Assembly (NCBI RefSeq): GCF_003990335.1
Contig: NZ_CP034683.1
Location: forward strand, 3,331,501 to 3,395,500
DNA: 64,000 nt
Direction of reading: 5' to 3'
From: Rheinheimera mangrovi
GTDB lineage: Bacteria; Pseudomonadota; Gammaproteobacteria; Enterobacterales; Alteromonadaceae
The stretch's first letter is position 1. Every line of letters starts with the position of its first letter. Shown here in pieces: positions 1 through 64,000 of the stretch. A program made the translations under genes and the position numbers. The notes under the pieces are model-generated. The model did not search any database. It had not been told where the DNA came from and worked only from the letters and a program-made list of their open reading frames with translations.

Positions 1-113
1 TCGTCCAGTAGTTCAACTTCAGCCAACGACAAAACCTGAGATATTCGGTGTTTCTGTCCTCGATAAACGACTTGTTGCCCAGCAGCAATCTTCAGAGTTT
101 TATTATTGGCCAT
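1..113 (-). CDS. tnsB: TnsB-like transposase, N-terminal fragment (cut by window edge)
   Basis: The reading frame starts with ATG at 113 and runs off the left edge, so only about 37 residues are visible (MANNKTLKIAAGQQVVYRG and onward). It overlaps the end of tnsA by 11 bases, the tight coupling expected of tnsA-tnsB. TnsB is the DDE-family transposase that binds the ends of Tn7-like elements and cuts and joins the 3' strands. The visible part is only the N-terminal region; no catalytic residue can be seen. The call rests on the preceding tnsA and on the Tn7-type terminus at 1755. Confidence 0.72.
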   Translation of the reverse strand, partial: MANNKTLKIAAGQQVVYRGQKHRISQVLSLAEVELLD

Positions 114-768
114 CAGCAATACTCCATATTTTGCTGCTCATTGTCAGTTTGCTATCTAAGTCAGTAGCAACTTTTCCAGTACCTATCAAATGCCAAAGCG
201 CGGGGATTAAGGCTGCCCTTTGCCAAGGGTCTTCTGAAATTGCAGCCAGTAAAAGGTCAGGTGTTGTTTGCTTGAGGCTATTTAGCCTGGTAAGCAGTAT
301 TTCAGTATCAGAATTTGCTAGCGCACCTCTACGCACAAAGGGAACAAGAAACTTAGCATTAGCCAATTTAGGGGTTCTGATATGCTTTTCAGTGATCAGC
401 TTAAAACGCCAGCCTTGTCTCTTGGCAAAGCTAACAGCAGCTTTAAACTTAGGCTTAAACTCCTTCCAATTTGTTCGTAACTCGTCCGCATACTTCACTT
501 CACAGAGCATTGGTTTACAGCCTGAAGCTTTGTAGTAAACCAGCATATCCGGTGTATAGCTTCTGGGTTTTCCTTTTCCATCCTCCCAATCGATGCGCCA
601 AGGTTGCACTTCAAAGGACGAGATACCGGGATCAAACTCCAACAACGTAATAAAATCACGCTCTAAAGTAGATTCATACATCGCTGGCCCGTCGGCTTTG
701 GAATAGGCAGCAATGCCGGTGACGTTACGGTAATTTTTGGGAATTTTGCGGACTGGCATATCAGTCAC
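103..768 (-). CDS. tnsA: TnsA endonuclease subunit of a Tn7-like transposon
   Basis: This 221-residue protein matches the TnsA family: a restriction-enzyme-like nuclease that cuts the 5' strands at the transposon ends in partnership with TnsB. Visible nuclease signatures are ESTLERDF near residues 32-39, YTPDMLV with Asp74, and CEVKY with Glu90 and Lys92, which fit the E-D-(E/Q)xK active site. A TnsA-typical stretch (ITEKHIRTPKLANAKFL) follows. The start is GTG at 768, overlapping the upstream DUF2971 gene by 8 bases; the end overlaps tnsB by 11 bases. The three genes therefore form one leftward operon that starts near the transposon's right end. Length fits the short TnsA form. Confidence 0.9.
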   Translation of the reverse strand: MTDMPVRKIPKNYRNVTGIAAYSKADGPAMYESTLERDFITLLEFDPGISSFEVQPWRIDWEDGKGKPRSYTPDMLVYYKASGCKPMLCEVKYADELRTNWKEFKPKFKAAVSFAKRQGWRFKLITEKHIRTPKLANAKFLVPFVRRGALANSDTEILLTRLNSLKQTTPDLLLAAISEDPWQRAALIPALWHLIGTGKVATDLDSKLTMSSKIWSIADGQ

Positions 769-1519
769 CCTTCAGCAGTTCGCTGAGCTGAATTCGGTCA
801 AAATCCAAAGCATAAGCTTCTGGTTTCTTCGCTGCTTTAAACAGCAGGATATGTGACCATTCATCCGAACTTAAAACTTTATGGAGCTTCTTTTTTGTTT
901 TAAGAGTCGTCTTTAAGCCGATGGTAACTGAGTTGATTGCTTCTGGAGTAATAGACGATAGACCAGGGGTTCTCTTTAATAAACGTCTTTCACGTTCATA
1001 CGTCCAATACCAATATTTTGATGTAACCAAAGACTTAAAGACCCAATCTGCAATAAGTTTTTCGTCCAGTTCTCTGTCTTCAGACAGAAACTCAAACTGC
1101 CATTCAAGGTTTTTGATCGGGTGCTTACTTCCATAGGTAACATCGCTCACCTTACAACTCGTCTGGCGCTTGAGTACCTCTTCATCAAATCCTATACATA
1201 TACCTGTGTGACAATTTGCGTAATGAGCCCACATTAATTGATTTTTCTTAGCGCGACTAAAACAGCAGATTCCGATACCTCTAACAATATCTGTCACCTT
1301 CCTGACGATATTCTCAATTTGAACACTTTCAGCCAAAATGGAATTGCTTAGGGACTCCCTAAGTACTCTTTCATACTCTATCTGACAGTCAAAGGGATCG
1401 TTAAAAGTAGCTGGGTCAGCGAAGTAAATTTCTTTTCGTTTAAATTCAACCAAGAAAAATTTTGATTTCGGATCGGAGAACTTGAATAGTACTTTTTTGG
1501 AAGGGTCTTTATTTACCAT
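761..1519 (-). CDS. DUF2971 family protein, first gene of the tns operon
   Basis: This 252-residue protein carries the hallmarks of DUF2971: FNDPFDC near residues 39-45 and MWAHYANCHTGICIGF near 96-111. No catalytic activity is established for the family; members turn up often in mobile and defence-related contexts, which is general knowledge and not shown here. The gene lies between the transposon end and tnsA and overlaps tnsA by 8 bases, so it is probably translated together with the transposase genes. It could be cargo, or an accessory or regulatory factor of transposition. The ATG at 1519 is the only start that keeps the N-terminal family motif. Confidence 0.8.
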   Translation of the reverse strand: MVNKDPSKKVLFKFSDPKSKFFLVEFKRKEIYFADPATFNDPFDCQIEYERVLRESLSNSILAESVQIENIVRKVTDIVRGIGICCFSRAKKNQLMWAHYANCHTGICIGFDEEVLKRQTSCKVSDVTYGSKHPIKNLEWQFEFLSEDRELDEKLIADWVFKSLVTSKYWYWTYERERRLLKRTPGLSSITPEAINSVTIGLKTTLKTKKKLHKVLSSDEWSHILLFKAAKKPEAYALDFDRIQLSELLKGD

Positions 1520-1575
1520 AGCATCATGCTCCGATCAGTTAGGTCCTTAAACTTCTGGCTTAATTTCATGACCCA

Positions 1576-1594
1576 GTACAAAATAGCGTTGTAA
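1576..1594 (+). repeat. TnsB-type binding site, inward copy in reversed orientation
   Basis: GTACAAAATAGCGTTGTAA. Its first 12 bases match the outermost site (GTACAAAATAGC, minus strand 1748-1737) exactly. It also matches 1728-1710 (minus strand) at 16 of 19 bases. It lies about 57 bases upstream of the DUF2971 start, so it may also serve as an operator through which TnsB controls its own operon. Confidence 0.6.
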
Positions 1595-1625
1595 AAAAGG
1601 TATGGTTGAACTGGGGCAAGAGTTA

Positions 1626-1680
1626 CAGTAGCAAAGACCTTTGTAGAAATGAACTGTACAGCTATAACCAGTAGCAAAGA
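1626..1680. repeat. 12-bp direct repeat inside the transposon end
   Basis: CAGTAGCAAAGA occurs at 1626-1637 and again at 1669-1680. The copies are 43 bases apart start to start and lie between the candidate TnsB sites. They do not match the ACAAAATAG core, so their role is unclear: host-factor sites, promoter elements or degenerate TnsB sites are all possible. Confidence 0.45.
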
Positions 1681-1709
1681 TTTTTGTGATTCACAGAAAT
1701 AGTTGTGAA

Positions 1710-1728
1710 TTACAACGCTAAATAGTAC
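1710..1728 (-). repeat. TnsB-type binding site, second from the terminus
   Basis: On the minus strand this reads GTACTATTTAGCGTTGTAA, a 16/19 match to the site at 1576-1594. It has the same orientation as the terminal site and sits about 27 bases inward of the terminus, the kind of close packing seen in Tn7 right ends. Confidence 0.6.
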
Positions 1729-1801
1729 TGCACGGTGCTATTTTGTACCAAAACAGTTAAGGCATTAGCAGTGACAGGCCACTTTCTAACTAAGCCCTTG
1801 T

Positions 1802-1827
1802 GCAGGCAGTTAAATTTAGCTGCCTGC
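1802..1827. terminator. hairpin between the transposon end and pilZ
   Basis: GCAGGCAG (1802-1809) pairs with CTGCCTGC (1820-1827) around an AT-rich loop that can extend the stem. The downstream run is CCTGTCTTTTC, so a weak rightward terminator is possible. It may be the terminator of the gene that lay left of the transposon before insertion; the flank on that side is not visible. Confidence 0.45.
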
Positions 1828-1884
1828 CCTGTCTTTTCATGCCGGGAACAACTATGCTCAACTCAGTGAACTGAAGGATTTGGT

Positions 1885-2238
1885 ATGGACAACAGACGTT
1901 TTAGCCGGGTGTTATTTTCCGGTCCGGTACAACTGAAAAATGCCGACACTCTGTATACAGGTCATTTGCATGATTTGTCGCTCAAAGGTGCTTTATTAAA
2001 GTTTGAGTCAGCAACTGAGTTAGAACCAGGCCAAAGCTTCCAACTGCAATTTCAACTGAATGAGTCTGGTGTGGATTTGTTTATGGATGTGACTGTAGCG
2101 CATTTAAATGGCTCTTGTGTCGGTGTCCGCTGCGATAAAATTGATATCGACTCCGCTAGTCATTTACGCCGTTTGCTTGAGCTGAATTTAGGTGACGCCG
2201 ATTTGTTAAGTCGCGAACTTACGGAGCTGTCGGAATAG
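1885..2238 (+). CDS. PilZ-domain protein, predicted c-di-GMP receptor
   Basis: A single-domain 117-residue protein. The two PilZ ligand signatures are present: R4-R5-F-S-R8 (RxxxR) at the N terminus and D30-L-S32-L-K-G35 (D/NxSxxG). PilZ domains bind cyclic di-GMP and change the behaviour of a partner, commonly in motility or surface attachment; the partner cannot be told from this context. The start is the ATG after GAAGGATTTGGT. The last bases overlap the convergent lipoprotein gene by about 20 bases. It is the first chromosomal gene outside the transposon. Confidence 0.85.
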   Translation: MDNRRFSRVLFSGPVQLKNADTLYTGHLHDLSLKGALLKFESATELEPGQSFQLQFQLNESGVDLFMDVTVAHLNGSCVGVRCDKIDIDSASHLRRLLELNLGDADLLSRELTELSE

Positions 2239-3448
2239 CCGACACTTCCTGTAAAGAGTGTTTTGCATCCGGATAGCCTTGTTGAGCAGCGTGCTCCATC
2301 AATAAGCGCCAGCTCTGCCAGTCCTGCTGCTGTCTGGCCAAATAGGCATAAAAATACTGCACTGGCATAATCAATTCTGGCTGAGCTAAAACCTTCTGCA
2401 TCAACTCAAAATACAAGCCTGGCACTTCTGCCTCATGTGAACGCATAAAGCTTAAGTTGTTTACAGGTGCATAAGCCTGCAATCCCACTTTGTTACAACT
2501 ATCAACCGGCATTAGCTGTACTTCATCAGGTTGCAATTGCCAGCGCTGTAAAAATACATCCAGCTGGTTTTTATTGGTCAGCAAGTTCGGTCGGATTTTA
2601 TCGCTATTACATTCAGCGTCTGCCACTTGTACACTTAAACTGTACTCGTCGATAAAACCCAGAATATGAGCAAACTCGTGTCTGAATACTGCAAAAGAGC
2701 TGCTTTCAGCAAGTTGCACTATGCCATTGTTGTAATTTGCATTGCCTTCCCCTGCGACAACAAGTAACTGACTAAAGCCACCCTCTGCAACATCGGACAT
2801 TAATACCGGATACTGACACTGAATACGTTGCCCTGACTGGTAACTACATTGTAAGTCAGTACTGTTCACGCGCTTTTCAGGCAAAAAACAGACAGATAAG
2901 GAAGAAAGCTGCGGATCCTGCTGCCACTGCTGCTGCAACAAATGCAACTGCCGACTACCGGCTCTGGATTGAACTACAGGTTGCAAAGTAAGGCTACAAG
3001 AAGAATTTGTGTGTATTGGAGATTGAACGCTGTTGTGCACATACTGCCAGATGCCATAATCGGCGGCTAAATCGGTCTCTGCCGCGTTTAAACCCTGCTG
3101 TTGCTGCAGGTGTCGCTCAAGATAACCAGCGGCGGCTAAAAAGCCGTCTTGCTTCTGTTTCAGCGCAATTAAAGCAGCAAGCTGATTGGTAAGCCCGGCA
3201 TCCACAGCCTTTTGATACCAGTTCAGGGCAGCGTGCGAGTCCCCCTGCAGTTCACGCTTCTTCGCAAGTATTAATGCTGCAGCTCCATTGCCTTGTTGCG
3301 CTTCATCCATTAATTGCTGTTCAGGCCAATGCTCAAGTGCGGGCTCACAGCCAAACAAACAGATGAATAACCCAAACATCAGCAATAGTTTTGAACAAGA
3401 ACGTGGATAAAAAAAAGCCAGAGAACCGGCTTTTTTCTTTAGTCGCAT
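2219..3448 (-). CDS. predicted lipoprotein with HExxHxxGxxD metalloprotease motif
   Basis: The protein has a basic N terminus, a hydrophobic segment ending in a lipobox (LFGC), a helical region reminiscent of Sel1/TPR repeats (QQGNGAAALILAKKRE, ALNWYQKAVDAG), and HEFAHILGFIDEY in its C-terminal half. HExxHxxGxxD with a following EY resembles the zinc site of metzincin-like and M64-type peptidases, where Asp is the third ligand. I chose the ATG at 3448, 8 bases past the nlpI stop, because it places the lipobox at a normal distance; an upstream ATG at 3481 would give 420 residues. Neither start has a strong ribosome site. It follows nlpI and may share its mRNA. The substrate is unknown. Confidence 0.65.
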   Translation of the reverse strand: MRLKKKAGSLAFFYPRSCSKLLLMFGLFICLFGCEPALEHWPEQQLMDEAQQGNGAAALILAKKRELQGDSHAALNWYQKAVDAGLTNQLAALIALKQKQDGFLAAAGYLERHLQQQQGLNAAETDLAADYGIWQYVHNSVQSPIHTNSSCSLTLQPVVQSRAGSRQLHLLQQQWQQDPQLSSLSVCFLPEKRVNSTDLQCSYQSGQRIQCQYPVLMSDVAEGGFSQLLVVAGEGNANYNNGIVQLAESSSFAVFRHEFAHILGFIDEYSLSVQVADAECNSDKIRPNLLTNKNQLDVFLQRWQLQPDEVQLMPVDSCNKVGLQAYAPVNNLSFMRSHEAEVPGLYFELMQKVLAQPELIMPVQYFYAYLARQQQDWQSWRLLMEHAAQQGYPDAKHSLQEVSAIPTAP

Positions 3449-3455
3449 CAGTCTG

Positions 3456-4385
3456 TTAGTTAACCGGGGCTTGATCTGCATCTAAACCACGCAGCCTGTT
3501 CATTTCGATGCGGGCATAACGGTGTTCAACAAACTCATACACGTTAGTTGCCAGTACTTTTTTATAGTAATCCAGCGCCTTAGTTGGGTTTTGTTGTTCG
3601 TGCCATTTGGCCAGATAGAAATAAACTTCACATAAACGTTCAGCCAGTTGCTGTGGATCGGAATTAACATTGACTGCGCTGTCCAATAACTCTTTTTCTG
3701 AAATTTTGCCCAGATAAAAAGCTACTATGTTGCTGGCCCAATGGTCCTGATCCAACTTCGTCTGATTCAAGGCTAAACGCGCCTGAGCTTCAGGTACGGA
3801 TAACTTGGCATCAGCAAAATACAACCACAATGAGCGGTATGGATCTTCTGGCTTAGCCAGATAAAACGACTCAAAGTCGCCTACGGCCAGATCGGTTTTA
3901 CTGTCATACAGCAGAGCTATACCCCGGTTTAAATAGGCATAATCATAATCTGGTGCCAACTCTAAAGCAGCATCAAATGACTCATAGGCTTCGGTGTAGT
4001 TGCCCACTAAGGTATGGTGAATACCAATAAAGTTATAGGCATCCGCCATATCAGGCTGTAATCGCAAAGCCCGCAGAAAATCAAAGCGAGCCAAAGAACG
4101 CAAACCTACACTGTCATACATCACACCACGGTCGTAAAATAACCGGGCACGTTGTTCATCTGTAGTTTCGGCTTTGGTCAACAGCTCAGAAATTCGCGCT
4201 ATCGCGATTTCAGTGCGGTAAGAGGCAGGAACTGGTTCTGGTGCCAGTGGATTCTCCACCAGTACAGCTACTTCAGTTGAAGGTTTCTGGGCGCAAGCGC
4301 CCAGAGCCAGCAGTGCTGCAAGCAGCACTGCACTTTTGGTCAGGTCAGAGACCTTACTGAGCTTCAACAGCATCGGCAGACTCAA
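3456..4385 (-). CDS. nlpI: lipoprotein NlpI
   Basis: A TPR lipoprotein of up to 309 residues. A signal peptide ends in LGAC with the lipidated Cys near residue 31, followed by TPR units (for example [20 protein letters not shown] and [12 protein letters not shown]). In E. coli NlpI is an outer-membrane adaptor that brings the protease Prc to peptidoglycan hydrolases such as MepS. The position immediately after pnp is the conserved gene order and supports the name. The start overlaps the end of pnp by about 30 bases; an internal ATG at 4373 would still overlap it by 20 and gives a more typical signal peptide. Confidence 0.9.
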
Positions 4386-6486
4386 CAGCTGCAGGCTTGT
4401 CCTGAGCTTCTTTAATGCTTAAACGCACACGACCTTGCTTGTCTACTTCCATCACTTTCACAGCCACTTTCTGACCTATAGCTAAGTGATCTGCTACATT
4501 GCTCACGCGCTCATCAGAGATTTGTGAAATGTGAACTAAACCGTCTTTGCCTGGCAGAACGTTAACGAAAGCACCGAAGTCAACAATACGTACTACTTCC
4601 CCCTGATACACCGCACCTACTTCAATTTCAGCTGTGATAGCTTCAATTTTGTTGATGGCAATGTTGGCAGCTTGTGAGTTAGTCGCGGCGATTTTCACTG
4701 TACCGTCATCTTCGATTTCGATCGTAGTACCAGATTCTTCAGTGATCTGACGGATCACAGCACCACCTTTACCAATCACATCACGGATTTTTTCCGGGTT
4801 GATTTTTAAAGTGTAGATACGTGGAGCATGTTCAGACAGCTCTTCACGGTGAGTGCTGATCGCCTGATCCATCACATTCAGAATATGGATACGGGCAGCT
4901 TTGGCTTGTTTCAGCGCGATCTGCATGATCTCGCGAGTGATACCTTCAATTTTGATATCCATCTGCAGTGCAGTGATACCTTCAGTAGTACCAGCCACTT
5001 TAAAGTCCATGTCACCTAAGTGATCTTCATCACCTAAAATATCAGACAGAACTACGAAATCGTCGCCTTCTTTCACCAGACCCATAGCGATACCGGCAAC
5101 AGAAGCTTTGATAGGTACACCAGCATCCATCAGCGCTAATGAAGAACCACAAACAGAAGCCATAGAGCTTGAACCGTTAGATTCAGTGATTTCAGATACC
5201 ATACGTACTGTGTACGGGAAGTCGTTGAAATCAGGCATTACTGCTGCTACACCACGTTTCGCTAAACGGCCGTGACCAATTTCACGACGCTTAGGAGAAC
5301 CTACCATACCCGTCTCACCTACTGAAAACGGAGGGAAGTTGTAGTGGAACAGGAAGTGGTCGGTTTTTTCACTCAGCAAATCATCAACAGTTTGCGCGTC
5401 ACGGGCAGTACCTAAAGTACAGGTCACTAACGCCTGAGTTTCACCACGAGTGAACAAAGCTGAACCGTGTGTACGAGGTAATAAACCAGTCATCACGCTT
5501 AAAGCACGAACCATTTCGTTGTCACGACCGTCGATACGTGGCTCGCCTTTGATAATGCGGCTACGTACAATTTTACTTTCCAGGTTGTGGAAAATTTCGT
5601 TGGCTTCAGTTTCGTCAAAGCTCTCGCCTTCAGCTAACTCAGCTTTGATTTGAGCAAAAACTTCAGCTTTGATAGCGCCAATAGCTTCGTAACGTTTGGC
5701 TTTTTCAGTGATACGGTATGCTTCGCCAACAGGGGCTGTTGCCAGACCTGCAATTTTACTGCTCAGCGTTTCGTTTTTAGCAGGAGCAACCCAATTCCAG
5801 GCTGGTTTTGCAGCAGCAGCGGCAAATTCATTGATAGCGTTGATCACTGTTTGCATCTGGTCGTGACCAAATACCACAGCACCTAACATCACGTCTTCTG
5901 ATAACACACCAGCTTCAGATTCAACCATCAGTACAGCGTTTGCAGTACCAGCTACGACTAAATCTAATTTGCTGTCTTTTAATTCAGCTTCTGATGGGTT
6001 TAATATGTATTGGTTGTTTACATAGCCAACACGAGCCGCGCCTAATGGACCACTGAACGGGATACCAGAGATAGCCAGCGCAGCAGAAGTACCGATGATA
6101 GAGATAATGTCCGGCTGAATTTCAGGTTGTACTGAAACTACAGTGGCAATAACCTGAACTTCATTGGTGAAGCCTTCAGGGAATAATGGACGGATTGGAC
6201 GGTCGATTAAACGTGAAATTAACGTCTCGCCTTCTGACGGACGGCCTTCACGCTTGAAAAAACCACCAGGGATGCGGCCTGCCGCATAAGTTTTTTCCTG
6301 GTAGTTTACGGTCAGAGGGAAGAAATCCTGACCAGGTTTAGGTTGTTTTTTACCTACCACTGTGACTAACACAGAGGTATCACCCATGCTGGCCAATACA
6401 GCCGCGTCAGCTTGACGGGCGATAACGCCGGTTTCCAGAGTAATAGTGTGTTGGCCAAACTGGAATGATTTTACGATGGGGTTCAC
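4354..6486 (-). CDS. pnp: polyribonucleotide nucleotidyltransferase (PNPase)
   Basis: At 710 residues this is the full length of the family. Two RNase PH-like halves are visible (N-terminal [17 protein letters not shown]-terminal [13 protein letters not shown] and [15 protein letters not shown]), then a KH domain ([20 protein letters not shown]) and an S1 domain ([20 protein letters not shown]) near the C terminus. PNPase degrades RNA from the 3' end by phosphorolysis and is part of the RNA degradosome. It lies 547 bases downstream of rpsO, as in E. coli, where the leader is cut by RNase III for autoregulation; the spacer here holds unusual hairpins. Confidence 0.98.
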
Positions 6487-6687
6487 TGATTATTTCCTTT
6501 CTATTTTTCGCGTTTTTTCGCGGAGTCTTTTGGTCTGTTTTTCGCGGCACAGTATAGCCTGTTACAGGGCTTAAAAGATAGCTGGCACCAGAGTCGCAGG
6601 GTATAAAATTTAAGCATGTCCGGGCGGTAAGAACATCATGAAGGCATTAAGTTGCATCGGTATGAATTTTTAACCTTCAAAATACAC

Positions 6688-6708
6688 AAAATCGCCTGGA
6701 GCGATTTT
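6688..6708. repeat. hairpin family A, copy 1
   Basis: AAAATCGC (6688-6695), loop CTGGA, GCGATTTT (6701-6708): eight perfect pairs. Confidence 0.75.
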
Positions 6709-6742
6709 GAACATTGGAACGAAGCGACGATGGCCCATAGGG

Positions 6743-6764
6743 CATTTTGCAGGACAGCAAAATG
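6743..6764. repeat. hairpin family C, copy 1
   Basis: CATTTTGC (6743-6750), loop AGGACA, GCAAAATG (6757-6764). The identity with copy 2 extends over 32 bases (6739-6770 and 6963-6994). Confidence 0.75.
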
Positions 6765-6767
6765 TAA

Positions 6768-6788
6768 AAAATCGCCTGGAGCGATTTT
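6768..6788. repeat. hairpin family A, copy 2
   Basis: Identical in stem and loop to copy 1: AAAATCGC, CTGGA, GCGATTTT. It starts directly after hairpin C copy 1. Confidence 0.75.
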
Positions 6789-6920
6789 GACTCACATCGT
6801 CCATGATGTTCGCCTTCGGCAGCTAAAGCTGTGCAAAACGGCTATCCTGCCGTTTTGTGAATATCGGAGCGAAGCGACGATGGCCCGACAGGGTGAGCGC
6901 CATGGATGGCGGCGAATAAA

Positions 6921-6941
6921 AAAATCGTCTGGAACGATTTT
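6921..6941. repeat. hairpin family A, copy 3 with compensatory change
   Basis: AAAATCGT (6921-6928), loop CTGGA, ACGATTTT (6934-6941). Relative to copies 1 and 2 the loop-closing C-G pair is replaced by T-A on both sides, so pairing is kept while the sequence changed. Confidence 0.75.
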
Positions 6942-6966
6942 TAACAGCTTCAGCTGGCCCAAAGGG

Positions 6967-6988
6967 CATTTTGCAGGACAGCAAAATG
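6967..6988. repeat. hairpin family C, copy 2
   Basis: CATTTTGC, loop AGGACA, GCAAAATG, directly followed by the rpsO terminator hairpin. Confidence 0.75.
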
Positions 6989-6989
6989 T

Positions 6990-7016
6990 AAAAAGCCAGT
7001 CTAGGACTGGCTTTTT
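6990..7016 (-). terminator. rho-independent terminator after rpsO
   Basis: AAAAAGCCAGTC (6990-7001) and GACTGGCTTTTT (7005-7016) form a perfect 12-bp stem with a 3-base loop and a T-run on either strand. It lies 18 bases past the rpsO stop. Partial read-through would be needed for rpsO-pnp cotranscription. Confidence 0.85.
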
Positions 7017-7033
7017 CAGGCATAAGCTGCGAA

Positions 7034-7303
7034 TTAACGACGCAGACCTAAACGCTCGATCAGAGTAGCGTAACGCTGAGCGTCTTTGCCTTTTAAGTAA
7101 TCTAATAACTTACGACGTTGGCTAACCATACGTAACAGGCCACGACGTGAGTGGTGATCGTGTTTGTGGTCAGCAAAGTGCGGTTGTAACTTAGCAATAG
7201 TTGCAGTTAATAATGCAACTTGTACTTCTGGTGAACCGGTATCGCCTTGTTTAACAGCGAAATCTGCTAAGATTTGCGCTTTTTCAGCTGTAGTTAGTGA
7301 CAT
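7034..7303 (-). CDS. rpsO: 30S ribosomal protein S15
   Basis: 89 residues from [10 protein letters not shown] to the LGLRR end, the normal S15 length. S15 binds 16S rRNA helices 20-22 early in small-subunit assembly and in many bacteria represses its own translation. The start at 7303 is set by TATTGGAGGCTCT just upstream (strong GGAGG) and by homology; a longer in-frame extension to 7462 is not credible. The gene sits between truB and pnp as in other gammaproteobacteria. Confidence 0.98.
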
Positions 7304-7403
7304 AGAGCCTCCAATAGAGAGATATGTTGTGCCGGCCACTAATCCAGCAACAACGAAAATGAGCGCGCATTCTATGCGCTTTCTTAAAGTCTTACAAGCA
7401 AAA

Positions 7404-8345
7404 TTATAATGCTGGTGCTTGCCACACACTGGTATTGAGTAAACGTCGAACCGACAGTACACCTGAGTCTAACGAAGCCACACCAATAAACTGCTGCGCA
7501 GGGCCATAAAGTTTAATAGCGTCAGCCGCTTCTGTGCCTAAATCGGCCAGTTCAGATTCAGTTAACAGCACAGTCTGACCATGCACTAAACGCTTTTGTT
7601 GGGCTTCATTCAGTTGCAGCTCTGGTAAGTCAGTTAAGGCTAAATCCATAGGCAGCAGCAACGCATCTAAACCAGCCCAATCCTGCTTATCGTTCAGCGG
7701 CACCAGGTCTTCCTGCGTCAGCATTTGTGCCGCATGAAAAGGGCCAACATGAATACGGCGCAACGCACTGACATAAGCGCCAGAGCCCAAAGCTTCACCT
7801 AAATCATCAATCAAGGTACGGATATAAGTGCCTTTGCTGCAATGCACCAGAAAGCTGGCGTATTCGCCGTCAAACTGCTGCAATTCAAAGCGAAAAATAG
7901 TGATTGGCCTGGCTTCACGAGGTACTTCAATGCCTTGACGGGCATATTTATACAGCGGCTGCCCCTGGTACTTCAGAGCAGAAAACATAGTCGGAACCTG
8001 CATCACAGGACCACGGAACTGCTGCATTTGCTGCTCAAGCATGGCCTGATCAAAAGTTACAGGCCTGCGGCTGATGATTTCGCCTGCAGCGTCGCTGGTG
8101 TCGGTACGTAAACCAAAATGCGCTGTCACCAGATAGGTTTTGTCTGTGTCCAGTAAGAACTGACAAAACTTGGTGGCTTCGCCAAAGCAAATCGGCAATA
8201 AACCACTGGCCAACGGATCCAAAGCTCCGGTATGACCTGCCTTTTCCGCCTGATACAACCAGCGCACCCGCTGCAAAACTCCGTTGCTGGAAATTTCTAA
8301 CGGCTTATCCAGTAACAGTATGCCGTGGACTGCACGACGCGCCAT
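7404..8345 (-). CDS. truB: tRNA pseudouridine(55) synthase TruB
   Basis: 313 residues. The N-terminal [14 protein letters not shown] and the catalytic-loop motif [15 protein letters not shown] (nucleophilic Asp) are diagnostic. TruB isomerises U55 in the T-loop of tRNAs and also acts as a tRNA chaperone. The start ATG overlaps the rbfA stop by one base (TAATG), implying translational coupling. It belongs to the rimP-nusA-infB-rbfA-truB-rpsO operon. Confidence 0.97.
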
Positions 8346-8773
8346 TACTCTTCCTCGTCCTGCGCCACTTTAGGCTTACGATCAGGCTCCTGACCCGCCT
8401 CAATACGGCGTTTGTCATCTTCGCGGCGTACCTGTTCGACCAGGTTGGCCATACGAATACCCTGATCCAACGACTGGTCAAAGTAAAAACGTATCGTAGG
8501 TACTATACGGGCCTGAATGCGTTTAGCGATTAGACTGCGGATATAACCACAGGCGTCGTTTAAAATATCCAGGTTCGCTTTTACTTTGTCGGCTTCTAAG
8601 CCTAAAAAAGTCACATAAATTTTGGCGTGCGATAAGTCACGCGATACGTCTACGTCAGACACGGTAATCATATTGTGCAAACGTGGGTCTTTGATTTCAC
8701 GTTGTAAAATCACTGCGATTTCCTGTTGCATTTGCTGCGACAGACGGTCTACCCGGGTAAATTCTTTAGCCAT
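8345..8773 (-). CDS. rbfA: 30S ribosome-binding factor RbfA
   Basis: 142 residues beginning MAKEFTRVDRLSQQ. RbfA binds the immature small subunit and is needed for 16S rRNA 5'-end processing and cold adaptation. Family features include the ISVDVD-like core (MITVSDVDVSRDLSHA) and the YFDQSLDQGIRM segment. I chose the ATG at 8773, preceded by GGAAAG, over an in-frame ATG at 8788 with no ribosome site. The C-terminal tail is acidic and charged, as usual. Confidence 0.96.
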   Translation of the reverse strand: MAKEFTRVDRLSQQMQQEIAVILQREIKDPRLHNMITVSDVDVSRDLSHAKIYVTFLGLEADKVKANLDILNDACGYIRSLIAKRIQARIVPTIRFYFDQSLDQGIRMANLVEQVRREDDKRRIEAGQEPDRKPKVAQDEEE

Positions 8774-8805
8774 AATTCTTTCCAACACATGTGAGCAGAA
8801 AGAAA

Positions 8806-8823
8806 CAGGGGCCTAAGCCCCTG
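8806..8823 (-). terminator. hairpin between infB and rbfA
   Basis: CAGGGGC, loop CTAA, GCCCCTG; on the minus strand it is followed by TTTCTTTC. It is a weak or partial terminator, or an mRNA processing/stability element inside the operon, reducing rbfA-truB expression relative to infB. Confidence 0.55.
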
Positions 8824-8861
8824 CCGATCTCTTCAACTTTAAATTTGCCAACTTAAAGTGC

Positions 8862-11540
8862 TTATAAAGTACGTTCAACCTGAACCACTTCAAACACTTC
8901 AATCTGGTCGCCTTCACGCACGTCGTTGTAGTTCTTCACGCCGATACCACACTCGAAGCCGTTGCGTACTTCGGAGACGTCGTCTTTAACACGACGCAGG
9001 GACTCCAGTTCACCTTCGAAAATAACCACGTTGTCACGCAGTACACGAATTGGTGCGTTACGTTTAATCACACCTTCGGTCACCATACAGCCTGCGATAG
9101 CGCCAAACTTCGGTGAACGGAACACTGCACGAACCTGAGCCAGACCAATGATCTGTTGTTTGAACTCAGGAGCTAACATACCTGTCATGGCGGCACGAAC
9201 TTCGTCTAACAGTTCATAAATGATGCTGTAGTAACGTAAGTCCAGGTTCTCTTCTTCAATGATCTTACGGGCAGTGCCTTCGGCACGCACGTTAAAGCCG
9301 ATGATGATAGCCGATGATGCAGCTGCAAGCGTTGCGTCGGTTTCAGTAATACCACCCACACCACTACCGATGATTTTGATTTTCACTTCATCAGTCGACA
9401 GACGGCTCAGTGACTCGCTGATTGCTTCCACAGAACCTTGTACGTCAGCTTTCAGAACTATGTTCAGTTCAGCCACATCGCCTTCAGACATGTTGGCAAA
9501 CATGTTTTCCAGCTTAGATTTTTGCTGACGAGCCAGTTTGACGTCACGGAATTTACCCTGACGGTACAGTGCTACTTCACGGGCTTTACGCTCGTCTTTC
9601 ACTACTGTCACTTCATCACCAGCTTGCGGCACACCGGAAAGACCTAAAATCTCTACCGGAATAGATGGGCCTGCCACTTTGATTTCTTTACCGTTTTCAT
9701 CGCGCATCGCACGAACACGGCCGTACTCAAAACCACAAAGCACGATTTCGCCTTGTTGCAATGTACCTTCCTGAACCAGGATGGATGCCACAGGACCACG
9801 GCCTTTGTCCAGACGTGATTCAATAACAACACCACGAGCCAGACCTTTCTTCACTGCTTTTAATTCCAACAGTTCAGCCTGGTTCAGTATAGCTTCCAGC
9901 AGGTCATCTATACCCATGCCTGTTTTTGCAGAGATAGGCACGAATTGAGTATCACCGCCCCACTCTTCAGAAATAACGCCGTACTGAGACAATTCGTTAC
10001 GAACGCGATCCGGATCTGCATCCGGTTTGTCCATTTTGTTCACTGCAACAACCAAGGGTACGCCAGCCGCTTTCGCGTGCTGAATAGCTTCTTTGGTTTG
10101 TGGCATCACGCCATCGTCTGCAGCCACAACAAGGACGACTATGTCTGTTGCCTTGGCACCACGGGCACGCATTGAAGTAAATGCCGCGTGACCTGGTGTA
10201 TCCAGGAAGGTCACCATACCGCGTTCAGTTTCTACATGGTATGCACCGATGTGCTGAGTAATACCACCGGCTTCGCCAGCTGCTACTTTTGCTTTACGGA
10301 TGTAATCCAGTGTCGAAGTTTTACCGTGGTCAACGTGACCCATAACGGTAACAACAGGAGCACGAGGCTCTAACTCGCCCTGACCTTCACGGTCTGACAT
10401 GACCGCTTCTTCCAGCTCGTTTTCTTTAGTCAGAGTGAACTTGTGGCCCATTTCTTCACAAACGATAGCTGCAGTTTCCTGATCAATCACCTGGTTAATG
10501 GTTGCCATAGCACCCATTTTCATCATGACTTTGATCACTTCAGAAGCTTTAACTGCCATCTTCGAAGCTAATTCAGCTACAGTGATGGTTTCGCCAATTT
10601 TGACTTCACGTTCTACCGGCTGAGCTGGTTTGTTAAAACCATGCTGCATGCTAACTGGTGTTTTCTTTTTCTTGTGGCGATTAGCGCGGTTAAAGGCGTC
10701 TTTATCATCCACATCATCTTTTTTCTTCGCTTTACCAGCCGGAGCTTTTTTCGTAGTACGACGACCACCACGTTCTTCACGGGCATCCACTTCGTCTTCA
10801 GCTTGCTTAGCGTACACGTTGCTGGTTAAGTGATAATCAGCTTCTTCTGCCGGCTTGGTTTCTTCTTTGGCCCAACGCTCGGCGTTTTCTTCAGCTAAAC
10901 GACGTGCGGCTTCAGCTTGCTGTTTGGCTTCAGCTTCCATTTTACGTAACAATTCAGCTTCCTGTTGCGCTTTGATACGCTCAGCTTCACGCTTCGCTTC
11001 TTCTTTCGCTGCGCGACGAGCCGCTTCTTCCGGATCGTCTTTCATTAACTGAGCATGTTTAGCTTCGTCACGTTTTTTCTGTTCTGCCGCTTTACGTTCA
11101 GCTTCTTCTTTCGCTTTACGGTTAGCTTCTTCTTTCACTTTTTGCTCTTCAGCTAAACGCTCTTGCTCGCGTTTTGCTGCTTCTGCAGCTTGTTCAGCGG
11201 CAATACGTTCCTCTTCAGCCAGCTTTGCAGCTTCTTCGCCAGAAGGACGTTTAACAAAAGTCTTTTGTTTGCGCACTTCAACCTGAATCTCGCGGTTGCG
11301 GCCAGCGCCACCAGCCACACTCAGAGTGGTTTTTTCTTTACGCACTAACGTCAGTTTGGACGGTTCAGCGGACTGACCACCGTGGGCTCGACTTAAGTGA
11401 TCCAGAAGAGTTTTTTTCTCTTCCTCATTGACCATTTGGCCTGCGTGTTTTGTTATGCCTGCATCCGCAAACTGTTGGATTATACGATCAACAGTCGTAT
11501 TGACGTCACTGGCCAGTTTTTCTATGGTTACATCTGCCAT
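8862..11540 (-). CDS. infB: translation initiation factor IF-2
   Basis: 892 residues. An N-terminal IF2-N domain ([20 protein letters not shown]) is followed by a long Ala/Glu/Lys/Arg-rich linker (about residues 95-235), a second IF2-N-like domain ([16 protein letters not shown]), then the GTPase core with [17 protein letters not shown] and NKMD, and C-terminal domains. IF-2 brings initiator tRNA to the small subunit and promotes subunit joining. The initiator tRNA gene lies upstream of the same operon. An internal start producing a shorter isoform is known in E. coli but was not identified here. Confidence 0.98.
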
Positions 11541-11566
11541 GTCAGTTTTTACCTCCGTTGACCCAC

Positions 11567-13063
11567 TTATTTGTCTTCACTGAACCAAACAATATTGCGG
11601 GCAGCCATAATCAGCTCTGCCGCTTTTTCTTCAGTCATTTTTTCGATTTCAATCAAATCATCTACCCCAAGCTCTGCCAGATCATCAAGAGTGATGACAC
11701 CTTTGCTGGCCAACACATAAGCTGTGTGGGTACCAACACCTGGCAGATTAACTAATGCTTCACTAGGCTCAGAGCCTTCCAGTGATTCTTCGCTGGCCAG
11801 AGCACGTGTGGTTAATACGGCTTTAGCACGTTTACGTAATTCTTCTACCGTGTCTTCATCTAATCCGTCGATAGAAAGAAGTTCGCTGACTGGTACATAG
11901 GCGATTTCTTCTAAAGTGGAGAAGCCTTCGTCTACTAATACACCAGCAAAATCTTCATCAATTTCCAGCGCCGTCATAAACAAGTCCAACACCTTGGCAT
12001 TTTCTTCCTGGTGTTTGGCTTTCATTGCAGACACTGTCATCACGTTGAGTTCCCAGCCGGTCAGCTGACTGGCTAAACGGACGTTTTGACCAGCACGACC
12101 TATGGCCATGGCCAGGTTGCTGTCTTCGACGGCTATATCCATAGAGTGTTTGTCTTCATCCACTATGATGGACGCCACTTCGGCCGGAGACATGGCATTG
12201 ATCACAAACTGAGCCGGGTTGTCGTCGAATAAAACGATATCAACACGCTCACCCGTTAACTCGCTGGACACAGCCTGAACACGTGAACCACGCATACCGA
12301 CACAAGCACCCACAGGGTCGATACGACGGTCATTGGTTTTCACTGCAATCTTAGCGCGTGAACCCGGATCGCGGGCAGCTCCACGGATTTCGATCATCTC
12401 TTCGCCGATTTCCGGCACTTCGATACGGAATAATTCGATCAGCATTTCCGGACGGGTACGGCTTAAAAACAGCTGAGCACCACGGGCTTCTGGTTTTACT
12501 TCATATAATAAAGTACGGATACGATCACCCGGACGGAAAGTCTCACGTGGCAACATCTCTTCTTTAGCTAACATAGCTTCTGCATTGTTACCTAAGTCGA
12601 CGATGATGCTGTCACGGTTTACTTTCTTAACCACGCCAGTGACTAATTCGCCAACCTGATCGACATAAGCTTCCACTACCTGTGAACGCTCAGCTTCACG
12701 GACCTTTTGCACTATGACCTGTTTCGCCATTTGCGTGGTGATACGGTCAAAAGTAATAGAGTCGATTTGCTCTTCAACATAATCGCCTACTTTTAATTGA
12801 GGTTCGTCATATTGAGCAGCAGACAAGGTGATTTCGCGGTACGGATGTTCTTGTACCTGGTCATCCGGGATCACCAACCAGCGGCGGAAAGTTTCATAGG
12901 CACCGGTTTTACGATCTATGCTTACGCGGACTTCGATGTCGCCTTCGTTTTTCTTTTTAGTGGCAGCCGCTAACGCGTACTCTAACGCCTGGAAAATTTT
13001 CTCGCGCGGAACTGATTTTTCGTTCGATACCGCGTCAACTACTAATAAAATTTCTTTAGCCAT
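11567..13063 (-). CDS. nusA: transcription termination/antitermination protein NusA
   Basis: 498 residues, close to E. coli NusA. N-terminal RNA polymerase-binding domain ([18 protein letters not shown]), S1 domain ([21 protein letters not shown]), two KH domains ([35 protein letters not shown]) and two acidic C-terminal repeats, including [15 protein letters not shown]. NusA controls pausing, termination and rRNA antitermination. It lies between rimP and infB. Confidence 0.98.
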
Positions 13064-13091
13064 ATTATTTTGCCTCGCTTTGACCCGTGTA

Positions 13092-13547
13092 TCAGAACAC
13101 TGGCACTACGTTCGCTTTATCTACGTTATCCATCAGCAAACGATAGAGTTTGCCATCCACTTCCACTACTAACATATCGTCTTCGATTTGTGTCAGCAGG
13201 CCTTTAAATTTGCGGCGTCCATCCTGCGGAATAGCCAATTTTACTTCAATGATCTGGCCAACAACTTTGGCGAAATGAGCAGGAGTAAAAAGTGGGCGGT
13301 CTAAACCAGGAGAGGACACTTCAAGGAAATATTCATTCGGGATAGGGTCTTCAACATCAAGCAACGCACTCACTTCACGGCTTACAGTGGCGCAGTGATC
13401 CACAGTAATGCCATCCTGATGGTCAATATAAACCCGCAGAATAGAGTGACGTCCAGCACGAACGAACTCTATGCCGACCAGCTCAAAGCCTGCGGCTTCT
13501 ACTGTTGGCGTTAACAGCTCAGTTAACTGCTGTTCTTGTTTAGTCAA
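13092..13547 (-). CDS. rimP: ribosome maturation factor RimP, TTG start
   Basis: 151 residues from (TTG)[19 protein letters not shown], the normal RimP length. RimP assists early maturation of the 30S subunit. Family motifs visible include [20 protein letters not shown] and [12 protein letters not shown]. The start is TTG at 13547, with GGAGGT six bases upstream on the minus strand; a longer in-frame extension to 13745 would run through a transcription terminator and is rejected. It is the first protein gene after the initiator tRNA, as in E. coli. Confidence 0.95.
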
Positions 13548-13619
13548 AGAGACCTCCAGAAATAAAAAAAGGGCATAGAGCCCAGAATAGTAGTAAAACC
13601 TTGTCGCCAGATATAAAAA

Positions 13620-13639
13620 CGCCCCGAAATTTCGGGGCG
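13620..13639 (-). terminator. terminator between tRNA-fMet and rimP
   Basis: CGCCCCGAAA/TTTCGGGGCG forms a perfect 10-bp stem; the minus strand continues TTTTTATA. It ends or attenuates the tRNA transcript before rimP. The remaining bases between the tRNA and rimP hold no gene and probably include the rimP promoter. Confidence 0.85.
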
Positions 13640-13806
13640 ACTTTAGAGCTGACTGGACTCTGATATCGCCAATCAAAGTCCTGAATTCTGTAGGCTTCAC
13701 AGCGAACTGTTTGACCTGGGCATAGCTTCTGCTTAACAAAAGCATCTTACGGTTACAATTTTGCTGCTTAATGAAACTTGAGAAGTTTAATTGATCAGTA
13801 AAAAAT

Positions 13807-13883
<77 letters not shown>

Positions 13884-14091
13884 TCCGTAAGCGACGCACA
13901 TTATATAGTCCTGGTCTGACTATCGCAAGCTTAGTTTCTATCCTTCGTGCTTGAAGTTGCTGCTTTGTTGACTGTGCTCTTTCGACCCAATCACATAGCT
14001 TAACTATGTTCATGGGTTCTCTGTCGCTTGTCGCCGTGCCGCCACTCCAATCAGCTTGGATGTACTTATGGGCTTGCCGTGCTTTGTATAT

Positions 14092-14176
14092 TGGTGCCGA
14101 GAGCGGGACTTGAACCCGCACGCCCGAAGGCACTACCACCTCAAGGTAGCGTGTATACCAATTTCACCATCTCGGC
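14092..14176 (-). tRNA. tRNA-Leu (GAG)
   Basis: 85 bases with encoded CCA, starting GCCGAGATGG. The anticodon arm is CTACCTTGAGGTGGTAG with anticodon GAG; a long variable arm (TGCCTTCGGGCG region) marks it as class II. Its position between secG and the initiator tRNA corresponds to leuU of E. coli. Confidence 0.96.
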
Positions 14177-14195
14177 TAAAAAATCAGAGGTGCAA

Positions 14196-14534
14196 TCAGT
14201 TCCCTACAGGAATATCTGATGCTGGCTTTTTCTCTTCTACTGCGTCAGCTGCTTTAGTTTCGACAGGCACAGATAAATCCTGCCATTCGTCTACAGCTTT
14301 CACACGGCCTGTACTCAGGTTACCCAATAACAGACTTAAAGCGAAAAACAACGTTGCCAGTACTGTCGTAGTACGAGTTAAGAAGTTACCTGTACCTGAA
14401 GAGCCAAAAATAGTGGCTGAACCGCCGGCACCAAATGACGCGCCCATATCAGCACCTTTACCGTGCTGGATTAACACCAGAACGATCAGCGCTAATGCGA
14501 CTAACAGATACAATACAATAAACAATTCGTACAT
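14196..14534 (-). CDS. secG: preprotein translocase subunit SecG
   Basis: 112 residues beginning MYELFIVLYLLVALALIVLV. Two hydrophobic segments (about residues 3-22 and 53-72) flank the conserved QHGKGADMGASFGAG loop. SecG supports the SecYE channel during protein export. The ATG at 14534 overlaps the tpiA stop (TAATG), so it is coupled to tpiA. A longer start at 14558 is unlikely. The tRNA-Leu follows within 20 bases and may be processed from the same transcript. Confidence 0.96.
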   Translation of the reverse strand: MYELFIVLYLLVALALIVLVLIQHGKGADMGASFGAGGSATIFGSSGTGNFLTRTTTVLATLFFALSLLLGNLSTGRVKAVDEWQDLSVPVETKAADAVEEKKPASDIPVGN

Positions 14535-15280
14535 TATGAATCCTTTGCCATTGTGCAAATCGCAGAAAAATCTGCCACTTTCAAACTAGCGCCACCAATA
14601 AGGGCGCCGTCTATGTCCGCCTCTGCAAACAGGGCTTCACAATTAGCAGCAGTGACACTGCCGCCATAAATAATTTTCACCGCATCTGCTGCCTGTACAT
14701 CATACTGCGCCAAATGTTGGCGTATGAACTGATGCACTTGCTGAGCTTGCTGCGGTGTTGCTGTCTGACCTGTGCCTATAGCCCAAATCGGTTCATAACT
14801 TACCACAGAATGCGCCAGTAAATGAGGCTGCGCAGCATACACCGCATCTAATTGCCGTGCAAGAACCTGCAAAGTTTTTTCTTCTTCTCTTTGCTGCAAA
14901 GTTTCACCAACACAAAGTATTGGCGTCAGGCCAGCATCTACGGCCACTTTCACTTTTTGGCTGATCACAGAATCCAGTTCACCATACAAAGCACGGCGCT
15001 CTGAATGACCAATGATCACATGCGATGCACCAGCGGTTCGTAGCATATCCGCAGAGATTTCACCGGTAAAGGCCCCCACTAACTGTTCGCTCATATTCTG
15101 AGCACCCAATTTATAATTGGCATGTTTTGGAAAGTAGGATAGAAAAATTACCGGAGGGCAGATCAAAATATCAGGCAGAGGTTGTTTTAACACAGACAGA
15201 GCATCTGACATCTGTTGCACCAGATCCAGGCTACCATTCATTTTCCAGTTAGCGACCACTAACGGCTTACGTTGTCTCAT
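14534..15280 (-). CDS. tpiA: triosephosphate isomerase
   Basis: 248 residues. The catalytic residues are visible in family motifs: VANWKMNG (Lys), IIGHSERR (His) and SYEPIWAIGTGQTATPQQA (Glu and flexible loop 6), with YGGSV near the phosphate site. The enzyme interconverts dihydroxyacetone phosphate and glyceraldehyde 3-phosphate in glycolysis and gluconeogenesis. It lies between glmM and secG and is coupled to secG by a one-base stop/start overlap. Confidence 0.98.
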   Translation of the reverse strand: MRQRKPLVVANWKMNGSLDLVQQMSDALSVLKQPLPDILICPPVIFLSYFPKHANYKLGAQNMSEQLVGAFTGEISADMLRTAGASHVIIGHSERRALYGELDSVISQKVKVAVDAGLTPILCVGETLQQREEEKTLQVLARQLDAVYAAQPHLLAHSVVSYEPIWAIGTGQTATPQQAQQVHQFIRQHLAQYDVQAADAVKIIYGGSVTAANCEALFAEADIDGALIGGASLKVADFSAICTMAKDS

Positions 15281-15363
15281 GTTGTTGCCTCTGAATTAAA
15301 ACGGGCGAGATAGTAACTAACCTCACCCATTCAGACAAGACTTGACGGTTAAATTAGCAGTTT

Positions 15364-16698
15364 TTAGCTGGCGATCTTCACTGCATCGGCTATTTTTTGC
15401 GCATATTGTTGTACTTCGTCTTGTATCCTTCCTTCTACCATTACACGAATTAAGGGTTCAGTACCTGATTTTCGGATCAAAACACGCCCCTGGCCGTTCA
15501 AATCCTGTTCAACTTGCTGTATGACTTTCTTGACGTGTAAGTTTTCTAAAGGTGCAGTGCCTTTTTCAAATTTTACGTTCACCAGCACTTGTGGCATCTT
15601 GGTCATGCCCTGCGCCAAATCAGCCAGCGACAACTTCGCTTCCAGCATCGCAGTTAATACCTGAATGGAGGCAATAATACCGTCACCCGTACCAGCATGA
15701 TCCAGGTTCAATACGTGACCTGAGTTTTCACCGCCGATACGCCAGTTTTTCTGTGCCAGCATCTCTACCACATAACGGTCACCAACATTAGAGCGTGCAA
15801 ATGGAATACCCAGTTCGGCCAAGGCCAACTCTAACCCCATATTACTCATCAGAGTACCCACTACTCCACCCTGCAACTTATTCAGCTTTTGTGCATTGCG
15901 GGCAATGATATAGACGATTTCGTCGCCATCAATCACCCGGCCTGTGTGATCCACCATCATCACACGGTCACCGTCGCCATCGTAGGCGATACCTAAGTCA
16001 GCACCTGTTTCAACCACTGTTTGTTGCAACAGATCAGTATGAGTGGCACCACAGTGGTCGTTAATATTTAAACCATTAGGACTAACGCCTATGGCCTGAA
16101 CCTCTGCCCCTAATTCACGGAATACATTCGGTGCTATGTGGTAAGTGGCACCATGGGCACAATCCAGTACGATTTTTAAACCATTCAAGGATAGATGGTT
16201 TGGCATATGGCTTTTACAGAACTCTATATAGCGACCGGCAGCATCGTCAATACGCATGGCTTTACCTAAACGCTCTGACGATTCGCAAACCATAGGCTGT
16301 TCCATCGCTTCTTCAATAGCCAGCTCTACGTCATCAGGTAACTTAGTACCGTCAGCTGAGAAAAACTTAATACCGTTATCATAATAAGGGTTGTGCGATG
16401 CGCTGATGACAATACCGGCTTCAGCACGGAAAGTACGAGTCAGGTAGGACACTGCGGGCGTTGGCATTGGTCCCAATAAACGTACATCGACGCCCGCAGC
16501 CACTAAACCAGCTTCTAACGCGGTTTCTAATAAATAACCCGAAATACGGGTGTCTTTACCAATTAATACTTTTTTGGTACCACGCTGTGATAACACCCGA
16601 CCAGCGGCCCAACCTAACTTCATCGCAAATTCAGGCGTAATTGGAAACTCGCCCACTTTGCCACGTACACCATCAGTGCCAAAATACTTCCTAGACAT
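15364..16698 (-). CDS. glmM: phosphoglucosamine mutase
   Basis: 444 residues starting [20 protein letters not shown]. The phosphorylated active-site serine lies in [15 protein letters not shown], the metal loop in [12 protein letters not shown], and the sugar/phosphate sites in GGENSGH and [12 protein letters not shown]. GlmM converts glucosamine 6-phosphate to glucosamine 1-phosphate for peptidoglycan and LPS precursors. Its start overlaps the end of folP by 8 bases. Confidence 0.98.
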
Positions 16699-17533
16699 GC
16701 TCTACTCCAAATAAGGTGGCACAAGTTATAGCCACAGCTTGTACAGTTTCTTTAACATCATGCACGCGAATAATACGGGCACCTTTCATGACTGCTATTG
16801 TGGCACAGGCCAAACTACCTGCCAAACGTTCCTCTGGCGGAACCTGTACTAACTGACCAATCATTGATTTACGCGACATTCCGACCAGCAGTGGGTAATT
16901 TAATCCCAGCAAGTCTGAAAGCTGACTTAACAGCTGATAGTTATGCTGCAGACTTTTACCAAAACCAAAACCTGGGTCGAGAATAATCTGGCTTTTTGGG
17001 ATGCCTGCGGCGATACAAACTTCTGCTCTTTGCTGTAAAAACTCCCCCACCTCTTTTACCACATCCTGATACAGAGGTGAATGTTGCATAGTTCTGGGTT
17101 GCCCCTGCATGTGCATTAAACACACAGGCACTTGCGCAGCGGCAGCCACTTCAACCGCACCATGATCTAACAGAGCTTTAATATCGTTAATGATGTCAGC
17201 ACCAGTGGCCACGGCTTCTTTCATCACTTGCGATTTGCAGGTATCAATAGAGATGACGCAATCCAGTTCAGAGCGAATAGCTTCAATCACGGGCAAGACT
17301 CTGTCGAGCTCTTGCTGTACTGAGACTTCTTCTGCACCTGGGCGGGTCGACTCGCCCCCTATATCTAAAATAGCAGCGCCTGCAGCAAGCATGGCTCTAG
17401 CCTGTGCGATCGCAGCATCTTTGCCAATAAAACGGCCACCATCAGAAAATGAGTCCGGCGTGATATTTAAAATGCCCATCACTTTAGGATGGGATATATC
17501 CAACTGACGATGACGGGGCAATTGCAATAACAT
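16691..17533 (-). CDS. folP: dihydropteroate synthase
   Basis: 280 residues. Pterin-site motifs are [43 protein letters not shown] and [13 protein letters not shown]. The enzyme joins p-aminobenzoate with the pterin diphosphate in folate synthesis and is the sulfonamide target. It is followed by glmM with an 8-base overlap and preceded by ftsH and a strong terminator, so it probably has its own promoter in the 17534-17562 region or upstream read-through. Confidence 0.97.
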
Positions 17534-17562
17534 AAAAATACTCCTTCATCCTGCACATAGCA

Positions 17563-17586
17563 AAACCCCGGGAATTCCCGGGGTTT
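17563..17586 (-). terminator. terminator after ftsH
   Basis: AAACCCCGGG, loop AATT, CCCGGGGTTT: a perfect 10-bp GC-rich stem 20 bases past the ftsH stop, followed by a short T-run on the minus strand. Confidence 0.85.
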
Positions 17587-17605
17587 AATTAGTCAGAATT
17601 GAACT

Positions 17606-19516
17606 TTACAGAGGGTTTTCTGTGGATGGCTCTGACGGACTCACAACATCAACAGGCTTAGTATCACCGCTGTTAGAGCCTTTATTTTTGTCTTTTGGTT
17701 CCCAGTTTTCAGGCTGGCGAACGGTGCGACGATTCATCAGGTCATCAATTTGTCTGGAATCAATAGTTTCATACAACATCAGCGCTTCTTTCATCGCATG
17801 CAAAATATCCATGTTTTCTTCAATCAGAGTTTTTGCTCTGTTGTAGTTACGATCGATAATAGCTTTGATCTCAGAATCAATAATGCTGGCCGTTTCATCA
17901 GACATATTCTTCGCTTTGCCCATACTGCGGCCCAAGAATACTTCGCCTTCTTCTTCGGCATACAACAGCGGACCTAATTTGTCCGAGAAGCCCCACTGCG
18001 TCACCATGTTACGTGCTATAGAGGTAGCGTATTTGATGTCTTGCGAAGCACCTGTTGATACAGCATCACCACCGTAGATCAACTCTTCTGCCAGACGACC
18101 ACCGTAAGCCACCGAAATTTTACTTTCCAGTTTACGACGGCTGATGCTGGTGGCATCGGCTTCCGGTAAGAAGAAAGTCACACCTAAAGCACGGCCACGA
18201 GGAATAATAGTCACTTTGTGCACAGGGTCATGCTCCGGCACCAAACAACCTACAATAGCGTGTCCTGCTTCGTGATAAGCCGTCATTTCTTTTTCAGCTT
18301 CCGACATCACCATAGAACGACGCTCTGCGCCCATCATGATTTTATCTTTAGCTTTTTCAAACTCTTCCATACCAACAACACGGTTATTACCGCGGGCGGC
18401 AAACAATGCAGCTTCGTTCACCAAGTTGGCTAAATCGGCACCAGAGAACCCAGGAGTACCACGAGCGATCACGCTGGCTTTGACATCGTCACCTAACGGC
18501 ACTTTACGCATATGCACTTTAAGAATTTGTTCACGACCGCGTACATCAGGTAAACCTACGACTACCTGACGGTCAAAACGGCCCGGTCTTAATAAAGCAG
18601 CATCTAATACATCTGGTCTGTTGGTAGCAGCGATAATGATGATGCCTTCATTGCCATCAAAACCATCCATTTCCACCAGCATCTGGTTTAAGGTTTGTTC
18701 ACGCTCGTCATGACCACCGCCTAAACCTGCGCCACGTTGACGGCCAACGGCGTCAATTTCGTCGATAAAGATAATGCAAGGAGCAGCTTTTTTCGCTTGC
18801 TCGAACATGTCACGTACCCGACTGGCGCCGACACCTACAAACATTTCCACAAAGTCAGAACCAGAGATAGCAAAAAACGGCACTTTAGCTTCACCGGCAA
18901 TAGCCTTAGCTAACAGAGTTTTACCTGTACCTGGTGGGCCAACCATTAAAATACCTTTTGGTATTTTGCCGCCCAGCTTCTGGAAACGTGATGGGTCTTT
19001 CAAATAATCCACCAGCTCAGTCACTTCTTCTTTGGCTTCGTCACAACCTGCAACGTCAGCAAAAGTCGTTTTGATTTGATCTTCGCCCATTAAACGGGCA
19101 CGGCTCTTACCAAAGGACATAGCGCCTTTGCCACCACCACCCTGCATCTGGCGCATAAAGAAAATCCAGACACCTATGAGTAAAAGCATTGGGAACCAGG
19201 AGATAAAAATCTGCCCCAGCATGCTTGGACTCTCAGGTGCGGTACCAGAGAAGGTGATGTCATTTTTGTACATGTCATCAATCAGCTTTGGATCGTAGCC
19301 AGTTGGGATCACAGTTTCAAAACGGTCGCCAGAACGCTTTACACCAGTGATCACACCATTTTGTTCCTTCACCTCGCGGATCTGGCCCTGATTGGCTTCT
19401 TTCAGAAACTGGGTATAACTCATTTGCTTATCTGCTTTATCAGCAGGACCAAAACTATTAAATACCGACATCAATACAACGGCGATAACCAGCCATACGA
19501 TGAGATTTTTTGCCAT
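17606..19516 (-). CDS. ftsH: ATP-dependent zinc metalloprotease FtsH
   Basis: 636 residues from [20 protein letters not shown]. Two N-terminal membrane segments (about 5-22 and 97-117) flank a periplasmic domain. Then come the AAA module with GPPGTGKT and the Walker [11 protein letters not shown], the second region of homology [19 protein letters not shown], and the zinc site HEAGHAIVG. FtsH degrades membrane proteins and short-lived regulators such as sigma-32 and LpxC in E. coli. I prefer the ATG at 19516, matching E. coli FtsH, to a TTG at 19525. Confidence 0.98.
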
Positions 19517-19596
19517 GTCACTCAAGGTGAGAACCTCTCAGTTACGAAAATAGTTACAAAAAACGGTTACGATACGCTAAACCTACCGCTACTTTA

Positions 19597-20226
19597 CTAG
19601 ACTTTAAAGCCTGTCGCCACGATATATGTCTCACTGGAACGTGCCCGGGACGAATCTGGTTTACGGATCCGTACAGTGGTGAATACGCTGCGAACCTGTT
19701 GCACAAAGGCCTCGAAGCCTTCACCATGAAATACTTTGACAACAAAACTGCCATTTTTCTTCAATACGTTGTTACACATTTCCAGCGCCAGTTCGACCAG
19801 ATACATACTTCTGGATTGATCCACTGTGCTGTTACCACTCATATTGGGTGCCATATCGGACAATACCACATCCACATTACGACCACCGATACGCTCTAAC
19901 AAGGCGTTTAATACAGCGTCTTCGCGAAAGTCCCCCTGCAAAAAAGCCACACCGGCTAAAGGGTCCATCGGCAGAATATCACAAGCCACAACACAACCTG
20001 ACTGACCTACTAATTCTGCAGCTCGCGCCGACCAACTGCCAGGTGCTGACCCTAGATCTACGACCGTCATGCCTGTTTTGATCAGTTTATCTTTATCCTG
20101 AATTTCATCCAGCTTAAAAGCAGCCCGGGAACGTAGCCCTAATTTTTGTGCTTTTTGCACAAAAGGGTCGCTTACGTGTTCCTGTAACCAGCGAGACGAG
20201 CTGGCGGAACGTTTTTTCTTTGTCAT
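19597..20226 (-). CDS. rlmE: 23S rRNA (uridine2552-2'-O)-methyltransferase RlmE
   Basis: 209 residues. The SAM site is [12 protein letters not shown]; the K-D-K-E tetrad is consistent with [28 protein letters not shown] and SSETYIVA. RlmE (RrmJ/FtsJ) methylates U2552 in the A loop of 23S rRNA in the assembled 50S subunit. The gene precedes ftsH as in E. coli and is divergent from yhbY. Confidence 0.97.
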
Positions 20227-20310
20227 CTGAGTACTCTTAAATAGTCTTCATAGCAAGATGGCGGTACAATAGTGTAATTTCAAGCTTTCCAACACGGAAA
20301 ATCTACACAT

Positions 20311-20607
20311 ATGAACCTTAGTAATAAACAAAAACAGTTTTTAAAAGCCAAAGCACACGAGTTAAAACCAACCATTCTGTTGGGTGGTAACGGATTAACT
20401 GAAGGCGTTATGGCCGAAATCGATTTGGCGTTAGAGCACCATGAACTGATCAAAGTGAAAGTTCCAAGCATCGATCGCGAAGAAAAAGTCGCTATCATGG
20501 ACGCTATAGTGCGCGAAGCCAAAGCACAAAAAGTGCAGGTGATTGGCCATATTCTGGTGATCTACCGCGCTGCCAAAGAGAAAAAGTTACATATTCCAAA
20601 AGGTTAA
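20311..20607 (+). CDS. yhbY: ribosome assembly RNA-binding protein YhbY (CRM domain)
   Basis: 98 residues forming one CRM domain: LSNKQKQFLKAKAHELKPTI, then the GGNGLTEGVMAEI loop (GxxG-type RNA contact) and HELIKVKV. YhbY associates with pre-50S particles in E. coli. The divergent position relative to rlmE is conserved in gammaproteobacteria. The end overlaps the convergent 20604-21014 gene by 4 bases. Confidence 0.94.
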   Translation: MNLSNKQKQFLKAKAHELKPTILLGGNGLTEGVMAEIDLALEHHELIKVKVPSIDREEKVAIMDAIVREAKAQKVQVIGHILVIYRAAKEKKLHIPKG

Positions 20608-21014
20608 TCAGCGCCTTTTAAGTAACCTGCGGCCTGCAAAAACATGCGGGCCGACTCTTCATCCTCTGCAATATGTCTGGTCAAATAGGCTGGTTTCTCC
20701 ACTTCAGTCGCTTTTAAATACTGCCAGGTCAGCATTTCATCTGCTGGTAACAACAATTCCACATGATGCAAATTGTTGGCAATTGCCCAAACAGAATTCT
20801 GTTTGAGTAACTCAAAAGATTGTGCAGGACTCGCTTGCCACTTTCTTATATCTAACACAATGGCCCAAGGTTTCGCGGTAACAGGAACAACCAAAGCTCT
20901 GAAGTCTCTGATGTATTCTTCAGTTCCCAATAACGTAGATACACCAAAAACCTGAACCCATAGCACCTGGTCTATCAGTTTCAGTTGATAAGCTTTTGTC
21001 TGGCCTCTTTGCAT
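20604..21014 (-). CDS. uncharacterised small protein, possibly STAS/SpoIIAA-like
   Basis: 136 residues with no signal peptide or membrane segment. The alternation of strands and helices (YQLKLIDQVLWVQVFG, PWAIVLDIRKWQ, VELLLPADEMLTW) resembles the STAS/SpoIIAA-like fold in which a short strand is followed by a helix, but I cannot name a family. It lies between yhbY (convergent) and the greA terminator. It has no visible partner. It is probably a real gene given its well-formed composition and the absence of a competing frame. Confidence 0.6.
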   Translation of the reverse strand: MQRGQTKAYQLKLIDQVLWVQVFGVSTLLGTEEYIRDFRALVVPVTAKPWAIVLDIRKWQASPAQSFELLKQNSVWAIANNLHHVELLLPADEMLTWQYLKATEVEKPAYLTRHIAEDEESARMFLQAAGYLKGAD

Positions 21015-21041
21015 TTCTATCAGCTCTGGATTATTGAGAAT

Positions 21042-21067
21042 AAAAAGGCGGCCTAAGCCGCCTTTTT
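21042..21067 (-). terminator. terminator after greA
   Basis: AAAAAGGCGGC, loop CTAA, GCCGCCTTTTT: an 11-bp stem with T-run on the minus strand, 15 bases past the greA stop. Confidence 0.9.
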
Positions 21068-21081
21068 CTTAGCTATACAGC

Positions 21082-21558
21082 TTATAAATACTGTACTTGA
21101 GTGATCTCAAACTCCACCATACCGGCTGGGGTATTGATAGTGACCACATCTTCTTCTTCTTTACCAATTAAACCGCGGGCTATAGGCGAATTCACCGAAA
21201 TCCTGAAGTTTTTAATATCCGCTTCATCATCACCCACAATACGGTAGGTAACTTCCTCTTCCGTATCCAGGTTCAGAATGGTTACAGTGGCACCAAAAAT
21301 CACTTTGCCATTATTAGGCAGTTTAGTGATATCAATGATCTGCGCATTGGACAACTTGGCTTCGATATCCTGAATGCGGCCTTCACAAAAGCCCTGTTGT
21401 TCACGGGCTGCGTGGTATTCCGCATTCTCTTTTAAATCACCATGCTCACGCGCTTCGGCTATCGCTTGAATGATAGCCGGGCGTCTTACTGTCTTCAGCT
21501 CATGCAGCTCGTCACGCAAGCGTTGGGCGCCTTCAACAGTCATAGGGATTTGACTCAT
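21082..21558 (-). CDS. greA: transcription elongation factor GreA
   Basis: 158 residues, the standard length. The N-terminal coiled coil ([17 protein letters not shown] to [12 protein letters not shown]) carries the acidic tip DLKENAEY that enters the polymerase secondary channel; the C-terminal FKBP-like domain ends with [13 protein letters not shown]. GreA rescues backtracked RNA polymerase by stimulating transcript cleavage. Its ATG overlaps the carB stop (ATGA), so it is translated from the carAB message, an arrangement also common elsewhere. Confidence 0.98.
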
Positions 21559-24500
21559 CCGTTTACTCTCTTATGTAATTCCTGCACTGATGCAACAGTG
21601 GCAAAGGCATTGGCCGCATTCGCCTTACAGGTTGCAAAAGCTGCATTTAAAGTTGTGGTGTAGTTGGCTTTATGTTGCAGCGCGCCACGACGTAACACTT
21701 TAGAGTCTTCAATAGCCTGACGACCTTCTGTGGTGTTGACGATATAGCTGTATTCGCCGTTTTTAATACGGTCCAGAATATGCGGACGGCCCTCAAACAC
21801 TTTACTGACAGTACGGCATTCAATGCCTGCTGCTTCTAAAGCTTTGGCAGTACCACCAGTTGCATCCAGCTCGAAACCAAGCTCAACCATAGTTCTGGCC
21901 AATTCAACAACGCGCACTTTATCGCTGTCACGCACTGAAAGTAAAGCACGACCACCTGTTGGGATCACAGTGCCAGCACCTAACTCTGCTTTGGCGAAAG
22001 CTTCAGCAAAGGTATCACCCACGCCCATCACTTCACCTGTTGAACGCATTTCAGGTCCAAGGATTGGATCTACGCCCGGGAATTTGTTAAACGGGATCAC
22101 AACTTCTTTCACAGAGAAATAAGGCGGGATGATTTCTTTAGTAATACCTTGCGATGCTAAAGACTGGCCAGCCATACAACGGGCGCCCACTTTAGCCACG
22201 GCCACACCTGTAGCTTTTGATACAAATGGCACAGTACGGGCTGCACGAGGGTTCACTTCAATCAGATAAATTTCGTTATCTTTGACAGCAAACTGAGTGT
22301 TCATTAAGCCGACCACACCCAGCTCCAGCGCCAACTTTTTCACCTGCTCACGCATTCTGTCCTGTACATCAACAGATAAGCTGTGTGGTGGTAAAGAACA
22401 GGCTGAGTCGCCTGAGTGCACGCCGGCTTGCTCAATGTGTTCCATAATGCCGCCGATGATGACTTCTTTTCCGTCACAAATGGCGTCGATATCCACTTCA
22501 ATGGCGTCATCAAGGAAACGGTCCAGCAGTACCGGAGAGTCGTTCGACACACTGACCGCTTCCGTCATATAACGGCGCAGGTCCTGATCGTCATAGACAA
22601 TTTCCATGGCGCGGCCACCTAATACATAAGATGGACGTACTACCATTGGGTAACCAATGGCCGGTGCTTTGGCAATAGCTTCTTCCAGACTGGTGACTGT
22701 AGCGTTTTGTGGCTGTTTTAAACCTAAACGTTCAACGGCCTGCTGGAAACGCTCACGGTCTTCTGCACGGTCAATGGCATCGGGTGAAGTACCAATAATT
22801 GGCACTCCATTCGCTTCTAAAGCACGGGCTAATTTTAATGGTGTCTGACCGCCGTACTGAACAATAACGCCTTTTGGCTGTTCTTTACGGACAATCTCCA
22901 GCACGTCTTCCAGCGTAATAGATTCAAAGTACAGACGATCGGAAGTGTCATAGTCTGTAGATACGGTTTCTGGGTTACAGTTGACCATAATAGTCTCGTA
23001 ACCGTCTTCACGTAAGGCCAGCGCAGCGTGCACACAGCAGTAGTCAAATTCGATACCCTGACCTATGCGGTTTGGACCACCACCAATAATCATGATCTTG
23101 TCACGATTGCTTGGTGCAGCTTCACATTCTTCATCATAAGTGCTGTACATATAAGCTGTGTTAGATGAAAACTCAGCAGCACAGGTATCCACCCGCTTGT
23201 ACACTGGATGCAGACCGAAGCTGTGACGTTTTTTACGGACTTCACCTTCTGCCACGCCTAACAAATCAGCCAGACGTTTATCAGCGAAACCTTTACGCTT
23301 TAATACTTTTAAGCGTTTTTCATCTAAACCGGCAAAACCAGCAGCCTGCACAGCTGCTTCTTCTTTCAGCAGATCTTCAATCTGGATCAGGAACCAGTGA
23401 TCAATTTTGGTCAGCGCATAGATTTCATCCATGCTCATGCCCATACGGAAGGCATCTGCTATGTACCAAATACGGTGTGAACCAGGTTCACGCAGTTCTC
23501 GAATGATTTTCTCTTTGGCTTCCGGAGCTTGAATGTCAATGATTGGATCTAAACCACAAACACCAATTTCCAGACCACGTAAAGCTTTTTGCAGCGATTC
23601 CTGCTGGTTACGGCCAATCGCCATCACTTCACCCACAGACTTCATCTGAGTGGTTAAGCGGTCATTGGCACCAGCAAATTTTTCGAAGTTAAAACGTGGC
23701 ACTTTGGTCACAACGTAGTCGATGCTTGGTTCAAACGACGCAGGTGTTTTGCCGCCAGTAATATCGTTGGCCAGTTCATCCAGTGTGTAACCACAAGCCA
23801 GTTTGGCTGCCACTTTAGCAATAGGGAAACCTGTGGCTTTAGAAGCTAAAGCTGAAGAGCGTGATACACGAGGGTTCATCTCTATGATGACCATACGGCC
23901 GTCTTCAGGATTAATACCAAACTGCACGTTTGAACCGCCGGTTTCCACACCAATTTCACGCAACACTGCCAAAGAGGCGTTACGCATGATTTGGTATTCT
24001 TTATCCGTTAAGGTCTGAGCTGGCGCTACAGTGATAGAGTCACCGGTATGCACACCCATAGGGTCGAAGTTTTCGATAGAACAGACGATGATGCAGTTGT
24101 CGTTTTTATCACGGACCACTTCCATCTCGTATTCTTTCCAACCGATCAGAGACTCATCAATCAGCAGCTCTTTGGTTGGTGACAGATCCAGACCACGGGT
24201 ACAGATTTCTTCAAATTCTTCGCGGTTGTAAGCAATACCGCCACCTGAACCACCCATAGTGAATGACGGACGAATAATGCACGGGAAACCAATTTTTTCC
24301 AGTACTTCATAGGCTTCTTCCATCGAATGAGCCAGACCTGCGCGCGGGCAAGCCAGACCAATGGAACGCATTGCTTTGTCAAAACGGCTGCGGTCTTCTG
24401 CTTTGTCGATGGCGTCAGCGGTAGCGCCAATCATTTCGACATTGTATTTTGCCAGCACACCATGACGCTCTAAATCCAGCGCACAGTTTAATGCGGTCTG

Positions 24501-24776
24501 ACCGCCCATGGTCGGTAACACTGCACATGGACGTTCTTTTTCAATGATTTTTTCTACCACTTGCCAGTGGATAGGTTCGATGTAGGTTGCATCGGCCATT
24601 TCCGGGTCTGTCATGATAGTGGCAGGGTTAGAGTTCACCAGAATGACACGGTAACCCTCTTCTTTTAATGCTTTACAGGCTTGAGCACCTGAATAATCGA
24701 ACTCACAAGCCTGACCAATCACAATAGGACCGGCGCCGAGGATAAGAATACTTTTAAGATCGGTACGTTTTGGCAT
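21555..24776 (-). CDS. carB: carbamoyl-phosphate synthase large subunit
   Basis: 1073 residues, matching the 1073 of E. coli CarB. Two ATP-grasp halves are visible: [19 protein letters not shown] and the later [17 protein letters not shown], each with downstream [18 protein letters not shown] or [18 protein letters not shown]. The C-terminal allosteric domain contains [20 protein letters not shown]. With CarA it makes carbamoyl phosphate from glutamine, bicarbonate and ATP for arginine and pyrimidines. Confidence 0.99.
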
Positions 24777-24803
24777 AGCTATTCTCTGTCTCTCTTATCT
24801 CAA

Positions 24804-25934
24804 TTAAGCCTGACGCTGTTGCATCAATTCGATAAAGTGGTCAAACAATTCACTGGCTTCGTGTGGACCAGGGCTGGCTTCAGGGTGGCCCTGGAAGCTG
24901 AAGGCTGGTTTATCGGTACGGTGAATGCCCTGCAAGGTACCATCAAACAACGACTTGTGAGTGGCACGTAAATTGGCAGGTAAAGTGGCTTCTTCTACAG
25001 CAAAACCGTGGTTCTGCGCTGTGATTAACACCTTGTTTGTATTCAGATTTTTCACCGGATGGTTACCACCATGGTGACCTACTGTCATTTTAATCGTTTT
25101 GGCACCGCTGGCTAACGCCAGTAACTGGTGGCCTAAACAAATACCAAACACTGGAATATCAGTGGTCAGGAAAGTTTCGATGGCTTTGATGGCGTAATCA
25201 CAAGGAGCCGGGTCACCAGGACCGTTGGATAAGAAAATACCGTCAGGGTTCAGTGCTAATACTTCTTCAGCAGAAGTTTGAGCCGGAACTACAGTTAAAC
25301 GACAACCGCGGTCGGCCAACATGCGTAAAATATTACGTTTCACACCAAAATCGTAGGCAACTACATGAAAGGCTGAATTATCTGGTTTAGCGAAGCCCTG
25401 ACCTAAAGTCCAGCTGCCTTCAGTCCATTGATAGGACTCTTTCACTGAAACTTCTTTGGCTAAGTCCATACCGGACAAACCAGGGAAAGCACGAGCCAGT
25501 TCTAAAGCTTTGTTTTCGTCTAAGTTATCACCAGCCATTAAGCAGCCGTTTTGTGCGCCTTTTTCACGCAAAATACGGGTCAGCTTACGGGTATCTATAT
25601 CGGCGATGCCTAAAATATTGCGGGAGCTAAGATAATGACTAAGAGAGGCTTGATTACGGAAATTGCTGGCTAACAAAGGAAGGTCACGGATAATCAGGCC
25701 TTTGGCCCAGATTTTATCAGATTCCTCATCTTCATCGTTTGTGCCGGTATTTCCAATATGAGGATATGTCAGAGTGACGATTTGTTCAGCATAGGAAGGA
25801 TCCGTGAGGATTTCCTGATACCCGGTCATCGAGGTATTAAATACCACCTCTCCAACAGAAATACCTTCAGCGCCAATGGCTGTACCGCGAAATACGGTGC
25901 CGTCTTCCAGTACGAGCAGGGCGGACTTAGTCAA
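24804..25934 (-). CDS. carA: carbamoyl-phosphate synthase small subunit, TTG start
   Basis: 376 residues from (TTG)[16 protein letters not shown]. The class I glutamine amidotransferase triad is present: GICLGHQLL (nucleophilic Cys) and the [11 protein letters not shown] region (His/Glu). It releases ammonia from glutamine and channels it to CarB. The start at 25934 is TTG with GGAGGTTAT immediately upstream; a longer in-frame extension to 26027 lacks a ribosome site and is not conserved. It is followed by carB after 27 bases. Confidence 0.96.
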
Positions 25935-26075
25935 AATAACCTCCAAACAGCAGAAAACGGGGGAAAAACATTGTTGTTCACCACCCGTTTTGACCCAGAA
26001 TTTTTGTATCCACGTTTGCTTAGGCAAACCTGACTATTCTAGGCGATTTGAGCTATTTGGTCTAACTCTTTTTTG

Positions 26076-26119
26076 ATATTTTATAAAAATGACGCTTTGA
26101 TCGCATTTTTATAACATAT
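26076..26119. promoter_or_regulatory. 16-bp inverted repeat upstream of carA
   Basis: ATATTTTATAAAAATG (26076-26091) and CATTTTTATAACATAT (26104-26119) are inverted copies with one mismatch and a 12-base spacer, about 140-185 bases upstream of the carA start. Each arm is itself nearly palindromic and AT-rich. carAB is regulated by arginine and pyrimidines in E. coli, so an operator is plausible, but it does not fit the textbook ArgR box well. Confidence 0.45.
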
Positions 26120-26130
26120 TGCTCAAAAAG

Positions 26131-26940
26131 TTAAGCTAAGTCGGCCAAACCCAGCACTTGTTGCATAGAATAAAGTCCTGGCTGTTTATTTTGCAACCAA
26201 AGTGCTGCTCGCCATGCACCTTGTGCAAAAGTACTGCGACTGGAAGCTTTATGGGTTATTTCCAGCCGTTCTCCCAAATCCGCAAAGAGTGCAGTGTGGT
26301 CACCAATAATGTCACCGCCTCTGACCGTCGCAAAACCAATGGTCTTTTGATCACGCTCGCCCATCATGCCTTCACGGCCATAGACAGCAACATCGGAGAG
26401 ATTACGATCCAAAGCTTTGGCAATTTGATGGCCTATAGCCATAGCTGTGCCTGAAGGTGAATCTTTTTTAAATCTGTGATGCGCTTCAATAATTTCAATA
26501 TCAGCGGTGTGCCCCATTACCTTAGCTGCAGTTTCTACCAAATGCAGTAATAAGTTAACGCCGACACTCATATTAGGCGCCCAAACGATGGGAATAGACT
26601 GGGAGGCTTGTTGTACTGCAGCATATTGACTATCTGTGAGGCCAGTCACACCAATCACCAACGCTTTTTTGGCCTGCACCGCCAGCTCCAGATGCTGTAG
26701 CATGGCGTCTGGCATAGTAAAATCAATCCAAATGTCAGCTGAATCAAAAGCAGCTACAGAGGTTTCTATAAAAGGTAGGTTCAATTTGCCACAACCGGCC
26801 AATTCACCTGCATCCATGCCTGTTAAAGCTGAACCGGCGCGCACAGTAGCAGCAGTGATTGGCAATTGGTGCTCTTTAGCTACACTGACCAAAGCTCTGC
26901 CCATACGGCCGTTTGCACCTAAGATACCTACTGTACTCAT
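26131..26940 (-). CDS. dapB: 4-hydroxy-tetrahydrodipicolinate reductase
   Basis: 269 residues. NAD(P)H-binding GILGANGRMGRAL at the N terminus, the catalytic EIIEAHHRFKKDSPSGTA motif and a C-terminal GDHTALFADLGERLEI segment define DapB. It reduces the dihydrodipicolinate intermediate in diaminopimelate and lysine synthesis. The upstream gene order (dapB-carA-carB) is the usual one. Confidence 0.98.
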   Translation of the reverse strand: MSTVGILGANGRMGRALVSVAKEHQLPITAATVRAGSALTGMDAGELAGCGKLNLPFIETSVAAFDSADIWIDFTMPDAMLQHLELAVQAKKALVIGVTGLTDSQYAAVQQASQSIPIVWAPNMSVGVNLLLHLVETAAKVMGHTADIEIIEAHHRFKKDSPSGTAMAIGHQIAKALDRNLSDVAVYGREGMMGERDQKTIGFATVRGGDIIGDHTALFADLGERLEITHKASSRSTFAQGAWRAALWLQNKQPGLYSMQQVLGLADLA

Positions 26941-26981
26941 CTATTGTTCCTGTGACTGGCTAGGTTGATTCGGGCGCTATT

Positions 26982-27021
26982 AAACGGCAGTCGGGAGCGA
27001 TATGCAACCCCAAACTGCCGT
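26982..27021. terminator. possible terminator between dapB and yqhD
   Basis: ACGGCAGT and ACTGCCGT pair around a long loop of more than 20 bases; T-rich bases follow on either side. Its form is poor and it may act mainly as an mRNA 3' hairpin for the leftward yqhD-like gene. Confidence 0.35.
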
Positions 27022-27027
27022 GCTCTT

Positions 27028-28182
27028 TTATACCGCTGCGGTAAAAATGGCCCGGCTGGCACTATAGTCGATATCGCCATGCTCACCCAGCTTATCCATA
27101 CCTTGGCTCATCACTTTGGCCATCAGCTCGTCCACTGAAGAGGCTGGCAGTCCATAAGCGGTCAAGCGGGTTGGCACCCCCATTTGCTCAAAAAAGGCAC
27201 GGGTATGATGGATGGCTTCATCAATTTGGCGCTCAGGATCCTGCTGCTGCAAACCCCAGACTCTGCCGGCGTACTGCAGCAATTTGTCACGTTTGGTGGC
27301 GCGTTGCTGCTGCATTAAGGCCGGCAGCACTACAGCCAAAGTTTGAGCATGATCTAAGCCGTATAATGCAGTCAGCTGATGACCTAAGCCGTGAGTCGCC
27401 CAGTCTTGCGGCACTCCAACACCAATCAAACCGTTCAGAGCCATAGTGGCTGCCCACATCACATTAGCCCTGACATCATAATTTTCTGGCTCATTTAAGG
27501 CCTTGGGCCCCTCTTCTATCAGCACTTGTAAAATAGATTCGGCAAATCTGTCCTGCACAGCAGCATTGACCGGATAAGTCAGGTATTGCTCCATGACATG
27601 GACAAAAGCATCCACTACGCCATTGGAAATTTGTTTAGCTGGTAAGCTGTAGGTGACTTTTGGATCAAGAACAGCGAACTGCGGATAGACTGCTGGGTGT
27701 GAAAATGCCAACTTTTGCTGAGTGCTTTGGCGGGTAATCACCGCATTGGCATTACTTTCTGTACCAGTCGCTGGCAAGGTCAGCACACAGCCCAGAGGCA
27801 ATGCTGCTTTAATTCGTACTTTATTTTCTAAAATGGCCCAGCCATCTTGCTCCAGCAGTGCAGCTGCTGCGATGTATTTGCTGCCATCCACGACAGAGCC
27901 ACCGCCTACAGCTAATATAAAATCAATTTTTTCCGCTTTCACTAAAGCAACAGCTTTGCTTAAGGTTTCGTAACTTGGATTAGGTTCAATACCAGAGAAC
28001 TCCAGATAACTGTGCCCTTTCAGCGCATCTGTCACCTGTTGATACACACCGTTTTGCTTAATAGAACCACCACCATAGGTCAGTAGTACTTTACTTCCTG
28101 TTGGGATCAACTGGCTCAACTGGCTAATTTGGCCATCACCAAACACAATTCGGGTTGGATTCTGGTAAGAAAAGTTAAACAT
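27028..28182 (-). CDS. yqhD: iron-type alcohol dehydrogenase, YqhD-like aldehyde reductase
   Basis: 384 residues aligning from end to end with E. coli YqhD as I recall it: NPTRIVFGDGQISQL, YGGGSIKQNGVY, GIEPNPSYETL and AVGGGSVVDGSKYIA (nucleotide site), with metal ligands in the DAFVHVMEQYL and THGLGHQLTALYGLDH segments. YqhD is an NADPH-dependent reductase of short-chain and lipid-derived aldehydes. It appears to be a single-gene unit with no neighbouring regulator. Confidence 0.92.
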   Translation of the reverse strand: MFNFSYQNPTRIVFGDGQISQLSQLIPTGSKVLLTYGGGSIKQNGVYQQVTDALKGHSYLEFSGIEPNPSYETLSKAVALVKAEKIDFILAVGGGSVVDGSKYIAAAALLEQDGWAILENKVRIKAALPLGCVLTLPATGTESNANAVITRQSTQQKLAFSHPAVYPQFAVLDPKVTYSLPAKQISNGVVDAFVHVMEQYLTYPVNAAVQDRFAESILQVLIEEGPKALNEPENYDVRANVMWAATMALNGLIGVGVPQDWATHGLGHQLTALYGLDHAQTLAVVLPALMQQQRATKRDKLLQYAGRVWGLQQQDPERQIDEAIHHTRAFFEQMGVPTRLTAYGLPASSVDELMAKVMSQGMDKLGEHGDIDYSASRAIFTAAV

Positions 28183-28467
28183 AGTAGCTCCGGTGAGTGA
28201 AACAAAAATTCATGGATGGATATGGGCCTAAAAGGCACTAAGTTCAAGCTGCTTTTGGTTTTTTCTTCTACCGTAGGCAAAACGCCTGAATTCGGTTAGG
28301 CTGATTTTAAGTCATTTAGGCTCCATGTTTGTTATGAAACTTGTGATCCGATGCAATCATTTTTATTAGTTTGGCTATAGCTTAGTCGGCTTTAATATTT
28401 GACAGGACTTCTGGACGTCTCTATATTCCGGAAAATTTTAAAACCTTTCAGGTTTAGAGGAAAACTC

Positions 28468-29787
28468 ATGACGTTATCGCAAAAACAGCAAGCACGTTTA
28501 TCCTTGCTGCCCTTGCTGCTATTTGTTGCCTTGTTCTTAGGCACAGGACTTTATCTGCAGTCGCAAGGGGTTGATTATGCCTTTTATCAGTTACCTGGGC
28601 CTGTGGCTATTATTCCCGCTCTGGTGTTGGCAATTTGGCTTTATAAGGCCCCCTTGACCGAATCTATTGACGTTCTGGTACGAGGTGCTGGTAATAGCAA
28701 TATTATTACTATGTGTATCATTTACCTGCTGGCAGGTGCTTTTGCTACTGTAGCTCAGGCAACGGGCGGCGTAGACGCTGTGGTTAATGCAGGTTTATCC
28801 TTAGTTCCAGCCGAATTTTTATTACCCGGCTTATTTGTAATTTCAGCCATAGTGGCGACGGCTATGGGTACTTCGATGGGGACTATAGGTGCTTTAGCCC
28901 CAATAGCAGTGGGTTTAAGCACGCAAGCGCAGTTAGAGCCCGCTTTAGTGGCAGGGGTACTGTTAAGTGGTGCAATTTTTGGCGATAACCTGTCTATCAT
29001 ATCTGATACCACCATAGCCTCCACCCGCACTCAGGGTGCGGAAATGAAAGACAAATTCAGAGAAAACCTGAAAATAGCCCTACCTGCTGCAGTGCTGACA
29101 CTGGCCTTATTTGCTGTTTTAGCGCAAAGCCTGGTTCAAGTAACAGTCAAAGACTTTAGCTGGACAGGAGTTTTACCTTATGCCGCTATTCTTATTCTGG
29201 CTGTGGCGGGGATGAACGTATTTGCTGTTCTGCTTCTGGGCATAGTGTTAGCCGCATTGCAAGGGGCCGTATTGGCCGACTATCAACTGGCAAACCTGGG
29301 TAAAGACATTTATAAAGGTTTTGGCTCAATGCAGGAGATTTTCCTGCTGTCGATGTTGGTGGGCGCTTTGGGTGAATTTGTCAAACAACAAGGGGGTTTG
29401 CAGTATTTGTCCAGCCATGTGACGGCATTGGCTTTAAAACTGAAATTGGCCGGCAATAAAGCTCAACAACTGGCTATCGCCGCTCTGGCTTTTGTCAGTA
29501 ACCTGTGTATTGCCAATAACACTGTCGCCATAGTCGTCACAGGCGATGTCAGTAAAGATATAGCTGTGCATCACCAAATCACGCCTAAACGCAGCGCCAG
29601 CTTATTGGATGTATTTGCCTGTATAGCACAAGGCTTAGTGCCTTATGGCGCTCAGGCGTTATTATTAGGTGCCAGCTTTGGCCTGTCTCCATGGGATGTG
29701 GTCACCAACAGCTACTATTGCTTAATACTTGCGGTCTTTGCCATTGCACGCATTTTGGTAGAAAAAATCGACCGGAGCGATGTTTAA
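28468..29787 (+). CDS. NhaC-family Na+/H+ antiporter
   Basis: About 439 residues from MTLSQKQQARLSLLPLLLFV, with 10 to 12 hydrophobic segments. Family motifs are GTSMGTIGALAPIAVGL and SGAIFGDNLSIISDTTIAST, the latter typical of NhaC/ArcD-like ion transporters. It probably exchanges Na+ (or an organic anion) for protons at the inner membrane; the exact substrate cannot be set. The start at 28468 follows TTTAGAGGAAAACTC; an in-frame ATG at 28399 lacks this. A terminator follows at 29850. Confidence 0.85.
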   Translation: MTLSQKQQARLSLLPLLLFVALFLGTGLYLQSQGVDYAFYQLPGPVAIIPALVLAIWLYKAPLTESIDVLVRGAGNSNIITMCIIYLLAGAFATVAQATGGVDAVVNAGLSLVPAEFLLPGLFVISAIVATAMGTSMGTIGALAPIAVGLSTQAQLEPALVAGVLLSGAIFGDNLSIISDTTIASTRTQGAEMKDKFRENLKIALPAAVLTLALFAVLAQSLVQVTVKDFSWTGVLPYAAILILAVAGMNVFAVLLLGIVLAALQGAVLADYQLANLGKDIYKGFGSMQEIFLLSMLVGALGEFVKQQGGLQYLSSHVTALALKLKLAGNKAQQLAIAALAFVSNLCIANNTVAIVVTGDVSKDIAVHHQITPKRSASLLDVFACIAQGLVPYGAQALLLGASFGLSPWDVVTNSYYCLILAVFAIARILVEKIDRSDV

Positions 29788-29819
29788 CGTCTATATGAGG
29801 CGATGATGTCCTCGGCAAG

Positions 29820-29841
29820 CATTTTGCTGGACAGCAAAATG
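29820..29841. repeat. hairpin family C, remote copy
   Basis: CATTTTGC, loop TGGACA, GCAAAATG, then TAAAAAATCG. Apart from one loop base it repeats the hairpin found twice in the rpsO-pnp spacer 23 kb away. As there, it stands directly before a terminator hairpin. Confidence 0.75.
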
Positions 29842-29849
29842 TAAAAAAT

Positions 29850-29872
29850 CGGGCCAGCATTAAGCTGGCCCG
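29850..29872. terminator. bidirectional terminator between nhaC-like and M48 genes
   Basis: CGGGCCAGC, loop ATTAA, GCTGGCCCG; on the minus strand ATTTTTTAC follows. It separates convergent genes. Confidence 0.85.
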
Positions 29873-29884
29873 GTTATTTGAATT

Positions 29885-30694
29885 TTAAGTTTTACTACAA
29901 TTCGGCAAGGCCCCCTGACTGCGGCGCTGCTGGTAATAGCCTTCTGCCACCGTCATATGCTTATTTAACTCTTTTATTCTGTTGTCCGGCACAGGGTGGC
30001 TGGATAACAGCTGTGGCGTTGAACCACTTCCTTTCGCCGCCATGTTCTGCCATAACTTCACAGATTCCGTAGGTACAAAACCTGACTTAGCCATCAGCTC
30101 CAGCCCCATAATATCGGCTTCGGTTTCATGAGCTCTGCTAAATGGCAGTGCTATACCCACTTGAGCGCCTAAGCCAAAGGCAGTCTTCATTTGTTGCTGA
30201 TAAGGCGTACCAGCAACAGTTAATGCGCTGTCAGCCACTGTTAATGCGGTAGAAATAAACTGGTCGCTGGATAAACGCTCGTTGCTGTGTCCAGCCATGA
30301 CGTGGGCAATTTCATGACCTATGACAGCCGCCAGTTGCGATTGGTTATCAGCCACTAGCAAAAGCCCGGTATACACGCCCATTTTGCCGCCAGGTAAAGC
30401 AAAAGCATTGACCTGATCATCTTCAAACACCACTATTTCCCAGGGGGTTTGTTGCCACTTGGCATCGGTATGTTTGAGCAGGGTATTGGCGACGCACTGC
30501 ACATACTGATTCACTTTTTTATTTTTACTGATCGGGGTTTCAGCTTTCATGCCTTCAAAGGTCTGAATACCCATAGCGCTGAGTTTTTGGTCATCAAATA
30601 ACATCAGCTGGCGACGACCAGTAGGTGAATGAGTGCAACTGGCGATTAAGACACTGGCAATTAGCAAGGGAAGCACTAACTTAGTACGCATCAA
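29885..30694 (-). CDS. M48 family metalloprotease lipoprotein
   Basis: 269 residues. A signal peptide ends in LIASC (lipobox, Cys about residue 20). The zinc site is HEIAHVMAGHSNERLS, and the third ligand region is RAHETEADIMGLELMAKSGF. The protein resembles LoiP/YggG of E. coli, an outer-membrane-anchored protease of the Oma1/HtpX group involved in envelope quality control. It is a single-gene unit; start at the MMRTK tandem ATG. Confidence 0.9.
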   Translation of the reverse strand: MMRTKLVLPLLIASVLIASCTHSPTGRRQLMLFDDQKLSAMGIQTFEGMKAETPISKNKKVNQYVQCVANTLLKHTDAKWQQTPWEIVVFEDDQVNAFALPGGKMGVYTGLLLVADNQSQLAAVIGHEIAHVMAGHSNERLSSDQFISTALTVADSALTVAGTPYQQQMKTAFGLGAQVGIALPFSRAHETEADIMGLELMAKSGFVPTESVKLWQNMAAKGSGSTPQLLSSHPVPDNRIKELNKHMTVAEGYYQQRRSQGALPNCSKT

Positions 30695-30786
30695 ATGATC
30701 CTTCTTTTCTTTTCGTACTTGAAACGGCAGCTAATAGAACTATAAAAGCTCCAATAAGTTCAGTTATTGTGCGGCATCTGAAAAAA

Positions 30787-30810
30787 GAAAACCACCGGCA
30801 GGTGGTTTTC
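30787..30810 (-). terminator. terminator after dnaJ
   Basis: GAAAACCACC, loop GGCA, GGTGGTTTTC; the minus strand continues TTTTTT. It is a strong terminator about 26 bases past the dnaJ stop. Confidence 0.92.
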
Positions 30811-30835
30811 ATTCAGTATCTGCAGAAAACAGATG

Positions 30836-31966
30836 TTAGCCGGTTAAATCATCAAAAAACTTTTTCACACCATCAAAGAAGCCTTTTGACTTAGGTCTGT
30901 GTTTAGCTTCACTGTCTCCAGCCCAGCTTTCATCCAGCTGTCGCATCAAGTCTTTTTGCTTGTCGCTTAAGTTGACAGGGGTTTCCACCACCACTTTACA
31001 GACCAAATCACCTACACCGCCACCACGGACCGACTGCACACCTTTACCGCGCAGACGGAACATTTTGTCAGTTTGGGTTTCAGCAGGGATCTTCAGCTTG
31101 ACTCTACCATCTAAAGTTGGTACGTCAATTTCACCACCTAAAGCAGCAGTACTGAAACTGATGGGTACATCGCAATACAAGTTGTTGCCATCACGCACAA
31201 AGATAGGGTGCTCTTTGACATGCACCTGTACATACAAGTCACCAGCCGGTGCACCAAACTGCCCAGCTTCACCTTCACCTGCTAATCGGATACGGTCACC
31301 TGTATCCACGCCAGCCGGGATTTTCACCGACAGTGTTTTGGTCTTTTCTACGCGGCCATCGCCATGACATTTAGTACATGGGTCCGGGATAATTTTGCCG
31401 CGACCACTACAAGTCGGACAGGTTTGCTGCACAGCAAAAAAGCCCTGACGCATAGTGACTTGTCCAGCTCCATGACAGGTTGGACAGGATTTGGCTTGAG
31501 TGCCTTTTTTCGCGCCTGAACCATCACAGACATCACAGGACACCCAGGTTGGCACTTTAATTTCAACCGACTTACCCCGTACAGCATCCTCGAGATTTAA
31601 CTCCAGGTTGTAGCGTAAGTCTGAACCACGTTGGGCACGGGATTGCCCGCCACCACGACGGCCACCACCAAAGATGTCACCAAAAACGTCACCGAAAATG
31701 TCGTTAAAGTCGGCACCACCGCCACCGCCGCCACGGTTTGGATCCACACCAGCGTGACCATAGTTATCATACGCAGCGCGCTTCTGGTCATCCGACAGGA
31801 TCTCATAGGCTTCTTGCACTTCTTTAAACTTCTCTTCCATAGCTTTATCACCCTGAGTTCGATCCGGGTGATATTTCATGGCGAGCCGTTTATAGGCCTT
31901 TTTGATTTCTTTATCGTCAGCGCCTTTTTCGACGCCAAGCACTTCGTAATAATCACGCTTCGACAT
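30836..31966 (-). CDS. dnaJ: molecular chaperone DnaJ
   Basis: 376 residues. J domain with HPD ([16 protein letters not shown]), Gly/Phe-rich linker ([15 protein letters not shown]), four CxxCxGxG zinc modules ([39 protein letters not shown]) and the C-terminal substrate domain. DnaJ delivers unfolded proteins to DnaK and stimulates its ATPase. It lies 100 bases downstream of dnaK. Confidence 0.98.
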
Positions 31967-31984
31967 AACAACTCATCTTGATAG

Positions 31985-32009
31985 AGGAGCGACCGCACAA
32001 GGCGGCCGC
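31985..32009 (-). other. hairpin in the dnaK-dnaJ spacer
   Basis: GAGCG-CCGC and GGCGG-CGCTC pair around a short ACAA loop. No T-run follows on the minus strand, so it looks like an mRNA processing or stability element rather than a terminator. A second inverted repeat (TGGGGCG with CGACCCCA) lies at about 32027-32054. Confidence 0.4.
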
Positions 32010-32066
32010 TCAAATTAACTCTGGTATGGGGCGCATCTTAAAGAGGCGACCCCACAGACACAATGA

Positions 32067-33974
32067 TTATTTGTTGTCTTTAACTTCTTCGAACTCAGCG
32101 TCGACGACGTCATCACCAGCAGCATTGCGTGCTTGAGGTTCAGCGCCACCTTGTTGCGCTTTCGCCTGAGCTACTTCAGACAGTTTCTGAGAAGCCTGGA
32201 TCAGAGCCTGAGTCTTAGCTTCGATCTCAGCTTTATCGTTTGCTTTGATGGCAGTTTCCAGCGCAGCAACAGCAGCTTCAATCTCTTGTTTGTCGTTAGT
32301 GGCTAAGTCGTTACCAGCTTCTTCAATTTGCTTGCGGGTTGCATGCACTAAAGCGTCTGCCTGGTTACGGGTTTGCACTAATTCTTCAAACTTTTTGTCT
32401 TCTTCAGCATTCAGTTCAGCGTCACGCACCATACGTTCCACTTCTTCATCTGATAAGCCTGAAGAAGCTTTGATAGTGATCTTCTGCTCTTTACCTGTGT
32501 CTTTGTCTTTAGCAGACACATGCAGAATACCGTCGGCGTCTAAGTCGAAAGTAACTTCGATTTGTGGCTCACCACGACGAGCCGGACGAATACCTTCTAA
32601 GTTGAACTGACCCAGTGACTTGTTGGCAGACGCTTGCTTACGCTCACCTTGCAGCACATGGATAGTTACAGCAGACTGGTTGTCATCCGCAGTAGAGAAA
32701 GTTTGTGACTTCTTGGTTGGGATAGTGGTGTTCTTCTCAATCAAGGCTGTCATCACGCTACCCATAGTCTCGATACCTAAAGACAATGGAGTTACGTCTA
32801 ACAACAGAACGTCAGTCACGTCACCTGATAATACAGCGCCCTGGATCGCTGCACCCACAGCTACAGCTTCGTCAGGGTTCACGTCTTTACGTGGCTCTTT
32901 ACCGAAGAAGGCTGTTACCGCTTCCTGAACTTTAGGCATACGAGTCTGACCACCTACCAGAATGATATCGTTGATATCACTTACAGACAGGTCAGCATCT
33001 TTTAGTGCCTGTTTCAGCGGCTCGATAGTGCGCTGAATTAAATCGTCTACCAAAGATTCCAGCTTAGCGCGGGTTACTTTGATGTTTAAGTGCTTAGGAC
33101 CAGTGGCATCTGCAGTGATATACGGCAGGTTCACTTCAGTCTGAGAAGCAGAAGACAGTTCGATCTTAGCTTTTTCGCCAGCTTCTTTTAAACGCTGCAT
33201 CGCCAGTGGATCGTTACGCAGGTCAATGCCCTGCTCTTTTTTGAACTCGTCTACTAAATAGTTGATCACACGAGAGTCAAAGTCTTCACCACCTAAGTGA
33301 GTGTCACCGTTGGTTGCTAATACTTCGAAGGTCTGTTCGCCATCTACATCGTCGATTTCAATGATAGAGATATCGAAAGTACCACCACCTAAGTCATAGA
33401 CTGCAACTTTGGTGTCGCCTTTTTTCTTATCCATACCATAAGCCAGCGCTGCTGCTGTTGGCTCGTTGATGATACGTCTTACTTCTAAACCAGCGATACG
33501 GCCGGCATCTTTTGTCGCCTGACGTTGCGCATCGTTGAAGTAAGCAGGAACAGTGATTACCGCTTCAGTCACTGGCTCGCCCAGATAATCTTCAGCAGTT
33601 TTCTTCATTTTTTTCAGCACTTCCGCAGAAATCTGTGGTGCAGCTAATTTTTTGCCTTTAACTTCAACCCAGGCGTCACCATTATCAGCCTTAACAATCT
33701 GGTAAGGCATGATTTTGATGTCACGCTGAACTTCAGCATCTTCAAAACGACGACCAATCAAACGCTTAATTGCGAACAAAGTATTTTTTGGGTTAGTCAC
33801 AGCCTGACGTTTGGCTGGCTGGCCAACTAATACTTCGCCGTCTTCAGCATAAGCGATGATGGAAGGAGTGGTTCTGGTACCTTCAGCGTTTTCAAGAACG
33901 CGTGGCTGGTCGCCATCTAAAATAGCCACACAGCTGTTTGTTGTACCTAAGTCAATACCAATAATTCTACCCAT
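32067..33974 (-). CDS. dnaK: molecular chaperone DnaK (Hsp70)
   Basis: 635 residues. The ATPase domain starts [15 protein letters not shown] and has [16 protein letters not shown] and [15 protein letters not shown]; the linker is [18 protein letters not shown]; the tail ends in an acidic stretch ([15 protein letters not shown]). DnaK folds and protects proteins with DnaJ and GrpE. It is preceded by a clear heat-shock promoter. Confidence 0.99.
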
Positions 33975-34023
33975 AACTACTCTCCGCTTATTAATCTGTA
34001 CAATTAAAATTGTGTTGACCAGT

Positions 34024-34052
34024 TAATGGGGTTTACCCCTATTCGATTCAAG
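34024..34052 (-). promoter_or_regulatory. sigma-32 heat-shock promoter of dnaK
   Basis: On the minus strand CTTGAAT (34052-34046), a 14-base spacer, and CCCCATTA (34031-34024) match the sigma-32 consensus CTTGAAA/CCCCATNT. The -10 element is 50 bases before the dnaK start. Confidence 0.85.
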
Positions 34053-34179
34053 GTTATTTTTTTAAAAAAATTTATCGTTTGTGCGATAAATGAGCAAAAA
34101 GGCGGGTTCAGCCACTGATTAGCGCCGAAACTAAGGCGATAGAACAGAAAAGCATTTAACCCAAAAAGCAATTGCGGCG

Positions 34180-34185
34180 TATAAT
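34180..34185 (+). promoter_or_regulatory. candidate -10 element of luxS
   Basis: TATAAT, 45 bases before the luxS start. The -35 is weak (TTTAAC or TTAACC, 18-19 bases upstream). Confidence 0.4.
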
Positions 34186-34229
34186 CCTGCTTAATTACCA
34201 GACTATGAGCCTGAACAGAGAGAAAGATC

Positions 34230-34739
34230 ATGCCTTTATTAGATAGCTTTACCGTTGACCACACCATTATGAAAGCACCTGCTGTGCGCGTGGCTAAAAA
34301 AATGAATACACCCAAAGGTGATGACATCACTGTATTTGATTTACGTTTTTGCGTGCCTAACGAAGAAATCCTGTCAGAAAAAGGCATTCATACACTGGAG
34401 CATTTATTTGCCGGTTTTATGCGTGATCATTTAAATGGCGATGGCGTAGAAATTATCGATATTTCCCCAATGGGCTGTCGCACAGGTTTTTATATGAGCC
34501 TGATTGGTACACCGGACGAGCAGCGTGTGGCAGCAGCATGGAAAGCCGCTATGGCCGATGTGCTGACAGTACAAAACCAGTCTGAAATTCCTGAGCTGAA
34601 CATTTATCAATGTGGCACAGCCCAGATGCATTCTTTAGCTGAAGCCAAAGAAATTGCCCAGAACATCATCAGCCGTGGTGTAGGTGTGAATTTAAACGAC
34701 GAATTAAAGCTGTCCGCTGAGTTTTTGAAAAACAGCTAA
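34230..34739 (+). CDS. luxS: S-ribosylhomocysteine lyase LuxS
   Basis: 169 residues. The metal site HTLEH (within [17 protein letters not shown]) and the catalytic Cys in MGCRTGFYM are intact, with the third ligand His in the [10 protein letters not shown] region's neighbourhood of the C-terminal half. LuxS splits S-ribosylhomocysteine into homocysteine and the precursor of autoinducer-2. The first residues [20 protein letters not shown] are typical of the family. It is a single gene divergent from dnaK. Confidence 0.98.
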
Positions 34740-34810
34740 GATGGATTGAAGCAGTCAGGCTCAAGGGCCTGACTCTCTACTGACTACACTATTCAATTCT
34801 GCACAAAAAC

Positions 34811-35743
34811 CTATAAGGCCAATGCTGCTTCTAACTCTGGCAGCAGGCTGAATAAATCCCCCACTACGCCATAATCTGCAATCTGAAAAATCGGTGCTTC
34901 CGGATCTTTGTTGATAGCCACTATCACTTTGGAATCCTTCATCCCCGCTAAATGCTGAATAGCTCCAGAGATCCCTACCGCTATATATAAATCCGGCGCA
35001 ACAATTTTACCGGTTTGTCCCACCTGCATATCGTTGGGCACAAAACCCGCATCCACTGCAGCTCTGGAGGCTCCAATAGCAGCCCCCAGTTTGTCAGCAA
35101 TGCCTTCGAGTAACTTGAAGTTATCGCCATTTTGCATACCACGTCCACCGGAAATAACCACTCTGGCAGCCGTCAGTTCTGGCCGCTCAGATTGGGTCAG
35201 GCTTTCGCTGATAAAACGCGATACGCCAGCATCTTTGGCTATGCTCAATACATCTATTGTCGCATTGCCATTTTCTTCAACTGCAGTAAAAGCGGCGCTG
35301 CGCACTGTGATCACTTTGACCGCATCGCTTGATTGCACTCTGGCGATGGCGTTACCTGCATAGACAGGCCGCACAAAGGTGTCTGCGCTTTCTACCGAGA
35401 TAATGTCAGACAGCTGGCCAACGTCCAGTAAGGCGGCTACCCGAGGCAACAGGTTTTTACCATGGCTGGTCGCAGGCGCGAGTATATGACTGTAAGCGGC
35501 CGCCAACTCAACCACTAAAGCTGCAACATTTTCTGCCAATTGATGTTGATAGACCCTGTGATCCGCTATCAGTACTTTACGCACCCCACTGAGTTTGGCT
35601 GCGGCCTGAGCTACAGCGTCACAGTTGGCACCAGCTACCAACAGGTCGACTTCATTTCCCGTTAACAGAGCTGCTTGCACCGCTTTGTGGGTGTCGGCTT
35701 TTAATTGGCTGTTCGTGTGTTCTGCTATTACTAAGGCTGTCAT
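34811..35743 (-). CDS. etfA: electron transfer flavoprotein alpha subunit
   Basis: 310 residues. The FAD domain shows [50 protein letters not shown] and [21 protein letters not shown]. The ETF dimer takes electrons from acyl-CoA and related dehydrogenases and passes them to the quinone pool. The start overlaps the etfB stop (ATGA). It lies next to the catabolic island, whose acyl-CoA-dehydrogenase-like protein could be a client, though an ETF also serves general fatty-acid oxidation. Confidence 0.97.
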
Positions 35744-36492
35744 GCTATCACCTTGGCTTCTTGTTTTAATTTGCTGACCAGTTCAGCGACGGATCCCAGT
35801 ATCACGCCAGCGCTGCGGCTGCCCGGCGCACTGACATTCAGTGTGCTGATATTTGACTTAAGCAGCACGCCCATGCTGTCAGCGGCTTTAATCTCCAGCG
35901 GCTTTTTCTTAGCTTTCATAATATTGGGTAAGGAGGCATAACGCGGCTCGTTTAAGCGCAAGTCAGTGCTGACCACAGCAGGCAGGCTCAGCTCAACGGT
36001 TTGCAAGCCACCATCGATTTCACGGGTCACTTGTACGCAGTTCGCATTCATCACCAGCTTTGACGCAAAGGTACCCTGGCCCATACCAGTTAAAGCAGCT
36101 AGCATCTGGCCTGTTTGGTTGTTGTCAGAATCGATCGCCTGTTTGCCGATGATTACCAGTTGCGGCTGCTCGGTTTCAACCACTTTGGCGATTAATTTCG
36201 CCACTTGCAGTGAATCAAGCACCAACTCAGATTCAAGCAAAATTGCGCGATCAGCCCCTAAAGCCAGAGCGGTACGCAGCTGCTCTTGCGCTGCATTGCT
36301 GCCAATACTGACCACCACCACTTCAGTTGCAGTGCCAGCTTCTTTTAAGCGTACTGCCTCTTCGATGGCGATTTCACAAAATGGATTCAGCGCCATTTTA
36401 ACGTTGGTTAAATCCACACCACTGCCATCCGACTTCACTTTAACTTTTACGTTGTAGTCTATTACCCGTTTTACCGGGACCAGTATTTTCAT
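35740..36492 (-). CDS. etfB: electron transfer flavoprotein beta subunit
   Basis: 250 residues from [19 protein letters not shown], the normal length. It binds AMP; the family signature [21 protein letters not shown] and the recognition-loop region [18 protein letters not shown] are present. The start at 36492 follows GGGGGAAAG; an in-frame extension to 36585 is not conserved. Translationally coupled to etfA. The promoter region is shared with the divergent Crp/Fnr-family gene. Confidence 0.97.
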
Positions 36493-36530
36493 CTTTCCCC
36501 CTGCCAGCTGTTGTTTGTGCTGCTTGTCAA

Positions 36531-36548
36531 AATATGTACGGACAACTT
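36531..36548. promoter_or_regulatory. weak copy of the Crp/Fnr-gene palindrome, upstream of etfB
   Basis: AATATGTACGGACAACTT matches the palindrome at 36730-36747 at 13 of 18 positions. It lies about 40-56 bases before the etfB start, a position suited to regulation of etfBA. Confidence 0.3.
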
Positions 36549-36729
36549 TAGCTGGCAGCGTATAGTTGGCCCTGCTGCATTGCAAACCCAGGACCCGAGG
36601 CTTTTGCCTTTTATCAAGTGCAATGGCAAAACAACAGCCCTCACTTCAATGTTGTTTTCTACCGACGCATTTTCAGAGGTTGGGCTACTGCATAGTTTAG
36701 CCCCCTGCTGTTTTTCTTTGCTTTTTGTC

Positions 36730-36747
36730 AAATTGTCTGGACAATTT
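36730..36747. promoter_or_regulatory. palindromic operator candidate before the Crp/Fnr gene
   Basis: AAATTGTC TG GACAATTT has two perfect 8-bp arms and lies about 80 bases before the start of the Crp/Fnr-family gene. The TTG...CAA outline recalls Fnr-family sites, but the spacing is shorter than the usual TTGAT-N4-ATCAA. The remaining bases of 36493-36828 show no gene. Confidence 0.5.
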
Positions 36748-36828
36748 CAGCATACACTGGCAAGCATAGAGTTAACGAAAAAGCCGCAGTCGTTTCAATA
36801 CGGATGACATTTTGAGGAACAGGTAGTA

Positions 36829-37530
36829 ATGACACTGGACACTTCCAAGGTTTCGATAAAAACCTCACTAGCTTCACTTTTTGGCAAAAACTTATATGAA
36901 GTGGACGGCGATCAGCTGTTCCTCGACGAACTGTCGCAATGTGCACAGGAAGTGACGGTGCGCGAAGGCAGTTACATTTTTAAGGAAGGCGATCCGAGCG
37001 ATTATGTATATGTGGCGATTTCCGGTGCCATTATGTTGGAGCGTTCAACCAGCAAAGGCGTTCGTCATGTGTTTGCCTTTTTATTCACCGGCAATCTGTT
37101 AGGTTTGTCTGAATTTTCTGTCTACAGTTTTAGCGCTAAGGCACTGAATAATGTCACTGTGATAAAAATGAATAAGAAGATTATTCAAAGCATCTTTGAT
37201 CGCTACCCCACTATTGCCAAACGCTTTCACCAATTTACCACCCACGTGCTGCATTACATTTTGGATCAGATGTTTATTATGGGGCAGAAAACGGCACATC
37301 AGCGGCTGGCGCATCTTATTCTCGATATGGCGCACCGTATCGGCCATGGCACCAATCGCTTTTTCCTGCCCATGGGCAGGCAGGACATAGCCGATTATTT
37401 AGGGATGTCGCTGGAAACCACCAGCCGTGGTTTTAGCCACCTGAAGAAACAAGGCATCATTAATATCGAAAACAACTACAAAATCACAGTGCTGGACAGT
37501 GCAGCACTGAAGGAATTTGCTGATATTTAA
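36829..37530 (+). CDS. Crp/Fnr family transcriptional regulator
   Basis: 233 residues. An N-terminal cyclic-nucleotide-binding-like beta barrel (REGSYIFKEGDPSDYVYVAI) is followed by a dimerisation helix and a winged helix-turn-helix (MGRQDIADYLGMSLETTSRGFSHLKK split by the wing). The recognition helix has E-x-x-S-R, as in Fnr, rather than the R-E-x-x-x-R of Crp. The four N-terminal cysteines of oxygen-sensing Fnr are absent, so it is not an iron-sulphur sensor; a heme or other ligand is possible. It is divergent from etfBA and converges on the island, so it may control electron-transfer genes. Confidence 0.85.
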   Translation: MTLDTSKVSIKTSLASLFGKNLYEVDGDQLFLDELSQCAQEVTVREGSYIFKEGDPSDYVYVAISGAIMLERSTSKGVRHVFAFLFTGNLLGLSEFSVYSFSAKALNNVTVIKMNKKIIQSIFDRYPTIAKRFHQFTTHVLHYILDQMFIMGQKTAHQRLAHLILDMAHRIGHGTNRFFLPMGRQDIADYLGMSLETTSRGFSHLKKQGIINIENNYKITVLDSAALKEFADI

Positions 37531-37534
37531 GCTG

Positions 37535-37573
37535 TTACAACAGGCCTTCGCTATAGCGGCTGGCCTGTTGTAA
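37535..37573. other. long stem-loop over the end of the lyase gene
   Basis: TTACAACAGGCC (37535-37546) and GGCCTGTTGTAA (37562-37573) form a perfect 12-bp stem with a 15-base loop that itself contains CGCTATAGCG. It covers the last 13 codons of the lyase gene and lies 5 bases after the convergent Crp/Fnr gene. It lacks a clear T-run, so its termination strength is uncertain. Confidence 0.55.
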
Positions 37574-38407
37574 AAAATCATCCGCCCGCAACCGCTGATT
37601 GATACCATGCAAATCAATCATCTCTGCCTTTAAGGAGTGTGTCTCGCCCTGATGGGCAATATGAGCCAACAGCTGTTCAGCACGTGGGATAAAACTATTC
37701 AGTAAAGCGGCCGGATAAAGTGCAATACGGTAGCCCAACTCAGCTAATTGCCCGCCGCTGTGCACAGGACTGTTACCGCCTTCAACCAGGTTATGAATAA
37801 GCGGGATACGGCCGGCAAACTGACGGCTGATTTGTTGCATCTGTGCCAGTGTCTGTGGCGCTTCGATAAAAATCGCGTCGACCCCTGTCGCCAGATACTG
37901 CTCAGCACGCTCAAGCGCATCCTCAAATCCGTTCACACCCAGTGCATCAGTGCGGGCGAAAATCAAGGTTTCTTCACTGCATCTGGCATCCAGTGCCGCT
38001 TTTAATTTACCCACCATTTCGCTGGCCGGGATCACCTGCTTGCCTTTCATATGACCACAGCGTTTGGGCATCAACTGATCTTCAATCTGCAGTGCCTGAG
38101 CGCCAGCGCGCTCCAGCACTTTGACTGACCTTTGGGTATTGAGCGCATTGCCAAAGCCGGTATCCATATCGACAATCAGCGGCAAATTGACCACTTCGCG
38201 GATCTGGCCGACACAGAGCGTTAGCTCAGCTAAATCCACTAATCCCAAATCGGGTTTACCCAAGCGGCTAAAGGATACACAGGCGCCTGAGACAAAAGCC
38301 GCACTAAAACCAGCCTGTTGCACCAGTTGCGCCGACAGTCCGTCATAAATACCAGGGACTTTCAGCAGATGCTCACTCTGCAACAACTGCTTCAGGGATA
38401 CAGACAT
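37535..38407 (-). CDS. isocitrate lyase/PEP mutase family protein
   Basis: 290 residues. The TIM-barrel signatures of the superfamily are present: VPGIYDGLSAQLVQQAGF, VDMDTGFGN (metal Asp) and the catalytic loop MPKRCGHMKGK with Cys. KRCGH is typical of active carbon-carbon lyases such as 2-methylisocitrate lyase and 2,3-dimethylmalate lyase. It therefore probably cleaves a 2-hydroxy-dicarboxylic acid to pyruvate, glyoxylate or succinate plus a partner. It is the last gene of a seven-gene leftward operon and follows the maleate-isomerase-like gene by six bases, which suggests sequential steps on a maleate/malate-type acid. Confidence 0.85.
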   Translation of the reverse strand: MSVSLKQLLQSEHLLKVPGIYDGLSAQLVQQAGFSAAFVSGACVSFSRLGKPDLGLVDLAELTLCVGQIREVVNLPLIVDMDTGFGNALNTQRSVKVLERAGAQALQIEDQLMPKRCGHMKGKQVIPASEMVGKLKAALDARCSEETLIFARTDALGVNGFEDALERAEQYLATGVDAIFIEAPQTLAQMQQISRQFAGRIPLIHNLVEGGNSPVHSGGQLAELGYRIALYPAALLNSFIPRAEQLLAHIAHQGETHSLKAEMIDLHGINQRLRADDFLQQASRYSEGLL

Positions 38408-38413
38408 GGCGGC

Positions 38414-39190
38414 TTACTCCGGTATAGCAATATGTTCAGACAACAAGGAACCAAAGCCATGAATACGATCGGTAATGCCATTGGAGCGTAACGCATGCCA
38501 GAACGTCAGTGCATTGATAGCCAGCACAGGTTTACCCAGTTCGCATTCCAATTGTGCAGCCAGCTCGGTAAAGTACAGGTTGGTACCGGCCTGCAGGATT
38601 AAATCAACGTCATCACCGTCTACCTCGCGCACTAACTGACGGGTTTTACCAAAGCTCTCATGGGCAATCTCTACCGGACCTTGTGAGCAATGGCCCTGAA
38701 TGCGCACCACTTCGTAGCCAATGTCTTGCATAAAGGTCACCACCTGACGATCGCCGACCGGCATATAAGGAGTGATCACCCCAATCTTTTTCACCCCTGG
38801 GTAGCATTTTAATGCATCCATAATGGCCTGAGCACCGAAGGTTACATTACAGCCACCAATCTCCTGGGCTATGGCATTGTAGCGGGCGAATTCGCGGTCA
38901 GAACGCTGCTTGCCATCCCAAAAGGTTTCTGCGGAATAGCCAAAAATGACGTGATCGGGCCGGCAAGTCAGCGCATCCCGTAATCCTTGTTCAGTCGCTG
39001 CACCAATGGCTTTGACCATTTCGACAAATTGCTGCTCGTTGGTTACTTTAAAAGGCGGAATGACACAACCCCTGGTGGCCAAAACCACACCTTCAGGCCG
39101 CATTTTGTTGTATTCCAGTTCCACAGCTGTATTGGTTGAAGGCACCAGTACAGCGAACTTTTTACGATAGCCATAGTAATCAAGTGTCAT
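38414..39190 (-). CDS. Asp/Glu racemase superfamily protein, maleate isomerase-like
   Basis: 258 residues from MTLDYYGYRKKFAVLVPSTN; an in-frame extension to 39367 is rejected because AAGGA precedes the ATG at 39190. VLVPSTNTAVELEYN, FGYSAETFWDG, KKIGVITPYMPVGD and LQAGTNLYFTELAAQLE fit the maleate cis-trans isomerase/arylmalonate decarboxylase branch, in which two cysteines usually act. Here the first Cys position appears to be replaced (FGYSAE; TNLYF), so the reaction may differ from maleate isomerisation. It overlaps nothing and lies 6 bases from the lyase gene. Confidence 0.8.
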   Translation of the reverse strand: MTLDYYGYRKKFAVLVPSTNTAVELEYNKMRPEGVVLATRGCVIPPFKVTNEQQFVEMVKAIGAATEQGLRDALTCRPDHVIFGYSAETFWDGKQRSDREFARYNAIAQEIGGCNVTFGAQAIMDALKCYPGVKKIGVITPYMPVGDRQVVTFMQDIGYEVVRIQGHCSQGPVEIAHESFGKTRQLVREVDGDDVDLILQAGTNLYFTELAAQLECELGKPVLAINALTFWHALRSNGITDRIHGFGSLLSEHIAIPE

Positions 39191-39194
39191 CAGA

Positions 39195-39959
39195 TTATTC
39201 CTTTGTTTGCATAGCAGCAGTCGATGCGGTGTGCTGCTGTCGGATAAAAGTAAGGGTATGTTGCAGTAATTCATCAATCTGGCTTTGCCTATCCCGTAAC
39301 TTGCTTTCGGTATTGAGGCTGTCAGCGAAGTAACCATACTGCCAGTGATTGGCCGCCGGCATTTCAATAAACAGAGTAGTGGCTGGATATTTGGGCTTGT
39401 TCAGGGCAATTTTTTCCGGCGTTGATTCAGCGTCCAGCGCTGCAGCGATTGACACAGTAGCAATTGGGAGAGAGTGTAAGTCACTGGCAGGATAAGAAGC
39501 CCAGAATATCAGGCTGGCCAGACGGTCGGCATGCGTTTTGGCAAATTCGGCTGCAGCAACCCCCCCCAGCGAATGCCCCACCAGGTGCCAGCTTTTGATC
39601 TGCGGATAAGCTGCCATAACCTCTGCAGCTTGGTCTATGCCCAAAAATGCCGTATTCAAGGGCATCGGCACTATGACAGCAAGATAACCTTCAGCCGCCA
39701 AAGCCCGCATTACAGGCGCAAAAGTGTCTGGCGCTGTTTTGCCTCCCGGATAAAAAATAATGCCTTCACTGGGTTCAGTCGATGCAGGTGTAAAACTCAA
39801 CCAGGGCGACAAACCTACACTGATCCTCTGATCGCTGTGCAAGGCGGCAGCGGTCAGATCTTTTTGATAAGAAAAAGGCACAGACATCCAGGCTGCGACA
39901 CCAGCAAAAAGTAATGCCACCAGGGCAATAAAAACCAAAATCAGTTTTTTGATCATCAC
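39195..39959 (-). CDS. membrane-anchored alpha/beta hydrolase
   Basis: 254 residues. One N-terminal hydrophobic anchor (KKLILVFIALVALLFAGVAA) is followed by an alpha/beta hydrolase domain with the nucleophile elbow VGHSLGGVAAAEFAK and a C-terminal His in ANHWQYGYF. The family includes esterases and thioesterases of unknown substrate (dienelactone-hydrolase-like, PF12695 type). In this island it could de-esterify a side chain such as a methyl or phytyl ester, which is speculation. The start overlaps the MFS gene's stop by 4 bases (ATGA). Confidence 0.8.
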   Translation of the reverse strand: MMIKKLILVFIALVALLFAGVAAWMSVPFSYQKDLTAAALHSDQRISVGLSPWLSFTPASTEPSEGIIFYPGGKTAPDTFAPVMRALAAEGYLAVIVPMPLNTAFLGIDQAAEVMAAYPQIKSWHLVGHSLGGVAAAEFAKTHADRLASLIFWASYPASDLHSLPIATVSIAAALDAESTPEKIALNKPKYPATTLFIEMPAANHWQYGYFADSLNTESKLRDRQSQIDELLQHTLTFIRQQHTASTAAMQTKE

Positions 39960-41275
39960 GAAACTCCTTTTACAGCAGAAGCTGCATACTGCTTATTCTC
40001 TACAACTGTGCCGGTTCTAACCCACCAACTCCAGACAAATACCACAGCGTTTAGTGCGCCAAACACCACAAAAGGTGTCGCCGGGCCAACCACTGAAAAC
40101 AAATAACCACCGCCCGCTGTGCCAACTAAAATGCCTACAGCACCAGCGACACCAAAAAAGCCAATCACAGCCCCCCGGCTGGCGGCAGGTGCCCGCTCTC
40201 CCACCAGCGCCTGACTGGAAACAAAAGCGCTGATTTCCGCTATTCCCATGGCAAAGAGCAGTAGAAACACCCAGCCAGCTGTCGGATCTGTGACCAAAAA
40301 CATGCTGCAATACACCAGTGCTGCTAAACCAGAAGCAATAGTGACGGCCCTGACTCTGCTGACTTTGTCGATAATAAATCCCATCAGCAGCGACCCTATC
40401 ATGGCGCCACTGACCACGGTCAACACGGCAGGGACAGCCAGACTTTGCATGGCCTGACTGGGTGTCATGCCTGAATGTGCTGTGCCATGCTGCACCAGCC
40501 ATAAACCAAGAAAGGCACCGGTAACCGCTAAATCACCACGTGAGATAAAAGCAGCGCCGTAAGATAGAGCTATGGCCGGATCCTTCACCGCAGCACCGCC
40601 TTGCCTAAGCATCTGTCCCACACTGGTTTTCGTTTGCTGATGCACTTTGCCCACCAAAGGCGATAAACCACACCATGCCACTATGGCCGCAACAACCCCC
40701 AAAGCACCGGTCAGTGCAAAAGTTGCTTGCTGAGCTTGAGTTTCGCTAAATCCTCCATCAACAAATAAACGCGGAAAACTGGCCAGAACCGGTGGAATAA
40801 AAGCACCTAACGTAGCGACAAAACCTTGCAAGCCATTGGCTTTGCCTCTGGTGCTGTTTTCGGTGTAGTCGGCTATTACTGTCACCATCATGCCCAGCAT
40901 AGCCGCCGAGCCTATGGCCACAATCACACGATAGAACACCAATTCAGTCACTGAGCTGGCTGTACCATAGAGCACAAAACCCAGAGCACAAACCAGTAAA
41001 CCCGTGGCATAAATGATACGGCGGCCGAACTTGTCGGCCAGCGCGCCAAACACCGCCAGTAGCAGGATAAAGACAGTTTCCTGAATGGCACCTAACAAGC
41101 CGGTCAGTTTGCCTTGCTGTTCCAGAGGGATCCCCATCACCTGCAGCAGACCTGGTTGCAAAATAGCCATGGCCCCTGCATAACCGGAAGATAACAAAGC
41201 AACAAACAAATAGCACAACAGGTTCCGCCGTTTCACGCCATCAACTAATGAAATGCCTAGCATTCTCTTGTTCAT
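39956..41275 (-). CDS. MFS transporter (island copy 1)
   Basis: 439 residues with about 12 hydrophobic segments and the MFS loop motif GALADKFGRR between helices 2 and 3. It resembles the transporter at 54770-56116: both share a KDPxIALxYGxAFISR segment in the central loop and RGAVIGxF near helix 10. It probably imports the pathway substrate or exports an intermediate. It lies in the seven-gene operon between an RCCR-like gene and the hydrolase. Confidence 0.88.
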   Translation of the reverse strand: MNKRMLGISLVDGVKRRNLLCYLFVALLSSGYAGAMAILQPGLLQVMGIPLEQQGKLTGLLGAIQETVFILLLAVFGALADKFGRRIIYATGLLVCALGFVLYGTASSVTELVFYRVIVAIGSAAMLGMMVTVIADYTENSTRGKANGLQGFVATLGAFIPPVLASFPRLFVDGGFSETQAQQATFALTGALGVVAAIVAWCGLSPLVGKVHQQTKTSVGQMLRQGGAAVKDPAIALSYGAAFISRGDLAVTGAFLGLWLVQHGTAHSGMTPSQAMQSLAVPAVLTVVSGAMIGSLLMGFIIDKVSRVRAVTIASGLAALVYCSMFLVTDPTAGWVFLLLFAMGIAEISAFVSSQALVGERAPAASRGAVIGFFGVAGAVGILVGTAGGGYLFSVVGPATPFVVFGALNAVVFVWSWWVRTGTVVENKQYAASAVKGVS

Positions 41276-41298
41276 TTGCTCCCCCTGACCTTTGGTTG

Positions 41299-42117
41299 TT
41301 AATAACGCTTTTGTTGCTTAATTTGCTCACTGCCCATACGTAGGTCCACCATACGGGCCACTTCTTCTTCACCAAAGACTTTCACCGCCAGTTTGTTCAT
41401 TGGATCACGGCGATAACACATTTCGCGAATGGTATGGTCGTGCTGCTGTAACAGGGTCCGCTCTGCTTCAGGCACAGCAGTAGCCTGATCCAGCCAGCCT
41501 AACCAGCGGTCCACCATTTCATGCAGGTAGGTTTCAAAGATATCGATGTTGGCGTGATTCAGCTCCCCCATCAGACTTTGGGTGGCCGGATTATTGAGTG
41601 CTCGCATATACTGGCCATGACTGACAGACCAGTGGAAGTTTGGATTGCTGCGCAGTTTCATATACCAGTCGTTGACTTCATCATTGAAGTACTTATCCAG
41701 ATAATTGATGTCTGTCAGCAGGTTACGACGCGGGGTGTAGTCGCAGTAACAAAACAGGTGCGGCACAGTACCAAACACAATCACCAGATGGGGCACATCT
41801 GTTTGTTGGTCCAGAAATGCGGTGGTATTCATATCGAGAATACTGGCCTGACGATTACCAATCCAGGAATTGACTAACCACTCCACGCCCTGGCCACTCC
41901 AGGCCTTATAGCTGCCTTCCCATTCCCCATTAGGTGAGGTGTAATACTCGCGATCAAAAGTAGAAGGATGCTGTTCCAGATGCGGAAAACGGGCGGCGAT
42001 TTTATCTTTTAACGCCGTCAAAATACCCCAGCAACGTCGCCAGTACTCAGTCACATCGACATTCGGGTTTTCAGCCAGAAATTCATCCAGCGTTTTGGTT
42101 TCTTTATTCACTGACAT
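41299..42117 (-). CDS. RCCR-like (red chlorophyll catabolite reductase family) protein, copy 1
   Basis: 272 residues. Aligning it by eye with the plant enzyme as I recall it gives a series of matching blocks in order: VEWLVNSWI, VPHLVIVF, CDYTPRRNLLTDINYLDKYF, NNPATQSL, RWLGWL and HDHTIREMCYRRDP with KVFGEEEVARMV. The plant enzyme reduces a linear tetrapyrrole using ferredoxin and shares its fold with bilin reductases. The acidic residue in the plant NFVVEL motif is Val here. Two related copies lie at 48057 and 58627. Start: ATG at 42117 (GTG at 42120 possible), both behind GGAG. Confidence 0.72.
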   Translation of the reverse strand: MSVNKETKTLDEFLAENPNVDVTEYWRRCWGILTALKDKIAARFPHLEQHPSTFDREYYTSPNGEWEGSYKAWSGQGVEWLVNSWIGNRQASILDMNTTAFLDQQTDVPHLVIVFGTVPHLFCYCDYTPRRNLLTDINYLDKYFNDEVNDWYMKLRSNPNFHWSVSHGQYMRALNNPATQSLMGELNHANIDIFETYLHEMVDRWLGWLDQATAVPEAERTLLQQHDHTIREMCYRRDPMNKLAVKVFGEEEVARMVDLRMGSEQIKQQKRY

Positions 42118-42133
42118 CACAATCTACTCCGCG

Positions 42134-42922
42134 TTACAAGCCATAGCGGCTGAATTTATCTTGAGGTTTGTTGACCAGACCACGCAGCATGCGCAAGCTG
42201 ATCTTTAAGCTGGATAACCAGGCAATTTTGTGGCCCGATTTATTGCATTTGAGTATTTCTGCGGCCAGATAAGGCGCAACAGTTTCAGGTTCATCACAAA
42301 TCAGGTTGGCGAAATGACGGCGGCGCTGAAAATTAGCCAGGTCAGCTTTTGCTTCGCGTACCACACCTTCGGTAATGATCATGCCTGGACGGATCCTGCC
42401 GACTATCACGCCACTGCCAGCCAGCTCTTTCGCCAGTGCAGTACTGAAATAATCCAGCGATCTTTTAGTGCTGCCATAGACCCCCATACCGGCAAAATAT
42501 TCTCCGTCTGAACCACCACCGAGCATATTGAAAATTTTGCCATAGCCCTGAGCCAGCATCAGTACAGCAGCCACCCGACAACATTGCATGGTGCCCAAAA
42601 TGTTGGTTGTTACCATAGTCTCGAGGTCTTGTTGCGAAGTTTGTAAAATACTGTTGGTCGTTTTTGCCAAACCTGCGTTATTAATCCAGATATCTATGCT
42701 GCCCATCTGCTGCAGAGCAAAATCACGCAAAGATTCCACCTGAGCCAGCTCACGGATATTGCAGGACGTGGCATAAAAACGTTCGCCACCTTTGCTCTTT
42801 GCCAGAGCCTGAAGCTCAGCAGAGTTCTGACCACAAACCAGCACCTGATGGCCTTGTTGCCAGAATTCTTCAGCCAACGCCCGTCCTATACCTTTAGTGC
42901 CCCCTGTAATAACAATGTTCAT
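42134..42922 (-). CDS. short-chain dehydrogenase resembling chlorophyll b reductase (NYC1/NOL), copy 1
   Basis: 262 residues. Classical SDR features: ITGGTKGIGRALAEEF (nucleotide site), IWINNAG, and the YGSTK catalytic Tyr/Lys. Beyond the general family it shares blocks with plant NYC1/NOL as I recall them: GSIDIWINNAG, KIFNMLGGGSDG, MGVYGSTK, RPGMIITEGV and ICDEPETVAPYL. Plant NYC1/NOL reduces the 7-formyl of chlorophyll b. Here it may reduce a carbonyl on a tetrapyrrole-type substrate. The ATG follows directly after the stop of the upstream epimerase gene (TAAATG). Confidence 0.8.
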   Translation of the reverse strand: MNIVITGGTKGIGRALAEEFWQQGHQVLVCGQNSAELQALAKSKGGERFYATSCNIRELAQVESLRDFALQQMGSIDIWINNAGLAKTTNSILQTSQQDLETMVTTNILGTMQCCRVAAVLMLAQGYGKIFNMLGGGSDGEYFAGMGVYGSTKRSLDYFSTALAKELAGSGVIVGRIRPGMIITEGVVREAKADLANFQRRRHFANLICDEPETVAPYLAAEILKCNKSGHKIAWLSSLKISLRMLRGLVNKPQDKFSRYGL

Positions 42923-43786
42923 TTAGGACTCCAGCCATTTTGTATTGGGATCGCTCTGCTGCACGCTATAGCCAGTGGCAGCAATTTTATCAGCGGATAT
43001 TTTACGGTTGGGTGCTTTGATTTGCCCCAGATAGCTTAATTCCGGCCATTGATGGGCACGACAAATAGCCGAGAACACCTCTTGATTCGAAGGAGGAACC
43101 CTGCTGTTGTCGCAGACATTAAACACACCATTGAGGTTCTGTTTGATGCTGTGCAGCACAGCCTGTACCACATCGGCAAAATGAATAGCGTAAAGCGGCG
43201 CATCTGCAGAGAACACTGTTTTACCACCAAAATAATCCAGTGCCATTTTTACCCGGGTTGGAAAATCCATATCGCCCGGAGCGCCATACATATCCGGGAA
43301 ACGCAGCACACAGCCCTCTGGGCTTTGCAGTACAAAACGCTCTGCGGCCTGATAGTATTTCGATGAAGGTTCTTCGTGATTGCCGGTCGGGGTCAATTCA
43401 GTAATAGGATCATCCCCAGGGCCACCATCACCATAAACAGAAAAAGACGACAGAAAAATCACCCGGGGACAAGCAGCTGCAGCATGCTGACAACTTAATT
43501 CCAGCACCTGATGGTAATGCTGCTCGCGCTCTTCTTTGCTACGGGTTTTACGCACATCGGGAGCTACGGTAACTATCACCAGATCAGCGCCTTCAGCGGC
43601 AGCAGCTACTTTTTCGCCCTCCTGCCCTTTCAATACATAAACCTTGTCAACCAGCTCAGATAAAGCCGACACCTTTTCAGCCGTTGTGGTCGTACCGCTG
43701 ACATTGTGCCCTAAGGCTTTCAGTTCACTGGCCAGGGCTTTGCCAATATGGCCTAAACCTAAAATCAGAATATTCATCGCTAGCAT
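42923..43786 (-). CDS. NAD(P)-dependent epimerase/dehydratase-like (extended SDR)
   Basis: 287 residues. The N-terminal ILGLGHIGKALASELKALG nucleotide motif and SSFSVYGDGG with downstream YYQAAE (Tyr-x3-Lys-like position altered to YYQAAE) indicate an extended SDR of the YeeZ-type group. The substrate is unknown. It is the first gene of the seven-gene leftward operon, and a GntR-type operator lies 13-30 bases before its start. A second in-frame ATG at 43777 is equally possible. Confidence 0.75.
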   Translation of the reverse strand: MLAMNILILGLGHIGKALASELKALGHNVSGTTTTAEKVSALSELVDKVYVLKGQEGEKVAAAAEGADLVIVTVAPDVRKTRSKEEREQHYHQVLELSCQHAAAACPRVIFLSSFSVYGDGGPGDDPITELTPTGNHEEPSSKYYQAAERFVLQSPEGCVLRFPDMYGAPGDMDFPTRVKMALDYFGGKTVFSADAPLYAIHFADVVQAVLHSIKQNLNGVFNVCDNSRVPPSNQEVFSAICRAHQWPELSYLGQIKAPNRKISADKIAATGYSVQQSDPNTKWLES

Positions 43787-43798
43787 CCAACCTCATAA

Positions 43799-43816
43799 TG
43801 TATTATTGTTATATCA
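43799..43816 (-). promoter_or_regulatory. GntR-type operator, site 1
   Basis: Minus strand TGATATAACAATAATACA. It lies between the divergent epimerase and VOC genes and can control both the seven-gene leftward operon and the two-gene rightward unit. It differs from site 2 at one base. Confidence 0.72.
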
Positions 43817-43846
43817 TATATACTTTAACAAGCGATACAAGTCCTT

Positions 43847-44317
43847 ATGACAGTTTTAGCGCACACTGAATTAAAAAATCTTATTTTGGGTTTGCAGCAT
43901 GTTGGTTTTGTCGTTGCCGATCTTGAGGCCGCACTACAGCAGTGGCAGCAGCTGTATGATGTCGACAGCAGCACCATACGCCGTGTTCCGGCCACCAAGG
44001 CAGAGCAAGATTGTTCGCCGGTGTTATTCGCCTTTTTTACCGTTGCCGGTCAGGAGATTGAATTGATCCAGCCAAAAGCTGACCCTTATCTGACACTGAT
44101 GTTAGCCATGCAAAGTGGCCAGGCCGGCATCAATCATGTCGCATGGCGGGTGTCTGACTTAAGTGCCGCACTTCAGCTGCTGGCACATCGAGGTGTTTAT
44201 CCTGGTTATGTCACTCCCAACGGACTGGTACAGTTTGGCCAGAAAAAAATGGTGTATCTCGATCCAGCCACCACGGGTGGACAATTAATAGAGCTGATAG
44301 AAATAAATGAATATTAA
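43847..44317 (+). CDS. VOC/glyoxalase family protein
   Basis: 156 residues. Paired beta-alpha-beta3 modules supply metal ligands at LQHVGFVV (His), EIELIQP (Glu), INHVAWRV (His) and LIELIEI (Glu), the H-E-H-E set of glyoxalase I and methylmalonyl-CoA epimerase. It may epimerise, isomerise or cleave a pathway intermediate. The closest appearance is to the epimerase/glyoxalase branch rather than extradiol dioxygenases, which are longer. It overlaps the next gene by 11 bases. Confidence 0.82.
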   Translation: MTVLAHTELKNLILGLQHVGFVVADLEAALQQWQQLYDVDSSTIRRVPATKAEQDCSPVLFAFFTVAGQEIELIQPKADPYLTLMLAMQSGQAGINHVAWRVSDLSAALQLLAHRGVYPGYVTPNGLVQFGQKKMVYLDPATTGGQLIELIEINEY

Positions 44318-44993
44318 TCATGGCTCTGCCATCAGCGCACTAAACTCCTATTTCACCACGGCAGCGGACAGCCAATGGCTGCAGCACGGCTACTTTAGTT
44401 ATCATCTCAATGGCAAAGCGACTGATATTATTGAGCCATGGCGCACAGGCCGCACTGCGGCAGGCGCACAACTGATACAAAGCCTGCGTAGCAGTCAGCA
44501 GTACCAATTGTTGCTCAGTGCAGACTGGCAACAACTTGGCCCGCAGCAACACTGCGAGCTTTACTATCAGCAAGGCGGCACTGCGCCAGCAAAAGCCAGC
44601 TACCTGATCACAGAGACGACATGGTATTGCCGTCAGGCACACCAAGAATGGCAAGGCACTGTTGGCCCAAATTGGCACTTCTTCCCTTTATTACGTATTT
44701 TCAGCGGCACTATGTTGCAAGCACTGGAACAGAATTACTGCGAGTTGTTACTGCCTGATATTGAAATAAGCACAGCAGCTGAACATAAGCTGCAACCTAA
44801 GCTGGATCACAGACAAAGTTTCAGGATGGTTGACAAGGCAAACGACGGGCAGCATTTTGGTATGAGAGGAGGGCATTATCAGGAGAAAAATGCGGGTTTT
44901 GTCCTGAACGACCTAGGGCTATTAATGGCATACCACTGGCAACAGGACGCTGAGCATCTCTGGCAAATCAACAATCATATACTGCCAGGTTAA
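44307..44993 (+). CDS. uncharacterised island protein
   Basis: 228 residues without a signal peptide or membrane segment. I do not recognise a family. It is rich in Gln, Trp and Tyr, and begins with a helix followed by LQHGYFSYHLNGKATDII and RTGRTAAGAQLIQSLR; strand-like stretches dominate the rest (YQLLLSADW, ETTWYCRQ). A beta-barrel binding protein is conceivable because other calycin-like proteins occur in this island. It overlaps the VOC gene by 11 bases and so is surely cotranslated with it. Confidence 0.65.
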   Translation: MNINHGSAISALNSYFTTAADSQWLQHGYFSYHLNGKATDIIEPWRTGRTAAGAQLIQSLRSSQQYQLLLSADWQQLGPQQHCELYYQQGGTAPAKASYLITETTWYCRQAHQEWQGTVGPNWHFFPLLRIFSGTMLQALEQNYCELLLPDIEISTAAEHKLQPKLDHRQSFRMVDKANDGQHFGMRGGHYQEKNAGFVLNDLGLLMAYHWQQDAEHLWQINNHILPG

Positions 44994-45074
44994 ATCTGCA
45001 CTAAGCCAGCCTCTGCGCTACGTGAAACTGCCCCCATCCATGGGTGAAGCAGTAAAGCAAGCCACAGTGGTGTT

Positions 45075-45881
45075 CTAGGATGCAGAAGGCAAATCAGCAA
45101 ACAGATCGCGTTTATTAAAACCAGCAGTGAGAAAACGCCGGAACGCCTTACCGCCAGTCAGCCAGGCGACTTTGGCGCCGGAACCGTCCGTCGCCAGTAT
45201 TTTCTCAACCAGCCAAGGCGTGACGGTTTCAACTTTGTCACCCAGTATATTGAAAATCTTCCGCGCCTTTTTCCACTGCTCAGATTTCAGATCGTAATCA
45301 CTCAATAATAAATCTGTGACCACTATGCCCGGACTCAGGGTATTGACCTGCACAGCAGTGCCTTTGACTTCTTTCTGCAGTGCTTTATTCAGATAAGTCA
45401 CAGCCCTTTTGGTTGCGCCATAAGCTGCCATACCAGGCTGCGTTGCGTCATTACTACCAAAACCTTCCATATTCCAGATTTGGCCACTGCCCTGCGCCAG
45501 CATGCCGCTCAGCACTATGCTATTGGCCAGCAACACAGCGGTCAGGTTGGTATCGACAATCCGCTGCAAGTCAGCCGCCGGTTGCAGATGCAGAGGTTGC
45601 CGGTCGATACTGATGCCCGCATTGTTGATCCAGATATCGACCTGACCAAATGCAGCTGCAGCGCCTTGCCATAGGGCCGTTAAGGCTGGAGCTGAACTCA
45701 CTTCACAGGCCAACCCCACCACTTTGTCCTTACCAAACTGTTCGCCAAGGTGACTGACCAGCAGATCAACTTTGGATTGATCCCGACCGGAAATCATCAC
45801 TTTGCAGCCTTTTTTCAGGAACTCAACGGCCAAACCATAACCAATTCCGCGGGTACTGCCGGTGATCACAACATTTTTCAT
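45075..45881 (-). CDS. short-chain dehydrogenase resembling chlorophyll b reductase (NYC1/NOL), copy 2
   Basis: 268 residues from MKNVVITGSTRGIGYGLAVE; the ATG at 45881 has a strong AAGGAGG, so a longer frame to 45938 is rejected. Shared blocks with plant NYC1/NOL recalled from memory are VVITGSTRG, KVVGLACEV, VDIWINNAG, IWNMEGFGS, AAYGATK, LSPGIVVTDLLLS, FNILGDKVETV and GSGAKVAWLT. The agreement is closer than for copy 1. Residues for catalysis (Ser-equivalent region NMEGFGS, Tyr and Lys in YGATK) are kept. It is a single-gene leftward unit next to a GntR-type operator. Confidence 0.83.
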   Translation of the reverse strand: MKNVVITGSTRGIGYGLAVEFLKKGCKVMISGRDQSKVDLLVSHLGEQFGKDKVVGLACEVSSAPALTALWQGAAAAFGQVDIWINNAGISIDRQPLHLQPAADLQRIVDTNLTAVLLANSIVLSGMLAQGSGQIWNMEGFGSNDATQPGMAAYGATKRAVTYLNKALQKEVKGTAVQVNTLSPGIVVTDLLLSDYDLKSEQWKKARKIFNILGDKVETVTPWLVEKILATDGSGAKVAWLTGGKAFRRFLTAGFNKRDLFADLPSAS

Positions 45882-45899
45882 GCTTTCCTCCTTAATTAT

Positions 45900-45917
45900 T
45901 GATATAACATTAATACA
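45900..45917 (+). promoter_or_regulatory. GntR-type operator, site 2
   Basis: TGATATAACATTAATACA, 17 of 18 identical to site 1, in the 95-base spacer between SDR copy 2 and the divergent barrel gene at 45977. Confidence 0.72.
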
Positions 45918-45976
45918 AACAAACTCAGCATAATGCAAGACAACATCAGCACTTTCTTAATAGGAGCAACACGAAG

Positions 45977-46567
45977 ATGAAATTTGCCGAAGGCAGCGTA
46001 GGACATACCCTGATGCAAATGCGTGGTATTTGGCATGACAGCGTGGAGCTGTTTGAATTAGACGGCAGGCCCTTAGCGGATGACACTGCAGCGGGCAGCG
46101 GTACTCCGGGGCAATCCCCTTTTGATAATCTGGTCTACATAGACTTTGACGGTGAGCAACTCTGGTTGACCAACGTACATTTTCGCGGCAGGCCAGCTTG
46201 CGCAAAAACCTTTACTGCCCGCATGAAAGATGGCTTATTGGTGTTTGATCCGCTGGGTGATGGCGCTTATGAAAATGTAGGCATGTCCGGCGGTAGCGGT
46301 ATTTTGACCTTTAATGCCAGACAATTGGATCAGGGAACTGATGTGTATATGGAGCCGGATTTTATAATTCTGACCGCACCTGGCCAGCGCATACGCCATA
46401 CCGTGTTGTATCGGGACGGTAAAGCGGTAAGAACCTTAACAGCCAAAGGCACACGTTTATCGCCATGCAGTAAACAACGGCACGCGCTCGATCCGAGAGG
46501 TACTGAAGGCCCGGTGCACGAAGAACCTTTTAGATCAACGATTTGGCAGCATTTAGTTAAAAGCTAA
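45977..46567 (+). CDS. calycin/lipocalin-like barrel protein
   Basis: 196 residues, mostly predicted beta strands. A GxW motif near the N terminus (MRGIWHDSVELFELDG) and strand-rich repeats ending in RIRHTVLYRDGKAVRTLTAK fit the calycin type, with DUF3598-like features; I hold this as tentative. Such barrels commonly bind hydrophobic ligands or tetrapyrroles. The start has AGGAGCAACACGAAG upstream. It stands alone, divergent from SDR copy 2, and is followed by a strong terminator. Confidence 0.55.
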   Translation: MKFAEGSVGHTLMQMRGIWHDSVELFELDGRPLADDTAAGSGTPGQSPFDNLVYIDFDGEQLWLTNVHFRGRPACAKTFTARMKDGLLVFDPLGDGAYENVGMSGGSGILTFNARQLDQGTDVYMEPDFIILTAPGQRIRHTVLYRDGKAVRTLTAKGTRLSPCSKQRHALDPRGTEGPVHEEPFRSTIWQHLVKS

Positions 46568-46589
46568 CTGGTGTTTCTGGCTAGAAAAC

Positions 46590-46626
46590 AGCACCTTTAA
46601 TGCTCGTCCAGAGCATTAAAGGTGCT
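46590..46626. terminator. strong bidirectional terminator
   Basis: AGCACCTTTAATGCTC, loop GTCCA, GAGCATTAAAGGTGCT: a perfect 16-bp stem between the convergent barrel and Rieske genes. The minus strand continues GTTTTC. Confidence 0.88.
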
Positions 46627-46649
46627 GAGATTTCAGCGATAAAGATGAC

Positions 46650-47870
46650 TCAGTCAACAATGACTTCAACAGAATTCGCAGAATCTGTGGTTAATTCAGA
46701 GACGGCTTTTTCAAAAGCTTTTAACTCTTTAGGCTGCTTCACCGCCGGAACCAGAGGCATAGCCTCAAACACCCACTTCTGGCCATTCTCTGCCGCCTCA
46801 CGGCGAACTGGTGATGGTACAGTTAATACGGTACGTCCCTGATAGCTGTCACGTTTAGCAAAATCAATATGCCAGCCTTTTTCTTCAATTAACTTACGCC
46901 TTGCCATACGGAAGGTACTCATAAATTTATCCGACTTTACCGAGACTTCATTGGCCAGAGTTTCCGGCAAATAATACGGATTAGTGGCTTCCACTATACG
47001 GGCATCTTCTTCCAGAATAGTCACCAGACGGCGGTGTGAGCTCTTATCAAATAACTTAGATTTCATAAAGGAGCGGAACTGCCAGGCAAAGGTTCTGGTG
47101 GTATGTTCGTCGACCGGCGTATTGGCATCGAACATCACAATTTGCCAGCCGGGCCGCAAATCAATCTGAATACGTACGACCATTCCAGGCAATTGCCATT
47201 CAGGATGCACGCGGGTTTCCTGCTTGTCTTTACGAACCCACTTACGCCACCCCAAAAAACCACCTTTAAGTTGTGGCGGATACATCACGTTGGTGGAGCG
47301 GCCCCACCACTCATGTTTTTCAACAGAATCAATGTAGTTATCTGGTGCTGTACTTGGGTAACCAAATACCGGATGCACAAAAGAGGCATGCGCTATATCA
47401 ATACCGTTTTCTACAACCCTTGAGGCTTCAGCCTTCCAGGTGTATTCGGCAGGTAAACCCCGCCAACCCGGATCACCATATTGTGGTAAATCAGGGATGG
47501 GGTAACGTTCCTCTTCAGGTAAATCGCCCATAAAGACCCAAATCATGCCATAACGTTCTTCGACCGGGTAAGCATCGATACGGAAACGCGGCGGAACAAC
47601 AAAATCTTTCCCTTCTGACGGGATCTTTTTGCACTTGCCTTTGCCGTCATATTCCCAGCCATGGTAAGGGCATACCACACAATCACGTTTTTCGTTCAGC
47701 CAACCTCCGGCCAACGAACCACCCCGGTGCAAACACACATTGGCGGTACAATGTACTTTGCCGGTGAGATCGCGAAACAATACCAGGTCCTGTCCTAGTA
47801 GCTTTGTTTTTACAGGCTTGTCTTTTACTTTGTCAGACCATTCTGCCACGTACCACAGATTGATGAGCAT
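46650..47870 (-). CDS. Rieske non-heme iron oxygenase (VanA/pheophorbide oxygenase-like)
   Basis: 406 residues. The Rieske centre is C46-x-H48 and C67-x2-H70 (CLHRGG and CPYHGW). The mononuclear iron site is NGIDIAHASFVH (His161, His166, bridging Asp158), with a likely far carboxylate in LEEDARIVEA. LLGQDLVLFRD and HGWEYDGKGKCKKIP recall both VanA demethylases and plant pheophorbide a oxygenase. No C-terminal membrane segments are seen, unlike the plant enzyme. It needs an external reductase; the rubredoxin-reductase fusion across the promoter is a candidate. It is a single-gene unit with an operator upstream. Confidence 0.88.
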   Translation of the reverse strand: MLINLWYVAEWSDKVKDKPVKTKLLGQDLVLFRDLTGKVHCTANVCLHRGGSLAGGWLNEKRDCVVCPYHGWEYDGKGKCKKIPSEGKDFVVPPRFRIDAYPVEERYGMIWVFMGDLPEEERYPIPDLPQYGDPGWRGLPAEYTWKAEASRVVENGIDIAHASFVHPVFGYPSTAPDNYIDSVEKHEWWGRSTNVMYPPQLKGGFLGWRKWVRKDKQETRVHPEWQLPGMVVRIQIDLRPGWQIVMFDANTPVDEHTTRTFAWQFRSFMKSKLFDKSSHRRLVTILEEDARIVEATNPYYLPETLANEVSVKSDKFMSTFRMARRKLIEEKGWHIDFAKRDSYQGRTVLTVPSPVRREAAENGQKWVFEAMPLVPAVKQPKELKAFEKAVSELTTDSANSVEVIVD

Positions 47871-47907
47871 TTTCTGGTGTCCTCTTAGACGTCAATTCAT
47901 AACACAT

Positions 47908-47925
47908 TGATATATGTTTAACACA
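47908..47925 (+). promoter_or_regulatory. GntR-type operator, site 3
   Basis: TGATATATGTTTAACACA, 14 of 18 matching site 2, 38-55 bases upstream of the Rieske gene start. The weakest of the sites apart from site 6. Confidence 0.5.
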
Positions 47926-48002
47926 AACTATTGGTTCACTGATACCCATGATTTTTTTATTTTAGCTAAGGATAACTGAAAAAACTTTGCCTATTGCCAT
48001 TT

Positions 48003-48020
48003 TGATATATTAATATAACA
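48003..48020 (+). promoter_or_regulatory. GntR-type operator, site 4
   Basis: TGATATATTAATATAACA, nearly perfect as a palindrome (16 of 18 positions). It lies 37-54 bases before the RCCR-like gene at 48057 and so controls the four-gene rightward unit. Confidence 0.68.
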
Positions 48021-48056
48021 TTATCACTTAAATTAAAATGGCAACCGGAAATTATT

Positions 48057-48872
48057 ATGGGCGAAAAAATACTGAAATCCGTTATTGAGCTGGTAGAAGC
48101 GAATCCTTCGGTGAACAACAGAGCTGTATTTGAACGGCTTTGGGGTATTACAGAAAAGATGATTGCGAAAATTCATGCCCGTTTCGAATTAAGTCTCGAT
48201 CCGTGCTGTGCATCCTTTCAGGATTACAAAACACTGTCGCAAACCTCAGGTGAAGGCAGTCTGAAAGCCTATTCAGGCAAAGAAATTGACTGGCTTATTC
48301 ATTCGTACATAGGCTCGCCGGAATCCAGCTTTACCAATATGCATATTACGATAAGCCTCGGCCCCCAGTATCTGGTCCCTAACTTTGGCTTTGCGCTGGG
48401 CACCATACCGGACTTGTTTCTGTACATGGATTTTATTCCCCGCGCCGATCTGCTGGCAGATATCGACTACACCGACAAGTACTACGAACCGGTGAATGGC
48501 GAATATCTAAGCTTACAGGCCGATAAACGCTTTAAGCCTTTTATCAGCCGCGACTTGTACACCCGCATCGCTATGACACCGACAGCTGTTGGTTATTGTG
48601 CGGATCCGGATCCTGAAGTAATTGATATTGTTGAAAAAATAGCACATGAACGCCTTGATATGTGGCTGAAATGGGTGGACGAAGCGGAAAAAACTCCACT
48701 GGAGCAACGCCCACAGCTGATGGAACGTGATCAAACTATACGTCGTAATATTTGCCTGCGGGATCCGGCGAATAATCTGGCTGAACGTTTATTTGGCCGT
48801 GAAACTGCCGAACAAATGGTGGCCACTTTATGGGGCGGCAATCGCACATTGCCACGGCCAGATGGTAACTAA
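48057..48872 (+). CDS. RCCR-like (red chlorophyll catabolite reductase family) protein, copy 2
   Basis: 271 residues. It gives the clearest match to the plant enzyme as I recall it: EIDWLIHSYI, VPNFGFAL (residues 107-114; plant APNFVVEL), YMDFIPRADL, DYTDKYYE, PFISRDLYTRIAMTPTA, MWLKWV, ERDQTIRRNICLRDP and RLFGRETAEQMV all follow in the same order. The plant acidic residue in NFVVEL is Ala113 here. RCCR reduces a linear tetrapyrrole with ferredoxin. The next gene encodes a rubredoxin-FAD reductase fusion 27 bases downstream, a natural electron donor. Confidence 0.78.
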   Translation: MGEKILKSVIELVEANPSVNNRAVFERLWGITEKMIAKIHARFELSLDPCCASFQDYKTLSQTSGEGSLKAYSGKEIDWLIHSYIGSPESSFTNMHITISLGPQYLVPNFGFALGTIPDLFLYMDFIPRADLLADIDYTDKYYEPVNGEYLSLQADKRFKPFISRDLYTRIAMTPTAVGYCADPDPEVIDIVEKIAHERLDMWLKWVDEAEKTPLEQRPQLMERDQTIRRNICLRDPANNLAERLFGRETAEQMVATLWGGNRTLPRPDGN

Positions 48873-48898
48873 CTTAAGACTTCGCAGGCAGGTGTAGT

Positions 48899-50284
48899 AT
48901 GTCGTCTTATCAAGTGTGGGAATGCCAGGTCTGTGGCTGGATTTATGATGAAGCCAAAGGTGCTCCAGAGGACGGCATTGAGCCGGGCACCCGCTGGCAG
49001 GACATACCCGATGATTGGCTATGTCCGGAATGTGGGGTAGGTAAAAGCGATTTTGACATGGTGGCCAAAACGATACCCCAAGTTGCGCAACAGCAAAGCA
49101 ACGCTGTAGTCGCAGCTGCGGCATCGGATGAAGCGCCCATTGTGATCATCGGAACTGGTCTGGCTGGTTACAATCTGCTCAAAGCCTTGCGGGAGCTGAA
49201 TACGGCAAGCCCCGTCAGCCTCTTTACTGCAGACGATGGCAGTTACTACTCTAAACCTCAGCTCTCTACCGGCTTTAGCAAGCAAAAAACGGCAGCAGAG
49301 CTGGTGCAAGCCAGCGCGGAACAAATGGCGCGAACCTATCAGGCCGATATTCATATTTTCAGTACTGTTACTGCAATCAATGCCACTGAAAAGTACATTG
49401 AACTGCAAAATGGTGCCCGCTACCGCTATGGAAAATTAGTGCTGGCCACAGGTGCCAGCTGCATAGCGCTGAAATTAACCGGCAACGCTGCAGCTGAACT
49501 GATCAACGTCAACACCTTGCAGGATTACGCCAAACTGCGCACCTTGCTTAGCCAGAAAAAACGTGTGCTGGTATCAGGGGCCGGATTAATTGGTAGTGAA
49601 TATGCCAATGACTTACTGCAGGCCGGGTATCAGGTGACGCTAGTGGATGCACTGGCAGGTCCGCTGTATCAGATGTTACCTCAAGCAGCCTCAAGCCGTC
49701 TGGCTCAGGCTTTTATCGCCAAAGGCGCAGATTGTCATTTTGGCAGCCTGCTGCAAGGGCTGCATCGGGAAGGCAACCAACTCTTTGCGCAGCTGAGCAA
49801 TGGCAAGCGGATCGAAACCGATCTGGTACTCAGTGCCATTGGTGTGCGGCCTGATCTCAGATTGGCGCAACTCGCCGGGATCAGCACCAACAATGGTATT
49901 GTCACCAACCGCTATCTTGAAACTTCACAAACCGATATCTACGCCATAGGTGATGGCGCTGAAGTAGACGGTACTGTGCTGGTGTACGTGTTACCGCTGC
50001 TAGCGCAGGTCAAAGCTCTGGCGAAGACTCTGAATGGCAACGCCACTGCGGTGAGCTACGGCGTGATGCCGGTTTCAGTGAAAACCAGCTTGCACCCTGT
50101 TGTCGTCAATCTGCCTGCCTGCAGCCAAAGTGGCGAATGGCATATTGATGTTGATAAGCCAAGCGGTGTCAAAGCACGTTTTATCAGCCAGCAAGGCCAT
50201 CTGTTGGGATACGCCCTGACCGGCGACCAAACCAGCCTTAGCCAGGAACTTAGTAAACAGTGTCCGGCCATTTTACCGGAATAA
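48899..50284 (+). CDS. rubredoxin-NAD(P)H:rubredoxin reductase fusion
   Basis: 461 residues. An N-terminal rubredoxin domain has the four iron ligands C9, C12, C42 and C45 ([25 protein letters not shown]). A linker leads to a two-dinucleotide-domain flavoprotein: [17 protein letters not shown] (FAD, about residues 80-96), [18 protein letters not shown] (NAD) and [14 protein letters not shown] (FAD). The architecture is a self-contained electron chain from NAD(P)H through FAD to the iron centre. Fused forms are less common than separate rubA/rubB genes. It lies directly after an RCCR-like gene and opposite the Rieske oxygenase and could serve both. Confidence 0.9.
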
Positions 50285-50301
50285 CCACTTAATTATGATG
50301 G

Positions 50302-51285
50302 ATGAGTACTATGTCAGCGAAACAACCCAGTAAATTTCAACAAGCTATCACAGGCGAATGGCATGGCTTGCCCTCTGTATTTGACGCCGAAGGTAACCAT
50401 ACCGGATTTAATAAAGTAAACCGCGCCAGTGTGTTTGAAGGCGACCGCACCACCTATTGGATGGAAACCAACTTCCGTAATAGCGGCCCACTGCGCAACA
50501 GGTTTGATACCGCGGGTGCCCGTTTCGAGTTTGGTGTGATCGACAGTGACAGCAACCGCGTGTACTGCGGCCCGGACTTTGTTGGATCAGGCAGGCCTTA
50601 TGGCTTACTGGTTGACTCCAACTATTACTCCCCCGGCTGGAATACTGATTTGCGCACGGTCAACCTGATCCTGCCAAAACAAGGCCTGCAGGTGTACTCT
50701 TCACAGTTATTTGAAGCCGACACTCTGGTTGCTGTGTTTAACGGCCTGTATGTGGTAACTCAGGATCACGCCGACAATAAAGACACTCAGGCCTTTGTTG
50801 AAAACTTTTTACAGCAAGAACAACAACGTGCCAGCGCGCCCTTTATTTTACCGGTCAAACTGGCGGGCCAGTGGCGTGGTGAGTTTGAGGTGTACGATGA
50901 ACATCAGGAATTACTGGGAACCAGTGCTGTCATCATCGACTACCTCCCCACTTCACTGACCAGTGCCAAAGTAACAGTACAAATGACAGGCATAATTAAC
51001 CGCACCTTTAGTTATCAGCGCAGCCGCACCAACCAGGTGCATAAGTTTGAAGGGCCTGATGTGTTTGGTAATGGCCGCGCTTATGGCCGCTACCTGTGGA
51101 GCACTCAGCATTTTTATGGCGAACCTTTCAAACTGAAAAGCCGCGATACGCTGTTAGATGAAAATTTCACCTTGTGCTCGGTCTGGAACTTTTATCAGGG
51201 TAACAAGGAAAAATACACTGCCTTTGGTGTATTGGACTGGCACCCTGGCGACAATGTGCTCAAAGCCAATTACGCATCCATTTAA
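50302..51285 (+). CDS. two-domain calycin-like barrel protein (DUF3598-like)
   Basis: 327 residues, all-beta in appearance, with an internal duplication: ITGEWHGLPSVFDAEGN near residue 16 and LAGQWRGEFEVYDEHQELLG near 187 each start a GxW-containing barrel. The paired barrels and the late R/Y-rich strands recall the DUF3598/CpeS-type calycins, which bind bilins or fatty acids; this is a resemblance only. The start could be ATG at 50302 or at 50311. It is the third gene of the RCCR-rubredoxin unit and lies 20 bases from the flavin reductase. Confidence 0.65.
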   Translation: MSTMSAKQPSKFQQAITGEWHGLPSVFDAEGNHTGFNKVNRASVFEGDRTTYWMETNFRNSGPLRNRFDTAGARFEFGVIDSDSNRVYCGPDFVGSGRPYGLLVDSNYYSPGWNTDLRTVNLILPKQGLQVYSSQLFEADTLVAVFNGLYVVTQDHADNKDTQAFVENFLQQEQQRASAPFILPVKLAGQWRGEFEVYDEHQELLGTSAVIIDYLPTSLTSAKVTVQMTGIINRTFSYQRSRTNQVHKFEGPDVFGNGRAYGRYLWSTQHFYGEPFKLKSRDTLLDENFTLCSVWNFYQGNKEKYTAFGVLDWHPGDNVLKANYASI

Positions 51286-51305
51286 CACCCAACCCAAGGT
51301 GCGCT

Positions 51306-51803
51306 ATGCATAATCCAATCTTTGACAGTCGCGAGTTTCGCCAGACGCTGGGATGTTTCCCTACCGGCGTCACTATTATTACCTGCCTGACGGCCACAGG
51401 TGAACAGGTGGGTATGACGGCCAGCAGCTTTAATTCAGTCTCACTGGACCCACCGCTGGTGTTGTGGAGTATTGATAAACGCGCCTTATCTTTGCAGGCC
51501 TTTACTCAGGCAAAGCACTACGCCATTCATGTGCTGGCTGGGCACCAGCAGGATTTATCCAACCAGTTTGCCCGTCAGGGTGCGGATAAATTCAGTGGAG
51601 TTAGTGTTACAGAGGGCATAGCTGGGGTGCCATTGCTAACAGAGTATTGCGCTCGTTTCCAGTGCCAGACAGAACATCAATACGAAGGCGGCGATCATAT
51701 TATTCTGGTTGGCAGAGTATTGGATTTTAAAGCCACAGAATATAATCCTCTGCTGTTTCATCGCGGCCGTTATGCTCTGCTGGAAGAGGCTGCTCTGGCT
51801 TAA
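51306..51803 (+). CDS. flavin reductase family protein (HpaC-like)
   Basis: 165 residues. FRQTLGCFPTGVTIITCL, MTASSFNSVSLDPPLVLWSI and the C-terminal EGGDHIILVGRVLDFK define the flavin reductase-like FMN-binding split barrel. Such proteins give reduced FMN or FAD to a separate flavin monooxygenase, and one in this island could be the acyl-CoA-dehydrogenase-like protein at 59394. It is the last gene of the rightward unit. Confidence 0.9.
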   Translation: MHNPIFDSREFRQTLGCFPTGVTIITCLTATGEQVGMTASSFNSVSLDPPLVLWSIDKRALSLQAFTQAKHYAIHVLAGHQQDLSNQFARQGADKFSGVSVTEGIAGVPLLTEYCARFQCQTEHQYEGGDHIILVGRVLDFKATEYNPLLFHRGRYALLEEAALA

Positions 51804-51865
51804 GCCAGAGCGCTCTTGTGGTCAGAACAGTCCCGACAGTAAACATATACCTTCTGATATAAAAA

Positions 51866-51898
51866 AGGGCTGCAACGGAAGTTATCTGCTGCAGCCCT
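51866..51898. terminator. terminator between flavin reductase and GST genes
   Basis: AGGGCTGCA and TGCAGCCCT pair around a 15-base loop; the minus strand continues TTTTTTATATC, so it chiefly ends the leftward gst transcript and may act in both directions. Confidence 0.75.
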
Positions 51899-51915
51899 CT
51901 GTTAAACATTGGTAT

Positions 51916-52563
51916 TTATGCGCTTCTTGCACTCATCGCTTTAAAAGCATTTTCCAATTCAGTCAGACTGAGTTTGACCGCCTCAATCTGTTGCATCTGC
52001 AGCCACCAGTGTTGTAATGCTGGAAAACCACTCAGTAAATCATGCGGATAGCCCAGAAGTTTGGGTAAGGCCAGCACAAAATACAGCACAGGCAACAATG
52101 CAATATCAGCCAAATCAACAGCGCGTTCAGGCAAAGCGCCTATCTGACGCCAAATCACATCAGCTTTACCCAGTTCAAATTTAATAGCCTCGATTTGCGC
52201 CTGCAGATCCACCTGGCCCCTGCCCATCAACTGACCAAACAGCGGAAAAGCGGCGGGTGCCAGATGCGTATCAGCAAAACGGCCACGCGCATTCATTTGT
52301 GCCTGTTGCCAGTTATCAGCCGGTTGCAGTGGCGGCTCAGGGTAACAAGTCTCCAGATATTGCATAATGCTCCAGGATTCGGCCAGAGAGCCACCATCGT
52401 CATTAATCAGTAGTGGGATCTTGCCAAAAGGGTATTTCTGCAAAAATTCGACGGTTCGCAGTGGCACATCAGGTGGCACTATATCCACCGCAAGTCCTTT
52501 CATTCGCAGATAAATACGTACCCTGCCCGCATAGGGCGACAGATCAGAATTCAGTAATTTCAT
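51916..52563 (-). CDS. glutathione S-transferase family protein
   Basis: 215 residues. The N-terminal thioredoxin-like domain begins MKLLNSDLSPYAGRVRIYL with Ser/Pro at the active-site start, the cis-Pro region is GKIPLLI, and the glutathione-binding ESWSIMQYLE is present; the helical C-terminal domain follows. It may conjugate glutathione to an electrophilic intermediate or act as an isomerase or reductive-cleavage enzyme. It shares a two-gene leftward unit with the membrane protein 8 bases upstream. Confidence 0.87.
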   Translation of the reverse strand: MKLLNSDLSPYAGRVRIYLRMKGLAVDIVPPDVPLRTVEFLQKYPFGKIPLLINDDGGSLAESWSIMQYLETCYPEPPLQPADNWQQAQMNARGRFADTHLAPAAFPLFGQLMGRGQVDLQAQIEAIKFELGKADVIWRQIGALPERAVDLADIALLPVLYFVLALPKLLGYPHDLLSGFPALQHWWLQMQQIEAVKLSLTELENAFKAMSARSA

Positions 52564-52570
52564 TCCACAC

Positions 52571-53233
52571 CTATAGACTAATTAAATGAATACCTATGGC
52601 AGCATTGACCAGCAATCCAGCCCAAATTAAATAAACATAGCGACGCGCCTTTGCCAGCGCCGCGCGCAGCTGACTATCGCCTTGTTCAGAGATCCCCTGG
52701 CTCAGCATTTGCGCCCACAGCAGGCCAAAAGGTTTCAGACTTAGCCGGATCCCCAACCCACACGCAACCAATGCGGCAAAAACTACTAACTTCACCGCCA
52801 TCCGATCTGTCATCAACGCAGCGGCACTGCCTGCCGTAGCAGCGCCAACGCAGCACAGGATCATCAGAATACGGAAGATAAAATCGAAGCGGGTTAATGA
52901 GGGCACATAAGACCGGCCATGGCCAAAATGCAGTAACAGCACCATAGCGAACCAGCCAGATGCAATCAGCCAGACCAGCGGCACCAGAGCAGCCGGGGCC
53001 TGTATCATGCCCATGCCAACAGCCAAATGTATGCCTGATGCAAGGATTAAAGGCATGCAAAGCCGGGGTCCCTGATCAACGCCCATCATAATAGTGAACG
53101 CAATGCTGCGTTGTTGCGTATTTAGTCCCCGGCGCACTAAAAAACGGGAGGCGTAAAAAGTGCCTAAATCTCCACCCAGCCAGTAGACGAAAAACAACAG
53201 GTGTAGCAATTTTATAATTAATAGATCATTCAT
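52571..53233 (-). CDS. integral membrane protein of unknown function
   Basis: 220 residues with about six hydrophobic segments. Histidines occur in or next to the membrane segments (KLLHLLFFVYW; SGIHLAVGM; LLLHFGHGRSY; IGIHLI), a layout that can bind b-type heme or metal, as in CopD- or DUF2269-like proteins; this is only suggested. It is cotranscribed with the GST gene. Its promoter region faces the GntR gene and contains site 5. Confidence 0.7.
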   Translation of the reverse strand: MNDLLIIKLLHLLFFVYWLGGDLGTFYASRFLVRRGLNTQQRSIAFTIMMGVDQGPRLCMPLILASGIHLAVGMGMIQAPAALVPLVWLIASGWFAMVLLLHFGHGRSYVPSLTRFDFIFRILMILCCVGAATAGSAAALMTDRMAVKLVVFAALVACGLGIRLSLKPFGLLWAQMLSQGISEQGDSQLRAALAKARRYVYLIWAGLLVNAAIGIHLISL

Positions 53234-53412
53234 ATGTTAACAAAACCTTTAGAATGGAGGTCTGTACTGGCATGCTGAGTACATTAGATTGATGCTATAG
53301 CTTTACATATTTAGCGCAGGGGCAATTTGACAAACCGCAAGCTGAGGTTAAAACTGCCGCTGCTGACTTAGGGTAAAAAACGTCTGGCATAAGCAAGATT
53401 GTTAGCTATATT

Positions 53413-53430
53413 TGATTTATTGTTATATCA
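53413..53430 (-). promoter_or_regulatory. GntR-type operator, site 5 (autoregulatory)
   Basis: Minus strand TGATATAACAATAAATCA, 16 of 18 identical to site 1. It lies 58-75 bases before the GntR start codon, in the region shared with the divergent membrane-protein gene. Confidence 0.72.
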
Positions 53431-53487
53431 TTTAGGGCAGTGCTTAATGCCAATCTATGCAGCCAAACACAAGAACGAAGGGCAATC

Positions 53488-54255
53488 ATGACATTTGAAG
53501 AACTGTTAGCTGATTCAAGGCTGAAATCGGCTTTGTGGAACAATGTACCCACGCCGCTTTACCATCAGGTGTATTTGTATCTGAAAGAAAAAATACATCA
53601 TGGCGACATTCCCCATGGCGAGAAAATGCCAACTGAACACCAGATCTCAGAAGCTTTTGAGGTATCCCGTATAACAGCAAAGCGGGCTATGGATGAACTG
53701 GCGGCTGAAGGTTATATCACCCGTCAACGTGGCAAAGGTTCGCATGTTGCCTACAAGCACAGAGCAGAACATTTGCAGGCGCCCTTAGCCGCCTTACTCG
53801 ATAGTTTAAAAGTGATGGGACAGGAAACTGTCGTGCAATCTTTAACTTTCGCCAAACTGGTACCACCTTTGGATATTCAACAGAGGTTTGGTTTAGGCCC
53901 GAACGATACACTGGTGCAGTCTGTACGTTTGCGCTGCGCTGATGGTAAGCCTTTTGGTTATTTTGTCAGTTGGACCCGTGATATCGGTGAGTTTTATAAC
54001 GAAGACAATCTGGTCAAGATGTCACGTATCGATATATTCCGCAAAATGGGTATAGCCCTGGACAGAGTACAACAATCGGTCACTGCAACCTTATCAAACG
54101 CTGATACAGGTGCCCATTTAGAAGTCCCTGTTGGCAGGCCATTATTGGTGCTGGACAGGTCTATGTATGATGAAAAAGGTCAACTGATTGATCATATGTA
54201 TGCGCTGTACAGGCCTGATCAGTATCAGTTTGAAATGCAGTTTTCTATGAAATAA
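53488..54255 (+). CDS. GntR/UTRA family transcriptional regulator of the island
   Basis: 255 residues from MTFEELLADSRLKS; AAGGGCAATC precedes the ATG, so an in-frame extension to 53440 is rejected. The winged helix is PLYHQVYLYLKEKIHHGDI, EKMPTEHQISEAFEVSR and AKRAMDELAAEGYI with RQRGKGSHV as the wing (residues about 22-90). The C-terminal UTRA domain (HutC subfamily; for example TVVQSLTFAKLVPP and DIFRKMGIALDRVQQSVTA) binds a small effector. HutC-type regulators usually repress until the substrate or an intermediate binds. Six similar 18-bp sites in the island's promoters suggest it is the local master regulator. Confidence 0.9.
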   Translation: MTFEELLADSRLKSALWNNVPTPLYHQVYLYLKEKIHHGDIPHGEKMPTEHQISEAFEVSRITAKRAMDELAAEGYITRQRGKGSHVAYKHRAEHLQAPLAALLDSLKVMGQETVVQSLTFAKLVPPLDIQQRFGLGPNDTLVQSVRLRCADGKPFGYFVSWTRDIGEFYNEDNLVKMSRIDIFRKMGIALDRVQQSVTATLSNADTGAHLEVPVGRPLLVLDRSMYDEKGQLIDHMYALYRPDQYQFEMQFSMK

Positions 54256-54280
54256 TACTTGGCAAAAAAGGATCTTTGTT

Positions 54281-54721
54281 ATGACTATACAATTTCGTTG
54301 CTGTCTGTCGGCTCTTGCTCTGTTGGTCAGTCCATTGGCGACAGCCGAAACATTGAACCTGTCGATCAAGGGCATCAGCTCTGATAAAGGACAAGTCGTT
54401 ATACAGGTGTACAGCAACAGCAAAAACTGGATGTCGGATAAAGCGGAAGAAATACTGTTACAGCAAAAGGTTCCTGCCGCCCAATTGCTGGCAAATGCCG
54501 AAGTCGCATTGCCTTTAGCATACGGCAGTTATGCCATACAGGTGTATCACGATACCGATAGCAATAACGAACTGAAAACCAATTGGATTGGTATACCACG
54601 TGAGCCTGTTGGCATCTCCAACAACGCCAAAGGCAAGATGGGTCCACCAAGCTTTAAAGACGCGGTATTTGTGTTTGACGAAAAAAATACCAGTCACCAG
54701 CTTGATATAGTCAATATTTAA
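54281..54721 (+). CDS. DUF2141 exported protein
   Basis: 146 residues. A signal peptide (LSALALLVSPLATAE) precedes the DUF2141 domain with YAIQVYHDTDSNNELKTNW and the GIPREPVGISNNAKG segment. The family is small, secreted or periplasmic, and of unknown function. It follows the GntR gene after 26 bases and probably shares its mRNA. A terminator lies 10 bases downstream. Confidence 0.88.
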   Translation: MTIQFRCCLSALALLVSPLATAETLNLSIKGISSDKGQVVIQVYSNSKNWMSDKAEEILLQQKVPAAQLLANAEVALPLAYGSYAIQVYHDTDSNNELKTNWIGIPREPVGISNNAKGKMGPPSFKDAVFVFDEKNTSHQLDIVNI

Positions 54722-54730
54722 TAAACAAAT

Positions 54731-54760
54731 CCCGGCTACAACCTGATGGCGGTAGCCGGG
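54731..54760. terminator. terminator between DUF2141 and MFS genes
   Basis: CCCGGCTAC and GTAGCCGGG form a 9-bp stem between two convergent genes. T-rich bases follow on both strands. Confidence 0.8.
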
Positions 54761-54769
54761 ACTTTCACT

Positions 54770-56116
54770 TTACGCCTGAGGTTCTAACGCCGCTTCAGTT
54801 TCAACCGGAAGCTTTGTCTGATAAGGCACCACCTTATGCCGCACTATCAAGCCCCAAATCACCACCAACAGTGCACAACAACCTATAAATACAAAAGGCC
54901 CAGAGTAATCCCAGTGGTCAAACAAATAACCACCAATCAGACTGGATACCAGAATACCTATAGCGCCACTTAAGTTAAAAATGCCAATCACTGCACCACG
55001 ATTAGCCGCCGGAGTTTGCTGCGCTATCAGCACGCCTGAGGTAATAATGGCACCTATTTCACTCAGTCCTATAATGACGACCACCACTAACATGGCGGAG
55101 CCAAACGGATCACTGATCAAGTAAGTACTGGTATAACCAACAAACGAGATAAACAAAGCAATAAGCAATGCATTCACCCTGCTGATTTTGTCGGTCAGAA
55201 TGCCAAAAAACGGCGCACCGAACAAAGCCACACTCTGAGCAATAGCCACCACAATACCTGCTTTTTTCAAAGCATCAGCAGCATTCATCCCCGCTTCCGC
55301 TACGCCATGGTTTGACAACCACAGCGTCATAAAAGCGCCAACTATGGTCAGATTAGCCCGTGAAATAAAAGCGCCGCCATAGGCCAGAGCAATACCGGGA
55401 TCTTTAGCAGCCTTCACACCATTCACCACCATGCTCAGCAACGGGATCTTCGGTGTATCATGTTTTGAGGCTCTGGATTTCAGGCCTGTCCATGACAGCA
55501 ACGCCATCACCAGCGCAAATGCCACTACTATATAGTAAGTACTGAATCCGGACTGCACTGCATCCTGGCCAAGACTCTGAAAAATCTGTGGCAGTCTGAG
55601 CAAGACAAACAAGGCCAACACAGCACCTATACCGTTGCAAATCCCCTGAAAACCAGCCGCCTTACCACGGTTTTTATCTTCGGCAAAGTCAGCCAGCAGC
55701 GTAACAATCATGCAGGTTGCAGCGGCAATACCAACACCATAAATCACCCGGTACGCCATCAGTTCATTGACTGATCCGGCAGAAGGATAAAGATAAAATG
55801 CCAATCCCACCAAAATAAAGCCCAGCGTCATCACCAGCCTGCGGCCTACAGTGTCAGACACTGCGCCCCATAGACCAACGGTCGCAATAATGGCGATTTC
55901 ACCGGCGAAATTGAGCTTACCACTCAGAACACCATGCTGCTCCCTTGGGATCGCCATAATTTCGCTGAATAAAAACGGCTGAAAAGCATTCATAAAGGTA
56001 CCCAGCAATATAGAAGCCAGGCAGGTAGCGTAAAACACTGTCATATTCAGCCCTGACACGCCGGGGCTGGTTTTTACACCAAGAAAGGTGGTGCCGCGCT
56101 GGTAATTATCATGCAT
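54770..56116 (-). CDS. MFS transporter (island copy 2)
   Basis: 448 residues with about 12 hydrophobic segments. The GAVSDTVGRR loop follows helix 2. It is related to the transporter at 39956-41275: the central KDPGIALAYGGAFISR segment and the NRGAVIGIF segment are shared. Two members of one subfamily in one island suggest uptake and efflux of related compounds, or one for each of two substrates. The MFS stop-start distance to the upstream membrane protein is 3 bases. Confidence 0.88.
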   Translation of the reverse strand: MHDNYQRGTTFLGVKTSPGVSGLNMTVFYATCLASILLGTFMNAFQPFLFSEIMAIPREQHGVLSGKLNFAGEIAIIATVGLWGAVSDTVGRRLVMTLGFILVGLAFYLYPSAGSVNELMAYRVIYGVGIAAATCMIVTLLADFAEDKNRGKAAGFQGICNGIGAVLALFVLLRLPQIFQSLGQDAVQSGFSTYYIVVAFALVMALLSWTGLKSRASKHDTPKIPLLSMVVNGVKAAKDPGIALAYGGAFISRANLTIVGAFMTLWLSNHGVAEAGMNAADALKKAGIVVAIAQSVALFGAPFFGILTDKISRVNALLIALFISFVGYTSTYLISDPFGSAMLVVVVIIGLSEIGAIITSGVLIAQQTPAANRGAVIGIFNLSGAIGILVSSLIGGYLFDHWDYSGPFVFIGCCALLVVIWGLIVRHKVVPYQTKLPVETEAALEPQA

Positions 56117-56119
56117 AAG

Positions 56120-56821
56120 TTAAATTCCCTTGCCTGCTAGAGTGCCCATTGCTGAGGATTGATGTTGTTTTTTCCATAGTAACCAGCCAGCCAGCGCCAG
56201 GCTGCCCTGAGTTGCTGTGTTGGTTAATTGCGCCAGCCATTGGAAGGCTTCACTGGAATCGCCAACACGGGCAAAACCGGACATGGCAAAAACACCAATG
56301 ATATTCAGCACATAGAGCACACCAGCCAGTCGGTTTTGCCGCATCACACTGTATTTAGTGGCGTGCCAGGTAAAGAGAATGTTGGCAACTGTCAGCTGCA
56401 GCAGCAATATAAAAAACCAGGTACGGCCGCCATCCTGCGCTATAGCTGCGCCCACAGCTAACAGCGCAAATAGAGCAGTAGCCGATGCCGGACAGCGCCA
56501 GGCCGTGGCTTTTAGTGGCTTGCCAGCCAACTGTCTGCGTCCAGCCCACATGGCAAAAGCAATAAAGGTAAAACCCGGAGCCATAAACATAAAGAGTGCA
56601 TGATTCAACCAGATCAAATTTACATCCACTGAGGCTATCAGTAGTTTCCAACTTGCCTTACACAGCCCTCCCATCACCAAAAATAAGGTAGCCCAGCGCA
56701 TTAATCTGGCTATAGACGCCTCATGTTGCTCTATAGCTTTGGCAGTAAACCACAATCCCAGTCCAGAAAAAATGATGGGAATATAATCAGTTAAGGCTAA
56801 AACCAGACTGTATTGATACAT
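56120..56821 (-). CDS. integral membrane protein of unknown function
   Basis: 233 residues with six or seven hydrophobic segments; the N-terminal YIPIIFSGLGLWFTAKAI and the later FMFMAPGFTFIAFAMW lie in the membrane. Tryptophans and a conserved-looking NHALFMF and FTWHATKY give possible ligand positions but no family is recognised. It is the first gene of a two-gene unit with MFS copy 2; site 6 lies 35-52 bases upstream. Confidence 0.7.
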   Translation of the reverse strand: MYQYSLVLALTDYIPIIFSGLGLWFTAKAIEQHEASIARLMRWATLFLVMGGLCKASWKLLIASVDVNLIWLNHALFMFMAPGFTFIAFAMWAGRRQLAGKPLKATAWRCPASATALFALLAVGAAIAQDGGRTWFFILLLQLTVANILFTWHATKYSVMRQNRLAGVLYVLNIIGVFAMSGFARVGDSSEAFQWLAQLTNTATQGSLALAGWLLWKKQHQSSAMGTLAGKGI

Positions 56822-56855
56822 AGCAAATTCCTCTTAAAGTACCGTATTGACATAA

Positions 56856-56873
56856 TGACATACTAATCATACA
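56856..56873 (+). promoter_or_regulatory. GntR-type operator, site 6
   Basis: TGACATACTAATCATACA, 14 of 18 matching site 1. It lies between the divergent membrane-protein/MFS unit and the nitrilase-to-hydrolase unit. It is weaker than sites 1, 2 and 5. Confidence 0.5.
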
Positions 56874-56929
56874 TTGTGTCTATATCTACAGACTTTTTAT
56901 GCACAGCGATCACTAAAGGCGGGAAAATA

Positions 56930-58630
56930 ATGAAAGTTGCAGCAGCGCAGTTTGCCACCACAAATGATGTGGCGGCAAACCTAATCAAGTGCGTATCGAT
57001 AGTAGCAGAAGCCGCTAAAAAACAACCTGATCTTATTGTGCTACCGGAATTTTGTAATCACAACTCCTGGTATGACAATGCAGAGCACTGCTATCAGGTT
57101 TCGGTGGATTTGGAAGGGGAATTTTTAGCTGCCATAGCGCAGGCAGCGCAGCAGGCTGGTGCTTATGTCGTGATTAACTGTACGGTCAGACGGCCAGACA
57201 ACAAGGTTACGGGCACCAGTTTATTGTATTCACCAACAGGCGAACTATTAGCTCAAGCAGATAAGCAGGTATTGATTGGCCACGAGAATGACTTTTTACA
57301 GCGAGCCACGCAGCCAGGTCCAATAGTCGACACCCCTTTTGGCAAACTGGCGCTTTATGCCTGTATGGATGGAGTGATCAATGAAACGCCACGCTGCCTG
57401 GCATTACGCGGCGCCCAGCTGCTGTGTAACAGTCTGAACTCCTTTGCCATAGACGAAGGTAATCTGCATATCCCTGTGCGGGCAGCAGAAAATAAAGTCT
57501 TTGTCATTGCAGCTAATAAAGTGGGCCCGCTGATCCCAGAGGTGATGCTGGAACCTGTGTCTGCCGCTATTAATATCCCAGTGCAATTTTTAAGCGGTGC
57601 CGGCGACAGCCAAATTGTGGCACCGGATGGCACAGTGCTGGCCATAGCGGGTCATAGTGAAGAAATTATCTATGCCGACATAGACTTGTCACAGGCCACA
57701 GACAAAAATCGGCCGGATGGCACAGATGTATTCGCAGATCGTCGCATCGACTTATACCAGCCTTTAGTGCAAGACCCGGTCACACAAAAATTACCCAGCT
57801 TTACTGGCGCAGACAGCGTGATCGCAGCAGCAGCCAGTGTGACTGGCAGCGGCGCTTTGGCTATAGCTTCTGCCGTAGCAGCGGTAGAAAGCCTGCAGGC
57901 TGATAAAGCACGGCTGATCTGCCTGCCTGAGCTTTGTGCCGTATCAACGGACATGTCCGTTGGCGAAGCTGCTGAAACATCAGCAGCTTTGGTAAAAGAG
58001 TTACAAAAGGTACTGCTGGCCGACACTTACATTGCTACAACTATCATAGATACAGAACAAGGCGCCAGGCATTTGGCTGTGCTGATCAGCCAGCAAGGTA
58101 TTCTCTATCAACAAGGACAGGTGCACCGCAGCCAGCGCCATAGCGGCCTGACTCAGGCCAATAGCTTTAAAGTTTGCCACACCGCGCACGGTAAAGTGGC
58201 TGTGCTGTGTGAAGACGATGCGATTTATCCGGAAAGTTTCCGTTTACTGGCGTTACAAGGTGTTGAAATAGTCTTGGTGCCGCTGGCATTACAAGAGTTG
58301 TGGCTGGTCAGTACAGGACTGGTAGAACGGGCCGCCGAAAACCGCATTAATCTGATTGCAGCGGATCGCCACTGCGCCAATAACCTGATTTGCTCTTTAC
58401 AGCAGGATTTTACCCTGATGACGCAGTGGCAGACACGCCAGTTTGACGGCTTGCTCAGTGCGCCGGACATAGTGCGCCAGCCAGACAGTGCTTTATTGAT
58501 CGCGACAATTCATCCACGCGCCGCAGCCAACAAAGTGTGCTCACACCGCACTGATTTACTGGCCAACCGCCCATGGCAATTTATGCAGCCGGTGGTCAGC
58601 CCAAGCCATCCAGAAGGAACCCGAACATGA
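56930..58630 (+). CDS. tandem nitrilase-superfamily amidohydrolase
   Basis: 566 residues, twice the usual size. The first half (about 1-265) has the full Glu-Lys-Cys triad: LPEF (E40), ADKQVLIGHEN (K112) and YACMDGV (C145). The second half repeats the fold with LPELCAV and VAVLCEDDA, but the lysine position seems to be occupied by Arg in the VHRSQRHSG segment, so it may be inactive or structural. Such enzymes hydrolyse amides, imide-derived amides or nitriles. The start is ATG at 56930 behind GGGAAAATA; an in-frame 56876 start is rejected. It begins a six-gene or longer rightward unit and overlaps the next start (ATGA). Confidence 0.82.
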   Translation: MKVAAAQFATTNDVAANLIKCVSIVAEAAKKQPDLIVLPEFCNHNSWYDNAEHCYQVSVDLEGEFLAAIAQAAQQAGAYVVINCTVRRPDNKVTGTSLLYSPTGELLAQADKQVLIGHENDFLQRATQPGPIVDTPFGKLALYACMDGVINETPRCLALRGAQLLCNSLNSFAIDEGNLHIPVRAAENKVFVIAANKVGPLIPEVMLEPVSAAINIPVQFLSGAGDSQIVAPDGTVLAIAGHSEEIIYADIDLSQATDKNRPDGTDVFADRRIDLYQPLVQDPVTQKLPSFTGADSVIAAAASVTGSGALAIASAVAAVESLQADKARLICLPELCAVSTDMSVGEAAETSAALVKELQKVLLADTYIATTIIDTEQGARHLAVLISQQGILYQQGQVHRSQRHSGLTQANSFKVCHTAHGKVAVLCEDDAIYPESFRLLALQGVEIVLVPLALQELWLVSTGLVERAAENRINLIAADRHCANNLICSLQQDFTLMTQWQTRQFDGLLSAPDIVRQPDSALLIATIHPRAAANKVCSHRTDLLANRPWQFMQPVVSPSHPEGTRT

Positions 58631-59361
58631 GCACCTCATTACCACAACAATTAAGTGATACCACACTGGACTCGATAGTCAGCCATTTTGGTTTAACTGA
58701 ACGCCATGCTGCTGAAGGCGGCCCCTACATGGTGCTATCAAGCCAGCTGCCTATGGTGCAAGGGCCTGTGGGTTTTGTCCGGGTATTCCATGGAGATCCT
58801 TTAGCCATGCTGGTGACCTGTTCTATTGTGGTGCCTGCTATGCAGCTGGATTCACATATGATCTTCGCCTTTACCCAAAGCCATAGCGCCGTACCTCATT
58901 TTACACTCGACTCAGTCAAAGCAGGCGACCACTACTCGTTTCACCTTGATCTGATCCCTCGAGTCGATTTAGCCGAGCATACCGGCTACATGAACCAGGT
59001 ATTCAAGCCACTCAGTGGAGTGTATCAGCAGGCCGAAGCCATCGAAGGCCTGGCGCCTGCGCACGTATCCCCAATCCAACGTGCCACCATGTCCCCTTGG
59101 ATGCTGGTACACCGTGCCAATGAAACAGCTTTTCGCCAAATCGGACACTACGTACAACAGTATCTGCAGCACTGGCAAAAGTTGGTCGCCGACACTGTCG
59201 CGTCTCCTGTCAGTGAAAGCAGTCTGCAGCAGCGTGACAAAGCCAACAGGGCCGCCATCTTCTCCACGGAGATTGATCCGGTCTGGCATAGGATTGATGG
59301 CTTAATCGGCCTGGCCAGCGGGCAGCAATTACGGGCTTTACTACAAGGTAACACTCTTTAG
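58627..59361 (+). CDS. RCCR-like (red chlorophyll catabolite reductase family) protein, copy 3
   Basis: 244 residues, the most divergent of the three copies. Matching blocks include VPHFTLDSV (residues 89-97), HLDLIPRVDLAEHTGYMNQVF, SPWMLVHRANE and LQQRDKANRAAIFSTEIDPV. At the position of the plant acidic residue in NFVVEL this copy has Asp95, whereas copies 1 and 2 have Val and Ala. Copy 3 may thus be the catalytic one or act on a different intermediate. Its ATG overlaps the nitrilase stop. Confidence 0.68.
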   Translation: MSTSLPQQLSDTTLDSIVSHFGLTERHAAEGGPYMVLSSQLPMVQGPVGFVRVFHGDPLAMLVTCSIVVPAMQLDSHMIFAFTQSHSAVPHFTLDSVKAGDHYSFHLDLIPRVDLAEHTGYMNQVFKPLSGVYQQAEAIEGLAPAHVSPIQRATMSPWMLVHRANETAFRQIGHYVQQYLQHWQKLVADTVASPVSESSLQQRDKANRAAIFSTEIDPVWHRIDGLIGLASGQQLRALLQGNTL

Positions 59362-59393
59362 TTAACGGGCCAGCTGGCCTTGCGAGGATAATG

Positions 59394-60665
59394 ATGAAAT
59401 TAACAGCAGAGCAGTTTGTCGAACGGATGTCGGCTGCTGAAAAAGTCCGGGCCGCCAAAGTTGAAGCGGTATTACCGGCGTTAAAAGAAGTAGCTCTTCA
59501 GGTTGATCGTGATGGTAGTTTTTATCCGGGCCATGTCAAAACCCTGAGTGAGGCTGGCTTACTTGGCCTTATTATTCCGGAACAATACGGTGGTCTCGGC
59601 GGCGGACTGCGTGATCTGGCAGCGGCCACTTTCGCGATAGGCAGTGTTTGCCCTTCCACTGCGCTGGCCTATTTTTTCCATTGCTCGTCCGCTTCACGTG
59701 GTTTGTTAGCACTGGAAGCAATTGAAGCAGGTTTGTTTACTGAACAGGAAATTCCACTGGTCAAAGCCTTTGCCGAAAAAGTACTGTATAGCATGGGACG
59801 CGATGGTCAATGGCTGGCTAATTTCGCCAGCGAAACCGTAAAATCGCAAACTGCAGCTATTACCATCAGCACGAAAGCAGTCAAAGTGGCCGGTGGCTAC
59901 CTGTTGTCCGGCATAAAAAGTTTTGGTTGTGCCACAGGGGTTGCTGACCGTTATCTGGTGACAGCCAGCCTGGAAGGCTACAACGACGCCAGTGGTCTTT
60001 GTACTTTCTTTATTGACCGCGACGCAGAAGGCGTCAGCGAGCGGCAAAAATGGGATGCGCTGGGCATGCGCGGTACCGCCACTCATGGTTTGATCCTCAA
60101 AGATGTCTTTGTGGCTGACCACGACGCCCTGACAGTACCTGCCGCCTTTACCCGCTGTATGCAAATGAGCCGCGGCAGTTTTGTCGGTAACCAGCTCGCT
60201 GGTATAGCCGTGTATTTAGGCCAGGCCGTCACCATCTACCGCGACACTCTGAAGATCCTCACCAGCAGTAAATTTGGTGACAGCGACGCCACTATCGCCA
60301 GCTCTCCTATGCATCAGCAACTGATCGGCGAAATGATGGCGGATCTGGAAACCGCCACCCTTTGGTTACGTCGCCAGTTAGAGCTGGAAACGGCAGAGCC
60401 AGAAATTTTACCAAAACACGAAGTCGTTAAACGCTGGCGCTTATGCAAAGGCCAGGTTGCAGAATATGGCTTTAAACTGGCGGTAAATGCACTGAAATGC
60501 CTCGGCACTACCGGCACTAACAACCAGAGCCCAGCGGCCAAAGGTTTACGCGACATGGCAATGGCGCTGGTGCAAGCTTTCCCTGCGGAACGGGGTCGCC
60601 TGATGGCCGCACAAATGGAAACCGATGGTTACGAACAAGCTCAGTTTGGTGTAAAAGCACCATGA
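59394..60665 (+). CDS. acyl-CoA dehydrogenase-like flavoprotein
   Basis: About 423 residues (ATG at 59391 or 59394, behind GAGGATA). The N-terminal helices and LGLIIPEQYGGLGGG, the middle beta domain with GMRGTATHGL and the C-terminal helical bundle fit the acyl-CoA dehydrogenase fold. The usual C-terminal EGT signature is replaced by LVQAFPAERGRL, so it may be an oxidase or a DszC/HpaB-like monooxygenase rather than a true dehydrogenase. Electron transfer flavoprotein (etfAB) and a flavin reductase nearby are alternative partners. Confidence 0.78.
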   Translation: MKLTAEQFVERMSAAEKVRAAKVEAVLPALKEVALQVDRDGSFYPGHVKTLSEAGLLGLIIPEQYGGLGGGLRDLAAATFAIGSVCPSTALAYFFHCSSASRGLLALEAIEAGLFTEQEIPLVKAFAEKVLYSMGRDGQWLANFASETVKSQTAAITISTKAVKVAGGYLLSGIKSFGCATGVADRYLVTASLEGYNDASGLCTFFIDRDAEGVSERQKWDALGMRGTATHGLILKDVFVADHDALTVPAAFTRCMQMSRGSFVGNQLAGIAVYLGQAVTIYRDTLKILTSSKFGDSDATIASSPMHQQLIGEMMADLETATLWLRRQLELETAEPEILPKHEVVKRWRLCKGQVAEYGFKLAVNALKCLGTTGTNNQSPAAKGLRDMAMALVQAFPAERGRLMAAQMETDGYEQAQFGVKAP

Positions 60666-62104
60666 GTACCTTACCTGTTTTTCAAAACTACATAGCCGGA
60701 CACTGGTGTGCGACAGAAACCACAACTGTCGCTCTGACCAACCCGAATAATGCCAAACTGACAGGCTATCAGGCCAGCAGCAGCAAAATTCAGGCAGAAC
60801 AAGCACTGGAAGCAGCCAGTAAGGCTTTTGATGCAAACGACTGGTCTTGCCTTGACCCCGAACGACGCGCTGCCTACCTGTTACGAATAGCACAGCTGCT
60901 GGAGCAGAAAAAAGAACAGATAGCACAACTGGATTCGCTGCAAAACGGCGTCGTGATCCAGTTAACCCGTCAGGTCGCAAGCATATGCGCTGCAGCTTTT
61001 CGTGCATCTGCAGACATACTGCGAAGCCATGGATCTGTGAGATATATGCCGGGTAACTATAGTGATATTGCCATACAACGCCTTCCACTAGGTGTGGCCG
61101 CCATTATTACTCCCTGGAACGCACCTTCAGGCATCGCCTGCCATAAAATTGCCAGTGCGTTGGCTGCAGGCTGTTGTGTCATTTTTAAGCCTTCAGAATG
61201 GGCAGCCGGCTCAGCCCAACTGATCGCAGAAGCTATTGCTGAAGCTGATTTACCTCCTGGCGTATTTCAGTTGCTGCATGGCAACGCAGCAGTAGGCGCC
61301 TTGTTGGTCGATGACAACAGAGTGGCCTGTGTATCCTTTACCGGCGGAGCCCAGGGCGGCGCAGCCATAGGCCGCAGCTGTGGGGAACAGATAAAACCGG
61401 TTCAACTGGAACTGGGCGGAAACAACCCTTTAGTGGTGCTGAAAAGCGCACAACTTGATCAGGCCGCTGCAGCTATAGTCACAGGAATGACAACCATGAA
61501 TGCACAGTGGTGCCGCGCTTTGGGCCGTATTCTGGTGCATCAGGAGATAAGTTCGGCATTGCTGGAGAAAGTGCTCAGCCGACTCACACAGGTGGTGCTG
61601 GGCAATTCACTGGATGAACAATCCCAGATGGGCCCATTGGTGCATAAAGCCCATTGGCAGCATATTACCCAAGCTATTGAGTCTTATCGTCAACTGGGTG
61701 CGCAGGTGCTGCAGCCTGTTAAAGTTGCAGATCCCAGCTTAGCTGATACCGGCTACTTCTTATCCCCTACTCTTGTACTGGGATTAGCGCCAGAACAAAC
61801 CCTGGAAGAAATTTTTGGCCCTGTCGCCTGCTGGCATACCTTTGACAGCGAAAGCGAAGCCATAGCACTGGCCAACCAAACCCCTTATGGTTTGGCTGCT
61901 TATGTGTTTGGAGAAGAAAAACAAGCCTGGCAAGTTGCCAATAAAATCCGCTCGGGCATGGTGAAAATTAATGCCGTCAGCCTGTTTAACCTAAACCCTA
62001 TGGCTCCGAGACCGGCCTGGGGCAAAAGTGGTTTGGGTGACGAAGGTGCGCTGGAAACCTTCAGCTTCTTCCAGGGCACCAGGGTGATAGGAGTGGCAGG
62101 ATGA
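60662..62104 (+). CDS. aldehyde dehydrogenase (copy 1)
   Basis: 480 residues. NAD(P)+ aldehyde dehydrogenase motifs: ITPWNAPSGIACHKI, FKPSEWAAGSAQL, SFTGGAQGGAAIG, ELGGNNPLVVL (catalytic Glu) and the Cys in MNAQWCRALGR, with EEIFGPV near the C terminus. The usual GQxC is NAQWC, a modest change. It oxidises an aldehyde from the preceding steps to an acid. Its ATG overlaps the stop of the flavoprotein gene. Confidence 0.93.
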   Translation: MSTLPVFQNYIAGHWCATETTTVALTNPNNAKLTGYQASSSKIQAEQALEAASKAFDANDWSCLDPERRAAYLLRIAQLLEQKKEQIAQLDSLQNGVVIQLTRQVASICAAAFRASADILRSHGSVRYMPGNYSDIAIQRLPLGVAAIITPWNAPSGIACHKIASALAAGCCVIFKPSEWAAGSAQLIAEAIAEADLPPGVFQLLHGNAAVGALLVDDNRVACVSFTGGAQGGAAIGRSCGEQIKPVQLELGGNNPLVVLKSAQLDQAAAAIVTGMTTMNAQWCRALGRILVHQEISSALLEKVLSRLTQVVLGNSLDEQSQMGPLVHKAHWQHITQAIESYRQLGAQVLQPVKVADPSLADTGYFLSPTLVLGLAPEQTLEEIFGPVACWHTFDSESEAIALANQTPYGLAAYVFGEEKQAWQVANKIRSGMVKINAVSLFNLNPMAPRPAWGKSGLGDEGALETFSFFQGTRVIGVAG

Positions 62105-63540
62105 TTCGCGGCGAATTACTGATCAACGGCCAGTCCTGCCAGGCCTCAAATGGCGGCTACTTTGCGGTGTTAGCCCCGGCGGATGGCCAGGTAATAGGAC
62201 AAGCTGCTATGGCTACAGCTGTGGATGTAGACAAAGCCGTGACACTGGCCTGTGAAGGATTTACACAGTGGTCTGCACTGGCGCCTTCGCGCCGGGAAGC
62301 TTGCCTGCTGAAAGCGGCGGATCTGCTGGAACAACAAGGCATGGAGCGTCTGCTTGATCTGCTGATTGACGAAAGCGGCTCTACTATTACCAAAGCGCGC
62401 AATGAAATACGCTACACAGTGGACTTATTGCGCACAGCTGCCGGCGAAGCCCGTCGCCTGTATGGCGATACCTTTCCAAACGACAACCCAAACCGGATTT
62501 CGATGGTGTTTCGCCAGCCAATTGGTGTAGTTGCGGTAGTGTCACCTTACAATGCTCCACTGTCATTACTGTGCAAAATGAGTGCTTTTCCACTGGCAGC
62601 CGGCAATGCCATAGTGATTAAACCATCCGAAGAAACGCCGCTTATCGCGCTGGAGTACGGCAAAATTTTGCTGGAAGCCGGTATTCCGGCCAAAGCTCTG
62701 GCGGTATTAACAGGTTTTGGTGCTGAATGCGGCGCCGCTTTAACCGACCATCCAAAAGTCAACTGTATTGCCTTGACCGGCTCCACCGCCACTGGCCAAA
62801 AAGTGGGCGCTGTTGCCGCCAAACGTATGGTGAAAACCCAATTGGAACTGGGTGGTAAAAGTGCAGTGCTGGTACTCAATGATGTCGACCCGGTCAAAGC
62901 GGCTCATATAGTGGCACAGGGTATTTTTACCCACAGCGGCCAAATTTGCATGGCCAACAGCAGAGCTGTAGTGGAAGACGCAATTTTTGACGATTTTGTC
63001 AGTGCGCTCAAGCAAGCAGCAGAAGCGCTGTGGCTGGGTGATTTACGCGATGAAAAAACCCAGTATGGCCCTTTGATCAACCAAAATGCACTGAACAAAG
63101 TTCAGCATTATGTCGATGAAGCCATAGCACAAGGCGCCAGCGTACTGACAGGCGGCAAACCCCATCAGGGGCTGGTGTTCCAACCAACAGTGTTACTGCA
63201 TACACCTGCGACATGCGGCGCCTGGCGCGAAGAGTTGTTTGGCCCTGTGCTCTGTGTGGTCAGAGCCACAGATTTAGCCGATGGTATCGATAAGGTAAAT
63301 GACAGCGAGTACGGCCTGTCGTCTGCGGTACTGACCACCAACCTCAATGCAGCCCTGCAGGCCGCTAAACAAATCAACGCAGGCTCAGTGCATATAGGTA
63401 TGCACGCCTTCCAGAGTAATGCGCTGGCCCCTATTGGTGGCAGCAAACTCTCGGGTATAGGCCGAAGCGGTGGCGCCTACTCCACGGAAGAATTTACCGA
63501 GCTGAAGTGGATCAGTATGGAGCTGAACGAAACGCTATGA
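62101..63540 (+). CDS. aldehyde dehydrogenase (copy 2)
   Basis: 479 residues. Motifs VVSPYNAPLSLLCKM, IKPSEETPLIALEY, LTGSTATGQKVG, ELGGKSAVLVL (Glu) and HSGQICMANS (catalytic Cys) are canonical. It is clearly diverged from copy 1, so the two probably act on different aldehydes. Start and stop overlap the neighbouring genes by 4 bases each (ATGA), indicating one tightly packed operon. Confidence 0.95.
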   Translation: MIRGELLINGQSCQASNGGYFAVLAPADGQVIGQAAMATAVDVDKAVTLACEGFTQWSALAPSRREACLLKAADLLEQQGMERLLDLLIDESGSTITKARNEIRYTVDLLRTAAGEARRLYGDTFPNDNPNRISMVFRQPIGVVAVVSPYNAPLSLLCKMSAFPLAAGNAIVIKPSEETPLIALEYGKILLEAGIPAKALAVLTGFGAECGAALTDHPKVNCIALTGSTATGQKVGAVAAKRMVKTQLELGGKSAVLVLNDVDPVKAAHIVAQGIFTHSGQICMANSRAVVEDAIFDDFVSALKQAAEALWLGDLRDEKTQYGPLINQNALNKVQHYVDEAIAQGASVLTGGKPHQGLVFQPTVLLHTPATCGAWREELFGPVLCVVRATDLADGIDKVNDSEYGLSSAVLTTNLNAALQAAKQINAGSVHIGMHAFQSNALAPIGGSKLSGIGRSGGAYSTEEFTELKWISMELNETL

Positions 63541-64000
63541 GCAGCCCTGCCACTATCCGCCGCGGCTATGCCGACATGGCATCAGGCCAATTACATTACC
63601 GCTACTGCGGTAACAGCAATGCACCTGTTCTGGTCTTGCTGCACCAGGCACCCAGCCACAGTGTGATGTACGAAGCAATGATGCCGCTGCTGTGCAAACA
63701 GTTTTTCTGTATTGCGCCAGATTTGCCTGGCTGCGGACAATCAGATGCACTGAACGACTACAGTATCGAGGCGATTGCCGCCAGCATCGCCGCCACACTA
63801 AATGCTGAGTTTAAGCTGGCAGAGCGGCCTTTGTCCCTGTTTGGCCATCATACCGGCGCCAGCGTGGCGGCTGAACTGGTGGCCTATCACTGGCCGCAAG
63901 CAGTGGCTTTGGTGTTATCAGGGCCACCTTTGTTGTCGGCGGCACAACAGCTGCAATTACAGCGCTTCAACCTGCCAGCCAAAGCCGAAGACTCGGGGCA
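63537..64000 (+). CDS. alpha/beta hydrolase, N-terminal part (runs off the window)
   Basis: The frame starts ATGAGC at 63537, overlapping the previous stop, and continues past 64000; about 154 residues are visible. VLVLLHQAPSHSVMYEAMMP, IAPDLPGCGQSD and the elbow GHHTGASVAAEL identify the fold. The elbow has His where the nucleophilic Ser normally sits (GxSxG), so it may be non-hydrolytic or use a different mechanism; comparable GHHTG forms do exist in the superfamily as I recall. The catalytic Asp and His are beyond the edge. Confidence 0.85.
   Translation, partial: MSSPATIRRGYADMASGQLHYRYCGNSNAPVLVLLHQAPSHSVMYEAMMPLLCKQFFCIAPDLPGCGQSDALNDYSIEAIAASIAATLNAEFKLAERPLSLFGHHTGASVAAELVAYHWPQAVALVLSGPPLLSAAQQLQLQRFNLPAKAEDSG

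Follow-up and report, generated by a model that had tools for sequence, protein, structure and literature searches.

The island and its genes

The window, that is the whole stretch of 64,000 nt analyzed here, comes from Rheinheimera mangrovi (GCF_003990335.1, NZ_CP034683.1, positions 3,331,501–3,395,500, forward strand) and holds part of an inserted gene island of 70.2 kb. In one genome of the same genus, both island flanks are joined over 153 bp as an empty site, and the island is absent at the equivalent position in two related genomes. The GC content is 50.5% within the island versus 46% alongside, and the block was probably acquired horizontally. The sequence-only reading had placed the island at 37535..64000, which captured a real island but drew it too narrowly, as the block starts at about 34730 and reaches about 41 kb beyond the window. 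The block includes etfAB and a Crp regulator to the left of 37535, while the hydrolase gene at 63507..64000 runs past the window end and the island carries on in three further stretches (L049–L051). The window part contains the following genes, where fractions give the RCCR loci (described below) that have homologues.

34811..36585, minus: etfAB, a second, island-borne electron transfer flavoprotein (Pfam ETF and ETF_alpha)
36829..37530, plus: Crp-family regulator (cNMP_binding and HTH_Crp_2; 11/36)
37535..38407, minus: PEP mutase/methylisocitrate lyase family, predicted alkylmalate lyase (PF13714, 138 bits)
38414..39367, minus: maleate isomerase/Asp-Glu racemase superfamily (PDB 4fq5, maleate cis-trans isomerase, E 8.6e-8; Pfam Amdase slightly under cut-off); real start probably about 39190
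39195..39959, minus: alpha/beta hydrolase (Abhydrolase_5, 122 bits)
39956..41275, minus: MFS transporter 1 (MFS_1, 158 bits)
41299..42120, minus: RCCR1, RCC-reductase family (PF06405)
42134..42922, minus: SDR1, short-chain dehydrogenase (adh_short, 134 bits)
42923..43786, minus: NAD-dependent epimerase-like protein (Epimerase, 45.5 bits; 5/36)
43847..44317, plus: glyoxalase-superfamily protein (Glyoxalase_4, 57 bits)
44307..44993, plus: 228-aa protein of no known family (no Pfam match up to E 10)
45075..45938, minus: SDR2, short-chain dehydrogenase (adh_short, 139 bits; 20/36); start probably about 45884
45977..46567, plus: 196-aa protein, putative barrel (no Pfam match up to E 10; 17/36)
46650..47870, minus: Rieske oxygenase of VanA type, candidate ring opener (Rieske and VanA_C)
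48057..48872, plus: RCCR2, RCC-reductase family (PF06405)
48899..50284, plus: rubredoxin–rubredoxin reductase fusion, predicted electron donor (Rubredoxin, Pyr_redox_2, and Rbx_binding over cut-off)
50302..51285, plus: double calycin-type beta-barrel, predicted binder of pigment or intermediate (by fold)
51306..51803, plus: flavin reductase (Flavin_Reduct, 148 bits; 8/36)
51916..52563, minus: glutathione S-transferase-like protein (GST_N_3, 65 bits; 9/36)
52571..53233, minus: putative membrane protein (no Pfam match at E ≤ 0.01; 12/36)
53440..54255, plus: GntR/UTRA regulator (GntR and UTRA over cut-off)
54281..54721, plus: DUF2141 protein (107 bits)
54770..56116, minus: MFS transporter 2 (MFS_1, 140 bits; 16/36)
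56120..56821, minus: 233-aa putative membrane protein (no Pfam match at E ≤ 0.01; homologues in L004, L026, and L028)
56876..58630, plus: carbon-nitrogen hydrolase (CN_hydrolase, 167 bits, two stretches matched; 12/36)
58573..59361, plus: RCCR3, divergent RCCR/bilin-reductase superfamily member (by fold); real start about 58627
59391..60665, plus: acyl-CoA dehydrogenase superfamily, possible two-component flavin monooxygenase (Pfam; 12/36)
60662..62104, plus: aldehyde dehydrogenase 1 (Aldedh, 408 bits)
62101..63540, plus: aldehyde dehydrogenase 2 (Aldedh, 498 bits)
63507..64000, plus: alpha/beta hydrolase, open at the window end (Abhydrolase_1, 50 bits)

The other etfAB copy of the genome lies at C1:2237331 and shares 71% identity with the island copy, and each of the 20 other genus genomes searched has one match. 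The rubredoxin–reductase fusion, the transporters (MFS by Pfam), and the enzymes for small acids, all named in the sequence-only reading, were confirmed by Pfam and PDB matches.

Proteins of the RCCR/bilin-reductase superfamily

RCCR1 and RCCR2 score 50.3 and 71.8 bits, respectively, with the RCC reductase model PF06405, both over the curated Pfam cut-off of 24.9 bits. RCCR2 aligns with Arabidopsis RCCR (3agb) at E 5.6e-12 over residues 37–256 and has 342 relatives at E ≤ 0.001 among 2891 candidates, while RCCR1 forms a separate clade with a support of 1.0. RCCR3 reaches 17.9–18.2 bits and stays under the cut-off. Its AF2 model (pLDDT 94.2) has RCC reductase or bilin reductases at all of the first 42 PDB ranks, led by 2zxk (E 2e-11) and followed by HY2, PebA, and PcyA. 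The 45 PDB matches at E ≤ 0.001 comprise 43 RCCR/bilin reductases and two chains of the chloroplast FtsHi motor complex, and coproporphyrinogen oxidase ranks next. By this predicted fold, RCCR3 is placed in the RCCR/bilin-reductase superfamily only. Thus, of the three RCCR-like copies proposed earlier, two hold by Pfam, whereas the third falls below the cut-off and is supported by its predicted fold.

The position aligned with plant Glu154 is Ala in 30/30 RCCR2 sequences, Val or Ile in 6/6 RCCR1 sequences, and Asp in 15/15 RCCR3 sequences, and the region of plant Asp291 retains Asp in all 51 RCCR1–3 family sequences. We take Glu154 and Asp291 to be functional acidic residues of plant RCCR; a search for literature on the roles of RCCR residues returned none. 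In a phylum-wide sample, PF06405 matched one of 398 genomes, the window's own.

Rieske oxygenase, dehydrogenases, and barrel protein

The Rieske oxygenase scores over the cut-off with both the Rieske (79.8 bits) and VanA_C (84.5 bits) models. It had been described as of the VanA/pheophorbide oxygenase type; VanA_C bears out the first half of that description, whereas the PaO domain PF08417 is absent, with no match up to E 10 in the protein and none genome-wide (the same model matches 3 of 14 control genomes, one of them over the cut-off). Since there is no PF08417 behind the Rieske domain, PaO membership was rejected. Elsewhere, PaO-domain matches occur in 6 of 32 carriers, and the three over the cut-off lie on a different contig from the RCCR genes or about 450 kb from them. 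The best PDB matches of the Rieske protein are SxtDIOX/SxtT and methylxanthine demethylases, and its best NCBIfam match, methylsterol oxygenase, is far under the cut-off.

The NCBIfam listings for SDR1 and SDR2 (25 of 223 and 25 of 217 models, respectively) consist of generic SDR models under their cut-offs, with none for NYC1/NOL among them. A homologue search with SDR2 gave 7110 matches among 8000 scored candidates; chlorophyll b reductase appears in no source name among the 120 relatives listed, most of which are nameless. Because these relatives are generic or nameless, SDR2 is left as a generic SDR, and the earlier label of "NYC1/NOL-like" reductases was not confirmed for either protein.

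The calycin-like barrel, in contrast, is borne out for 50302..51285 by the predicted fold. Its best fold matches are BFA1 and DUF3598, for which a role as pigment binder is not known here; an S-type bilin lyase and UnaG resemble it at lower Z, and an outer-membrane barrel (Pla) ranks alongside nitrobindins. No PDB sequence matched its profile at E ≤ 1. Stay-Green (PF12638) matched none of 34 genome handles, a scan without a positive control whose handles include one duplicate (G015/G197, same places) and possibly the same MAG twice (G110/G196).

Recurrence of the gene set

Relatives of RCCR2 occur in 36 loci, taken as stretches of up to 10 kb on each side, several of them shorter. A Rieske oxygenase homologue is present in 29/36 and the double barrel in 30/36, and this grouping with RCCR2 is more than chance. 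RCCR2, the Rieske oxygenase, SDR2, and the barrel recur jointly in Gammaproteobacteria and partly in Anaerolineae and one deltaproteobacterium. Pseudohalioglobus and Parahaliea belong to the Halieaceae. Among the other genes, the epimerase-like gene is a frequent neighbor of RCCR1, and MFS transporter 1 homologues lie close to RCCR1 in L014, L017, L022, L044, L045, and L047. Maleate-isomerase-like genes with best segments of 80–92% identity are found near RCCR genes in L004, L026, L033–L036, L043, and L046, and homologues of the 228-aa protein in L004 (45%) and L022 (29%). The rubredoxin–reductase fusion was counted in three of the 36 loci (L004, L005, and L007). The acyl-CoA dehydrogenase-superfamily homologues adjoin RCCR3 in most of their 12 loci, and aldehyde dehydrogenase 2 has 61–66% identity in seven RCCR loci and 28% in an eighth.

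The 33 genome handles scanned include the duplicates G015 and G197. Reaction-centre matches occur in none of the 32 carriers, and turnover of the bacterium's own bacteriochlorophyll was rejected on that ground. Heme oxygenase matches are present in two carriers and missing from the island-bearing genome; with no match in 30/32, self-made biliverdin is unlikely, and an origin of the substrate from the cell's own heme was likewise rejected.

A chlorophyllase-family gene near the RCCR genes

Beyond the window, the island encodes a lipoprotein-like protein (L049:7269–8309) that scores 46.1 bits with PF07224 (Chlorophyllase, cut-off 26), covering profile positions 26–131 of 301, and that also matches PAF acetylhydrolase. 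The chlorophyllase motif is GHSRGG; as the island protein has GHSFG instead, we call it chlorophyllase-family and not chlorophyllase. In 11 of 32 carriers, at least one over-cut-off PF07224 match lies no more than 50 kb from an RCCR gene; the remaining 21 have none at that distance. In total, 13 of 28 over-cut-off matches fall within this distance, where about 1.06 would be expected (Poisson 1e-10). Anywhere in the genome, the model is over its cut-off in 19/32 carriers versus 4/11 other genomes, and at E ≤ 1e-4 in 10 of those 11 (nine without RCCR, together with G227 and G234, whose RCCR status covers only part of the genome). Since PF07224 is also found in non-carriers, it is the location near RCCR and not the presence that stands out. 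In a Nevskiaceae MAG, a near full-length match (140 bits) that carries the GHSRGG motif belongs to a single same-strand run of genes together with RCCR1, SDR2, and a maleate-isomerase-like gene, at a distance of about 1.6 kb from RCCR1. An alpha/beta hydrolase family adjoining RCCR2 in 27/36 loci also had a chlorophyllase-like look; the one member tested was under the cut-off (E 0.0098), and it was therefore not counted as a chlorophyllase.

These neighbors bear on the main rival, which other bilins remain: that linear tetrapyrroles already open, such as phycobilins, biliverdin, or bilirubin, are degraded and the chlorophyll ring is never opened. The top solved relatives in the RCCR3 fold list act on linear tetrapyrroles, the barrel resembles a bilin lyase and UnaG, and neither a PaO domain nor a Stay-Green match was found. 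However, phycobilins carry no phytol ester, and the repeated Chlorophyllase-family neighbors and other esterases fit chlorophyll. The Rieske oxygenase adjoining RCCR also recalls the pairing of PaO and RCCR, and most carriers have no heme-oxygenase match, so that we regard this alternative as unlikely.

Enzymes of the downstream half

Among the products of the downstream half are proteins resembling imidases, amidases, DmdAB/LeuCD, and itaconate-type enzymes, a set that appears fitting for substituted maleimides derived from pyrroles. Cyclic-imide hydrolases are PuuE-like, and the PuuE-like proteins here match PuuE allantoinase in the PDB, while the isochorismatase-family hydrolase matches 4l07 and resembles maleamate amidase; 4l07 and 4fq5 are nicotine-pathway enzymes. 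DmdAB is the dimethylmaleate hydratase of nicotinate fermentation, found with dimethylmalate lyase, and the Rip pathway is that of itaconate breakdown. The DmdAB/LeuCD-type proteins, whose substrate is predicted, score 180.6 with TIGR02087 (cut-off 109) and 530.6 with NF001614 (cut-off 385), with the LeuD/DmdB-type small subunit over its NCBIfam cut-off. The itaconate-type enzymes have RipB and RipC as best NCBIfam matches, under those equivalog cut-offs. The lyase at 37535..38407 has carnation petal death protein as its top PDB match (1zlp, E 1.6e-50), with 2,3-dimethylmalate lyase (3fa3) also listed, and is under the prpB equivalog cut-off. A TonB receptor is encoded in the island as well. 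PMC7318184 considers methyl ethyl maleimide and hematinic acid as products of chlorophyll oxidation, and the leaf data given there include hematinic acid and no maleimides.

The two halves might be unrelated catabolic sets that were joined, an upper one in the window for tetrapyrroles and a lower one, of the imide/dicarboxylate type, for another substrate. A PuuE2 orthologue (at least 79%) is also carried by 17 of 191 family genomes without RCCR, so that the lower half might act on a different substrate. In two such genomes inspected (L055–L058), PuuE2 has genes for a TonB receptor, CoA transferases, MaoC, and CitE nearby, and the stretches covered lack the RCCR, Rieske, and barrel genes of the window. 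On the other hand, the orthologue is present in all five RCCR carriers sampled from the family, IsoCh2-PuuE2-PuuE3 lies within four gammaproteobacterial RCCR loci (L009, L010, L011, and L025; 63–82% identity), and LeuC-like genes lie near RCCR2 in five (L004, L006, L019, L023, and L024), and we consider a union of unrelated sets unlikely.

Recruitment of the RCCR-like proteins to reduce a non-tetrapyrrole heterocycle or aromatic would suit the acidic residue lost in RCCR1 and RCCR2 and the nearest matches of the Rieske oxygenase, but is very improbable given the RCCR3 fold matches and the coincidences that the Chlorophyllase link and the maleimide-type half would then be.

Proposed pathway

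The reading that we favor, and consider rather probable from the gene content, is that of a mobile catabolic island with which a non-photosynthetic bacterium would take up chlorophyll-derived tetrapyrroles and degrade them to small carboxylic acids. We infer the substrate, the sequence of reactions, and how the two halves connect. The lipoprotein-like chlorophyllase-family protein, together with other hydrolases, would strip off phytyl and methyl esters, and the chlorin would be imported via the TonB receptor and MFS carriers. The Rieske oxygenase, with electrons from the rubredoxin reductase, may then open the ring, after which RCCR1–3 would reduce the methine bridges of the opened chain one after another while the barrel protein holds the pigment. 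Flavin-dependent oxygenases could cut the chain to single rings, oxidized to substituted maleimides, which PuuE-like imidases and isochorismatase-type amidases would convert to alkylmaleates. The DmdAB/LeuCD-like enzyme may hydrate these for the PEP-mutase-type lyase to split; alternatively, the alkylmaleates may be isomerized, CoA-activated, hydrated, and split by the RipB/RipC-like enzymes. Either route would end in pyruvate-level compounds and short acids.

The earlier idea of tetrapyrrole breakdown is strengthened by the island's chlorophyllase-family gene, by similar genes recurring close to RCCR, by the maleimide-type half, and by the reaction-centre and heme-oxygenase counts. The claimed step-for-step correspondence with the plant order is not borne out, as a PaO domain is missing, the SDRs look generic, Stay-Green gave no match in the 34 handles (without positive control), and RCCR1 and RCCR2 lack the acidic residue at Glu154. 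It is conceivable, although we lean somewhat against it, that the island encodes complete aerobic chlorophyll mineralization, in which esters are removed, the pigment is taken up, the Rieske oxygenase opens the ring, bilins are reduced in three steps, and cleavage yields maleimides, with every ring entering central metabolism via dialkylmaleate hydratases and lyases.

Comparison with known systems and significance

The plant PaO/phyllobilin pathway of chlorophyll breakdown involves PaO, RCCR, NYC1/NOL, and chlorophyllase or pheophytinase. With this pathway, the island shares the RCCR family, an adjoining Rieske oxygenase, a Chlorophyllase-family protein, and SDRs. Unlike that pathway, it has no PaO domain or Stay-Green match, carries three RCCR-type paralogues and genes possibly continuing to small acids, and is an inserted bacterial island. 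The ferredoxin-dependent bilin reductases (PcyA, PebA/B/S, and HY2) and heterotroph pre-PcyA proteins have the same fold, and RCCR3 has its Asp at the Glu154-aligned site; in contrast to them, the island genome lacks a heme-oxygenase match, and both RCCR1 and RCCR2 pass the RCC reductase cut-off. PMC10151467 places the pre-1 and pre-3 genes alongside those for heme oxygenase, BBAG, and V4R. Stay-Green Mg-dechelatases (Obata 2019) occur in non-photosynthetic bacteria including Anaerolineae, according to an excerpt of PMC8531759, and are likewise a plant chlorophyll-breakdown family in such bacteria; those are single enzymes whose bacterial role is described there as obscure, whereas here there is a gene island. 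The nicotinate fermentation and Rip pathways share the LeuD/DmdB-type small subunit, PEP-mutase-type lyases, and RipB/RipC-like proteins, but the predicted substrates of the island are dialkylmaleates from pyrrole rings, and its RipB-, RipC-, and prpB-like proteins are under the equivalog cut-offs.

To our knowledge, plants provide most of what is known about chlorophyll breakdown beyond ring opening. The open literature searched hardly describes bacterial chlorophyll degraders and their genes; the one paper that came up deals with phytanic acid in humans and apes. Chlorophyll turnover, both made and broken down, is put at 10^12 kg a year in an excerpt of PMC7318184. The island, with its named candidate enzymes, would make bacterial chlorophyll degradation testable, would provide marker genes for metagenomes, and bears on a possible bacterial origin of the RCCR of land plants. 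If complete mineralization were true, heterotrophs could eat the commonest pigment on Earth.

Boundaries and distribution of the gene island

The R. mangrovi genome is a single contig of 4.63 Mb, in which the window corresponds to C1:3331501-3395500. Alignment with a relative from the same genus (G234) reveals a match to window 29852-34729 (93.8%), then 153 bp, and then a match to L051:1130-3249 (84%), where L049-L051 denote stretches past the window. As the flanks of the relative are joined across these 153 bp, R. mangrovi carries 70.2 kb of extra DNA, extending from about window 34730 to about C1:3436430. The flanks have GC contents of 46.5% and 46.1%, and the island 50.5%. In a further relative (G227), this chromosomal position near dnaK is occupied by a different insert, of ~11 kb, and the site looks like an insertion hotspot. 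That insert (L059:6931-17953) holds TonB receptor, ABC-transporter, and glycosidase-like genes, as named by reading. The R. mangrovi island also holds a second etfAB copy at window 34811-36585; it shares 71% identity with the copy at C1:2237331, and a single match was obtained in each of the 20 other genus genomes searched. The main features in the window are the following.

39956-41275 (-), transporter MFS1
41299-42120 (-), RCCR1
42134-42922 (-), short-chain dehydrogenase SDR1
45075-45938 (-), short-chain dehydrogenase SDR2
45977-46567 (+), 196-aa protein
46650-47870 (-), Rieske oxygenase
48057-48872 (+), RCCR2
50302-51285 (+), double barrel protein
54770-56116 (-), transporter MFS2
58573-59361 (+), RCCR3
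59391-60665 (+), ACAD-like protein

RCC reductase matches are present in five of the 196 genomes of the family sample, the window's own among them, and are absent from all seven other same-genus genomes of that sample. The single match in the phylum sample (1/398) is again the window's own genome. Scanning genome contigs with an RCCR2 profile yielded 36 loci, whose hosts include, by record name, Alkalimonas, Alteromonadaceae, Aestuariicella, Paraferrimonas, Halioglobus and relatives, Spongiibacteraceae, Pseudohongiella, Nevskiaceae, Anaerolineae, an Oligoflexaceae bacterium, and a deltaproteobacterium. ORFs reaching 30% identity and 60% coverage were each given to their best island protein; the resulting counts are lower bounds because the loci are only 4.3 to 20.8 kb long. 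By this measure, the double barrel recurs in 30 loci, the Rieske protein in 29, SDR2 in 20, the 196-aa protein in 17, MFS2 in 16, RCCR3 in 14, and the carbon-nitrogen hydrolase and the ACAD-like protein in 12 each, while one more hydrolase family is found in 27 of the 36. The loci of Parahaliea maris (L014) and Pseudohalioglobus sediminis (L009) each contain RCCR2, RCCR3, the Rieske gene, and the barrel gene. The block is a real, inserted, and conserved gene island. Recurring proteins with W-rich, barrel-like openings, recognized by reading, form three families (14, 15, and 24) in one proteobacterial locus (L024) and in loci from Anaerolineae (L015, L018, L019, L020, L027, and L037); one member of each family was searched and gave no Pfam match.

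RCCR paralogues

Of the three RCCR-like copies claimed by the sequence-only reading, RCCR1 and RCCR2 exceed the Pfam curated cut-off for the RCC reductase family, and the better-scoring RCCR2 matches Arabidopsis RCCR at E 5.6e-12. RCCR3 falls outside the PF06405 assignment because its score (17.9 bits) is under the cut-off, and the claim is supported for this copy by predicted fold. Its AlphaFold2 model (pLDDT 94.2, from an input alignment of 15 sequences) retrieves RCCR first in a fold search of the PDB, followed by the bilin reductases HY2, PebA, PebB, PcyA, and PebS. RCCR and bilin reductases account for 43 of the 45 matches at E ≤ 0.001, the remaining two being chains from chloroplast FtsHi motor complexes. 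A midpoint-rooted tree of 51 sequences gives the RCCR3 and RCCR1 clades a support of 1.0 each and has RCCR1 arising inside RCCR2.

The position of plant Glu154, which we take to be functionally relevant and whose numbering was anchored by the F218V mutant chains, is occupied by Ala in RCCR2 (30/30), Val or Ile in RCCR1 (6/6), and Asp in RCCR3 (15/15), and the C-terminal Asp is retained in all 51 sequences. RCCR3 alone therefore has an acidic pair like that of the plant enzyme, even though it is the most divergent paralogue in sequence. The three proteins may act on different bonds.

Rieske oxygenase and short-chain dehydrogenases

The Rieske protein had been proposed to be of the VanA/pheophorbide oxygenase (PaO) type. 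The VanA part is borne out by its Rieske and VanA_C domains (Pfam), whereas no PaO domain was matched up to E 10, which places the protein outside the PaO family by that test; the PaO model itself gives matches in three of the 14 genomes used as controls and passes the cut-off in one of them. The protein may nevertheless work like PaO. In three genomes with RCCR genes (carriers), Rieske proteins that pass the cut-off for the PaO domain are encoded at other sites (L062, L063, and L064), and two of these genes adjoin an acyl-CoA dehydrogenase-like gene. SDR1 and SDR2 each resemble generic short-chain dehydrogenases in sequence, and the NYC1/NOL-like identity proposed for them is unconfirmed. The rubredoxin-rubredoxin reductase fusion is indeed present (Pfam) and was counted near RCCR2 in three of the 36 loci.

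Chlorophyllase-like hydrolases near RCCR genes

A hydrolase past the window (L049:7269-8309), with a lipoprotein-like signal at its N terminus by reading, matches Chlorophyllase at 46.1 bits against a cut-off of 26. PF07224 was searched in 43 genomes, namely the 32 carriers and 11 others. Of the 28 over-cut-off matches in the carriers, 13 (in 11 genomes) share a contig with an over-cut-off RCCR gene and are no more than 50 kb away from it, compared with at most 1.06 expected if positions are random (Poisson 1e-10); nine, in eight genomes, lie within 20 kb (0.42 expected). In the other 21 carriers, this 50-kb neighbourhood of RCCR holds no over-cut-off match. In the strongest case, a Nevskiaceae MAG (L065), a 140-bit Chlorophyllase with a GHSRGG motif stands in a same-strand run with maleate-isomerase-like, SDR2, RCCR1, SDR1, and epimerase-like genes, beyond which lie MFS1, a gene for an FAD monooxygenase, and another chlorophyllase-like gene (42.9 bits).

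Two of the PF07224 matches are full-length, one of them (G216 C65) being surrounded by ordinary housekeeping genes on a contig that lacks RCCR; the rest span roughly one third of the model or less. When five short or long island-type proteins besides this pair were subjected to hmmscan, four also gave weaker matches to PAF acetylhydrolase or related folds. Over-cut-off matches occur in 19 of the 32 carriers and in four of the 11 other genomes, ten of which have a match at E ≤ 1e-4; the argument rests on the location of the matches.

Lower half of the island

Past the window, L049-L051 encode the following, with most proteins assigned by domain tests.

L049-L051, two isochorismatase-type amidases, FAD monooxygenase, second maleate-isomerase-like protein
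L049-L051, four CoA transferases III (three named by reading), HMG-CoA-lyase-like protein, alpha/beta hydrolases, TonB receptor
L049-L051, acyl-CoA dehydrogenases, MaoC hydratase, CitE-like lyase, three PuuE-like proteins, amidase
L049-L051, two MmgE/PrpD proteins, LeuCD-like hydratase, second PEP-mutase-type lyase

In the PDB, IsoCh2 is best matched by isochorismatase-family hydrolase 4l07, PuuE2 by PuuE allantoinase, the window's maleate-isomerase-like protein by maleate cis-trans isomerase 4fq5 and hypothetical protein 4ix1, and the window's PEP-mutase-type lyase by petal death protein 1zlp. The LeuCD-like small subunit is assigned to LeuD/DmdB, over the NCBIfam cut-off; the MaoC and CitE proteins are nearest RipB and RipC, yet under cut-off. 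From these assignments, the lower-half enzymes would suit alkylmaleates derived from maleimides. Maleimides are discussed as oxidative chlorophyll products in PMC7318184, according to which the leaves studied contained hematinic acid and maleimides were undetectable.

IsoCh2, PuuE2, and PuuE3 lie together inside four RCCR loci (L009, L010, L011, and L025). In the 36 loci, which extend at most 10 kb from RCCR2, no ORF was assigned to ACAD2, MaoC, CitE, PuuE1, either PrpD protein, or the TonB receptor. A PuuE2 orthologue (≥ 79% identity) is present in 22 of the 196 family genomes, only five of which have RCCR, and these five are every RCCR carrier of the sample. The other 17 genomes lack RCCR. 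The lower set is therefore able to exist alone, and we infer its tie to tetrapyrroles. In two of these RCCR-less genomes (L055-L058), PuuE2 adjoins homologues of the island methyltransferase and of an unassigned 273-aa protein, with CoA transferase, MaoC, and CitE genes within about 20 kb.

Substrate and predicted role

Bacterial RCCR-like sequences appear as an outgroup in Rockwell and others 2023 (PMC10151467), and cyanobacterial ones are noted in Thomas and others 2009 (PMC2716323). Automatic database names already read red chlorophyll catabolite reductase in Paraferrimonas, Halioglobus, and Parahaliea. No published description of such an island was found in the open-licence literature searched.

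None of the 32 carriers gave a reaction-centre match and 30 gave no heme-oxygenase match, with positive controls in both searches, although several carriers are MAGs and possibly incomplete. The substrate is therefore most likely taken up from outside the cell. The RCCR fold family and the barrel fit bilins and chlorophyll derivatives equally; the esterases and the Rieske oxygenase favour chlorophyll derivatives. Overall, the island is predicted most likely to serve the catabolism of chlorophyll-derived tetrapyrroles.
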